Shown here piece by piece: positions 1-64,000 of a DNA stretch of 64,000 nucleotides. Every line of letters starts with the position of its first letter. Position 1 is the first letter of the stretch. The stretch lies in contig OX359250.1 in assembly GCA_947179485.1 (NCBI GenBank), positions 36,858,783 to 36,922,782 of the forward strand. Reading direction: 5' to 3'. A program made the position numbers and the translations under genes. The notes under the pieces are model-generated. The model ran no database searches. It was given only the letters and a program-made list of their open reading frames with translations, and was not told where the DNA came from. The DNA comes from Allacma fusca. Taxonomy: Eukaryota > Arthropoda > Collembola > Symphypleona > Sminthuridae.

Positions 1-603
1 TGCGTACATACTGTACCGTCGTGATGTTATAAATAAAATTCTGTGAGGAGTACCTATAGATAGTTCCTCACAAGAATTATTTATGTCTACATTTGTACAT
101 ACATATACATATCTATATTATGTATGTATTTATGCATATGGAAGTTGATTACGCGTCTCGAAAACACCGAGAAAAAATATGCTAGTTTGTTACACACAGT
201 AGCTCTACCATTGTGTGCTCAGAATTAGTGAGTGTACATATATGTAGATGGATAATGCAGGAGTGCTTAAGTATCTACTCATACATATTGTAGATGGGGA
301 GATGTAAGTATATCATGTCGTGGAATCCATAGAGTTTGCCAGACCATAAAAGATAAATCTAGTTTTGGAGCAGAAATTATTGATGCATGATTTCTAATGA
401 TTATTGTATTTCTTTCGGTGGATTCATTCCCTCATACTCGACTCCTGCCTCTCCATGTTCTCTTGCTGCACTGGCTCCTTTGTAAGCTCTGCCAGAATAT
501 TTCCCTTGCTCAATGCTCCACGACTAAGGTTTTGAGCCAGGGCTTTTTATTACAAGGTATTTTAGGAATGAGATTTTGAACAAAAAGTAGGAGAGACAAA
601 CTA
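1..603. other. Non-coding spacer
   Basis: AT-rich DNA with many TATGTA/TACATA steps and no tandem array or coding signal that I can defend. The short open frame at 397-579 has no splice or composition support. Confidence 0.5.
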
Positions 604-945
604 CAGTTTAATAAATGTCCCATGTTTATTTAATAGTGATTTCTCAGGAGTTCCTGAGACCTTCCCTGAAACCGTTAGCTCTGTTTAGTCTATTTAATTG
701 CTCTGTCCTTATTGGACATTTTTATAGGGGATTCCCCTGGGACCGGAGATTTTCGTCCCTTGTAAAAATACTCCATTGTAAAAATATTCCGTTAGAAAAA
801 AATCCTTTTCTACTGCAATCAACAAGCAATCCAGTTTTTTTTAAAACACTATTTAAATCCATGAACGGAGCAATAAATGAATGAAGTTCACCTTATAGGG
901 ATAAGTCACCCTTTTGAAATGATCCCATATAGCGAGATTTTACTG
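604..945. mobile_element. Degenerate pogo/Tigger-like MITE (Tc1/mariner superfamily)
   Basis: The right end read on the minus strand is CAGTAAAATCTCGCTATA, which resembles the terminal inverted repeats of pogo/Tigger elements. It is followed directly by a TA that would be one half of the target duplication. On the left, TA followed by CAGTTTAAT at 602-612 is a candidate partner, but only about half of the first 20 bases agree, so the left boundary is uncertain and could lie nearer 680. The interior contains sub-terminal blocks such as TTATTGGACATTTTTATAGG, CTGGGACCGGAG and ATTCCGTTAG that resemble the sub-terminal repeats of this group. At about 340 bp with no transposase frame it would be a non-autonomous, old copy. 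The 89-codon open frame over it (615-884) is not treated as a gene. Confidence 0.45.
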
Positions 946-1112
946 TAGAATCTCCCAGTGCCTTTCAAGAGGAAATTCTTGCATTCCTCATTGAGCCCTG
1001 CCCTGCACATAATGCTCAGGATCTACATATAACTTTGATGAGGGATGTCATCATTCAAGTTTTTGGGATACCTGTGGAATGATTTCATCGAGATACTTGC
1101 ACGTTTGTGTGA

Positions 1113-1135
1113 GTGTGTGTGTGTGTGTGTGTGTG
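1113..1135. repeat. (GT)n microsatellite
   Basis: Uninterrupted GT dinucleotides, about 11 units. Confidence 0.95.
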
Positions 1136-2173
1136 GTTACATTCAAACGTGTAGGAACATTTGAAAACGTTATAATTTCCTATGGAATATGCATATTCTA
1201 CGGGAAGGGTTGTTGCATTGGTAATTATCTGAGGAAAACCTTGCATACATTATATTATATTTATATATGTATATTTATGATTAGCAAGCTTCATACTATA
1301 GGGGAGGAGAAGTGTGCCAGTTGGGATAATTCAAGCGTGTAGAGAGGAGACCGATTGTCAGCAAAGAGACGAGAGAGGTGGGGAAAGCTTCGGCATTGTA
1401 GCCCACAAGCAGAGCACACCAACTACTTCATATGCTGATGCTGTTGACGGAATCTTGTGTGTTGTTGGGTCCGATCAAAATAATGACACTGCTCGTCCAA
1501 CATCAGATCACCTATTAGTGCCAACTCTAACAATAACTTGAATTTTCCTATTGAGATCGCTCTGTTGTTTTGAAATTATTTTAAGTAGGTATTTATGTAT
1601 TTTCTTGCCCATGAGCATTCCTAGTAGTCATCTAGTATATGACGACACATTCCGGATACTCACTGTGTGTTCAAACAGGTACAGACACTACTCTCACATT
1701 GTAAAATGTAACCTAATCACGGAGGTGGATTCAAGTTAGGTTTTGCATAGCAAACGTTACAACAATTTGTGCAGTAACAAATGTTGACACATATATTTAG
1801 AAGTCATCGTATTTATTACTAGACCTTGGGCGAAAAAGTTTAAACTGTATGAAAAAAAAAACGGATTTCACAATATGTATACATATACAATACATATCTA
1901 TACGTATCTATGTTTACTCCACTCACAGATCTGTATCATATCTCTGTGTAGGTACTTTTACAGTAGACTAGATACCATCATGTGAGTGTTACCTGTGTAA
2001 CTTGCATGGATATAGGCACATCATATTTTAGATATGATATGATCCTCTTTGTTCACAGACAATGCTTGCAAAATTTCTACATTCTGTGTAAGACTCTTGC
2101 ACTGGTGCAGTGGGAGAAAAAAAAATAGAAATTAAGGGTATTATTTCTCTCTAAATTACTATTTATGCAGGGC

Positions 2174-2190
<17 letters not shown>
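2174..2190. repeat. (GA)n microsatellite
   Basis: About 8 AG units followed by a CAGAGA-type imperfect continuation to about 2203. Confidence 0.9.
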
Positions 2191-2204
<14 letters not shown>

Positions 2205-4860
2205 CAGGTCTCTGGTGTATGTTTGCATGACAAATAATCCTGTACATATGGGTAATTGGCCGAATACATGGTAATAACAGGAGGGCATGTTCTTTTTCTG
2301 ATAGATTATATGTGTGTCTCAGCCGAAAAGTGGGAAGTAATAATTGGAGCTGGCTCAAGCACCAGTTCAGTTAATTCCTTGTTTTAACATTGTCTTGACT
2401 TCCCAATTGAGATAAGTAACTATGTACAATGTACGTATGTATGTACCTACAAGGCTCGTAGTGCAATACCCGAGTATGAAATTCCAGAGTATTAACCTCG
2501 AGAGTGCATATGTATATGCACTACTCCCCCCAAAAAACTTTCATTGCAGTATGAGGAATGCCTCTCTAATAGTATGTAATCGTCCACCTGTACACATCCT
2601 CAATGGTTGGTTTACTTGCAGGAGGTACTTTAATTTTGCAATCAATAGGAGTCCTATTGATTGGCCAATTTTCCGCGAAATCAAAACCCCATAGTGGGAG
2701 CGATACAGAAAATCCTTAATTGAGTTTTTTCACCTGAGAATCCTCCATCCCTCCACGATTCCCAACTCAATTTCTTGGGATTTACATTTATTTAGCACAG
2801 CTGGCCTGTACTAATATGTCTTGACAGTTATTAAGAAACGTCAGGGGAAGGAAGATTTTTATGGAAATTTCCTCATCGTAGACATCCATTGGAAATTTGT
2901 GAGGATTTTCTCTATTGTTTGTTGATGATTTGAATATTTTCGGGGAATTTTGTACCTTTTGCAAAAAAGAAAAATTTTTTTTTTTTGCAGGACGGTGTCA
3001 CTCAAAGTAAATACAGTTATGTCACTTCTTGTGATATGTTTACATGTGCAAGCATTCACGAGAAGCGTCCACATGCAATCGATTTCATCGTGAATGCCCA
3101 TTGGAACCAATGACTACTGATGAAGGTTTTGTACTGCTAATGAACAAGGTAAATAAAATATCGATGCAGACACGAAAGGCTTCATGTAACCCAAACTTAT
3201 GGTTAGTGCATGCATCCTGATAGTTCAGGTTCCCAGTCGACACTAACAATAACGTACAGGACTATATAAGTATATACATGTGTGAGTAAATACTTTTAAC
3301 AGCCTCTTCACGACCAACATATGTCTGTCTGTATGTAAGGTATACTTATCTTTAGTAATTATATATGTACATACATTCAAATCATGGAGTACAAGTATCT
3401 ACACATACACACACACTAATCAAGGGATGTTTTTTTTTTGCAAATAGGTGTATGTACCTATGTATTATAGGATGGGAATTGGGAGTCCAGGGGGTTCATA
3501 AATATGTGAGCGACATATAGACAAACCTTGTTGAGTGGAAGTTTGGTTTGGAAACCATGAGGGAGTAGTTCAAGTTAAATCATGTCGGGCATCTTATGGT
3601 TTTTTTTTTGTTTTTTTTTTTGAAACAATAGAGTAGCTCCTGTTGTCACGCCTAAAATGTACGGGAATGTGAATGTATTTTTAGTAATTTTCCTGACAAA
3701 TCTTTATCGCTGCGTCATCTCAAGTCGTCAGCGTCTCTGGTTGATATGATTGTGAAATATCCGTCGACGGCTTTCTGTAATCTGAAAAATGCGGACGATT
3801 TAGCCATGAGATGAAAGTTCCCCATGTTTGTCTCTCATCTTCTCTGCCCATGGAAATGAAATGCCCCTGAGAGAAATAAAAAAAAATATATTATGGGGTT
3901 TTTCTCTCAAATTTTATTTCTGCTCATCATCCCGCCACACTATAGGAGTATTCTTCCATCATCCAGAATTCTTTCTCTCATAAGCCCTCATCCCATCATC
4001 CCTGTATCCCTCATCTTCTGAGAACTATTGAACCGTCCGGGTGTCACTGGATAGATAGAATAATTTATTTAAGCATGCCTACACTCTCAAAACTAAGCGT
4101 GTCAACTTGGGCATTCCAAAAGGTATGTACGCTCCTTCCAGTCCCACATAGACAAACTCTATGGATAATAAAAAAAAACTACATGGAATGAATTGCCATA
4201 ATCCTTCCTCACACAACTTGTGGAGTTATTTACTGAGCGTACACATGGGTATGTGAATATACATATATAGAGTGAAATCACTTAGGCGGAAAATACGTAA
4301 GGAAATTTCTGGTAATTTCTCATGTCATTGTCTTCCATATACATGTATTTAATTAGGATCAACCGTATATGTTGTCATGGGTCCGTTACTTGTAACTACT
4401 ACTAATTTGGGTGCCAGGTATGGAAAGGGCTGCTTCTCTGAATTATACAGTATTAAATTAAAGAGTGTACTTACTATAGGCAAAAGGGGGAAAAAACTTG
4501 TATTTTTTTGATTTTTTTGATTTTTTTTTTGCGAGAGACTTGTAAAATTTACAGGGGTTATACACCGACGGGCTGAAAATCAATTGCTATGCTTTAAACT
4601 GGAGGAATGTGTGAAGGAAAACAGATCAATAGTCACCCGTTGTCACTGGCTTCAATTCCATTGATACGGGCGGTGCTATAGGGCAATGCTTCCAGATAGG
4701 CAGGTCAAAGTTAAGCTGTCTTGATTGATGGTAACTAGTCCCGGAGTGGATTGGACATTATGAAAATGTCCTAAAATGTACTAAGTGGATGGTAAGGCTA
4801 GAGTTGAGTTACCCGTATGTACATGAGTATGTACTGTAGATACTCCATATATGTAGGTAT

Positions 4861-4944
4861 GTATGTATGGTATGTATGTAATTATGTATGGTATGTATGT
4901 AATTATGTATGTATGGTATGTATGTAATTATGTATGTATGTAAT
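4861..4944. repeat. About 21-bp minisatellite built from TATG units
   Basis: A unit close to GTATGGTATGTATGTAATTA recurs three times, the last copy lengthened by one extra GTAT. It is a higher-order repeat made from a TATG tetranucleotide array. Confidence 0.85.
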
Positions 4945-5677
4945 ACTACAGCTCCTCTCCCAACCCGCACCCTCCTTCCTTTACATTCCCATGAATTAGT
5001 GGACATTTTTGGGGATTTCCTGATTCCAAAAGGTATCCAATACTTCTGTGGGCTCGAAGAATTTCGGAAAGACGCTCATTCTTCTGACATTTGGACATTC
5101 TCAGGCTCTGTATTATTACGACTGTGTAGTGTTAGGCTGGGCTATCAGAATCCCTTTGTGAGCTGGTACTTATATTGGCCGTACAATAGGATGGAAAAGG
5201 TGTCTGTAGCCCCCATGAGGAATGGCCAGTGTTCCATTGGAAAGTACTTATGACTCACAATCAAGTATTGGGCTAAACATCTCTCCCTGATACAAGGAGC
5301 TTATAGACATTGACCAGGAGAGCTGGCTGAACAATGAAATGCAATTTGGGAGATGACTACGATCCATTAGTGCGAGCACTTGATTTTTGACTGGAGCAAA
5401 TGATGATGTTAAATGTAATTTAATTATAGCTTCCCAGTCACGTTTATGAGGGTTGACAATGGGACTGACAACTTTATATGGGATATTTGACTACGGGCAC
5501 ATATGAGGAAGCCCACCTTTGCTCTGACTTCTTGTTCAGTTCATGTAAACAAAAGCATTGGGGAAGAATGTAGTGGGACTACCAGGATGGCTACTACAAC
5601 TACATACACAGACACACACACTATACTGCACTTGATTATTCCTCTGTTGTAATTTGCAACACCCTTGTTACTTACTG

Positions 5678-5699
5678 CGACGACGACGACGACGACGAC
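5678..5699. repeat. (CGA)n trinucleotide repeat
   Basis: About 7 CGA units, running into ACTACCACTACT. Confidence 0.95.
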
Positions 5700-6062
5700 T
5701 ACTACCACTACTCCATGCCAAGCAGTCTGTCCGTCCAACAACAAGACCAACAAGGAGTAATGACAGGAACATGAGTGTGTGATGGTAGGGGAGTATGTTT
5801 TTACTTCCTATGAAGTGAAAGCAATCAAAATGATTCAGCAAAACTTAATGAAGACTTTCACTAATCGTAAGCGAGGAGTGAGTTTATAATTGATAAATCG
5901 ATTTATACATTTACGACTCAACGAAAATTGTTTTAATTACTCCGTTAGCTCTCTCCTTCACTCTCTTTCTCTCTCGTGTGACTCGTCTCCCTGAACAAAT
6001 GTCAACCTTGGATGTGCATATGTCTACCTTCTGCATATATTAGATATATGTACTGACAACAA

Positions 6063-6065
<3 letters not shown>

Positions 6066-6096
<31 letters not shown>
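6066..6096. repeat. (CT)n microsatellite
   Basis: Pure CT run of about 15 units. Confidence 0.97.
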
Positions 6097-6098
<2 letters not shown>

Positions 6099-6970
6099 GG
6101 CAGTTCCGTCTGGAAGAAAAATCAATTTTCCTCTATGAAATATCCATAGAGGAGGAAACCCCTCTTCATTATTACCGTTTCGCAGGAAACGTTGACCGTA
6201 TGAACTTGAAATTACCTTCAGTATATTAACTCATGTCTTCTCTCCTACCCGGTACCTACTATATGTATATTTAAATATATATGTTTGAAGTTGTAAGTGC
6301 TCCCGGGAAAAGTCACCCCATCCTTCTGGCAAACAACGGCTTATCATTAATGACGATGCGACTGAAATGCCCTCCTCAGACACGCCTGTACCTCTTCGGG
6401 ATTGTTAGAATTATTGGAGAGGATTGCTCAAGAACCCGGGATTTAGTTGGGTGTTGAATTTGTGTATGTACCTGCAAAGGTGATCCTGTAGATACCTATG
6501 TATATATACTTAGGCCATGTTATTTTTTTTTGGAGTCCCTGGTCATTGAATTGGCAGTCGCCTCCGGCCCTCTTCATAATAGCTATTATCCTCTCTTTAA
6601 TGAAAAAAAAAAGCCTTTCCATGACTTGCTCCTGAAGTGTGAGTATTTGCAATGCAATGGATAATTTGCTGGACTGTGTGGTTAAATGTCTTCACACACT
6701 AATCACGCGAGTAATTATGGGCACGTGAAAATTATTTTATGCTCGACTCAATTATTTTGACTTGTACGATGAATTAAATATGACCAGGCCGTTGTTGTAG
6801 TGCAGTTGCTCATATGAGCCATGCATATGCACGCAGGGCTTTAAATGTCCGTCGTTGAGGTGCGTGTAAATCAGGAGGAAACGTGCCTTTAGATAGTTCT
6901 CACAAACGCCTCGAGCTTTTATTTAAAGAATCCTACTACAACTACTACACACACACTCACTCACTCTACT

Positions 6971-6996
6971 CACACACACACACACACACACACACA
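6971..6996. repeat. (CA)n microsatellite
   Basis: Pure CA run of 13 units, preceded by looser CACTCACT repeats. Confidence 0.97.
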
Positions 6997-7262
6997 TTGA
7001 GCCCATACTATGTATGGAGGAAGTACTGTATATAGATATATCTATACAAGAGACTCCGTCAGCTTTGCACAATATTACTGCTACTCCTCACCCAAACTAT
7101 CCTGTACAATGGCTTAACAGTGCGTAAGACAGAATAGTCAAGTGAGGCCATGGTTACCATTTTGCCTTGTTTGACTGCTTACTTTTTGGATGGCAGATGC
7201 TCCTTCAGGCTGATGTGATGACTGAGAGGGCCTGAAGCAGGAGCTACACATGTACATATGTG

Positions 7263-7264
<2 letters not shown>

Positions 7265-7293
<29 letters not shown>
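7265..7293. repeat. (CT)n microsatellite
   Basis: Pure TC run of about 14 units. Confidence 0.97.
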
Positions 7294-7296
<3 letters not shown>

Positions 7297-8107
7297 CATG
7301 TATGACTTTTAGATTGTGAAAGAGTTTTTAGTGTGGTTACAATTGGGCTTCCTCCCACAAGCATGGGAGTCAATGGAGGAAAAGGAATAATTCTACTATT
7401 TAGTTCCTCTCCTTATAGTGAGTGCTTCCCTGTATGTCCCAGAACATTGTAGAGGTAGGAGTTGTAGTAGTAAGTAGTCTCGTAGTAGTAGTTGTTGTTG
7501 TAAGTATACAAGTAGTGTTCTATTCTCGAACCTCGACATTGTAGTAATATTTATAGGAAGCTGCCAAGTGGATAGGTACTTCCAGTACCTTAATTCCTAT
7601 CTCCTGCCACTGCCACTGCACCGTCTCTCCAGAAGTGGTAATAATGCAAGAGGTTAAAATGCATAGTATAATGCGTGATCTATAATGAATAATTTCCTAG
7701 ATTGGCAAAAGACAGTCGTTCATGTGGTAACTAGCGTTATGGCTGGCCAGGCTCCTATAAGTCATACATTTTAGCTCCTCATATGCTTCTTGGAGCATCA
7801 TATGATACAGTCCATGTATATATATACACACACACACACATACACACACAAATGCATACTCTCCATTAATTTCGGTCGGAGAATCCCCCACCTTCAAGAC
7901 TCCTTTAGTCCGTATATATAACAACAAGTTGTACTCTCCTGAAGTATAATAATAAGTAACTGCATTTAAGACAAGGAAGAATACCCAAAGGAATATATGC
8001 AGTCAAGCTGAGGCTTTTCTGTATGTGTGAGTATGAGTGTGAGGTGTGCGTATTTATGAAGGCAGAAAATAGTAGGAAGGTTAGACAAGTTTTTCTCTTA
8101 TGTTCTC

Positions 8108-8108
8108 G

Positions 8109-8164
<56 letters not shown>
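8108..8164. repeat. (CT)n microsatellite, once interrupted
   Basis: About 28 CT units with a single TG interruption near 8131. Confidence 0.97.
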
Positions 8165-8166
<2 letters not shown>

Positions 8167-9040
8167 TCCACTCTTATAGTGTATGTTCTGTGGGGCTGCG
8201 TTATCAGTGAGCAGTGAGAAGTCGCTCGTCCTCTCTGTATCATAACACATGGATGTGCATGTTTAAAACTCTGTGAAAAATACTTAGAAGTTGCGTATAC
8301 AACAGAGAGTCTCTCTCTCTCTCACTCTCCACACTCTAACCAGTACACTCGAGGGTTCTCCTAGACTGTAGCATGTGATGTGGTAGTTGGCTTACCTTTC
8401 CAGTACGCTGCTAGATTCCATCGAAGAAGGATCTCTCTCCACGCCATGAGTCAGTTGTTCATACACGTTTTTCCTACTTTTTTCATGGTACTCTGCACCG
8501 ACTTGTTTATATCTTTCTCATTCTCTCTTGTACGCTCTGCGGGTAAAAACTAACTATAGCACTAAACGTGTAACTCTTCTTCATCACTCGAATATCCATC
8601 AAGTTTTTTTTTTGTTCAAGGGATTTGTTCTTTCAAAACTACGCAAGTCAAATTTCTATTTAAAAAATAATTTAGTAAGAAAAACAAAATTAAAATAAAA
8701 TAAATACATTTCAAAATAACAATTTCACCTGACACATTTATAAATGTTACCATCAAATTCTTCGCCGGGAATTTCAAGTGTATTACAAAATTCCAATTGA
8801 ATCTTCCTGTGAGAAGCCTGCTATGTGAGGGGAATTGATCCATAGTAAATTATTTTGTTGAAATTTTGTCACAATACCAAATCACACCCAAAGTTACTCA
8901 AATTGTTGTGTATGACTCAGTTAACGAGTAAAAAGATTTGCTCAAATCGTTCAGGAATGTGACCTCATTTGACGCGGACCCTCATAACGAATTTAATTGG
9001 AAGCAAAAAGAGGAGAGGGTGAGTGAAGGTGTGTATGTGT

Positions 9041-9051
9041 GAGAGAGAGAG

Positions 9052-9088
<37 letters not shown>
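9041..9088. repeat. (GA)n microsatellite
   Basis: GA repeats with a GAAAGAAA interruption near 9051-9058. One of the minority of GA-oriented arrays. Confidence 0.95.
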
Positions 9089-9090
<2 letters not shown>

Positions 9091-9727
9091 CAGAGGGAAG
9101 AAACGATGGAATGTTATTAAATCCATCGGTTCAACAATTTGATTTGATTAAATGTAATCCGAAATACGTTTCAATAGTAATTTGTCCATCTCAAGTCAGA
9201 TCCGTGCCACTACCGGTAGATTTCCTCCTCTCCTCAACCAAACATGTGTGAGGGGATGAACGTTTGAGAAAACGTGTGCGGGACAGAGGAAACGTATTTT
9301 TTAGTGAGACGTCTTTTCATCTCTTGTGCTCTGAACACTTCTACAAAACTACTATCTACTTACTTACTATACGGTGGACCTGAGAGAGTACAGTTCCCAA
9401 AGGGAAGATCAAGGACTCACGATATTTGGCACATGTAATCATACGAACTTACTTGCTTGCTGGCTTGCTTTTTGGATGCCCACTTGCAACAAAAGTTTGC
9501 ATCACTTTCTACATAATTGATAGCCAATGTAGCAATCCGTACGTGTCATTGCCATTATACTTCAAAACGTTCTCAACTTAATTTTTCGAATGTATGACTG
9601 CCCAATATTTTTTTTATAAATCGCTAATCGAGTGAACGGTTCTCCACAGTCAACAGTGTGTCAGGGGTATTGGACTTCACAATATACTTCCTATCATTCA
9701 AAGTTTGGAGGGGAAGATTTCCAGTTG

Positions 9728-9750
9728 TTATTATTATTATTATTATTATT
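9728..9750. repeat. (TTA)n repeat followed by a T-run
   Basis: About 7-8 TTA units and then CTTC and an 11-T run. Confidence 0.93.
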
Positions 9751-10486
9751 CTTCTTTTTTTTTTTACTTCGGAAGAAATTTTTAAAGCCTAACTCTAAAT
9801 TCAAATAAACATTTCAATTCCTACCCCCCTCTCTCTCTAAGTGTGAATAAAAATTATTGAGGGACGTATTTTTGCCCATTACTTGGGTAAGGGACCTTGT
9901 GAGATACTTTGACATAAAGGGCATAAGTGTGAAAACTGTGAATGAATTAATAGATATATATATAATTAGTTATATATACTGTCACAAGTGAATAAGTACC
10001 TATGTATTATCTCCAAGAAGTCTACACGTCCCCGACTTACTAGAGACGACAATTCCAGCATCCCACATTCAATTAAGTAACTTTCTTTCGAAAATATCAT
10101 ACAAAGTGGAAAACTAATTTAGAGAAGCCTTCAGAACCTTCCTTCAAACTTGTAAGTCCAATAATGTGCCACAGAAGCCATTGCCTTTCAAATACTTATG
10201 ATTATTTATTAAGTGATTATATATACATGGTGTAGTAATGAGGGAGTACACAGGTTTGACACTCTCTCACGTCTCTCCAATAACTCCCTTGACAAAAACT
10301 GTAGGAACGCATTACTACTGTAAGCAATCATAAGAATAATAATAACAGGTAACAAGTCATTTACTCATATTTACTCCTAATGAGATTTTAAAAGTGGGCA
10401 ACAATCGGAACATTTCCCAATTATAAATAGGGGGAAGGAATGGAACATTCAAGGAAAATTTTATCCTCATATGATAATGCGTCTCT

Positions 10487-10489
<3 letters not shown>

Positions 10490-10522
<33 letters not shown>
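10490..10522. repeat. (CT)n microsatellite
   Basis: Pure TC run of about 16 units. Confidence 0.97.
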
Positions 10523-10525
<3 letters not shown>

Positions 10526-10996
10526 ACCATTTGTAATTCTGGAATGATGGCTACCATAGATTTGTGTAGGAGAAGGATCTCTCAACCCTTGTTCCACCCA
10601 TTTCTTCAAATTTGCCCAGACTTTAGCCCAGTTTTTGCCCAGTCGGGGAATGTTTTCCGGGTAATTCTAAATTGAAGTACATATTTTCCATCTACAATGG
10701 TCGTAATAGCAGAAAGGCCTCCGACTCTCTTGTAAAAGCGCATCTGCCAATAATTCCGTCTAATAGTAGGAAATCCTTTTTGGGGGGCTTGGACGTTCCA
10801 GCGTATATTAGGAGGAAATTTCCTAGGACTGTGTACTATATACTAGAAATAATAAAGTTCACATGGATGGTTCTCGGCCTCAGTACGGTAATATTCTGGA
10901 AAGGGAGATATAAGTACTAATGATAGAATAACAGAGTTAGTAATAATAAATCCACCGCATAATTCTGAACTACGAATCTCCATCTCGAGCTCATTA

Positions 10997-11041
10997 CTCT
11001 CTCTCTCTCTCTCCCTCTCTCTGTCTCTCTCTCTGTCTCTC

Positions 11042-11098
<57 letters not shown>
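10997..11098. repeat. Compound (CT)n-(CA)n microsatellite
   Basis: CT repeats with periodic CTGT interruptions to 11074, then 12 pure CA units from 11075 to 11098. The switch is abrupt. Confidence 0.96.
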
Positions 11099-11869
11099 TA
11101 CATACGCAGAATTTCATAAGCTCATAATATTTGTGTATTTTCCCTACACCAGGACACAGGCCAGCCACTAATGGAAACAATTAGAATTATTTCGATTTAA
11201 TTACCGCCGGTTCAAGCATTTTGCGGAAATAGGCTGCCTTCGTCCTTACGAAATTGTTTGATGGGTTTATGATAAAAATTCTCTCTCCTTCTCTCTCCCT
11301 CTCTTGTGAGGGTATTATTTTTGGTAATTTATTACGTAGTGAGGACTAAATACCTCCAGTGATTCTATTCATGAGCTGTCTTCTATGAACTCTGGAGCTC
11401 CCACAAAAAACTGGGTTTGTATACTTATATGTAGTACTGACATTTCGATTGAGTCTCTTTTTCTCAGGGACTGTCATCATCTATATACATATATGTCCTA
11501 ATGTCCCCGTATTTTTAATGGAGACAAAAGTTTTTCTAGGAAAGCGAGGGAGTCTCTCTCCTCTGTTTTGTGTCTATTGGTGGGTGTCGTACACTGGGAC
11601 TAGTGTAACTACAAAATATTGTTTTTTTTTCTATTTCCCTCACAGATATGGTACATTATTGATACTGAAGCAGTATGAAAAATATAAAGAGGTGGAATGG
11701 ACACAATCACACGAATGCGAACCTTAGAACCAGCTCGTAATGCCATGTGAAGATGATTCCTGCAACTGGTGAGTTTTTTGTTGAAAATGCAAGCCAGAAG
11801 TACAAAATGGCATTTCCTTTGACAGAGTGTGTGAAAAAAGTGTGTTCAGTAAGGCGTCCATTGGACAGT

Positions 11870-12584
11870 ATTTAAAAAAAAAAGAGGAACAAGAAAAAAA
11901 AAGGAAGCCAGAAAAAAAGGGAGGAATCTTATTGAAATCAATCAGGAAAAAATAACGAAATGTCGTCACTACTGCTAAATTGTCCACCAAAGACGAAAGC
12001 TGCCGTAGTTCACGTTTCTCCACTCCCATTATTACAAGACATTGTGAACTTGTCGAGAAAAGTCAAAGCCAATCATCCCGAGAACACCCAAGCTGCTCCA
12101 CGAAGCAATAATACAATACTGATAGGGTTGGACTCCAGGCAGCGAACTAAGAGAGAAGAAGAAGAATAAAATATCAACTTTTTATACAATATGCTTTATA
12201 TAACTCACGTATTGCGTATATAGAGCTCAGAGAAAAACAAATTCAAGAGAAGCAAAATTTACGCAAAAAAAAAAAAAAGAAACTAAAGAAAATTCAACCA
12301 AAACTTCTTGGAGGTGACAGAGAAAAAAACAAACTTTTAAATAGAACAAGAAATTGTGAGACAGAGGAAGGGCAGAATTACACCCGGAAATTTCGTGGAG
12401 GAAATTGAGTGTGTAGTTGTCTTGCCATATACTTAATTATCTATATATGTAAATATATCCTGAGGAGGTCCCATTCCTACCTGGAGATTTTCAAACGGCT
12501 ATAAATAATATATAGTTACACAAAAAAATAATAATAATATATATATAACTATATCCCTTCAATTATTAAAAAAAAGAAAATTGA
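11870..12584 (+). promoter_or_regulatory. Probable 5' UTR/leader of the split gene, strongly purine-rich
   Basis: Across this stretch the + strand becomes A/G-rich (for example near 11872-11960, 12150-12175 and 12230-12400), the opposite of the T/C-rich spacer and introns elsewhere in the window. Such purine loading is typical of mature RNA, and the stretch runs directly up to the first coding exon, so I infer it is exonic leader. A small open frame (11960-12169) could act as an upstream ORF or be accidental. A TATAAA at 11683-11688 lies 26 bp before a TCACA at 11707; this could be a core promoter but is unproven. No transcript data can be seen here. Confidence 0.35.
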
Positions 12585-13452
12585 ATGCTGAACGTGGAGA
12601 GAATTGAAAGGACAGTCTCGCGTGAGTCTACAATGAATGTCCAAGAAAAGACTGACATTGATGGTGATGCCATGTTACTCATTTCTAAGGAAATGTACCC
12701 GAACCCGGGTGGTGGGAGTGCTAGCTTAGATAAAAGTGACTGTTGTAATAATGGTGATGACATCCTAGCAACCCCTGTCCAAGATCTCGACTATGGTGCA
12801 TTTCCCAGGGAAGCTCAATGTCGTTGTCATCTGAGCTACTCCTGTGACTACCGGACGGTGGAGGTCCGGTGGAAGAGCCTGGTTCCGAGGAACAACCACA
12901 ACCACCACCACAACCATAATAATAATAATAATAATAATGATAATAATAATAGCAATAACTGTATTTGTCCACCACCAACTAACTGTTGTCACTGGGACTG
13001 CTCCTCGTCCCATGATCCACCTGCTACCTTCAGCAGTTCCAGTATGTTCAGTTCCCAAAATCCAACCACCACAACCACCACCACCACCACCTCCTCCTCC
13101 TCCTCCCCCTCGTCATCCACAGCCATTATTGAACTGAGGAGAAGGAGATACTCGTCATCGTCATCCTCAGTCTCGTCATCATCCTCTACCTCCTCCCCGA
13201 CGTCTCCTCCCACCTTCCTCCCAGCCGTGGCTGATGGAGTGGAGGTGGACAACGCCTGTCTCCGTGACCAGTGTCAGAGATGTAGTTCACGGAAAGAGGA
13301 CGGAGACTTTTTAAGTAATTTTTGTGATCTTAACTGGAGATGGAGGAGGACCCGAACTCATTTAGAAGCTCAAGACTTTAGTGTGACGACGATGTCTGTA
13401 TGGAAATGGGAATTCACTTCGAAAGTTCGTCGATTTATGGCTCGTTTTTCAG
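12585..13452 (+). CDS. First coding exon of a large-intron gene; low-complexity, Cys-containing N-terminal region
   Basis: Codes for 289 residues plus the first base of codon 290. An in-frame TGA (12582-12584) lies directly before the first ATG. That ATG has T at -3, whereas Met17 (ATG at 12633) has A at -3 and may be the real start. Composition: acidic and Gly-bearing residues 17-72; a Cys/His patch at 79-88 (CRCHLSYSCDYR); Asn/His tract 103-125; Cys clusters at 126-139; Thr tract 161-169; Ser-rich tracts 170-179 and 190-204; an Arg run at 185-188; Cys 225, 230, 233 and 247; and a basic, Trp-containing end, WRWRRTRTH at 251-259 then KVRRFMARFSG at 280-290. The exon ends at CAG/GTGGGT, a good donor, in phase 1. 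The open frame runs on past the donor only into a CT microsatellite. It continues in exon 2 at 43378. No family domain is recognised; disorder and homopolymers dominate. The N-terminal location and basic end before a hydrophobic segment suggest a cytoplasmic tail. The alternative is that this is mostly leader, with translation from exon 2. Confidence 0.72.
12892..12953 (+). repeat. Coding trinucleotide repeats (CAC/CAA then AAT) giving a His/Asn tract
   Basis: CAC/CAA units grade into AAT units interrupted by GAT and AGC codons, producing residues 103-125 of the protein. The AAT part is nearly pure, so replication slippage is likely and the tract length may vary between individuals. Confidence 0.92.
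13063..13110 (+). repeat. Coding (ACC)n-(TCC)n repeat giving Thr and Ser tracts
   Basis: ACC/ACA codons encode nine consecutive Thr, then TCC codons encode Ser. Further Ser codons at 13151-13195 are mixed TCA, TCG, TCC and TCT, unlike a fresh expansion. Confidence 0.92.
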
Positions 13453-13458
13453 GTGGGT
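13450..13458 (+). other. 5' splice donor of intron 1
   Basis: CAG/GTGGGT, with the intron beginning at 13453. It agrees with the donor consensus at most positions and splits a Gly codon after its first base. A (CT)21 tract starts 36 nt inside the intron. Confidence 0.7.
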
Positions 13459-13486
13459 TTGCAGTTATTCTTTTGCTCTATTTTTT

Positions 13487-13488
<2 letters not shown>

Positions 13489-13530
<42 letters not shown>
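13489..13530. repeat. (CT)n microsatellite just inside intron 1
   Basis: About 21 pure CT units in the sense orientation, close to the donor. Confidence 0.97.
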
Positions 13531-13533
<3 letters not shown>

Positions 13534-14097
13534 TTGACTCTCTTCATTACTCCTACCTACATCACTCTTAGTTCGTCAGCCTTTTGCTCAGTTTTTTTTT
13601 ATCTCTCTCCAACCTTTCCAAAAGCCTATTTAAAAATTAAAATGACTTCTTTTATTTTGTTTTCATTATTTCCCCAGTTCACTACTCACTACTACAACCA
13701 TACTCATATACATAGTTTTGTGCTGCTGTAAAAATGTAACACACATCCCTTCCTTTCCCATCCACCAGAATACGCATATACATATTTGCATACATACTTG
13801 CATGCAAGGCAAAATAATATTTTTTTAAGATTGTCGTAAAGAGAAATATCTCTCTCTCTCTCTCACTACTGCTGTAATAATTGATTTTACATTGTTTCTT
13901 ACCACCCTACACTTCAACTCTCTGAAATTCACAGGGATTCCAACTACTGTACTGTATTCTTGGGGTCCTCGTGCATACCAGTGTATCTGAGTCTCCATCT
14001 TTAAAACCTTTTTATGCTTAAGTGTGCTTTCCTGGGATCAAAATGCAATATTTTTATATTTTGGTCGTAAAAAATAAAGCATCTTTGGAGAATTTCT

Positions 14098-14118
14098 TCT
14101 CTCTCTCTCTCTCTCTCT
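14098..14118. repeat. (CT)n microsatellite
   Basis: About 10 CT units. Confidence 0.95.
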
Positions 14119-14879
14119 GAAGCTCCTTCCCATAAAATGAACCGTAAGGTTGCGGACTTTTAACTATCACAGATTTACTACAGGCATAGTTTTGACCTTA
14201 GGGAAATGTTAGGTATGTAAGATTCCATTTTCATTTTTTGTTATTGTTGTTGTTGTAGTAGTAGTAATAATACGACAGAGTTGTACAGTCCCCTTGGTGG
14301 CACGGGTCATTACAATCTATGTTATGGTTTCATTCGAGAACAGACAAAAGTATGTTTTGCCGATTAAGGGGAATATATAGGAATCCTATTTTTTTCTCTC
14401 AAATATTTTAATTATTATATGCAAATGTAGCACACTTAGAACGTATACTACTTTTACATACATATAACTTAAGATTTTATGAGTTTTTTCCCTAACCTTT
14501 TTTTTTTGTTTGTTTTGCATTGAAACTGCTACCGCGAACTGTATATTGCAGTGTTTTTTTGTATATCGGGGGGAGTAATTAAATAGTTTTGGTTGTCTTC
14601 TCTCTCCACAGGGTTCAATGCCATTTTTTGTACTCTCTCACAGTGACATTCGATCGTCCACAGAGGCTCTATTCTATACATGGAGACACACATGTGTATA
14701 CATATGCTCATACAAAACTAGAATTCCAAAAAGCCACTGGGTCCTATGTCATATAGTAAAGTTGGTAGCAGAGAAAAATGTATGAGGTTGTTGTGTCGTA
14801 GTAAAAGTGGTTCCGTCATAATAATAATTATATTGTGTATCTTACACTCACACAAGGGAAAAGTAAAATGACTTGGGGT

Positions 14880-14897
14880 TTCTCTCTCTCTCTCTCT
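14880..14897. repeat. (CT)n microsatellite
   Basis: About 9 CT units. Confidence 0.95.
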
Positions 14898-15110
14898 GTA
14901 GTCATGAAACAATGGTCTATGGCCTGATAGGATCTACATCTGTAGAAAATCTTGACAGAATTGTTTTCATTAAGTATCAGTAGGACTATATGCTTTGTGT
15001 AGCATTACATGCCTCTCTGATGTCTATCGACACGTGGAAAAACCATTTCGGACTCTGTCCCAAGTGTAAAAGTCTGAGTGATTGTGTGCTGAAGTGGCCA
15101 TTCGTACACG

Positions 15111-15130
15111 TCTCTCTCTCTCTCTCTCTC
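15111..15130. repeat. (CT)n microsatellite
   Basis: About 10 CT units. A second short run lies at 15443-15458. Confidence 0.95.
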
Positions 15131-15770
15131 CCTCACTCGGTCTCTCGAAGGGATTTTTCTTTATCGTGAAGGCGGGCGAGAGGTAAAGAGAGAAACGATT
15201 GTGCAAAATTTGTGACATTATTTTCTACTTCGTCATGTGTATCAAGGTACAAGGGTGTACATTTTACAGAGGGAATTTGAAAAAAAAAAGAATTGTTCGG
15301 GTAGATTGGAGGTGACTGTATGAATTATGACGAATCAAATCACCATGTCTGAAGGTGTGGTTGAAGGCATTGCATTTTGAATAGAATCTGATATGATAGG
15401 AAAGCGAGAGAAGACGATTAAGAACCCTGGTTTTTCTATCCGTCTCTCTCTCTCTCTCCCTCTGTGTTTTAGGACGTGTATATGTGTATGTATTATTTGT
15501 ACTTTTTTTTTTGCATACTATGGATATATGGAACAACCCGAAGTTTTTCCTTGGGAGCGGAGTTCCTCTCGCTTGGAAAATAATATATAACTTTATCGCC
15601 AGGGGAAATTTTTTATTAGCATTCCGTGCAGAAAAATTATCGAAAAATTGCATGTTTAATCTACAACTCACGAGTTTTTTTTCTTGATGCGATTCTCGTT
15701 CACTTTCACACATTCCTATAATATTCCTACCGCCTGTCGGCTAGAGCCCGATTGTGCTCAAACTTTTTCC

Positions 15771-15772
<2 letters not shown>

Positions 15773-15808
<36 letters not shown>
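15773..15808. repeat. (CT)n microsatellite
   Basis: About 18 pure CT units. Confidence 0.97.
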
Positions 15809-15811
<3 letters not shown>

Positions 15812-16986
15812 TTTTCTTTCTACGGCCCATTATCATGTATGTACCTGCATTGTGTGTCTGGGGTTCCCTTCCCTTGTGCAAATACATATGAAACGGGACT
15901 CTCTGGCTGGGTTTTTTGGGAGAGTATTACCGGTAATGCATCGACGGCAATCTCTGTCCCCCCCCCCACTCATAACATACAGTACTTCAGACGATGTTTC
16001 CTGTACGACTGCATATCATGCCATGAAATACTTTTATATGCAAGTAATAATGTTGTTCTAATGGACAGTGTTATTACCAAATGGGGTTTTTTATGTAAAT
16101 ACTAGATTTTCGAGGATTTCCCGACTCTGACCAGCCCCGGTATTTTGTATGTAATTTACTAAGTTCCACTATAATAATAATGGGTAGCTCTCTGGCGGAT
16201 TTTAAATTTTTCAAAAAAGAATGGGATTTGCTGTAATGGTATGTGTAGGTACATGTACCTATATATGTGTGTCTGTGTTTGTGTCTGTGTCTGTGTGCCC
16301 ATTTCGTTCCATGAAGGGAGTGAGGTAGCTTTAAAAAATATTGGATTCGCATATATCTATATTAAATTGTACATGCTCGGTGATGGAAGTCCCTTGTATA
16401 TAATTATGTACTCACTGACAATTCAAATTCAAATAATAAATTGCATTGTGTTTCCTTATTGCGGATTTCTGCCCGCAGTAAGAGCATAATAATATATAAA
16501 AAATAAATGCCTCTTTGGCAGGTACAGCGGAAAGAGAGTGCAAACTTTGTGGGCGCATTTCCATATAGGAACCATGTGAGTAATAATATAGGAGGAATCG
16601 TATAATTTTTTTCCCCTCTCCTGGTATAGTTTTAGAGTATATTGGATGCCGGGCGCTCAGAAGTGCAACATGAACTAAACGAAATGAATTACCATGAATT
16701 TACAGCCCCTGTACACAATGTATTTGCATGTACATGGTGAGTAAGGATTGTATGGGGGATTTATGTAAGTACAGACGTACATATGTAATTATATGTATGT
16801 AATGCAGTTACGCTTCAAGATGCGTGCTATTAAAGCATTGCATTGTGTCTGGATAGCCCATAGAACTTGTCATTGCATTTCTCAATTTTTTGATAATGTC
16901 CAGTTAGGCATAAAATATGTAGTTCATTTTCCTCGAAGTAAGTTCAGTCACTCACATACACATACACACACACGTATATACATACA

Positions 16987-16990
<4 letters not shown>

Positions 16991-17058
<68 letters not shown>
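16991..17058. repeat. Long pure (CT)34 microsatellite
   Basis: 68 bp of uninterrupted CT, preceded by CACATACACACA-type repeats at 16952-16987. Confidence 0.98.
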
Positions 17059-17060
<2 letters not shown>

Positions 17061-18173
17061 CACCTCACATATTATTCTCTAACGATTTCCACCACCGTCG
17101 TCTCCTTCACATAAAACCTGACGTGGTATTTTCATGTTGTAATCTCTCGTTTGTATGCACACACATTTATGGAGACTACTATACAGATGAACATACATGT
17201 AATTATATGGGACTGTGTCTGAAGGACTTCTAAATGGACAAAACTTGACTAGCTTTGACTTTTCAAGGAATTACAATTTATTATTCATATATACACGCCT
17301 AGCAGAATCACCGTTTTTCCTCCATCAATGAGTATGGAAGTTACACTTTTTCCTCTCCCATCCGACGACCACGATCGATTATTCTGCTTTTTCCTGGTAA
17401 TGTGCGGTAATTTATATATATATATATATAGAGAGAGAAAACTCTTCCTTCTAATTCCCTCTCATGTCCCTGGTATGTCTGCGGACTTGGTCATACTTAC
17501 TTCTGAGGCCGTATTTCCTTACCAGAGGCAAGTGGAATTGTGTGAGTAGAAGGAGTAACTTGTATATGTCCCTATAGTTTCCAGCATTTTGACAGATGAC
17601 AGCGCCCAAACTTTTTTTCAGTCCGGATTTTCTTCCCAGTTATAGTGCTTTTAGTTCTGTCTGGATTTTACTAGGTAGGATGCTACCTGGAGCTACATGA
17701 ATTATTATAAAGGAAATAACTTGGAAAGAGTGCTTCTTCCAAATTATTGGCTGAGTTGGGAGTGAAATGGTTTCTTTCGCTAGGAGAGGCCCTGGTGGAA
17801 TTTATTGTATTATTTTGTGTATGATTACTGGGAAATTTGCTTATAGTATATGAGGGACGGATAAAAGGAGGATGTCCGTTGTCACGAGATTCCCTTATAG
17901 ATGGATGTATTGAATGAATGAAATATTAAAATAATTCTCAGGGTCGGATTGATTCCCTCATACACGCAGACTCTTTTCAAATTGTGTCTCTATCTTTGAG
18001 ATTAGCAAGTGTGTGAGTGGATCGTATTTTATTTCCCTTTAGTAGCGTGACACTATAGGTCACCCCGACCTCTGCATGCATGGTTTTTGTGAGGAGTTTT
18101 AATCCTTTCCAATAAGCAAGAGCCCTGTTGGATGTACAGGGGAAGATAGAGAGGCTCTATTTTAAATTAAAGG

Positions 18174-18174
<1 letters not shown>

Positions 18175-18204
<30 letters not shown>
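18175..18204. repeat. (GA)n microsatellite
   Basis: About 15 GA units, against the prevailing CT orientation. Confidence 0.96.
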
Positions 18205-18206
<2 letters not shown>

Positions 18207-18843
18207 AATCTGCGTAAATAATTCAAGGAAATTGATTTTCATTTCATGGATCAGTTCCTGGCCTGTAGGAATTTCCGTAATTTGAGTCCTTTTGTGTAAC
18301 TACTGGAGTTGTTTGGGAAATAAGTAGCTTATATTATGGAATGGAGTTAATTAAATACTAAAGCTGTTGTAGTAACTGGAGTGGGAGCGTTGGATTGTAT
18401 TTGAGGGGAATTATTATATTATTATTTTTTGTGGGGGTTGGGGGGGGGTGAAGTCAGTTTTTTTGGTAAAGAGGATTTTTCCTGAATTCTGCAACACTGT
18501 TGTATGTAAGGAACTAGTGCGGTCATCAGAGGACTCACTTGTTAGAATAAAACCACCTGGTACTCTCTACCCCATATGTCACCCTGTGTGAGTGGAAGTT
18601 ATGAATACACAAAGGCTGCCTTTGAAAATTAGCCGGGGGCGGACAAAGTGTAAAAAACCATGTATTTAGCGTCTGATTTGTTAAACAATTAGAGTCGGGA
18701 TACGAAAATGTTTATGTGTGGCTGTGTGCTCAAGGGCCGTACGAGACCTTATATATATCCCCATCAAAATAGCCGTAGATAGAGTAGGGACTTATGATCA
18801 AATGATAAGACCCACACATATACACACACTCACTCACACACAG

Positions 18844-18869
18844 ACACACACACACACACACACACACAC
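18844..18869. repeat. (CA)n microsatellite
   Basis: About 13 AC units, with looser CACA/CACT repeats from 18811. Confidence 0.95.
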
Positions 18870-19444
18870 GATTGACGAAGAACGTTTTCCTATTCACATA
18901 ATGTAAATAGTAAGACTTACCACACACAACCACCGTAACCAGACACAAACGATGTAAGTGGATATACATCATAGGAGATACATGCCGAAGAATTAGTGCT
19001 GAAAAGGGAAGAATGGATTTAGGAATGAAAGATAAATTAGCGTATGCATGACGATTGCATGAAAGGTTACGATATGAAAGGAGTGGAGGAGGATGCTGAG
19101 GATGCTGCTTTGCTGGAGGTAGCGAGATTTATTTTTTTAAACCTCTGTCCGGCATATAAGTATACACACATAGGATGCAGACACTACAAGTGTATGGAGG
19201 TAAATATACTAATGGATTATAACAGAGTTTTTTATTTTGAGGAAATACCCTTCTTGTTCTATCTATTACCCCTCTCTTTCTATCTCTCTCTTTCTCTCTC
19301 ACTACAGCATCTATGCCTTGTGGATCCATTCATAGGAATAATTATTCGAGGAGGAGGGCTTCCTCATATACATACACACACCTTTTGATGGACTCCGTGT
19401 GTATTAGGACAGGAACTTATTTAGTGGGACTTATTACACATATG

Positions 19445-19466
19445 TAGGTAGGTAGGTAGGTAGGTA
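19445..19466. repeat. (TAGG)n tetranucleotide repeat
   Basis: Five TAGG units and a partial one. Confidence 0.93.
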
Positions 19467-20421
19467 TATGCTCAGGTTATATAGGCACGCCTGTGGTGGG
19501 AGTCATTTTTTGAATGAGGCCCTACAGGAATACATGAGGATATATGCATCCATTATGTTACTTGTTCTGAGTTGCTCAGATTTTGAGAGTAATGCGGGCA
19601 TTTTACAACATCATTGTCAAGAGGGAGGTCGTCCATCCGTCACTTCCTTCCGATGTGACATACCGGAAACCACTCCGTCACCGTCACCACACACTCTTAT
19701 CCTCATATTTAAACTCGCTCTCTCTCTCTCTCTCTCCTCTCTGTTAGGTTGTTACTCTTGAGGGTATATTCCCAGTTTTTAGCAGTACCCCCCAAATGCA
19801 GTTTTCCCAACATTGCCTCTCAAAAGCTGGAACTGTTCCGATGTAGTTTTAACCTTTTTACTCACGTACTCTGTAACTTGTACTGTGCCTGGCTCTTATG
19901 TATATTAAAGGTTTTTAAAGCTAACTCTGTCTCTACCTTAAACTTTCCGTAGGTGTGTAAAAAAAAAACTCCGCAGCCAAAGAACATATTATCTATTTTA
20001 GGTAGAAATACAAACTGAGACATGCTCCGGTTTCCTATACACTCACAAAATCCCATATGTTCTACTATAGACGCCTCAACATAGGGATATCCTCAGCCAA
20101 GTTTCTCTACCGTAGTTTCCTCTACTGTACTAGTATGTACTACATACGGATAGGCATCATTGTGGAAGTGTGGAAGGATAGATATACATAGGAAGTTTGT
20201 AGAATTTTGGTGTGTATATGCAAAGGTAATTACACCAAAATGTAGGCCTAATTCCCCAAGGGTTTAGCGTTAGTTAATATATAGTAGTGTTGCATTGGGT
20301 AATGTTGTTTATTTTATTTGGACATTTTTTTCCCCCTTGGCTCTCAAAGTAAGTGTAAAGAATTTTGTTTGATGTGAGATACTGGTGCATATGTTTTAGG
20401 ATTGGAGAGCATCCTACTAGT

Positions 20422-20451
20422 ACACACACACACACACACTCACACACACAC
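20422..20451. repeat. (CA)n microsatellite
   Basis: AC units with one CT interruption. It lies about 100 bp before the long GT array at 20549, in inverted orientation to it. Confidence 0.92.
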
Positions 20452-20545
20452 CGTCCCATCAAGATTTAGATACATTCCGGCCCGACCGACAGCCCACCGT
20501 TGATTGTGAGCCTGAGCGTGATAAAGTATGCATGTTGGCTGGAGG

Positions 20546-20548
<3 letters not shown>

Positions 20549-20598
<50 letters not shown>
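20549..20598. repeat. (GT)n microsatellite
   Basis: About 25 uninterrupted TG units. Confidence 0.98.
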
Positions 20599-20600
<2 letters not shown>

Positions 20601-22598
20601 TGCTTGTGTGTGTGTACCTGAGTAGTATGTACATACATACTGGAGTGAAGGTGCTCTAGTGTGATTGTTGTATGAATACAAGAATTGCTCCATATTTGTC
20701 CATGATGAATATAAAGTTGACTGAGAAATTTGTACAAGAAGCGTGTTTTCCCTGTAAAATCCACTATACCCAAGAGTCCTAAGTATAGATACTACTTGAA
20801 TGGGATTGGAAGGAGGTAGAACTTGATTTAGTTTTCGAAGGCGCAACTTTTTCCGTATCTCCTCATAATCACCTGGTTATGCGTGCACAGTAATGTTACT
20901 CATTGAATTATCGTATGTACACTACCTATAAGTATAGCACGGAAGGAAGGACTAGGAAAAAAGGGGAATACTTCTCAGGTGGCTACTCCGTCAGTCAGCC
21001 TTCCCAATATATATCTGCTATGTATTGTAACTGGGGGGGAAAATATCTCCGTAATTGTCAGTAGGTATAGATACATACCTACATATGTATACTCTTTGGG
21101 AGTCTCTGGGGCAAAAGACAGTTGTTGGCACTCGTCTTGCATATACAGGCTCAAGAGCTGGAGAGAAACTTGGTAATAGGAACTGTGTGTGTACTTATAC
21201 ATATGTGTGTACATGTGTGTGTGTGTATGTGTGTGTGAAGGTACCTCCGAAAACTGAGGCTCAGGGAAGTGTGTAAGGAAGGAAGGGTATGTATGACATT
21301 TGATGAGTCCCATATCACTCTGTGACTGACTGTAAACTCCCTCCTTGTATATACAAGGTATTTGATAGAATTGAGCTAAAATAGGCATTCGTCTCTGAGT
21401 GTATGGATGTATGTTTACATGAAGGGATGATAGTATGGAGTTTTGACTATCTGTGTATGTATATCTATAGAAATAGGAATATATATTGAGAAAGTGGCCG
21501 GCTCGTTCTTGAAAACATGTGTTGTAGTCCTCAGACAGAGCGGACGGATGTCAACCAATGACTTCTTTGTTCTCTCTGTTCATCCTCAATTTTCTGCCTC
21601 GGGAACGTTTCTTGTTGACAAATTGACTATTAGGTGTTTTTTATATTCCAATTGCGCTCATCGTCCTGGCTTTATATTTTATTTTCTCAAACGCACTCCA
21701 ATCTTTTCAACAGCATCGGACATAAACACTCATGATAGTTGAGGCTGTCTTCAAAACTTCTAGAGTATCCCATTCATTCATTCCTACAATTCCGAATGCA
21801 TATGAATTTTTTTTATTTATTTATATGTGTAGATACATAGAGATTACAATGCTGGGAAATATAATTATTGTTCCTGGTCGTCATCAGGTCTACATTTATT
21901 TAATAGCTACACAATTCACAGCTATATATCTACATTTCAACACTTGCTACTTGCCCATGGTGTGGGGCCCCATCATGATGGGAAGTTGCATGAGAGTCAA
22001 AATTCGTGCAATCTTTGATGGGGGATGGATACCTGTGTTTTAGAAACTAGACCAAAATGAAATTAGCTCAAGGAATGTTTTTTTTTATTGTACACAGAAA
22101 AGAAATAATTTCTTGAATCCATTTATAATAATAAGGAACATTCCATTAGGATTTCATTTTATGTAGATAGGGACTGTTCCCTGTCATTGTTGGTTTATTA
22201 TTATTAAATTTTAAATAGTTGGCATGGATTTGAGTCCTAGTAATTACTACGCAGAATTTCCACAGGTTTAAGTGTCCCTCCAGTCTTCCTCAATAGCATA
22301 GAGGGATATTTATGTCGTGTGACAAATTAAAACTAGTTTTTAACTTGTGTCGGAGTATGAATGTGCATGTGTGTACATACGTATCATTATGGTATGTACA
22401 TGGGTGTACATGCCCTGTGTGTGTGTAATTACATGCTATGTACGAGCATGCCAAGATTTACGAGTGTGTTTTCATTCTCATTGTTCAGCTCACACGTATA
22501 TGTACATTATTTTATTCTTTAGTCTCTGATAATTGTGTTGTTGTCATCGGAGTTGAAAACAGTTTGTGATATGTGTGGCAGGGATATATGTGGAAGTT

Positions 22599-22623
22599 GT
22601 GTGTGTGTGTGTGTGTGTGTGTG
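22599..22623. repeat. (GT)n microsatellite
   Basis: About 12 GT units. Confidence 0.96.
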
Positions 22624-23456
22624 GATGAGTAGGAGCAACTCTGTTGTTGGGGATGGTTGTTGACTATATACTGTCAGTGTACTTACACTCTCTGATCTAT
22701 TTGAGAGGAGTGTAGGAAAGGACGGAGTAAAAATATGTGGCTTGTGGAGATATTTCTTGAAAATCAAATCATTGTAGCAAATGAAGTTTTAGTCAAGTTG
22801 AGGGAGTAAGTCACACAGGCACCAAATACAATGGAAGGAAAATGCGTATGTACGTAATATGTAGCGAGGGAAGTGACTTGAGTCCGAGGATGGTACGAAC
22901 TCCAACGAGACATGCCGTGAGTGTGCTTCTTAACGCTCTCCTAATTCCCCAACAGAGAAATTCACATTCACCTCGTCAGTTGGTCTGCTTCTGGACCTAA
23001 GCATTAACTTGCGGCATTTTCAAATGATTATAAGCAATAAAAAAGCAAAAGTTATTATTTTCCTTACGACTTAACATGAATGATGCTTCTTTCCTTTTTT
23101 GTCTTGTCAGTCTCTCTCAATGTATGAGGTGCTTATGGGCCTCTCCGGTATGCAGCTCATAGGAGACTATACAGTTCTCTCTCTCTCTCTCTCTTTCTGT
23201 GCCTATGTAAGGACACAGGGAGAAGGAACCTATGTAGAGAGCGTAGGTTTTGCACAGACATAATATATACACACTCACACAAACTTCCAACTTAATGGTT
23301 ATGTACATGAGGGAATTAAACTTGGACAGAAATGGTCATTTTAATGTTGGCTTTGTGATAAAAAAAAACGTGAAAATCCGTGATTCGGGAATTTCAGGAT
23401 AAATTTTATTGTAATAGCTCGTAAGTATATGGACACTGTGTGTGTGTGTGGATGGT

Positions 23457-23458
<2 letters not shown>

Positions 23459-23496
<38 letters not shown>
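23459..23496. repeat. (GT)n microsatellite
   Basis: About 19 TG units, with a shorter GT run just before it (23437-23450). Confidence 0.97.
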
Positions 23497-23497
<1 letters not shown>

Positions 23498-23949
23498 AAG
23501 GTATATTTTAGGACTTAAATGGTGTAAAAGTTTTCGGAGAATGTGTGTCTTTTCTTCTTCTTTTTCATCTTATATTCTTCGCCTTCTTCTTGTTCTTTCT
23601 CCTCATATATCTCGATAATAAGATAAAAACAGAGGTCTGCGTGTAATGATATTGCCTCTAAAAAGATGTTCAGGGAAGTTTGATGTATTTGTGTCCATTT
23701 TGTTCCTTCACGGGTTTTTTTTTCCTTCCAATATCAGTCACTTCCAGGAGCCACACACATCGATGAGAGATGCCGAAACAAGCTTGGCGTGATGGTTCCT
23801 TACGCGTCCAGTAATAGTCTCAAGCCTACTACTGACGTCTCTCCTTTAAAAACTACTCAATCCACTTGAAAAAAAAAACTGTATTATTGAGAAGTTTTTA
23901 AGGGGAATATTTACGTTTCCAAACAATTGAGGAAAATTGTTAGCTTGGA

Positions 23950-23953
<4 letters not shown>

Positions 23954-24026
<73 letters not shown>
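23954..24026. repeat. Long pure (CT)36 microsatellite
   Basis: 73 bp of uninterrupted CT, the longest pure CT array in the window. Confidence 0.98.
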
Positions 24027-24029
<3 letters not shown>

Positions 24030-24189
24030 CTTGAAGAAGCAATTGCAGACTCTATAGTATGGACGAAGTTTGGGAGGTGGGGATGAGGAGTGAGTGACTG
24101 AATGAGAGGAAAGACAAGGTGTTTAAGCCATTGGATCGCACTTGCTTTGAAAAATGCCTACCTTTTCGGTTTAATTTTTTTCCCCCCTC

Positions 24190-24223
24190 TCACTACTACT
24201 ACGACTACTACTACTACAACTAC
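24190..24223. repeat. (CTA)n trinucleotide repeat, imperfect
   Basis: CTACTACTACGACTACTA pattern with CGA and CAA variants. (CTA/CTT)-type arrays recur at 54950-54966 and 63431-63478. Confidence 0.85.
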
Positions 24224-24462
24224 TTCACTTCTGAATCTATATATCCACGATGCTCTGTTTTCCTGTTGTGACCTTTTCTTTGAGCTTGGGTTGATTTATG
24301 AATTTGTTTAAGGAATTCGTCGCCCACTAATTTACTGGACGTGCCGCGAGTCACTTTACCTTTCAGTTTGTACATGGGGTTAGAGAGTCAGAGGAAAGGG
24401 ATGGAATGCCTCTTTTAGTACTGTACTGGTTATTCTCCTGAGTCTCTCCATATCTCTTCCTG

Positions 24463-24464
<2 letters not shown>

Positions 24465-24512
<48 letters not shown>
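24465..24512. repeat. (CT)n microsatellite
   Basis: About 24 CT units. Confidence 0.97.
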
Positions 24513-24516
<4 letters not shown>

Positions 24517-24895
24517 AGTATCTATCTACACATATAGTTATTTGTATTGTCCAATGACTTGTCTGGATTATGTAGGTTTGTCAGAGAGCTCTCGGAACAT
24601 CTCCTTGTGTACTTGTACTTATACATATGTGTATGTTACTCTCCTTTACGCTTCGAAGGTACAGACCAACACTAGGAATAAAAAAAAATTGAGTATTTCA
24701 GCATTAAAATTGGTTGAAACTCTTCGACTTTGGCACCTTCATCGGGGAATATATAAACCCTGCCCTCTAATTTGTTTCGTTATGACTACTCGTTCGGTCG
24801 TTAGTGTTATTATGATTCTTTTTGTGAGTGTACGCTCATTTTCTCATATTCTAAGTATACAATGACTTTTCAGCTAATTTTTCATAGGCTCGTTT

Positions 24896-24952
24896 GCTCT
24901 CTCTCTCTCTCTTTTTCTCTCGTTTGTTCTTTCTCTCTCTCTCTCTCTCTCT
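24896..24952. repeat. Two adjacent (CT)n runs
   Basis: CT runs at 24896-24912 and 24931-24952, separated by a T/C-rich spacer that contains CGTTTGTTC. Confidence 0.95.
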
Positions 24953-25064
24953 CCCCTCTCAGCTAATAAAAGTTGAGTGTTGGCTAATGACATATTTCCA
25001 GGTGGTATTTAGCATGAAAATCTAGGTAAACCTTAATGTTCACAGTTTGTTTACCGCCGCCTTC

Positions 25065-25069
<5 letters not shown>

Positions 25070-25105
<36 letters not shown>
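25070..25105. repeat. (CT)n microsatellite
   Basis: About 18 CT units. Confidence 0.97.
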
Positions 25106-25111
<6 letters not shown>

Positions 25112-26613
25112 TCTCTCTTATTCTGAAATAACCTGATTATACTTGTCTTTAGCAGAAATTCCTTTATGGACTGGTGTGTTCCTTCCCTCCGAGAGGAGGG
25201 AAGACATATCATTGTGAAGTATTATGAGGGACGGAGGAATAAGTACCTATTTAATAGACAGTAACAAAAGGTATAAATCTTTTGTCGGGAGAAATACTTT
25301 GGAATATTGAACCCTCGCCCTCCTTGATTACTTAATCCCGCATCGTAATTAAGTAGGAGAAGTAAGAGCTCACTCTCTGTTCAAGACGGGATAATTGCGT
25401 GGCAGTTACTACCCAATGGATTAGCCATACATGGATAAAATAACATCTTTTTGATTGTTTCGTCTCATTCCTCCAGATAAATAGAGGAACGTGAGAAAAG
25501 GTTTTTTTTTTCCAAACCAAAACGTGGCTGTTTCTTGTCTTAGGAGAAATGTCATATCCCTTATTGTTAGTACTGTGTCGAGAGTTACAGTAATACTTGC
25601 TGTTGGGTGGGCTCAGGTCTTCCCCTCCAATAATCTATATACGCCTGGAATCATCATGCAAGGAGATAATGAGTATCTTGTTATCTTAAGTGCATACGTA
25701 CATATTATATGCTCACGTATAGGTATGTATCTACATGATTTCAGCCCTAGTAGTATCTACGTCCATGGAAATCCTTATAGGAAAAAGCTAAAGGCTCTAC
25801 ATGCCTACACATTTATTATTCCTGTGGAAAAGAACTTGTAATTTCCGTCATCTCAGTAATAAGTATATATGTATATACAGAGGAGGCAAAAAAAACCTCC
25901 ACGAACAGAATTATTATCTTGAGTGTACAAGACAAGACTTGAGTCCTACAGCTTGGTTTTTAGTGTCGGTTGTAATTAAATTAATTTCTACAAAATTGTC
26001 AAGTCCTTTGTGATCCTCCATTTACTATCAGTAAATTCCCTATTGTTAGGATTTGGAATGAGCAAATGTGTACACAAGCACGAGAATTAATTAAGGACGG
26101 AATTATAAAATAAGGAAATTATTTAATAGCTGTCGTGGGATAGTTTTTGCTAGAAGCCATCCTATGTAAGAGTGGAGCGTGGAACTAGGAAACTAATTTC
26201 ATTCCAGGAAATTCCTTAGCTTCAAGAACTAATTTTTTGAGCTCACATCTAAACACATACGAAAATAGTCAATCCTTTGACTTTCCTCTGGTTGTTTTGT
26301 GTGTGCATTTAATCCCTCCCTGGTATTTATATTTTATATAACTATTTGATTTCATTTAATAAAACAAATTTTTTAGACAGCAAAGACTCATGCTAGTATT
26401 TGACTCTGCCTTTTTTTAACGCTCCCCTTCATATATAAATGTATCTGCGTTTTTTCCCCTCATATGTAAAAGTATGTATGTGTGTATCGTTATCGTTAGT
26501 ATGGCAAGTACAAGGAGTTGTTTCCTGTTTCTCCTCTCACTACTATTTGCATGGCGAATTGCATGTTTATGGTTTTTTGGGTCTTAGAGTTCCTTCCAGA
26601 CTCTGGGCTGAGG

Positions 26614-26615
<2 letters not shown>

Positions 26616-26665
<50 letters not shown>
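26616..26665. repeat. (CT)n microsatellite
   Basis: About 25 pure CT units. Confidence 0.97.
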
Positions 26666-26668
<3 letters not shown>

Positions 26669-27153
26669 ATTTAGTCCGTGGGCAAATTGACAAGGGTAAA
26701 ACCCGCATTGGGAGATATAGTACTCTCCTCTTATACTTACTGATATAATACATGCCCATGCCCTTGAGTCTTTAACGATCCCTGGGAAGACATGCTAAAT
26801 TTTGCTCATTAGTATAAATTGACAAAACTTGTACTCATTTGGTTGCTAATTCTGTAATTTGATATACAGAGAGTTTTATGATGAGTGCTTTGGTCACGCT
26901 GCGTAACTTACGCAACCTCCACCCTCCCTCTAGCCTCATACACAGGAGGAGTACAGACAAACACACACACACATACACGTGATAATCCCATCTTTTAATT
27001 AATTTCAGTGGGGAGAAGTGCAACCTATGATAATACATTATGACTCAATAATTGTTTATCCATTCTGCTCGCTATGAACTCACCATATACATATAGAATG
27101 TAATATACCTATACACATCTCTGTGAGTAGTACAAAGCATTCCCTAGGTCAGA

Positions 27154-27155
<2 letters not shown>

Positions 27156-27182
<27 letters not shown>
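27156..27182. repeat. (CA)n microsatellite
   Basis: About 13 CA units. Confidence 0.96.
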
Positions 27183-27188
<6 letters not shown>

Positions 27189-27603
27189 AAAAACCATAGG
27201 AGAAAATTCTCTGGCAGTTCTACTAAAATTTGAGTCTTCATTTGGAAGTATTTATTATATTTCTACATGTATCTACATAATTAATTACATATAGCAGAAT
27301 CCAACTTTACGTGGGAGCATTATGCAAGAATTGAAATGATATGAAATTTCTACATGTTGTAATTATTATAGGAGTTGGCGGAGTTCTGTGGAGTTAGGTC
27401 TCTGCGTGTCTGTGAAGCTTGATGAGGTTCAGGTTGATATGAATTCTGTAAATGTTTGAATGAATTTTCCTACCATACAGCAGTTGTCTATGAGTTGTGT
27501 GTTGGTTGCTTGTGTGTGGTGGAGATGTTGGCCACTGGTCCATGACCATGGACGGGAAATGTAATCCTGATGATGATCATGACTCCTCGTGTGTGTGTTG
27601 TGA

Positions 27604-27613
27604 GTGTGTGTGT

Positions 27614-27644
<31 letters not shown>
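27604..27644. repeat. (GT)n microsatellite
   Basis: GT units with one TATG interruption. Confidence 0.96.
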
Positions 27645-28493
27645 GAGTTGTGAGCGTGTCTTTAACGCTTCCCTGTATGTAACTTACTACACATCATGAG
27701 AAATAAGTTGTAACTCTCAGTGCATAATATGTATCTCGCTCATGTGAGAGTAGTGAGAGAGAGAGAGAGAGAGGGAATTACCTCAATGAATTCTGGTTCT
27801 GACTCTTTATCGAACTCAGGTGTAAGTATATACACACGCATGTATGTAACTACAGTTTCCAAATTAACGTGGATGAGAACTCATTCATTCAGACTATTGT
27901 AATCTGGGGGTATGGAAGTACTTTATGTTTTTGAGTCATGTAGTCGGCACAGTTTTGCGAAAAATTATCTCCACCTTTGTTCCTGTGTAACATTCATTCT
28001 TGACTTGAGTGTGTTTTTGTTTTTTTTTTTAAATTTCCTACACCTATATGCTCTTGTACTACCTATATGCCCAGGAGCTGTATCCGTCATGAGGGTTTCC
28101 GAGCAGAGGCACATTGGATACAACATTAGAGCTCTAACTATCTATGTACACATGTCGAGCGTTGTAATATCCTCTGCGATAGCGTATCTTTGGATGTAGT
28201 AGATATATAATATGTAACGTTTTTGGAGTCAGATCCGGCTTAAAAGGAAGGCTAATTTATGGTGTATGTTTTTGACGTCACTGTATTATTTCTCCTTCTT
28301 CTTTTTTTTTTTAATTTTATTTTATACAATTAGCTCAGACGTGACTCTCCCCTGATTTCCATACTACAGAGTTGTCCGTACATAATTATAGTGAGTAGTG
28401 CCATTGGAATTATTTGTGGAGCAGGGATATCAACTCCTAATTAATCTAAATGTGTGCCTGGGTCTCTAGTTAAGTATCTTTATGTAATTATAT

Positions 28494-28517
28494 CTACATA
28501 TAGATATCTATATGTAG
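28494..28517. repeat. Perfect 24-bp palindrome
   Basis: The half-site CTACATATAGAT is followed directly by its reverse complement with no spacer. It is AT-rich and made of the TACATA/CTATAG words common in this DNA. Confidence 0.9.
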
Positions 28518-30172
28518 GTAAGTTCAGTTAAAGAGAATCCAGGTGCCCTGTGTAGAGTGTAGATGTGTAGATACATATGTATGTATGTATGTTCCCTACT
28601 CTACACCCAATTTATTAGCAAGTTGTTAGCCCTGGTCTGGAAATATCGGAGGATGTGGTCATGCTCATACTTCTGATGTCCCTTGGCTGATTGCGTGTCA
28701 TTCTCTGAAATCAAGATCCGACTGTGTGGAGAATAATTAAATCGTATTAATATAGTCAGCTAAAGGAGCTTGATTGATTGTGGAATAATGATAATAATAA
28801 TTCTAGGGAGCCTCCTCTATACCCTGCTCTCTTTAATTAATTATTATCAACCCGACTGATATTTGTCAGGACTAAATTACTTTATTAGACTGTCATCCAT
28901 TAATTCCGAGAGTGTACATCTTTGGAGGAAAATTCTGCTGGAGAAGCGACTTGGTATTTCCTAGTTAGTGTTCTATTATTTTGTGTGTGGTGTGTGTGTG
29001 TGATAGTAGTTCTAATACTAATACTATATCTAGCAGTACTTTAGCCGTGTAGCCTACTGAATACAGCTCGGCGGAATAATTATTCATGTCCCATGACTTC
29101 CAGTTCTGAGACCTTTTGAAATATGTACCTCATTCGGGACTATTCTCTTGTAATAATTACCGCTTATCACAAATTAGAGCTCATTAGGGATTTTAGTTCT
29201 CCTTCTCTGTCTCCTCCGTGGTTCTTGGGGGAAATATTTTGTTAAATATTTCTTTGATTGGAAAAATCCAGGAGCCAGGGATAGGATCTCTGTCGTGTTT
29301 GTATAATGAAATTAATTTATGAAAATTAATTCAGGAATATTAAATAAAATGATTGAGGAGTCACATCCTCAGAATCTCTCACAGTATATTATTTTGGAGG
29401 ATTTTCCCGTTTGAAGAGTAAAAGGCTGAGGATTTTTGAAGAGCCTCAGTAGGGATGTTGTGTGCAATATGAAAATAGAGTCAAGTTTGTAAAAGTTGAG
29501 TTTAAAAATGGTACATGTGTGTGTGTGTGTGTGTCTGTATGTGTTTGTATGAGTGGATAAAAAGACCGGGGAAAATCAAGGAAAAACGATACTGTATACA
29601 TGTCAAAGTTTTCTACACACGCCATTGGTTATTTTGGTCTCTCTCTGCTGAAGATGCTTTCCGTGCGTTCCGTTCTCCTCTCCAATGATGATAACTTTTT
29701 GCGTTGGTAAAAAAAACAAAAAAAATCTCGACGTTGTGTTTTTCCCAGCACTCAATTTTTTGAGGGAGAGAAAGATTTTGACTTTTAATGCTGCCTTAAA
29801 CACAGGAGAGTATCAATCCTGTTTGGTTTGTCGGTTCAATTTTTTCTCTCCCCCTTTATCCTCTCTCACTCTCTCACTCTCCTGCATTCCATCAAATATC
29901 CCAGGATATCAGGAATCAAAATAGGAGAGATAAATCCTGTTCTCAGACACTTACTGACTTCCACCAACAAAGGTTTTTTTTTAAAGGACAAGAGGTATTT
30001 TTATGTGTTAGAAACAGTCTTGTCCACGGTCCCTGTAATTAATTGTGAACAATTAGAGGAAAACATGATAAATGCAAGGAACCCATTTCCATTGTGACTG
30101 CATACAAGTCTGCTAGAAATACCTTTGAGAACTTTCTGATGACTTCTTCTTTATCTTGATAAAGTCAAGACC

Positions 30173-30207
30173 AGAGAGAGAGAGGGAGAGAGAGAGAGAG
30201 AGAGAGA
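30173..30207. repeat. (GA)n microsatellite
   Basis: GA units with one GAGGGA interruption. Confidence 0.95.
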
Positions 30208-30601
30208 AATACCGAAACAAAAAGTAGTATGTGACGGAGAGAGAAGAAGGAGTTTGGTATTTTTCTATAGGTACATGTTTTTATGTGACAGCACTAACGG
30301 AGCAAGTACAATGTTCTATACTTATAACAGCATGACATTTAAAAAATATTCTGGGTTATTGTCATTTCAATCGCTACAACTGATCAACTTATGTAAGTAG
30401 TACATGCCAAAAGGGAACAATTGAGGAGTACCCACAACTCTCCCATATGTACATCTACACTTAAATTTTTGGATGTGTATCTATGTATCTATAGATACTT
30501 ATAATTCTGACATGATATCCCTCAACTTGTCCTAATATCCCTAACATTCTAGTTAGTATTCCTAACGCCCGCAGTGTCTAAATAGAGGATAGTAACCATA
30601 G

Positions 30602-30643
30602 CAGTAGTAGTAGTAGTAGTAGTTGTTGTTGTTGATGATGATG
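30602..30643. repeat. Compound (AGT)-(TTG)-(ATG) trinucleotide repeat
   Basis: AGT units to 30622, TTG to 30633, then ATG, an abrupt three-part compound array. Confidence 0.93.
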
Positions 30644-31201
30644 CTCCTCTCTGGAGCAAAAGGGAATCCTACGGTTCTCGTAGTAAAGGTATCCCTCTGG
30701 TATGTACAACCTCTGTGTGTCTCTGCTCAGGAATGAGTGCAGTAGTGGAGTGAGGAATGCTTTCTACATCCAAGGAACCTGATGCAAGGCTGGAGCATCT
30801 AGTTATATAAGGAACAGATTCAAGAGTTCCAGGATTTTATTTTTCACAAATACTAGGAGAGTGTTGTTCATAACCCCTTCGTCCTAATAGATAGTTTCAT
30901 CAGAGTCTTCCTCCTTTTTTTTTTTACTTCTTCTTCTTGCTGGAGAGTAGCCCTAAACTTGAGTGAGCCTCATTGAATCACCGTGTTCTTCTTCCGACAG
31001 AATAAAATGTTAAACTCTCTGCTTTCTAATACTCTCTCTCTCTCTCAGTCACACCAGCCCAAGTGAGAAGACAAACGGAGACTACAACTTTTACATATAC
31101 CAGTGTTTCTTTTGGTACATATCCCAGTCTGTCTTTTCTGTCTCGTTTTTCCGCCGACACTCTTCCTTCAACTCTGTGTACACAGTCACAATGTGTATAG
31201 A

Positions 31202-31206
<5 letters not shown>

Positions 31207-31256
<50 letters not shown>
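31207..31256. repeat. (GA)n microsatellite
   Basis: About 25 GA units. A CT array lies about 515 bp downstream (31772-31793), in inverted orientation. Confidence 0.97.
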
Positions 31257-31259
<3 letters not shown>

Positions 31260-31771
31260 GAGGCCAGAAATCACGGAAAAGACAAGGAGAAGATTAAGAG
31301 GTCTCTCTAACTTCGGGTCTACCTGCAAGCCTTTCCGTTGTTGTTCCATGTATGTGAGTAATCTTTAAGTTTTTGAGAAGTGTGTGTATGGGAGAATCCA
31401 AGGAGGATCTCTTGAGAGATGAGGAATCTCTTCTTTCAGCTATAGTCTCTCTAATAGATACTCTCCAAAGGAAAAAAAATTATGTATGCACACGTTTGAA
31501 GATCCTAGGAAGTTATGTGTATGTGGTTGAGTTTGGGCAAGGAAACAATGTCGTGCTTACAAGGATTTCAGCAGTTGGATCTGGCCGTACTGCTACTACG
31601 TGGGAAGTTTCCTATTCTTCCCGTAGTTTTGTTCCTCTCATCAGTTATACTCATCATCTCGGCGCTCAGTGATTTGAATTTTTTTTGTCTCCTCACATTT
31701 TTTCCTATGAGTCTTCTTCTTCTTCCTTCCTCCAGTTGTGAGCGTATGTTTTTTAAGTGAATCACCAAAAC

Positions 31772-31793
31772 TCTCTCTCTCTCTCTCTCTCTT
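31772..31793. repeat. (CT)n microsatellite
   Basis: About 11 CT units. Confidence 0.93.
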
Positions 31794-32902
31794 TCTCGTG
31801 TGAGTCTGATATGATTTGGGAAAAATAAGTATTTAGACGTGAGACAAATCTCTTCTACATGTAAGTTTTGGAGGGCATTTGAGCAGATTTTATTTTTGCT
31901 ACTTTTAAGCAAGCCAGCAGCTGTAGGGAGAAGAGCTGTACACAGTCAGAGTAGAGACACAGATCCGTACGGAACAAGCTGTATGGAAAAAAAGCACGGA
32001 CTAATAATTTCTTGTGTGTGGGGCGTAATATGAAAATATTTTTTGGTCGAGATAACTAAGTGGAGTTGGTGTGTGTGTGTGTGTGTGTACGTGTTTGTGT
32101 GTGCCTCACAAACATGGTGCTTTATGCATTGTAAAAATATTGTCAAGGTTTTTTGGTACATGTGTATCGCAATGCATGGGATTTGTACGGGATCTTGTAA
32201 CAATAGTTTTGGAGGAGAAAGAGTATAAGTGTATGTATGTCTGTTGTGTGTGTGTCTGTCTGCCTCTGTGAGGATTATATGAGAGGAACAAGTATATGGA
32301 AATACATCTACATATAGATACATATGTGTGTTACATGTTCATAGAAAGATATGTACAGTGAAGGGTAGGACTCCTCGTAGTCGGCTGCTGGTTTAAATAT
32401 GACCAAGTTATTCAAAGTGAACTTAAAAATATGGAAGAAGATTATGTAAAATGCAAATTTGGGTTAATGACAGCAACAATGAAGTTTTCTCATTTGAACC
32501 GTACGAAGAGAGTTCCTTGTGTGAAGCTCCCAGAAGACCATCGGTGTTGATGTGAGTTGTGGTTTGTTTGTCAAAAATGTAAATTACTCCTGAGGATGAA
32601 CGCCAGGCCAAGGGATGGAAACTTGGACTTCTCCTCATCTCTCAAACTCATACTCTCCTTGGAAAAATTTTTTTTTTTTTGCGGGGTTTTTCAAATAATA
32701 ATTGAAAAAAATAAAATTAACCGGCTCATTTACATGAGAATCATCACGGAACTTTTTCATGCCATTGTGTGGGCAATAATGGTGATTTTTACCCCGCTCG
32801 TTCCATTCCCATTTGCATAGACTCTCGTGTACCTTTGGGAGTGGCTCTCTTCTCTCGTCTTTTCAGTTTACGGGGTTTCATACGTTACATTATCATCACT
32901 AC

Positions 32903-32938
32903 TATTATTATTATTATTTTTATTATTATTATTATTAC
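32903..32938. repeat. (ATT)n trinucleotide repeat
   Basis: About 11 units with one T-expanded interruption. Confidence 0.95.
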
Positions 32939-33580
32939 TGCTCTACGTCAGGGATTTTATAAAGTTGGAGCTGACTTGAGTCTGGAGTGCATGAGGGGCT
33001 CCTCCGTGTATCTATACATATAGTATGTATGTATCTATAGACATAAGTGTACATGGAAGTGCACTGGGTCGATTGTCTCATGTCTTACAATTTCAAAGTT
33101 CATTTCCCTCTGGACCTTTTCCCTGATGCTGATATCCAATAAATAACTCAAATGATGAATAATGCTCAGCTAATCTAATTGTCATCTCTCTGTCCTCATA
33201 ACAGGATTTCTTGAGCACTCCACCACTGTTCCGGGATTTGCCAAGAATCCTTAATCTAGTAATTGTAGTGCTTATGGAGTGCTTATGAGGGGGAGCTGGG
33301 GCTCCACTTGTAGTCAGGCCAAAGGATCCTTCAAAATACATAATTTTTGCTATCAGTCCATCCCTGTAATTAAATAGATACGCCAAAGTGTGAGTTCCTG
33401 CTTTCCTGCCTCTGACTGACTGACGAGGACTTCTGCTGACATGTCTCATGATCGATGATAGGACTGAGGGACATTGTCACAACAAATTAATACAATGGGG
33501 AACTGTTGCATGGAATTGTGAGAAAAACTGGATTGTAGGAAGTTAAATGGACTTACATGGCTGGGGAGCATGTCATTGAT

Positions 33581-33585
33581 AGAGG

Positions 33586-33620
<35 letters not shown>
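33581..33620. repeat. (GA)n microsatellite
   Basis: GA units with one ACAG interruption. Inverted relative to the CT array at 33982. Confidence 0.95.
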
Positions 33621-33621
<1 letters not shown>

Positions 33622-33978
33622 CACTACTGAGAAAATAGAGCTGGGAACTAGGAATAATAGAAAAATTAGACAATGTTAACATGTTTCCTTATTTTCGTCC
33701 TCCGATGTATGAGATGATTGAGTTAAGAGGATCACATTACAGGTTCTCACGTTGCGTAGGTAGGCAAATAAATAAATGAGGAAAGAGAGGATGGATATTG
33801 GGAAGTCCTATGATGAGGAGCACCAGGTATACATGTTTGGAGTAAATGTTAATGGCAAAACGTGTAATGACTATGCAGGCATTCCTTTTGTCTCCAACGG
33901 ATGCTGCTGATAACTTTTATCTTTATGATGTATGCCTTTTTGTTTTTTGAATATTTGTGGATGGAGGAGGAACGAGTC

Positions 33979-33981
<3 letters not shown>

Positions 33982-34039
<58 letters not shown>
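33982..34039. repeat. Long pure (CT)28 microsatellite
   Basis: About 57 bp of uninterrupted CT. Confidence 0.98.
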
Positions 34040-34043
<4 letters not shown>

Positions 34044-34826
34044 TGAGTCTATATGATGATGAGGTGAAAGAAAATCCAGACATTATTTCACGCTTTGGCT
34101 TTGGTGACAAATACAATCATATGGGTGTACTACTACACACTTCACTCGTATCATAAGACTCCCTCGGGTTCTGGGTTCTGTGGATGTGTCTAATTATTAT
34201 GTATCTGCGAAGGGATATAATTATGTATGTCACTTGGCATTTGTCTCTGATGAAGTGGAGGGACCCCGGTGGACTGCTCCATGTCGATACTTAACATGGC
34301 TCTAAGTACTAATTATATACAAGTATTGCTATATGTACTTGGTTGAATTTAGTGGGGAAGATTGTCAAGTATTAATTAACTGCTGTGGTGTTCCTCCGTC
34401 GAACATCTCCATAGGCTTCATCAGTTTGGTCATGTCGATGGAATGTGCACACACTGATGTATTGATAAAAAAAAAAAAGTCGTCACAACATACAATCTCG
34501 ACTTGCTGATGTAACTCAAAAGGATACAGTGGAATTAGGTTGAATGCTCATTGAGACAGGATCGTCTCCTGATATATTCCCTTTAGTATAGACCCCACTA
34601 GTCCATACTGTCGAAGATCTCAAAGACCTACTCTCATATCTTCTCCCTGAGGTTTCTCCCGTCTACAAATATTAAGTTAAGTTGTGCGGAGCTGAGAATG
34701 GAATCTGTTACCAAATCGGTAGAGGCCTTGAGAGTCAGACCTCATCACCGAAACTCCGGGGTTACTACCCTGCTTGTTCCTATATAAATCCTATAACTTG
34801 AAGCATTCAGCTCTCGGTGGAGTTGG

Positions 34827-34851
34827 GAGAGAGAGAGAGAGAGAGAGAGAA
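34827..34851. repeat. (GA)n microsatellite
   Basis: About 12 GA units. Confidence 0.95.
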
Positions 34852-36038
34852 AAATTATATGTCTATATCTATACTTTTCTCAAATCTTATGACATGACTC
34901 CAGTCTTTGAAATATAAAGGGATTTTATAGAAACTGTATATACTGTGTGAGTACTAAACTTGATCTTGAGGGTCACTTACTCCCAATTGCGCTACTGAAA
35001 TTGAAAACTAGCTTTTGATAAGGGAGAAACATGCACGTCTAGTTAGCACTTGTTTCAATTGATTTCGGTTTACGACCTTTTCAAATTATACTGCTGTCGA
35101 GTTTGTGCTCAGATTGTGTTTCAACAAACGTGTCTCTCTCCTTTCGACATCCAACCATGGAGCCTGATTTTCTCTTTTTTTTTTCTTCCAGGGTCTTTCT
35201 TACATGCTAAATCACCCAATCCTGATAAAATTTAGCCCTTATATGTATGAGCTCTCCTGTCTCTAGTCTGTGTGGATTTATTCCTTTGGGATTTACTATC
35301 CCTCTCTCATTTGTTGATGATGAGGGATTGGGTGGGAGCTAGGACGTGCGTAGAGAACGTCCATGATTTGTCCCATATTTTATACACGGGATAATCATGT
35401 GTAATAGGGATGGATGGGATGTAGGAGTCACAGCCAAGAAAGAAGAATTCCATGTTGGAATCAACATTCACAAATTTTGTCTAATTAGAGATTCACTGTA
35501 TTATCATTATGGGTATCAGGACTCTGGCTCTCTGTGTCTGTCTGTCTGTTTGTATGTGTGTGTGTATGTGTTTGTATGTAGAAATATGTATTTGGAGTTT
35601 CATCCATCGTCCTCCTGCTTGTTTGATTTGCAAAAGGGGAGCTGTCACGTATAATTACACTTGATCATATAAATGCAGTGGGATGGGAATACTAGAAGGG
35701 TGGAAATATTTTGGCGACTTCACCAACCTGGTGTAGTCGTGTCATTATTTCATTATAGCCGAAATTTTCATGTGAGTATTCCCTTCTCAATGTCTCGAGT
35801 GTGGAGACGCTCACTCGGGACTCAGGAGAGAGGTTCCCCTCCATTTATTATTACACAGATGCATACGCCTGCTCCTAAAACTATAGGTGGTGAGTTGTGT
35901 GTATGCAATTTGGAAGCATTGTAATGAAGGGGAATAGTTTTAAAGTAGCTACATAATTCTTCTGGATTGGCTAGATACTTTTAGATTGTTGACAGTTTTG
36001 CGTGGAGGTTATACATGACGCCTAATTCACTACATGAA

Positions 36039-36041
<3 letters not shown>

Positions 36042-36098
<57 letters not shown>

Positions 36099-36112
36099 TT
36101 CTCTCTCTCTCG
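36042..36112. repeat. (CT)n microsatellite, interrupted once
   Basis: About 27 CT units to 36096, then ATTT and a further short CT run. Confidence 0.97.
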
Positions 36113-37450
36113 CTCCATCTCCTTTGTATCGACACCATCGCATCGTGCTGGCATGGATTTAATTCTTCACTCACATTTATATGTTTCCGTGTTATTCTTT
36201 TTTTTTGCTTTTTTTTAGCTGGTTGTTTCTCTCCCGTCAGAGCATTATTATGTGTGTAGCTGTGATTGTGTCGGTCGGTCGGTAGTTAACGAGACAAGAC
36301 AGTGTGAACTTACATGCCAATATAGAGAAGCAGCAGACAGTGTGCGAAAATTCGCCCTGTATTCCAAACGTGCCAACCACAACGTATGAATGGTAACTGG
36401 TGGAGTGTAGAGAGAAGGCAAACTAGTTTCCATCCAAAATCCGTACTCTTTTCAAGGAGTATGTATCTCTGTGTGTGTGTGTCTGTATTTTTTGTCTCAC
36501 TTTGAAATCGTCTGCATAGCCCGGCGTTTGGTAATTTACTTATCCCTGGTTGAGGGAATATGTATAGATATGTACACCCAAGTAGATTTTAAATAGTCTG
36601 TATCCGATGTGGGTTTGGACTATTACAGCTATATTTTTTTTAATACATACATTGATCCATATTTATCCATATGACAGGGCTTTTTTCTACACAGATTCAT
36701 ATTTGGTCTCCTCCTCGTGTCTAGGACTACATACACTCCGATATACATAGATCCGCGGAGTTGCCCTGCATTATTGTCCCGAATGAATGAGACATTTCCC
36801 TTTGCCTTGAAATCCTGTCTGATGCATAACGACTTAATGTATCTAACCTACAAAAAAAAAAATTTTTTTTCTTTTGGGAGCACGTATATACTCCACAGTT
36901 CAAAAAAAGACAGGAGACAAAAGAGTCAACTGCATGCGACTAGAACTACATAGTAGTAGTATATTGTGCGAGTAAGTGTTTTCTGCTCAAATTTATATTT
37001 CCCTCTAATACCTACTGTGCGCTACTACTGTACTACACTGTACTGTAGGAGATATATGTACTATTTTTTTTAAACTTTCCAAATCCTCTGTATCCATACA
37101 TTTGAGTACACGTAATGGATATGTTTTCCGACTAGCGCTATCAATACATCTAGTTAGTAAAAAAAAAAAGAAAAGAAAGAACACCGAACTTGCATTGTTC
37201 CTATGTATCACATACCTCACCTCAACTTATTGCACAGGGCTGGGTGTCTAATCTCAAGAGCGAGCAGACATGTCTAGGTCGTTTTCTCTTTAGGTTTCTC
37301 CATATCATCTATTCTTAACACACCATGACGGGTGTGTGATATTCTATTAAACCGATTAATTAGTCTTGCCCATAATGAGCCAGTGAAGCCTAAAAGTGTT
37401 AATTACTATTTTTGTAGCATATATATATATTTTTTTCTTTTTTTCCCTGT

Positions 37451-37451
<1 letters not shown>

Positions 37452-37489
<38 letters not shown>
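37452..37489. repeat. (CT)n microsatellite
   Basis: About 19 CT units, preceded by TATATATAT and T-runs. Confidence 0.97.
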
Positions 37490-37491
<2 letters not shown>

Positions 37492-39431
37492 GTCTTGTTT
37501 AACTCGTAATGCTTCCTGTGTTACACTTTTTTCGTCTCGTGGACTCCAAATTTCTACAGCTGCTCCCTTATACATAGGTAGTCGCTGTGTATGTGTATAC
37601 TGTACAGAGGGAAGCTTGAAGCTTGTAATCTTCAAATAGGAAATTCCTGTAATATAAATATCATTGGATTTTATTCTAGACATATATTTTAGTATAATTA
37701 GTTCACTCTTACAACACGACGCTCCCTGTCCGCTAGCTCCCACCATCACATTCACATATGATATTCCTACTAACTAAGTACTCCTCTAACTGTATCTCCT
37801 TCAATTTTGTAGTGGTACACTGAGACCAAGAGAAAAATCGAAGGTAGTCTTTTGATGAGAACGATTATATTTTCTCAAACTTAATGCTCCAAGAAATATC
37901 GCAGTTTCTAAATTAAGCTTGTTCCCTACTAAATGTCAGCTCAGGAGTGTGGAGCTACTACACAGGGGATATTAGACTTTCACGTGCGAATTCCAACTCA
38001 TTCAGTCTGTACTTATATGTAAATACATATGTGCCGGACCCATGTAATTATATCTATCTAATATATATACATTTAACTGAGAGACAAGGATGACTTATAA
38101 ACTTTCCAAGTCATTATGACTAATCATCATTTGAGTACATGCGGAAGTACTAGACTTTATTTGTCATGTGTGTCTCATCCATAGGCTTCTCACACTCGAT
38201 CGTACATGTAGTTCAATTGTATAGAAAAAATTCCCAGGCCGATGGAACTCTTTGGAACATGGAACGTCCCTTACGTAAATTTGTTTTTCTTTCATTTCTC
38301 ACCTCATGCGAAACAGTAGTTTTGGTCATACTGTAATTTTTATGACGGAACTCTAGAATATTCCTCATCTTGACCTGCTTTTGTCCATTTATGGTGTACT
38401 GTAAAAAGAAACCCCTTTCAATTCACAGATCTGATTAGGCATGTTGTAGTAAAACTGTATGGAGCTCCATTATATAAAAGAATCAGCATCCACGGCCTGT
38501 GCAAATTTCATAACGTGGCTGAAATATTTTAATGAACAATGCTGTGATTTATGGGGAAGGATTTGCACTGGCTGGGACACTCACTTGCATAGGGACGGAG
38601 ATTGTCCTGAGTGTGAGTGTATTCAAATGAGAGGCAAATACATTGTTAGTAGTTTTGTTACAACAGTAATATAAAAAAAAAAAAAATCTTAAGATCTTGT
38701 GGGAGATTATCGCCGACAGGGATAGGAAAAACGGAAGCTCAGGCTAGAGACTTGCAGCCGGGTGGATGTAACAAAGTCTTTTGACTTGAAGGGAGCAATG
38801 GTTTCATTGTATTCTGGGGAAACAATGGGAACAAATGACTTCAGTGGGCTAAATGGGTATTTGCCCGTGTGACCATGATTGCGCGGAATATTACATTGTC
38901 ATTTTGAATGATTAAATTAAAGGAACCACATGTGTAATCACAGAAAATAGGGAAATCGACTGGTGACAACCTCCGTGATAAAAAGAATCACAGTAGCATT
39001 GGACACAAAATCATGTGTGGTGAGGGGGATCCTTACTGTTAGACATTGAAGTCACTCTCTGGGCAGTTAGTTTTTTTTATCCCTTGCCTTTTGGCTATCC
39101 CTATATTACATATATGAGTGTGTGTGTGTAATTTACATGAATGTAAAAATCCTCAGTCAGGGATAGACACCGGCAAGGGATCAACCTAACCTTTTACTTT
39201 CATGGTCTCCCAGAGAAAAATGGTGGTTCGTGACAACTATTCTCTCTTTCACTGTAGCCGTTTATAATAGTGTCATTCCTATCCACACGTTTAGTCCCAG
39301 AGTCCAATCCCATATAACTTCTGCCACCTGCAGTTCCTTCAAGAATAGTATTTGTGATAGTTCGTCATTGAGAATTGTTTCAATTTGTTACTTTTTTTTT
39401 TATAAAAGATCATTTTTGGTTCCCTCATGGC

Positions 39432-39436
<5 letters not shown>

Positions 39437-39470
<34 letters not shown>
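39437..39470. repeat. (CT)n microsatellite
   Basis: About 17 CT units. Confidence 0.96.
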
Positions 39471-39473
<3 letters not shown>

Positions 39474-39838
39474 TCTCCCAGAGTCTCCTGCACATTTTTT
39501 TTCTATTTCATGGAATATTATGGAAATGCATTTAAAATAATTGAATTCTTTATTTGAAATGTTTGTCTTGGGGTGTGATACCGTCTCATCCTTCTCTTCT
39601 GTCTGTATGGGATAGCACACTAGTGCACATGTGAAATTAATTGAATGCAGACATCATGCGGGTATGATTCAGAGAAGGCATGGTTTTCCATTTAGTTTTT
39701 TTCATTTAAAAAATAGGATCCTTGCTGTTTAGTTCTCTTGTTGGTTTTACTAATAGAAAGAAGAAGAAAAAAAAACCTACTGTGGTATTTTACCTTTCCA
39801 GAATTTTTCTCCCTTTTTATTTTATTTATACATATGAA

Positions 39839-39865
39839 CCTCTCTCTCTCTCTCTCTCTCTCTCT
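39839..39865. repeat. (CT)n microsatellite
   Basis: About 13 CT units. A short GA run at 40069-40087 lies inverted about 200 bp downstream. Confidence 0.95.
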
Positions 39866-41261
39866 TCACTGAGGTTGCTTCTTTTTTTTTCATGGATATA
39901 ACTTTGAGTGAAGACGATGTACTCAAAGGGATATCAATTTCTTTCATTTAGAACAAACTCCTACCACTCACTCTTCTCTTGGGTATGTCTCGTCAGGGTG
40001 AATTGAATAGTATCACAATGCAGGGAGTTAATGGTATCATGTTTGTTTGTCTACAACAACAGTAGCAAGAGAGAGAGAGAGAGAGAGGGCTGCTGAGAGC
40101 CAGGGCTGAAGGAATAAAGAATAGAGGGGGAAAAATAGAGTTACTTCCCATCATCAAATTCTTGTAGTAGTAGTAGTAATAATGATAATGGTTTATATAT
40201 AAAAATGAGTGGACTTGAAAAGAATCAGTGTCAAATTATTTACAAGAGCAAAATTTTTATTGCATTTATGCTCTATGTATGTATAATTATCTATGTACAT
40301 AGACTTAAGCCCCCTGGCCGTCCATATGTTTGAGTAAGTCATTTGAATGGGAAATATTACTCTCGAACTTTATTCTATGATTCTTGGCAGAAAATTCCTT
40401 CCTCTCTGTAAGGATATAGAAAATTGTGTGGAGTCTTATCTGTATAATAGGTAGGATCGAGGCTTGGGAGACTCAGAGCGATCTCTCAGTCCATATAGAA
40501 TATAAGATATGTGGAGGGACTTGGGAGTATAGTGGGATCCATCATTGACAATGGGTGTGAAGTAATTCTAAGAAGAAAATCAAAGTCAGGCCCCATATGA
40601 TGTTATTTGTGTGATTTTTTTTTTTTTTGAAAAAAAAGGAGGGAAATACTAGTATGCGTGAAGAGGGAGAGAAAATGAAGATTTCCTGGCAAGGTATGTC
40701 GGAGATCCTATATGGGATATATGGATGTACATACAGACATACCTGCCCAGTGAATATCTATGGACCGTATGGACCTCTGGTCGTTATTTCGTTATTATCA
40801 TCATTATTATTATCACTGTCAAAGAATTAGCTCTTCCTTCATAGGCCATCCAGCGTGAAAGAATCCTTTCATCCTGTACACCTAATCTGGTATTTACAGA
40901 TTTACTTAGTGTGTGTTATATCCCTTGATTATTTACCGAAGAAATCAGTTCCTTCTGCAAGGTCATCTTCGTGTGGAGCTCCGACGGAATCCACATATAT
41001 ATGTGCCTGCCTAGGCCCTCATGGATGGAATGCCGTACATAACGTTTACATTACTGACGATGGGTTCTCATAACATGTAGTTGTTACTAATCTTCATAAA
41101 CACTGTTGATGATGAGGGGATCGTCAATTTGTCACTTTTGTTACTTTATGTTGAATCATCTTTAAAATTGAAAAATAACCTAGCAAATAGTACATGTGAA
41201 GTCATTACTTCCAACATGAACCCTTCTTAATTTCACTATCAATCTACTTTTTTTACCCCCG

Positions 41262-41285
41262 TCTCTCTCTCTCTCTCTCTCTCTC
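41262..41285. repeat. (CT)n microsatellite
   Basis: About 12 CT units. Confidence 0.95.
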
Positions 41286-41831
41286 CCTCTCTGTTGAAAA
41301 TGTGAAATGCCTCTTGCATAAATAGTCCAAATTGTTTATCTAGAATTTTTTTTGCTATAGAGTATGTGTGTGTGTGTGTATGTGTGAGTGTTTATGTGTG
41401 GTGTAACTTTCGCTGAAGTAGATTTGATGAGATTTGGGGTACATTACTCAACTTCAATATTTATTTGCATGCAAAGTTGGCAGGTGTGTGTGTTTGTGGA
41501 CTGAATCTGTAAGTTTGTATTAGATGAATCCGTGCGACTGTGTAGGTTTGAGGATTCGTCGAGGAAACGGATGTGTATTCGCACACCTCATCATTTTCTC
41601 AATTGCACTCCATCCTTCCTAATGACAGTTTTGAGCCAATAGCTATACATAGATAATGCATGGAATGCCAGGCGGAAAAGTGTGTGTGTATGTAATATGT
41701 GTGTGTGTATGTGTGTGTGTGTGGATATGTGTGCAGGTGGAAGAGAGACCTAAATGTTTTGTGACGTGCATGAGGGGGACAAAAGAAGCTTTTAATTTTG
41801 AATTGTGTCACACGAAAAGTTGTGACCTCTG

Positions 41832-41853
41832 CTCTCTCTCTCTCTCTCTCTCT
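41832..41853. repeat. (CT)n microsatellite
   Basis: About 11 CT units. Confidence 0.95.
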
Positions 41854-42246
41854 GTGGGACTCCCTCCTATGTGTACATACATACTTGTAAGGTCCATGTA
41901 TATAAGGAGGATCTTGCATGACTATATCTACTTATAGTATAAGTATGTGAGGAGGATAGGATGGTTGGTGGAGAGACGGAGGGCAAAAAGGGGGAAGTGA
42001 ATCATGGAGTAGAACATGGTGCAAAAGATCATTGAAAACGGAAAAGATGTGCGTTCATTCATTTTGGACGGAATTGCGGCACTGCATACCTTGCAGGTTA
42101 AAAGGATAAAAATGTAGTTAGATACTAGTGAGGGAGCGCGTGATTGTACATATATAGTACACTGATATGAGTGTGTGTGTGTGTGTAAGTGTCCGTGGAT
42201 ACATATAGTATGCTCGTGAGTGTGTCTATATTGACCCATGGACGCA

Positions 42247-42281
42247 CATACATACATACTACATACATACATACATACATA
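42247..42281. repeat. (TACA)n tetranucleotide repeat
   Basis: TACA units with one CT interruption. A shorter similar array lies near 42844-42880. Confidence 0.92.
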
Positions 42282-43347
42282 GGCGAGTCTCTATGAGTTG
42301 AGGACGGAAAAGTAGAATGAGAAGGAGAATAGCCGTAGGTCAATTGTAATTCAACCTCAACTATCAACGGAACCTATCTCCCCATAGCTAGGCCGCATGG
42401 GATTGAATAAGAGTAACACTTAGAAATTATATTATTACCAACTATACCACTTCTGAATGAATTTTATTGTTGCTACAACCATTTGGATCTTATTTTACTA
42501 TCCTCAGTTTTTGCTGGGCATGACGTAACTTCCTCTTTCCAAATGCACATTCTTGTAGGTTTTACCATCACCCCCAAAACTCTCTGCATGAATGTTGATT
42601 TATTTCCATGGGGCTCAGGTGTAGTGTGTAAAGATATGAGGATCAGGATAGTATGCTTGTGTACAGCCTTATTATGTATCTATTGGACGTATGTACCCTG
42701 AGTCTTACTGTAACTGATGTGTCTCTGAGCATGTAGGAACAGACATTGTTCCTTCAAAGTAAATTGAACATGGATTTTTATATAGAAGTTATAAGTACGT
42801 GCCTGTATTATATATAATAATTATATATAGATACTTATACATATATACATACATACATAATTACATACATACATACATATACACACACACACACTGGTTG
42901 AGTCTTCTACCTACCCTTGGACTCTCAGTACTACCACCACTCTCCATTTACTACGGCACTCTTTTCTGGTCTCTCCTCAACCTGTAATAGAATTGTTATG
43001 CGGCATGACTTCCACTCAAGCTTTCCTCTTCCATTACCATAATATTCTGTAGAATGATTATTAAGAAATCTCTCCTACGCTACATTTAATCATCATGATG
43101 GTCAGAGAGTGAGGCCGAGGTTTTGACTTTTACATAATATAGATAGATACATAGATACTTATAACGAATGTATACATCTTTTGGGTCAAGACACTCGGCA
43201 GGGTTTAAAGTTTCATTTCTTGTAGATACCTTTTTACTTGTATAGAGTAATCTCAAATGGGATGGTAAGATGTAATTATTATGAAGACTGAGCTTGACAA
43301 CATATTTGATATTGAATATTTTTAAAATGTGAAATATTATATCTACT

Positions 43348-43378
43348 GTTTTTTTTTTTTGTAATTTTGTTTTCCAGG
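43348..43378 (+). other. 3' splice acceptor of intron 1
   Basis: A T12 run (43350-43361 region), then GTAATTTTGTTTTCCAG/G. The polypyrimidine tract and the final TTCCAG are near ideal. The exon begins at 43378. Confidence 0.8.
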
Positions 43379-43503
43379 GAGACGACGTCGACCCCAACGA
43401 CGAGCATTAAACTCGTTCTCTGGTTATCCATGGGCGAGAATGACTTCATTCCTCTATGTCATCTTCGTTGTTGTGACTGGATGCCTTCGTTTTCAGAGTG
43501 CCG
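43378..43503 (+). CDS. Second coding exon: Arg-rich juxtamembrane segment plus hydrophobic signal or anchor
   Basis: 126 nt, 42 codons, phase 1 at both ends. Its first two bases complete the Gly codon begun in exon 1, and the frame stays open to the donor CCG/GTAAGT. It encodes RRRRPQRRALNSFSGYPWAR (residues 291-310), then MTSFLYVIFVVVTGCLRF and QSA (311-331). The 14 residues 313-326 are hydrophobic enough for a membrane segment. The positive cluster on the N-terminal side predicts N-terminus inside, that is a type II signal anchor. Alternatively the internal ATG at 43440 could start translation, making 311-331 a cleavable signal peptide. A phase-1 boundary right after a signal peptide is usual in secreted Ig, fibronectin-III and similar modular receptors (family knowledge, not seen here). 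The domain-bearing exons lie beyond the window, so the gene is not named. Confidence 0.75.
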
Positions 43504-43792
43504 GTAAGTACTTTAAAAATTTTTTGGCTCAATTTCTGACATCTTGCTGAGTCTCATCCGTCACGAGATAGGAGATCGGATCGGGCCTTTTGTCTGATCG
43601 GATTTTTCCGCCATTTGGAGTAATTATGACTGTACATGTGGAGAGAGACTGTTGAGTATAGCATAAGGGGAGATACGGAGACTTCTGGAGCAGACTGGGG
43701 CTCTTCTGTCTGTATGCCAAGAGATTTTTTTTTCTTGTCATTTTATTTACACTGAGGGATTTTAGGGGAAGATCGTCTCTTTCTCTTGGGCT

Positions 43793-43793
<1 letters not shown>

Positions 43794-43831
<38 letters not shown>
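43794..43831. repeat. (CT)n microsatellite near the exon 2 donor
   Basis: About 19 CT units beginning 290 bp after exon 2. Confidence 0.97.
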
Positions 43832-43836
<5 letters not shown>

Positions 43837-46156
43837 CCTAGTTGTAAATTATTTGCATGGTAAAATTATTGGAATTGCTAGAAAAATACAACCCATAGGA
43901 CTCTGAGTCAACAGTGAGGACTCCGAGGAGGGTATGTACACTTAGTGGTATTGATGAGAAAATTTATGGGATTACCCAGTAGTGCCCATTATGATCCTGC
44001 AGACGTGTAGGAATTGGACCGACTGCTGTGACTTGTCCGATGATCACATCTCTAAATACATATATACTGTTTTATATGTATAGATATGTATGTGTGGGCT
44101 CTCTTCAGATGTCTTCGTAGGAGCCCCATATCTTTCTACGTGTTTACTAGGATTTCTCTTCTCCCCAAAGAGAGAAAAAAAAACTATATCATTGAAACTT
44201 TACCGCTGTTATGCTAAAGTTTCCTCATCTATATGTAGTTTCTCTAAGGATGCCTCAATTCTGGAATTTTATTGTCAAGTATCTTGCCCTTTCAAGGATT
44301 TGTGTGCAAGTTACTGTCGCTGGCTGCATGTATAAGATGGGAGGGGGAGAAACAGTTTTTTTTTTCAACAATTTCACCATCAATTCTATCTATCTCAAAT
44401 ATGTGGATCATGTATATAGTGTGTGTGCAGTGGGGGCTGCAAAAGTGGGTATATAAATAGAGGGGAAATGCTCATATATATTATATTCTTGGGTCCTTCC
44501 TCTGTCTACATAAATATGTACTCTCACACATTCCTCCACTTGAGATGAGATTCCTCCGTTAGAGATTCCCAGGGATTCCTCATATATATAGGAAGTCAGG
44601 ATGGATCTAAAATTATGTGCATATGCTGGTGCTCGGATAGTGGAAAAATTTAGGAGGTTTCAGGAGTTTTTCGCCTCTATTTTTCTGTTATGTGTAGATA
44701 TGTAATCGGATTTCCCCGCTGGGCTCAACACAGTCCCGTTAGCTCCGTCATTACAATTCAAAAGGACTCAATGTCAACAATCACATACGGTACGGTACGG
44801 TGGAGAGAATTTTTGTGGGAAACCGCGAACTAGCTTTAATTATCTTGTCCGTGGGAATATATTTTTAAAATGTTGTTTTTTTTTCCTCTGAAAAAAAAAA
44901 TTAAAATCAACCGTCCTTATGAAAATTATTTGGGTCTCGTATGTTGTAACATTTTTAGGATTAGTTTGTATAATTATATACATGTACATATCTATGTAGA
45001 ATTTATATGTGTGCTTGCGTGTGTGTATTTAGGATTTATTTTCATGAGATCTTCCCATAGGAAATTCTCTGATATGGAAATTATTCTAAGTACAGAGCCC
45101 TCCTCAGGTTGGGTCAAATTAGATTTTTGGGTTGACGGAGATTTTTATGATGATTTTTGCAATGTCTTCCTGTGCACAATCTCTTCTGTTATTTACCCAA
45201 AGATGAGTCATGGTAGTATCTGGAAAGAAGTGACTGTATTTTGTAAATTTTATAGTCCTTGCTCATCCTTCCCTGTCCTCTTCTGGCAGTTGTCACTCGG
45301 AGGTTTAATAACTTCCGTCAGGCTCTACTACATATCTAAAACCTATTGTACACTACAGTACTGGGACTTGGGGGTAGAGGCTTGAGGAGTTCGAATCTGG
45401 AAATCAGTTGACAGGGCCACGATTCACGAATGACTGACAATCACATTATGTCAATGTGAGCTGATAATTTTTTCATTGAGACTTCCCTATATATAGATAT
45501 ATATACAAATGAGGCAGGGATTTTTTCTTGGAAGTGGGTTCGGATACCGTGGGAAACGGGAGTTGGTATGGCAGAACTGATTCTGCAACTTTCCTCATAC
45601 AGAACTCGACATCCATTACTATTTGCGGATATTATTTATTTCCTAGGAGTATACATACTTATATTCTTATTCTAGGAGCAGTGTAGTGTTCAGAAATCAA
45701 AACTTATTCTCCCTCATAATGAGTCCCATAAATATGACAATCTTACTTTTATAGTATCTATATAGTCTCTCTATGATCTGAATCTCTGACTGAGCTTCAG
45801 TTCAGAATGGAGTCAGTTGAAAACTGAGTTGACAGGAATTGTTTCCAGTCATAGAGTCCAGACCCCATATACTTATTTATTACTTACTTATAGCTTTTGT
45901 GTCTAACTACTAGAGAAAAATATGTATGAACTAATAATAATTATTGGACTCCGTATTAGAAATAGACACTGAAATTTGACTAAATTTGAAATGTGCAATG
46001 CATGACAACGACAGTTGTTCGAGTCCACCGCCCTGCGTGTTCCATTGTTATTAAATCAAACTTTTGGAGCTAAGTTACTCTCTAGTCTGGTTTTGGGAAA
46101 GGCGAGATAGGGAGAGAGAAAGAAAAGTGCATTTTCCATTTGCTTCCACGCTCCTG

Positions 46157-46158
<2 letters not shown>

Positions 46159-46196
<38 letters not shown>
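46159..46196. repeat. (CT)n microsatellite
   Basis: About 19 CT units. Confidence 0.97.
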
Positions 46197-46199
<3 letters not shown>

Positions 46200-47901
46200 A
46201 CTATTTGAACATTGTTTATTTTTCTGCTGCACGGACGTGAAACTTGTGAAGGTATTTATGCAAATCAGATTGTCGCTCATCTCTTTTTTTTTTCTCTCTA
46301 TACCCCATTGCATGTAATCACAAAAGGAGTTCACTATCACTCCCAGTCATTCCCCAACACTAAATATGGAGTTTCGGTATTTTTTCTACCCTTAAATATT
46401 GGGTTTTACACTCATAATGTGTCTGCACGTATGTATGCATGCGTCGGGGTTTGAGAGAGGAGATACACCTCTGTGTGTAAACCTTATCCTTTGTCGTGGT
46501 AGCACTTACCTGTAATCTTGCGGTCTAAATCATGCTCTCAGAAATTGCGATTAGGTTTCTTGTACTCCTTGACATCCAGTGATCCCAGTGATTGTTTTGA
46601 GCGAAGTTCTGGGTGGAATTCCGAGAGCGCCAAAATAATGGGGTATCACACTTCTCTCTGTCTCTCTCTGTCTCTCTCTCTCTCCCCTCTCTATCCCTCT
46701 CCTTGTATCAATAATATCTGTTTATGTGACCACTTGGGCTTGCCAATGACAGAGAGACAGAGTCATGACTCTACTGGCACATATCTATACCCTCACTACT
46801 TGTCATTAGGCTTTTGAGTGTCGTCATCTAATCAGAGGCGATTTGCTTGTTTGGTTGATTTATGTCCTCAAATGCATTGTAGCTAATTGAGGGGAAGAGA
46901 GGGAGAAAAAAAGAGCGAGAAGGACGAAAGGAAATAGTTGCATAATTTATTACTATTTTTTAGCATGGATTACAAAGGGTGTCGGGATCCAGCGGATGTT
47001 CTTCAAAGCAAATATGAAAATACTGATAATGATATAGCAGTAAAGCTGTGCTGGGGTATACGTTTCGTTTCCAGTGAGAGGGAGGGAGAGAGAGAGAGAG
47101 AAGCTTACTGTACACAGTCTAATGAAATCATCGTAAAAAATCAAATAACACGAGCACACATATATAACTAAATCTGTAATATTACGAGAGGCATACATAC
47201 TCAACCCACTTCGTGTGAACAGCAGGTTGAACACTACTATTACACACACACACACAACACACGCAAATATATCTGTAATTATACTATGTATGAGTATAAT
47301 ATGTATCTTACAACAACTCACACATTACACTATGCCACTCACACTATGACGATACTTGTTAGAATTTTTATTTTGGATCGTCAAGGGAAAGAAGTAGATA
47401 TATATGGGAGCGACGAAGTAACATCATTTATTTGTTGTAGAGCTTGACTGCGTACTTGCTCCTCTTCATGCTTAAATCATACACTAAAAAAAATATTTGA
47501 GGCTGATGCTTCCAGTATCTACCTTTGGCAACATACTTATAAGTAAGTACTTATAGATATGCACATATGTATATGAGGATGTACATATAATTACTCCAGG
47601 ATATGCAGATATATGCGAATCCAGTCAGGCCCAGTCCTCCCAAGCTTGTCCATACTACATGTGCTCAGCCCACAGAGATAATATATGTACATACATATAT
47701 CTATGTATGGGAAACTTGATACACTTTGTCCAGTCTAATTTTCTACGAAATCCTCCAATTATGACGGACTCCTCCGTCCTCTGTAGAATGGACTGAGGGG
47801 CATGTTGTTGTGTCTCCATAGCTTTAAGAATAATAATATATTCTGAGAGTGAGACTCTGAAAAGGGATGGGATTGTGAAAGGATAATAGCATTATCCAGT
47901 A

Positions 47902-47950
47902 CAGTAGTCGTCGTAGTAGTAGTAGTAATAGTAAAAAGTAGTAGTAGTAG
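47902..47950. repeat. (GTA)n trinucleotide repeat, interrupted
   Basis: TCG/TAG-type units then GTA with AATAGTAAAAA interruptions. An (AAT)6 array follows at 48002-48020. Confidence 0.9.
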
Positions 47951-48168
47951 GAGAGCATCATTCATCTTGATGGGGAAGGAGAAGTTTATAAGGAGACTCA
48001 GAATAATAATAATAATAATACTTTTGCTATATTATACTAATCTAGGGTGAATTTTTGGTCAGTGAAGACTCCTCTCTGTAAGATTCTCGTCATTGCTGTG
48101 ATATACAATACAGGCGCATAATATTCATTATGGTTACGCTGTTTGTTCCCTTCATGAGAAGAAGAAGG

Positions 48169-48192
48169 GAGAGAGAGAGAGAGAGAGAGAGA
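48169..48192. repeat. (GA)n microsatellite with an A-run
   Basis: About 12 GA units followed by eight A. Inverted relative to the CT array at 48462. Confidence 0.95.
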
Positions 48193-48418
48193 AAAAAAAC
48201 GGATTAGTGATCCCTGTTTCTCTTTTTCTGGTGTCTGTATGTTCTTGATACAGTCGTTTTTGGGGATGATGAGGGCTGCTGCATAGGAGGTTCTTTTCTG
48301 TCTACTCCGATGGTTCTTCTTCAGGTGCTCCTTTTCTTTCTCAAGTGTGAAATGTATGAAGGACGACGTGTGGTCGTCTACTGACTTCAGAAGATGCTGC
48401 CAGTGTTCCTCTCTCCCT

Positions 48419-48457
48419 CCTTCTTCTTCTTCTTCTACTTCTTCTTCTTCTTCTTCT

Positions 48458-48490
<33 letters not shown>
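48419..48490. repeat. Compound (CTT)n-(CT)n microsatellite
   Basis: CTT units with one CTA, then CCTG and about 14 CT units. Confidence 0.95.
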
Positions 48491-48495
<5 letters not shown>

Positions 48496-49719
48496 TCTCG
48501 CTCTCTACTCCCTGTACACATAATCTCTTAGACTGCGGCTTGCTCCTGCTAATAGCTCCCGTATTCCCGTTCACGTATCGTACTTATTGTTAGTAGAGTC
48601 ATCCAAGTGCAGGCTGTATATTGTTGAACGCGTGGCTTGATTATAGCTCGTGGCCGTAGCTGCATGGGTGATTCTTGCCAGGGCAGCCGTTTGCAACTTG
48701 TCTGTTCATAATAAGCTTAACTGCGTTTACTCAGTCACACACACACACACACACACACATACAAACGCGGTGGCTGACGTTTTTTTATATTTTTTTCTCT
48801 TCTTCTATACCCCCTCTATATTATGAGAGGAGTGGATCCAACCTTCTTTTTATACATGTATGTATCTCCATACATTGTACAAGTCAGTAACGTTTCACTT
48901 CTTGGGGATGCTGTTTTTATTTTTTTTTTCTATTTGAATTTTTTTTTTTTTTTTGCGGGTAGAATAGCAATCTTAAAGAGTAGAATTGAATGGGAAGAGG
49001 AACGCATTGAGTTCCAGTTAGTTATTTATTAGGGGAAAAATTATGGAAGTCATTTTTTCCTCCCCTTTTGACAGGCTTCTTGTCAGCAGCCCCAAAGACC
49101 CGGAACACTTCTTTTTTTCTGGGGTGGGGTGGGGGGGGAGGGGTAGGAGAGGGAAGGAGGAAGGGAGGGGAACAGGATATGATGGATATTGAAAACTGTT
49201 GTTAGCCTTATTCTCCAAGTGATGAATGCCCTTTTGGCCGATGGAAGTGTGTATGTATATAAAAATGTGGGGGTACTTAAAACTTATTGTTATGTTGGGG
49301 GTCATTGTAGTAGTTTGGGAGTTCTTGAGGCCACTATGAGAGAAGTGACTTGAGTGGAGGGGGGATTTATTATGCAGTAAAAGTTACATGTCCCAATAAT
49401 ATGATGATCATTGCCAAATGATTAGCGAAGTGCAGGAGCAAAGTGGAGTGTGTCTCTCTAAATTATGTGGAAAAGGAGGAAGAAGTTGGCAAATGTTGTT
49501 TGAAATGGGCATTACTGGGAAATAATAATGATATTTGAAGCTAATGCTCTAGGGTAGTAATTTTTTTTTCTCCATTTGTTCAACGGGGTAATGAGACGGG
49601 TCTGTGTAATAGTAGTGTTGTCGTCGGACCTAAAACCAACAGAGACTCTGTAATGGTTGGCTTTGTCTCTCAGAAAGAATATGAATTTTTTTTAAGGGAG
49701 AATGAAGGCTTCTTTTTTT

Positions 49720-49741
49720 TCTCTCTCTCTCTCTCTCTCTC
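49720..49741. repeat. (CT)n microsatellite after a T-run
   Basis: Eight T followed by about 10 CT units. Confidence 0.95.
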
Positions 49742-50292
49742 CATTTGTTTATTAGGAAAAGAGACTCACATTTGTTTTGCGATTGGTTTCAATTTCAGTT
49801 ACTCTTTCTACTATTCCTCCTGATAATATCAAATTACGAAAACTTTGGATTCTCACTTCTCTTCTGTGTGTGTATGTGTGTGTGTGTGTGTGTGTGTCTC
49901 CCCGTTGGGATCCATCTGACTTAGTAGGATGTGGACATGTAAGGGTATATTTTTAGTTGGAGGTGAGTTATATAAGACTTTGTCAGTTCTGGGGATGTAA
50001 CACTTTGGGGGAACTAGTACCTGCATGGAGAGCTCTGGGTCGTTAAAGTGGCAGTCAGTGGAGAATTTATTGAGACAATTTGTATGAGAATTAAGATGAT
50101 ATTAGTGTGTAAAAAGGTGGAAGTTTATACTTTCGAGACTGAGATGTTTGTGAAGAAAAGTTTTTTCTGTGGAGAGCAGTAACGTTTTTTTTTCCACTTC
50201 TCCTCTCTACTTTCCTCTTTTCTTTAATGCTATGTCAATTCATTCATTTCGAATTTGTTGGCAGTTGTTCAAAACATGTTTTTTTTTCTAAA

Positions 50293-50314
50293 TCTCTCTC
50301 TCTCTCTCTCTCTC
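50293..50314. repeat. (CT)n microsatellite
   Basis: About 10 CT units. A GA array lies about 200 bp downstream in inverted orientation. Confidence 0.95.
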
Positions 50315-50520
50315 CTCATCTGTATGTACTTAGGACTCAAGTGAGACAATCCCGAGGTGTTCTTATACATGATGGCTCTGAATCTAGACTCTTTTCTCCG
50401 TCCTTCCAGCACACCAGGAGTAGTAGCATCAGGAAGAACTTCCTACCCTTTCCACGTTGTCTTCCTTTATTTTGCACACTCTTAAATCTTACTTTAGAGA
50501 TAGACAGAGTACCAGAGAGT

Positions 50521-50541
50521 GAGAGAGAGAGAGAGAGAGAG
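50521..50541. repeat. (GA)n microsatellite
   Basis: About 10 GA units. Confidence 0.95.
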
Positions 50542-50740
50542 ACTCAGAAGTAGACAAGCACAAAATGAATAAGAAAGTAGAGTGTAGTCGAAGGAAAATT
50601 GCGTGGAGAAAAAAAAAACTTGTCGGATTCTCTCGTTCGAGAACTGTTTTGGTTATGTTTAAACAAACGTGATCTTGTTCCGGGAAGTTTTGTCAGTCCA
50701 GTTTTTTTTGTATGTGTGTCTGTTATATGTGTGTGCTTGT

Positions 50741-50744
<4 letters not shown>

Positions 50745-50786
<42 letters not shown>
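50745..50786. repeat. (GT)n microsatellite
   Basis: About 21 GT units. Confidence 0.97.
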
Positions 50787-50790
<4 letters not shown>

Positions 50791-52121
50791 AAAGTTTGCT
50801 CTACAGAAAAGCTTGCTATTATTATGTTAAAAAAAAAATCCCGCACACAGAAACAAAACTTTGTTATGAACATGGTACACTTTTCTGTCGGCTGGTTTCT
50901 ATTTAGACTCTTTCAGGTGTCGTAAACAGTTTGAATAACATGAAAACAATAGTAGGGAACAAGGTTACTCCGGGGTTAAATGAGGTGATAAATTCTCTTG
51001 TACATTTCAATGGGTAATATACATATATCTATGTAGGTCTTGAGTGGTAGGAGTAGTACTTGGTCTCAATTCTCTTCTTGTTGGATTTTTTTTTATCTGC
51101 TCTTTTTGATTTATGTATGTAGATATACCTACATTGTATCTATAGATATTACTATGGTTCCTTTATTTATGATCCATTAAGGTTGACTGACCGAAATGGA
51201 TCTGGTGATGAACTAAAATTACTACAAGGAGCTGAGTGCCTTCAGTGACTTGGGGAGATAATGAGGAGTTGATTTGATTTACTTTTTTTCCCCCACTGAA
51301 TCACAGTCTGATCTGATCCCTCTTTGAGACTCGGATCTGATTCAGACCGGCATGTAGTAGAGACAGGCTTAGAATTACCTCTACGGTTACCTGCCTATAG
51401 ATCCTGGTATCGATGGATGTATTTTTGTGAGGGATCCTATCCTATTCATTTGAGGAGTATAGGTTTCCGGAAGGAAGGTTTTCTTTTTATGGTATGAGTA
51501 TGAGATAGAATCTGCACGGTGAGATTTTAGTATTATATCTACATACCCAATGTTATCACTGGTAATAAATGGTCCTTGGCCATGTCAAGTGAGTTGATTG
51601 AGAAATTATTTCGCTATATTTAGGATTACTGTTTCTCAAGGAAGCTGAGAATCCTCCCGCACTTACACATGCCACAACAGACATGAATTACCTTTTTTGG
51701 ATTTTTTTTTATTGGATTTGTTGTCGAATCCCCAGTGTGGTTCCCTCCTCATTTTTCTTAACCCAAAGGGTTGATTCCTCTTTGAGAGCACTACAACTAT
51801 ATATGTGTATCTACATATAGAAATATTTCAGAGGATCTTCGGAGTATATGTATCACCGGGTAGTATTTGGAGAGAGTATATTGGATCTAAAGGGGAGCAT
51901 CATCATATTCTTCTTGAGAGGATTTTCCGGGGTTTCTATTCCCATCCATGCAGAAACATTTAGTAGGAGGCTCAAATATAGGCATCGTTACTTTCTCCTG
52001 TAAAGGTTAGCAATTCTTGAAGGTTAGGAACAAAAGTTTAGCAAAAATCTTTAATAGTGCTGGGGCTTATTCGTACCCTTCCTCTAAAAATAAAAAATAT
52101 TATACTTACATATACCTATAG

Positions 52122-52143
52122 ATATATATATATATATATATAT
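52122..52143. repeat. (TA)n microsatellite
   Basis: About 11 TA units, followed within 20 bp by a small hairpin CAGTGAC-AGTGT-GTCACTG. Confidence 0.95.
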
Positions 52144-53249
52144 GCGGCGTTGAATCAGTGACAGTGTGTCACTGCCAGAATAATTTTTTTTGGAGGGATG
52201 TTGTCTAATCATCATCAGTCCTATCAATTGACATGATATTCCTCTTCCTGTAAACTAATGGTATTGTATATTGATGAGTCCGGAGTAACAAGCTGAAGGG
52301 ATGTCACATAAAGATGGAACATCAGGGGATTCCTTTCCTTGAATTGGAAATAGTAGGTATAAGAAGTGGGGGAATAATATTGTGAGGCCTTGTCCCCACG
52401 ACTGTTTCTATCTCTCCGTTCAATTGCCTTGTCTGGAAGTTGTAGGATGTCAATTTGTACAAGGCTGATGAGTAACTGGTGGATTTAAGGATAGATACTG
52501 TTAGTACGTGTGAAGGACTAGATATTTTTTTTTATGTGACTGGGTTTGTTTTTTGTTTTTTTCTTCTTCGCCTTCTTCTTCTTCTTCTTTTTTTTTTTTT
52601 TGGAGGTAATTGTAAAGTTTGGGCTGTGTGATGATACTCTTTTTGGATGATGAAGGGTGAAGTTACTATAAATTGGATTCAGTTAGGATTTTTATGGAGG
52701 TCTACAAATATCGGCAATTGAGTTCCATGCTCTAGTGAGTCTGACAGGTGTTAGTGTTGACGGTGACTACGCGGACAAGTGTACTCTTCCAAGTGGGATA
52801 TTTAGCTCTCGTACTACATCATCCCCGTGTGCACCACTACAGAGATAGGGATATATGATATAAAAATAAAACAGACGTACGTGCGCTCTCCACTACTTTG
52901 CCCAAGATGGCTTGTGTAATGTCTGCACGACTGACTAGCATTTGTCATTTGGTTTAACTACCGCCGTGTGACTCTATAGATAGATGTAGGTGTAGGCCCT
53001 AAGACTGGGATTTATATCCCAGGATGACTGCTAAGGAGGTAAAGCTTTATATTCTGGAAATATGAAGGTTCATTAATCTACCTTTATTATATTTCCTCCG
53101 AGCTCTGTACCTATCCACTTGTGATGATTTTTTTCCCTCCGTCCTCCTTTTCAACGTTTCAATGCATCTCCGACTAGCAAAATGTTTTTTTACTTTACCT
53201 TGTTAATGGCTTTGTATTTTACTTTGTATGTTATTTGTATTTTGAGATT

Positions 53250-53315
53250 TTACGATTCTGTAGCAAAGTAGATGATGATTCTGTTCAAAGTAGACGACGA
53301 TTCTGTTCAGCGAAG
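53250..53315. repeat. 22-bp minisatellite, three diverged copies
   Basis: Copies at 53250-53271, 53272-53293 and 53294-53315 share the core GATTCTGTTCAAAGTAG. Copies 2 and 3 agree at about 17 of 22 positions, and copy 1 carries a one-base shift. It abuts a GA microsatellite at 53327. Confidence 0.85.
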
Positions 53316-53326
53316 ATGTGTGTTGT

Positions 53327-53350
<24 letters not shown>
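53327..53350. repeat. (GA)n microsatellite
   Basis: About 12 GA units, immediately after the 22-bp minisatellite. Confidence 0.95.
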
Positions 53351-53357
<7 letters not shown>

Positions 53358-53710
53358 TCGTCTTGCCGAAATTGGATTCTTTCTCAAGCAGGTGGATTGG
53401 AGGATAAAGCGAAGATGGGAGTTTAAACATGTTGAATATATTATCAAATTAAATCCTCCTAAAATGTGGAATCACTGTTCCTGCTCCATATTCAATTTTT
53501 AATTAAAGAGCTGAATAGGACCGTCAAAAAATAGGCATCCCCTCAAGATTTCCGCTCCATACATTTCAAATTAGGCTCCGGGAGCGACCCTGGCGGCGCA
53601 TCACTTGAGGCCCCTGATAATATTAGAAATCAAATCACCGCCGAAAGTTGCAAACAGGGATTTCAATTCCGTGCACCGTCCTCCTACATAAAGCCCCATA
53701 CATTTTTGAT

Positions 53711-53711
<1 letters not shown>

Positions 53712-53751
<40 letters not shown>

Positions 53752-53766
53752 TCTCTCTCTCTCTCT
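53712..53766. repeat. (CT)n microsatellite, interrupted once
   Basis: CT units to 53747, then TTCC and CT again. Confidence 0.96.
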
Positions 53767-54885
53767 GAGGCTGAAAAATCGTAATCGTGGAAATTGAGCA
53801 GGAGAGTCAAGTCAGCCAAGGAGATAGTAGTAGAAGTGGTTGTTAAGAAGATGCAGCTGGAGTTTTTAGCCACGCTTCACTGCAAAAGGCAGGTGAAGTT
53901 CCTCGATAGGGAGTTTTCGATCGGAAATGGAATCAGTAGTGTACTCAGTAGCACACAATCATAAATGGAGGAGGAGGAGGAGGAAGATAAGTACAATCCA
54001 AATATATATTTTTTTGTTTGGGGTTAATCAAACTTACTTTACGTATGGAACCCTTGTCAGATACATATGTATCTACATACATGAGTAAGGTATCTGCATA
54101 AACACACACACACACAGGGATTACTCAAGCAGTAACCCCTGCACACATATAGATCCACGTAGATCCTCGTTATCTGTAGGAGCACAGGGCTCGACTCCAA
54201 GTGACTCTTTGGGCCTATCAGTAGGGAACAGGCCTTTTTCCTGGGCCGTTGTTAAATGTTCTGAGGATTTTTTTTTTAAAACAAAAAAGATGGCAGTGTG
54301 TAAATATGAAGTTGTTACTTTTATAAGTATCGCTGTTTTTTTTGGGGAGGGGGGGGGGGAAACTTTGCGGATATATAGATACACTTTATGGGGTAATGTT
54401 GTTGATGATGATGGTGGGTCTGAACAAGACAGAGTTGAAAAGACAAGTGTATTATTATATAGGTATATTTTGAAGGCGAGATACAATGAACAGAGTCATG
54501 TGGTGTTACATTCATTTAAAATCAACATGAGTGTATGAAAGTACACACATACACACTCACATACAAATATATACACAGGGAGATATATCTCTATGTATAT
54601 TATATCTATAGAGAACAGTGTGGATTACGCGTGAGAATTTGTCGTTTCTCCTTTCATGTCATCATATTGTATGTAGTACGAAAATAGGGAATCGTGCTCT
54701 TCCAACAATAACAACTACCAACAGCTCCGCCTTGGATGACTTTGACCCTCGAGAGTATCTGTATTTTGCTCACTGACGTGCACTGAGCTGGAACCAAGGA
54801 AGAAGCTTTATATAAGTATAAGATGAGATGATTCTATCCTCCTGCTTTCTGTCTTTTCTGAGCCAACCACCTTTTATATACTTAA

Positions 54886-54966
54886 CATGATGATGATGAT
54901 GATGATGATGAAGAAGAAGAAGTAGAAGAAGAAGACGAACAAGGAGAACCTACTACTACTACTACT
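54886..54966. repeat. Compound (ATG)-(AAG)-(CTA) trinucleotide repeat
   Basis: ATG units to 54910, imperfect AAG to about 54935, a GAACAAGGAGAACC spacer, then CTA units. Confidence 0.92.
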
Positions 54967-55420
54967 TCTTTTCTTCATTCTGTATAATTTTAAAGACTTT
55001 CTTTTCATATAGCAGTAAAAATATTCTTGATACTTCAGCTCCTCTCGTAAGTCAAGTCTCATCTCTCTGGTTCTGCATATAGTTAATATAGGAGGGATAC
55101 TCCTTTCCTATAGTGAGTGTTGTACTCAGGGCATGTACATACATTTATGTACATTAGACTTGTTCTATTATAACTTCCATGGTCAAGATTTATTTGACTA
55201 TTTTGCTATTTATGTAGAGGCACAGGGAGGGAATCTTTCTTGTTGAGAGTAATGGATCTATAATCATAATATACATTTGATTTATGACACCTTCTTGAGC
55301 CTTCCTACTGGAGTTATATTTAACTACCAACGAGTCTCCCTGCCTTTTGACACCTTCGATTCTCCATGTAAATTTTGTCGTTGACGCATTTTCTCGTGTA
55401 TTTTTATTACTACTGTACTG

Positions 55421-55423
<3 letters not shown>

Positions 55424-55469
<46 letters not shown>

Positions 55470-55475
55470 TGCGTA

Positions 55476-55498
<23 letters not shown>
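55424..55498. repeat. Long (GT)n microsatellite, interrupted once
   Basis: GT units across 75 bp with one CTTGCGTAT interruption at about 55468-55475. Confidence 0.97.
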
Positions 55499-55507
<9 letters not shown>

Positions 55508-57458
55508 GCTTCAAGGAAATCCCTCCCTTGATTTATTCCTCAGTCTCATTATTTTATAGGCTTCAGAATTTTTTGACTGGGATCCGCGGAAATTGGACTG
55601 GCTCTTTTGCAAAGCTTAGCTTTTGGGATGGGTGGCCATGGGAAATTAGTTTTGATATAATTTTCTCTGTAGGAGTTTATCTTTTGGGATATAGAGTATG
55701 TGAGCTCCCAGGGATAGGTATAGGATTTACATTAACTCCCATCTCTCCATTCAAATGCTGGGATTGTTTGCACAAATAAGCTCCTCTCGCTAGCAAGGGT
55801 CAACGGCAGAGGTGCATCGGGCACTCAGGGAAATGCATGCAGTTCCTGGGAAGGATGCCTATCATGTACATATGTACGTACGTACCGTGTTTGCGAGAGC
55901 ATGGATCCCTTTTGGCAGGTGAAGGCACTGTTTAATTGTCCCGTACGTTATAGAGATACAATAGCTATAGGATGCGTAGGGTTTTGTCTGTCTGTCTGTT
56001 TCTCTCTCTCTCTCTCTCGCTATCTCTCTCTGTGTTTGTGTGTGTAGCCTAAGAAAAAGAGTAAGATGAAGACTCTTTTTAATGAATGAAGTAAAGAAAC
56101 AGTAGAGTGAATGAATGAGTGATGATTCCAGACCGTACGTTTTTCTTGTCTGTACTGTATCTCTATAGAAAAGTGTATGGGGAGGGGTCTGAGGAACTTG
56201 GGGGAAAAAAACTTTTGACTCTATCGAGATTGTTGCATATTATGGGATTGCGTGCCGTTATGCACTCACATATAATTAGATGTGTGAGAGCTGGCTATGC
56301 CTATGGATACATGCCATAAGGACTTGATACAGGAGTCATCCTTACGTTAGTTTTTATTCACTTGTCTGTGTATGAACTATATATCTATCTACATATGTAC
56401 ATATGTAAGTTCTAGTATTATTCCTATGGTCATATATTCCCCACCCCACCCCCCCTTAATGTGTATTATGCTTACAGTCGGAAAGAAATCCCAGGAAGGA
56501 GGAAGATGTTATTTTTTGAGAAGTTACTAAACATTATGGGAAATATATTGTGAGGCAATGGCTCATGGCTCCCCAGAGATGATGAAATTTTATCCATTAA
56601 CAGTCTTTTTTTCTTCTTCTGAGCACTTAATTACTTTTTAGGTTTCTCCTGACCAGTAGGCTGGAACTTTTCACACTTTTGAGGAAATACATTTTTTTCC
56701 CAGACGGAATCATCCTGATAGGTGGGATGATAAAAGTCTTATATTTCTTGTATACCCTATGTACCTATAATATGCACTCTGATGAGTGCTGCTCTTCCTA
56801 TGCTCTTTGGCTAGCATGCCCTTAAATTGCACCCAGTTATTTTACATATTTAATTATTACAGTTAGTATAATTATCAACAGTTTAGGAACCTTAGGGAAG
56901 GCTTTAGCTTTCCAGAAGATTTTAAATTAAAAAAATAATTTTTTTTTGCGGGGGGAGGGGGGGGGGATGTTTCCGTCGTGGATTCTAACTCAGGGTATTT
57001 ATTCGTACTGTATAAAAGATACTTGAGGATTTTGTGAGTTGGTTCAAATGGGACCAGGGAAGAGGAAGAAGAATTGAGTGCTGACTCTTTGTACATAGCC
57101 CCATGACTCTGGAGATCAGATCCACATACTCGCACGTAATAATGCTAGGCTATAGGGAGTCATTTGCTCTTGAATGTTGGCTGTGTGGACTGTAGTCTTT
57201 GCATTGTTTTTGTAAGGGGATACTTCTGACGGGATGGAGATCTTTGGGGTATGAGTTATATATGTACATATGGAATACTGTGAGGATGAGGAAAGTATGC
57301 ATCTACAAATTGCATGGGCTTTCAGGTTGGTGAATGATTGGTAATGTTAAATATGTGACCATTTTTAGAATACAAATTAGTGAGAACTGATTCCCATGTC
57401 ACCGAAGAATAACTGTTTTGACAGACAACCATGCCATTTGCTGTGGATCTTCAAATCT

Positions 57459-57459
<1 letters not shown>

Positions 57460-57496
<37 letters not shown>
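57460..57496. repeat. (GA)n microsatellite
   Basis: About 18 GA units. Confidence 0.97.
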
Positions 57497-57499
<3 letters not shown>

Positions 57500-58393
57500 C
57501 GAGCCAAGCTCAAAGTATGCAGATACGAAAAAGACAGAGGTTTGATGGTTTTTTGTGATGACTCCGTCTGTCTCATTGCACCCTCATACATATGTGTGTA
57601 CGAGGATCATCATCATGTTTGGGGAAGGAGAAGATGACGGCGGCAGCTTCATCATCACGAAAATCTGTATTTGTGTTTGTTGTACGCTACCCATAGACAA
57701 GGAGACATAGGCTTGTGGCTAATTGTGAGCATAGGGATACATATGTGCCTATATGAGGTATATAATGTCAAAGCGGTATCCCCAGACGGAACTATAGACT
57801 CCTCATAAAGAAGGGGTTATACACACGCTCCTCTTTGTTTTTTCAACGTTATGAGTGAGGATATGAGGATTACTTTGGCATTCCATGGTGGTGACTTTTT
57901 CAGAATGTCAATATTTGGTATGTGCTATGCCACAAGTCACAAGTCATCCCGGTATATGTGCGTGTATGTCATTTCTGTCTCAAATTATTTCCCTTGTAAT
58001 AACCAGTCTCGGGAAGAGCTCTCTCTCTCTCTCTCTCTCTGCTCATCATGCATGTGCCTATATGTATGTTGAATGTGTGTCTCTACTCCGATATTACAGA
58101 TGGATGTGTTCCTCCATTATTTAATTTTTTTTACCTATAAGAAAATGTATCTATCTATAGTAGATCATACTGACGCAACGTACTTTTTTTTATTTTTCTA
58201 AAGTGGGGTCAATTTTACTGCAATTTTCACTTCTTATACCGTGACATATTTTCTTTCAACATTATGATTTATGTATTCTGGCATGCGTCCCCTTAAAATC
58301 TCAAAATCTGCTTACCCCACAGCCCAGTACCTCTTGACTTGTCCACTTTTCCCTGCATTGTCAAGGATAGGGGAATAAAGACTCAAATCTTAC

Positions 58394-58564
58394 ATAGTTC
58401 CCAAACCCAGTCCCATTGGAAAGTTGAATTGTCATCAGTTTCCTCCTCTGCTGGAACTGATTTCGTAATTTTGTCAGTCTGTCCCGAAGTCTTTTGGAAT
58501 GCTCCCATGTTTGCAAAAACAAATTCAAGTGTAGCTCCTGGGAGTGTCCAAGATGCAGCGGAGT
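58394..58564 (-). CDS. Possible minus-strand internal exon (unrecognised, low confidence)
   Basis: On the minus strand the segment is bounded by TCAATATTTTAAG at its 5' side and TAT/GTAAGA at its 3' side. It is 171 nt (exactly 57 codons), phase 1 at both ends, and open throughout: it begins SAASWTLPGATLEFVFANMG and ends DDNSTFQWDWVWEL. The composition is balanced and free of simple repeats, unlike nearly every other open frame in the window. The + strand is also open across it (58339-58569), so a repeat-derived or chance origin is possible. No homologue is recognised, no partner exon was found nearby, and it lies antisense to the putative intron 2. Confidence 0.22.
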
Positions 58565-59723
58565 CTTAAAATATTGAGAAGTGCAATTCTTCCTGCAGCC
58601 TTGGAATTTCCATGTGACAAGCTCTGAATATATTTATGATTTCTGCAATGCAGTAAAGTCTCATATGTATCTAAGATCTGTATGTAACTCGCTCTCTCTC
58701 TCTCTCTGTCTCTCTCAGGGGATAAATTGAGCCCTGTGAATTGTAAATGATGTTTAAAAATTAAATTTTAAAGATATTATTTCAAGGAATGTTGGGTTGG
58801 GGAAATTGTAACATTATATTTGAAATTTGTGGAGAGTGTGGAGAGATTGGGAGGAGGAGGAGATGTGGACCGCTATTTTGGAACGTGATTCCTTCTATGT
58901 AGGGATTTCTTTTGACTATAGTTAATGGGCCAAAGGTGACATTCATGAAGGTTTATAAATGAGAGTTTGAACGTTGTTCAGCTCCCCTCGATTGTGTGGT
59001 TCACACACTTTTCGAGTGTTACGCTTTAAGAAATCAACTAATGGTTTGTATAGTGTGAGTTTCTCTTGAGAAGAAAAAAATATATATATAAATGCTTGTA
59101 GGAATCCTTGTTGTATGTATCTATATCTATATGTATGAGTTGTGCTTGTGGATGGCAAGTCATTTAGTTTAACATACTTGCAGCCAACGAGCCTGCCTCC
59201 AAGCTCCTCAGCTCATGTGTACAGTTAGACACATCAAGTTGAAACATGATTGTAAAAGTTTAAAGACAGGAAGATCAATTTCTGTTTTTGGTGAAACAAT
59301 TGAAGGTCCTCGGTTACAGGGGAGATAGTTTTTGGGAGGAGTATGTGTTTAAAGGAGCGTGTGTCTGTGTATGTGTGTGTTTGTGTGTCTGTGTGTATAG
59401 ATATACAGTGAAAGCTGGTGGAGTACCATTGGTATGGAGATCCTTGGCTTTGATGTGGTGACTTGAGGTTTTTTTCCCCATGTTTGGGTTTTCAAGAAGT
59501 TGAGGTATGATGCGGTGCGACGGGACTTGGCAGATTTGTACGTATGACTTACATATAGTTCATACTCGGAGCATTTGATTTTTTTGCCCTTTTTGATGGA
59601 TTCCTCACATATGTTCCTTTGGAGAATACGGAAGGGAAATGCTCCGTAAGATAAAGCGACTCCTACTACTACACGGACTCTCGTCTCCTTAAACATCACA
59701 CGGAGCTCTTCGGAGTCTCTTAT

Positions 59724-59726
<3 letters not shown>

Positions 59727-59780
<54 letters not shown>
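59727..59780. repeat. Long (CT)27 microsatellite
   Basis: About 27 pure CT units. Confidence 0.98.
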
Positions 59781-59787
<7 letters not shown>

Positions 59788-59878
59788 CACGAAGAGAAGT
59801 GTTCAGGAGTGAAGGATGAGGATTTTTCTGTAATGTATCTATATTCAACACACAGGAGTTGAAGAATATATAGGTAGA

Positions 59879-59900
59879 TAGAGAGAGAGAGAGAGAGAGA
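59879..59900. repeat. (GA)n microsatellite
   Basis: About 11 GA units, 98 bp downstream of (CT)27 in inverted orientation and directly followed by CTCTCTC. Confidence 0.96.
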
Positions 59901-60396
59901 CTCTCTCAACTGAGAACACATACACATGAAGAGTCAAGCTGTTGAATATTTTTCCCGAAATGCTCTGTAACATTTTCTCTCTTTTCTTCCTCATCTTCTT
60001 CCTCTGGCGGGGTTTGGCACTCATACCAATAAATCCCACGAGAAATACTTTAAACTTGAAGATGGTCTTGTGAGGGGGTCCGGTCTTCCTCCTTGATACT
60101 TATTGTCGGGCCCAAATACATGCATTTAGACAGTCAGTTTAAAACGAAAGTGAATCTTACCATTTTAAATATCTACATACTACAAGCAGGATCCCACATC
60201 TCGATATCTACTTCACTGCGGTTTCCAAACATCTCCTTTTTCACATGTACCTACAAAAACTTAATATATATGTAAAGGAGTGGAATTGACAAGGGAGAAT
60301 CCAGAAGTTTCCCTATCAATCCCGTATCTACTATAGGGAATGTATTGAGTCTCAAACTCTAGTCTCTTATCTTTTTGCCATTTTCTATGATTTCTG

Positions 60397-60399
<3 letters not shown>

Positions 60400-60430
<31 letters not shown>
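60400..60430. repeat. (CT)n microsatellite
   Basis: About 15 CT units. Confidence 0.97.
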
Positions 60431-60434
<4 letters not shown>

Positions 60435-60712
60435 TCCGTCTCTCTCGCTCTCTTGTACAGAGTCAGAGTCCGTCAGAGAGACTTGTACAGTAGATGTAAG
60501 AGGATCATTATGTTGAGGGAACTGACAAGGACGCTATTTACATAAAGGCTGTAGTAGTAGTAGTAGTGGTTCATATACCATACATTAGCAGACAGGAACA
60601 AGTGAAGAAATTTCAAGGAAAAGATTTCCCAAAACGATGTGACATATGAAAAGGACTTTTTTCTCCCAAAGAGGGTTTATATATTCATTCGGGAAGGAGA
60701 CAAACTTTTTTT

Positions 60713-60750
60713 TCTCTCTCTCTCTCTCTCTTCTCTTCTCTTCTCTTCTC
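60713..60750. repeat. Compound (CT)n-(TTCTC)n repeat
   Basis: CT units to about 60731, then four TTCTC pentanucleotide units. Confidence 0.93.
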
Positions 60751-61233
60751 CTCTCCTTCCCTTCACCAATCCTCATAGACATTTCTTGGTCCGAGGGAGG
60801 TTTTCAAATTTTTTGTACTCATCATCAGGATATTTTGTTAGTTTAACACATGAATGAATGGGGGGATGTAATTCATCCATCTGTGTGTACATAGAGGTAT
60901 GTGTATGTACGCAATATGTATAAAAAAAATCTTTGATGAAACTTGAGTAGTATCTACATGTGGTGGTGTAAAAAGCCGAATGCCATAGCTCTATTTGGAT
61001 TCACGGACTTACGCAAATGTTTGATACAATAAAAAAAATATTCAATTTTTTTTCCCCCTACCCTCAATGCTTATTGAAAAATATGTGTAACAAGAAGAAA
61101 AGGAGCCAAATAGGAGGAAGGAATTCTTGCCCGTTTTGTCTGATTCTGAAGTTAATTTATTACTTTTTCCAAGCTTGAGTCTGGTTTCCTTCTTTGGCTC
61201 AGTTTTCCTCCGTCAAAAAATTGTTACACACAA

Positions 61234-61263
61234 GGAGTAGTAAGTGTGTGTGTGTGTGTGTGT
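61234..61263. repeat. (GT)n microsatellite
   Basis: About 10 GT units. Confidence 0.9.
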
Positions 61264-61450
61264 ATGGGGAAGCATATGTGTATCCACAGGCTTGTCGAAT
61301 TTTTGCTAGTATTGTAATGCTAACGTGTTTTTGGGACCTTTGGTTCTTCCCTCGCACGCAAGTATGTAAAAATGTGACTCTAATGTGATTTTCAGTGTGA
61401 TTTCCCTCGGTTTTGGGTAAACCCCTGTATATATTAAATCCTCTCAGCCT

Positions 61451-61495
61451 TCTCTCTCTCTCTCTCTCTCTCTGTTTCTCTCTCTCTCTCTCTCT
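61451..61495. repeat. (CT)n microsatellite, interrupted once
   Basis: Two CT runs separated by GTTT. Confidence 0.96.
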
Positions 61496-62111
61496 GGTGT
61501 GTATGTAATTATCTGTACCTATAGGCAGAAATTCATAGGATTTTTATGGATGGACAGCGCTACATTGACTTATGTAAGTTGGCATGGATTTGTTGTAGAA
61601 GGAAATTTGTAGGAGTAGTCACGGACTTACCCTTGACTGAAATTATTCATAATTTAATGTAAGAGTGAAAGCTTTATTATCTCCAGTGGAATTTTACGTT
61701 TCTCTACTCTTTTATTTTCCTACTTCCGTATCCGAAACGCAAGGGGACTGACTGCTTGGAGAATTGGAACAGGGAAAGTGAACCCAGGGACCGGTGAACA
61801 TGAAATGCATTCTATTTTATTTCTTCCGCCTCTGTGTCAACAAGCTGAGTCAAAATATTATAGATCATCAAACTTTTCCGGATTTGTTCCCTTTTTCACT
61901 CCAAAATGAGTTTTAATTCTATCGCACTTCCTCCTGATTTTCATTTTTATGTCACTCTTATCCCCATGCACATTCTGCATGAGGGCTCCTAACTTGTTGT
62001 AGGACGTCAAAAGTTGGAGCGGACTCCATTCGGTAATTTGTTTCCAGGGAAGTCAAAATGACTCTTGGCATGGACGGTGTACTAAATGCAATTTTTACGT
62101 GCTTTTAGCAT

Positions 62112-62135
62112 CAGAGAGAGAGTGAGAGAGAGAGA
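62112..62135. repeat. (GA)n microsatellite
   Basis: GA units with one GTGA interruption, about 100 bp before an inverted CT array. Confidence 0.93.
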
Positions 62136-62232
62136 AAACCTTGTTACGTCTCTCATGAAAGGGCTCGGCGGAAGGAGGTTTTTATTAGTTTTTCTTATGG
62201 GGTGGGAAAAAAAAAGTCAGAGCTCAATACAT

Positions 62233-62259
62233 TTCTCTCTCTCTCTCTCTCTCTCTCTC
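62233..62259. repeat. (CT)n microsatellite
   Basis: About 13 CT units. Confidence 0.96.
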
Positions 62260-62563
62260 GTCAAAAAGTTGCATTTATTAATAGTTGACGTGCATATAAC
62301 TGCATAAAAGTTTCGGACACGTTTCAAATTATGATGTTGTCTCTAGGAAATTTCGGGACCATACTCGTTTATTATTTCTTCCCTCTTTCAAATCTCCCTT
62401 TGTTGTGGTTTTTGATGTAGTAGGAGCTACTTGTAAGGGCGTTTCAACCCATGCTCCTGGCTCCTTTGTGAAAATGAGCCTCCGTCCATAAAACTGCATT
62501 TTTTTTTCAACATGTTATCTCTCTGTAATTTTTTCTCATTTTTTAAAATATCCCTAAAGGCGG

Positions 62564-62566
<3 letters not shown>

Positions 62567-62606
<40 letters not shown>
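62567..62606. repeat. (CT)n microsatellite
   Basis: About 20 CT units. Confidence 0.97.
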
Positions 62607-62611
<5 letters not shown>

Positions 62612-63165
62612 ATAACCGGCCAAGAATATATTGCCGGAAATGTAAAATAAGTCTTTAAAAAAAAAAAGAAGCAAATTGACAAGGATTGACTATTGTTCCT
62701 TGTAAAAACTCTGGTTTCTCTCCCCCCCCCCTCCTCCTTCTCCTCCTCTTTAGTATGCATATATGTCAATTTGTAGGGAAAATATTTGGGAAAGATTCAC
62801 ATGAATGCATGTTGTATTGTGCATGATTTTATTTTTTTGGAACGGAAGGAAATTGAGAGACAAACGTCATAAAATACTCCAACTATGTACAACCCCTTCT
62901 GCCTCGAGGTTACACATGCTAATGTTATGATCGTAAATTTCAATTAAATTCCACTACTACATCGTTCCTCAAGTTGTTCGATAAAAGTTGACTAGGCTCA
63001 ATTCCTGACCATGACGTTTGCATGTTTCATACGAGGATAATTTGATACGTGTAATAATTCACTTGCACCCTGATCAAGTTGTTACTCCACTGATGCATGT
63101 GTTTTAATAATCTGAGAGTAAAGTTCTTGCTCAAAGGTACGGAATGAAGAGAGAAAAAAAGTGAG

Positions 63166-63185
63166 TGAGAGAGAGAGAGAGAGAG
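63166..63185. repeat. (GA)n microsatellite
   Basis: About 10 GA units. Confidence 0.94.
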
Positions 63186-63430
63186 TAAAAAACCGCAAAG
63201 AAATTTCCTGTGTACAGCATGAAAATTCATGACGTGCGAAGGAATGCTTTCCAATTTAATAACATTAAACGGACGGTGAGTTACAACAGCTTTGGAAGTA
63301 TTGGTTGATGTGGTGGTAGTCTTTTTCTTGAAAGGATTTGGTGTCCCGCGGTTCTTATTTACCCAAACTTACCGCTCATTAGCTTAATATACATAATCCA
63401 GGTCGTATCGTACTTCTGACTCACAATCAA

Positions 63431-63478
63431 CACCAGCAACAACTACTACTACGACTCCTACTACCATTACTACTACGA
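63431..63478. repeat. Imperfect (CAA)/(CTA) trinucleotide array
   Basis: CACCAGCAACAACTACTACT pattern with CGA, CTC and CAT variants. Confidence 0.85.
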
Positions 63479-63516
63479 GGCTCGAGCGGAACTTTTACAC
63501 TGAAAGTCTGAAGGTT

Positions 63517-63519
<3 letters not shown>

Positions 63520-63577
<58 letters not shown>

Positions 63578-63593
63578 CCTCTCTCTCTCTCTC
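63520..63593. repeat. (CT)n microsatellite, interrupted once
   Basis: About 27 CT units to 63573, AGTTC, then a short CT run. Confidence 0.97.
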
Positions 63594-63880
63594 CTTTACT
63601 CTTTTACTCTCTCTCTGTGTACATGGTCGTTAGTTATATGCAAATAGCGTCCTCGTTGTACCTACACAGACCTAACGTGTTTCGTGTTTCATAACTTGTC
63701 TGATAAACAATGACGATAAAGAAGTTTTTAAAAGAAACTCCAGCTGAGGTGGGTTGTTGTATTTCTTGTTGTCGTTCTTGTAGTAAATTCTCCCTATAGT
63801 TAGCACATTCGTGTTTTCTTTTTTCCTGAGCCTCACATATGGAATCGTAGTGGAAGAGCCGGGACTATTACTGTAGATTG

Positions 63881-63902
63881 TGTATGTATGTATGTATGTA
63901 TG
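63881..63902. repeat. (TATG)n tetranucleotide repeat
   Basis: Five TATG units. Confidence 0.93.
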
Positions 63903-64000
63903 GTTTTTGAGTGACCCGAAGCCTCCACACCACATGTACCGGCTGGATATGTGTCTTTGGGTGGGAGCCCGCTGGTTTTTTTATATGTATATCTATAGAT

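Follow-up and report, generated by a model that had tools for sequence, protein, structure and literature searches.

Two candidate 5' coding exons 30 kb apart in Allacma fusca that may join an arginine cluster and a hydrophobic segment to a long N-terminal extension

Do two open segments lying some 30 kb apart on one strand of the Allacma fusca genome belong to a single gene, and if so, what kind of protein does that gene begin? We addressed this question in a window of 64,000 nucleotides, the whole stretch of DNA that was analysed (contig OX359250.1, positions 36,858,783 to 36,922,782). Open frames, splice-site sequences, a compatible phase, composition peaks, an arginine patch and a hydrophobic core are all present. 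We consider it an even call that the segments at 12585-13452 and 43378-43503, linked by the proposed splice, are the first two coding exons (the 5' end) of an animal gene of ordinary type that encodes a secreted or membrane protein; of the readings considered, this one, in a microsatellite-rich animal, is the most likely. The features under discussion are these:

12585..13452, + strand: proposed first coding exon (exon 1), 868 nt, 289 open codons plus G, N-terminal extension
12633..12635, + strand: second in-frame ATG (Met17), A at -3
12885..13229, + strand: low-complexity middle, residues 101-215, Ser+Thr+Asn+His 63%, AAT, ACC and TCC triplets abundant
13453..43377, + strand: proposed intron, 29,925 bases, microsatellite-rich
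43378..43503, + strand: proposed second exon (exon 2), 126 nt, GG plus 41 codons plus G, phase 1 at both ends
43380..43403, + strand: Arg-rich patch RRRRPQRR in the translation of exon 2, 6 Arg
43440..43442, + strand: in-frame ATG, possible alternative start, MTSFLYVIFVVVTGCLRFQSA, A at -3, directly before the hydrophobic core
43449..43487, + strand: hydrophobic core FLYVIFVVVTGCL, 13 residues, candidate ER signal or signal anchor

The initial annotation ended exon 1 at CAG|GTGGGT with one spare base of a codon, and this holds: 289 codons and a G precede a donor that ranks fifth among 4,327 GT when scored with approximate splice weights, as used for all donor and acceptor ranks and summed scores given here. 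Frame 0 is open, and the other two forward frames contain 9 and 37 stops. The first ATG, at 12585, has T at -3 and an in-frame TGA immediately 5' to it. Exon 1 is also the GC peak of the window (0.477, vs. 0.438 for the best non-overlapping 868-base window); its GC count is reached by 41 of the 63,133 windows of that size, all of which start at 12583-12704 and overlap exon 1. Read past the donor, the open frame runs to 328 codons, a length reached in none of 60 order-2 and none of 60 order-5 simulations (longest open frames 269 and 294 codons, respectively, the latter longer than the 289 codons that end at the donor). Triplet tracts are not part of the simulation model, however, and a triplet-rich stretch takes up about 115 of the 289 codons. 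An ATA/AAT array (12916-12951) lies inside the low-complexity middle. Exon 1 is probably beyond chance. Amino-acid log-odds favour the claimed frame only for residues 1-100 (-0.2 vs. -9.1 to -22.8); for residues 216-289 they are -8.7 in the claimed frame, compared with -7.6 and -5.4 for the two other frames of the + strand and a range of -8.7 to -15.1 for the minus strand. The single-sequence AlphaFold2 model of exon 1 has a mean pLDDT of 38.5, with values below 50 in 246 of 289 residues, and its helices within residues 223-287 are of low confidence. Fourteen of the 15 Cys residues of the joined protein, which has 331 residues through exon 2, are in exon 1. A TATAAAT at 12500 was given no weight as a promoter signal, as the + strand holds 25 TATAAAW motifs.

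The triplet content of exon 1 bears on the alternative that one or both segments are non-coding, with the open stretch of exon 1 swollen by triplet repeats and exon 2 a chance AG...GT interval. As first described, exon 2 opens with two bases that complete a Gly codon, continues for 41 codons without a stop and ends at CCG|GTAAGT. Its acceptor (TTTTCCAG|GG), which had been called strong, ranks 16th of 3,780 AG, and its donor ranks second of the 4,327 GT. The summed acceptor and donor score of 22.4 is the highest among 97 splice-flanked open candidates on the + strand. However, the control maxima nearly match it (21.7 on the minus strand, best of 77; 21.3 in the reversed control, best of 126), which speaks for a chance interval, as do the mixed results of the composition tests; log-odds for exon 2, for instance, are -10.3 in the claimed frame, the lowest of six, with the other five at -0.7 to -7.4. 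The CpG-densest 126-base windows of the sequence begin at 43378-43383, but maxima of at least 10 also arose in 42 of 100 simulations, and therefore only the coincidence of the CpG peak with a splice-bounded interval counts. Even at low thresholds, neither strand offers a second open, splice-flanked candidate that overlaps exon 2. The coincidence of splice and CpG maxima in exon 2, and of maximal GC with the longest open frame in exon 1, argues against non-coding segments, a reading that we hold to be very unlikely. That exon 2 is beyond chance has fair evidence.

An in-phase join of the two exons had also been claimed. The phases are indeed compatible, the G of exon 1 and the GG of exon 2 forming a Gly codon across the proposed junction. 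However, two of the three frames of exon 2 are open, and the join is therefore weak evidence. The chance of phase agreement, roughly two in three, leaves room at the predicted junction for exons that are both real but of different genes or transcripts, or for an exon 1 that is spliced to an exon past 64000. Against this, summed splice score and CpG count both place 43378-43503 first among the 21 phase-1 candidates that follow exon 1 (it also leads in peak hydropathy, though not in GC), one strand carries both exons, and the stretches scanned between them yielded no convincing domain. We regard separate transcripts as unlikely, and retain the joined exons as the preferred reading. The proposed intron gave no convincing Pfam match (stop-free stretches, E up to 0.1), and the direct repeats listed for the window are microsatellite families only. 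In animal genes a large intron near the 5' end and a signal segment encoded by an early exon of its own are common, and because this arrangement is ordinary, the present significance of the locus is small.

The family had gone unrecognised from the letters alone, and the searches bear this out, with no Pfam family for either exon and no PDB relative for exon 1. Pfam returned only matches below the curated cut-off for exon 1 (E 0.34 and 0.75) and none for exon 2. The comparison with PDB, made with exon 1 only, gave five matches (E 0.0011 to 0.83), four of which end in or lie on the His/Asn-rich stretch and are probably construct tags, and one of which lies on a Thr/Ser tract. Residues 215-331 had 11 pattern matches in viral contigs and 74 in prokaryote genome contigs, none of them confirmed; no relatives were to be expected there, because the collections comprise viruses and prokaryotes. 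For the remainder of the window, 430 stop-free stretches were considered (173 on the + strand from 43400 on with at least 33 unmasked codons, and 257 others with 58 or more). Of these, 429 were compared with Pfam (E up to 0.1), and the last, 12585-13568, contains exon 1 and was scanned as protein. The best among the matches listed for the rest of the window were DUF3915 (1.8e-05 and 9.9e-05) and Atrophin-1 (0.0016), other listed families having E of at least 0.0037; we attribute all of these to low complexity, microsatellites or chance and not to real domains. Among the matches listed, nothing suggested a third exon, a transposon or a further gene, and the window contained no tRNA by tRNA scan and no Rfam match at the gathering threshold. 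No coding piece after exon 2 from which the gene family could be named was recognised within the 64,000 bases. Assignment to a receptor family (Ig-domain proteins, teneurins or others) was not adopted, as nothing in the window bears on the choice.

What would the joined exons encode? Exon 1 would supply a disordered N-terminal extension rich in Ser, Thr and Asn and, beyond an intron of about 30 kb, exon 2 a cluster of arginines followed by a hydrophobic segment, which would direct the remaining protein into the ER; that remainder would be encoded downstream of exon 2, probably past position 64000. In the full-length product the arginines would keep the N-terminus cytosolic and the hydrophobic segment would act as an internal signal or a signal anchor, whereas the in-frame ATG at 43440 could yield an additional form of the usual secreted or receptor type. 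We infer transcription, orientation, the exon 1/exon 2 junction, ER targeting and the use of either start from the DNA. An arginine cluster between the upstream start and the hydrophobic signal is present in the joined frame, conditional on the predicted splice. The initial annotation had suggested either a signal-anchored protein with a cytoplasmic tail or a receptor with a long leader. The Arg patch right before the single hydrophobic stretch, after a long low-complexity segment, fits both. However, the core is short for a membrane span, which in a signal anchor has about 20 residues (Kyte-Doolittle 2.66 over the 13 residues and 1.65 over the best 19); positive charge is found on its N-terminal side, and an Arg also follows it. 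The best von Heijne cleavage score at this segment, obtained with an approximate matrix and residues through exon 2 only, is 0.25 against a usual threshold of 3.5, and is equalled or bettered by 272 of 921 ATG-started stretches of the window.

An ordinary short signal peptide begun inside exon 2 is a further option beside the anchor and the long leader. Translation of the working protein might then start at ATG 43440, and the signal peptide would be a normal one, about 20 residues long; exon 1 would be a mostly untranslated or only occasionally translated leader or one of several alternative first exons, and the long form rare or degraded. This ATG is in frame with A at -3, the length of the core is closer to that of a signal-peptide core than to that of a membrane span, and in human data extensions that precede signal peptides are reported, in a preprint, to be under-represented in proteomics sets (PMC11623489). 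However, 289 open codons at the GC peak of the window are long for a leader, an out-of-frame ATG occurs at 43430 in exon 2, and the poor cleavage score also argues against such a start, which we view as possible but doubtful.

The preferred reading, a protein of exons 1 and 2 together, can be set beside several known designs. Type II (signal-anchor) membrane proteins such as teneurins have long cytosolic N-terminal tails, and share with the predicted product a disordered N-tail, a basic patch and one hydrophobic segment. However, the core here is just 13 residues long, and the window showed no recognisable lumenal domain. Of the designs that we found, the closest is mammalian PTPRJ/DEP1 with its arginine-cluster extended signal peptide, to which ZNRF3 and NOTCH3 are noted as similar (PMC7725344). 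Placental PTPRJ extended signal peptides are reported to have 87-92 or 147-150 residues, and the mammalian protein to have a conserved run of 10-14 Arg, 11-12 codons past the start, that was earlier shown to attenuate translation (PMC7725344). In both cases an N-terminal extension and an Arg run precede a hydrophobic signal far from the N-terminus, with more than one possible start. Here, in contrast, about 310 residues would precede the core, and the cluster, RRRRPQRR, is shorter and separated from the first ATG by about 290 residues. If exon 1 is translated jointly with exon 2, the product would carry a very long arginine-cluster signal extension. A narrow search of titles and abstract openings, which does not prove absence from print, named no such extension in an invertebrate protein. 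It would be a long shot, more improbable than any alternative above, that in this invertebrate gene the Cys-bearing, arginine-ended extension of about 310 residues, on its own exon 30 kb upstream, selects between a cytosol-tailed form or throttled translation (exon 1 start) and a secreted or receptor form of the ordinary kind (43440 start). Finally, C1Q-like proteins also have an N-terminal extension before the signal peptide, with a conserved ATT start in vertebrates, a V/A/G-rich segment and a basic motif that is likewise conserved, as reported in the same preprint (PMC11623489). The resemblance is an in-frame extension with basic residues before a canonical start and signal peptide, whereas the candidate starts of the proposed gene are ATG rather than ATT.

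Recounting the two forward-strand coding exons proposed in the initial annotation of this Allacma fusca DNA upheld their boundaries, splice sites, phase and codon counts, and both the Arg-rich patch (RRRRPQRR) and the single hydrophobic stretch (FLYVIFVVVTGCL, a core of 13 residues) are present in the joined protein. The observation is therefore confirmed as to arithmetic and anatomy. The features are as follows.

12585-13452, + strand: exon 1, open for 289 codons plus 1 base, with donor CAG/GTGGGT at 13452/13453
43378-43503, + strand: exon 2, preceded by TTTTGTTTTCCAG, comprising GG, 41 codons and 1 base, with donor CCG/GTAAGT at 43503/43504

Exon 1 starts immediately 3' of an in-frame TGA, and the GG of exon 2 completes a Gly codon at the join to give a reading frame of 331 codons plus 1 base. 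The encoded protein has a low-complexity middle of 115 residues, 63% of them Ser, Thr, Asn and His, and 15 Cys, all but one from exon 1. The ATG at 12585-12587, which adjoins the stop, has T at -3, and the second in-frame ATG (12633-12635) has A at -3; therefore, residue 17 may be the translation start.

We think that exon 1 is more than a chance open frame. Its GC content of 0.477, versus 0.387 for the window, is attained by 41 of the 63,133 segments of equal length (868 bases), all 41 of which overlap exon 1; among the segments that do not, the highest value is 0.438. GC is 0.16 over the 100 bases 5' of ATG 12585, 0.45 at 13485-13584, within which lies a CT array, and 0.28 over 100 bases from 13585. 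Extended past the donor, the frame reaches 328 codons, which was matched in 0/60 order-2 and 0/60 order-5 simulations (longest frames 269 and 294 codons), although these lacked triplet-repeat tracts, an omission that favours the real sequence. The 289 codons up to the donor fall short of the longest order-5 frame. Amino-acid log-odds prefer the proposed frame for residues 1-100 only, and for residues 216-289 both alternative forward frames score higher. A strong acceptor-like site lies inside exon 1 at 13225 (score 11.1), and 13225-13452 is the runner-up among + strand splice-flanked candidates (21.6); this leaves room for a shorter, in-frame internal exon.

The evidence for exon 2 is fair. 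By splice-site weights, its donor ranks second among 4,327 GT and its acceptor 16th among 3,780 AG; the two scores add up to 22.4, the highest of 97 + strand candidates. By itself this score proves nothing, because the best minus-strand and reversed-sequence controls reach 21.7 (n=77) and 21.3 (n=126). Downstream of exon 1, 21 candidates of 51-500 bases with a score of 5 or more at each site fit its phase; of these, exon 2 ranks first in summed score, CpG count (10) and peak hydropathy, but not in GC. The CpG maximum of the window (per 126 bases) falls on exon 2, at starts 43378-43383; maxima equally high arose in 42/100 simulations, and it is the coincidence with exon 2, rather than the height, that counts. 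No further open splice-flanked candidate overlaps exon 2 on either strand, even at low thresholds. The in-phase join is not strong evidence, since two of the three frames of exon 2 are open and a random donor would fit about 2/3 of the time. By amino-acid log-odds, the proposed frame is the lowest of six. The second open frame (MGENDFIPLCHLRCCDWMPSFSEC) includes an out-of-frame ATG (TCCATGG, 43430-43432) ten bases 5' of the in-frame ATG 43440.

A Pfam search with exon 1 found no domain (best E 0.34), and in a PDB comparison (best E 0.0011) four of five matches end in or lie on the His/Asn-rich stretch. Single-sequence structure prediction gave exon 1 no confident fold (mean pLDDT 38.5). By the positive-inside rule, an arginine patch ahead of a hydrophobic core is the usual layout of an ER signal whose N-terminus stays in the cytosol. 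Because of this layout, the 13-residue core and ATG 43440, which has A at -3 and lies three codons ahead of the core, the pair is most likely the 5' end of a gene encoding a secreted or membrane protein. The anatomy is observed; that the pair is transcribed, spliced and targeted is inferred. The cleavage score at the hydrophobic segment is poor (0.25), and among the window's 921 stretches that begin with ATG, 272 score no lower. A signal anchor or long leader, as initially suggested, is a reasonable reading, and an alternative start in exon 2 stands beside both. A long form begun in exon 1 would bear a disordered cytosolic tail, and a short form begun in exon 2 would be ordinary. Most likely, the pair is an unremarkable early portion of a large animal gene; there is a small chance that it represents a notable extended-signal design.

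The nearest published design that we found is the extended signal peptide of PTPRJ, described as 87-92 or 147-150 residues long in placentals, with 10-14 arginines in mammals and translation attenuation shown in earlier work; the same account names ZNRF3 and NOTCH3 as similar (PMC7725344). A preprint describes human proteomics sets as depleted in extensions ahead of signal peptides, with C1QL4 a conserved exception (PMC11623489), and by one count signal peptides of at least 40 residues are common (296 vertebrate entries; PMC2447879). The exon pair, a candidate member, resembles these designs in layout.

Searches of the window for tRNA and Rfam families gave no match, and the stretches scanned for transposon domains held none that was convincing. 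Short tandem repeats occupy 5% of the window (3,232/64,000 bases masked) and, by eye, are chiefly CT/GA and TG/CA; these dinucleotide arrays are dense across 1-64000, many spanning 30-75 bases. In decapods, such repeats are reported as plentiful in only some species: two penaeid shrimps have contents of 19.5% and 23.9%, Eriocheir sinensis 6.9% and Procambarus virginalis 0.41% (PMC7878876).
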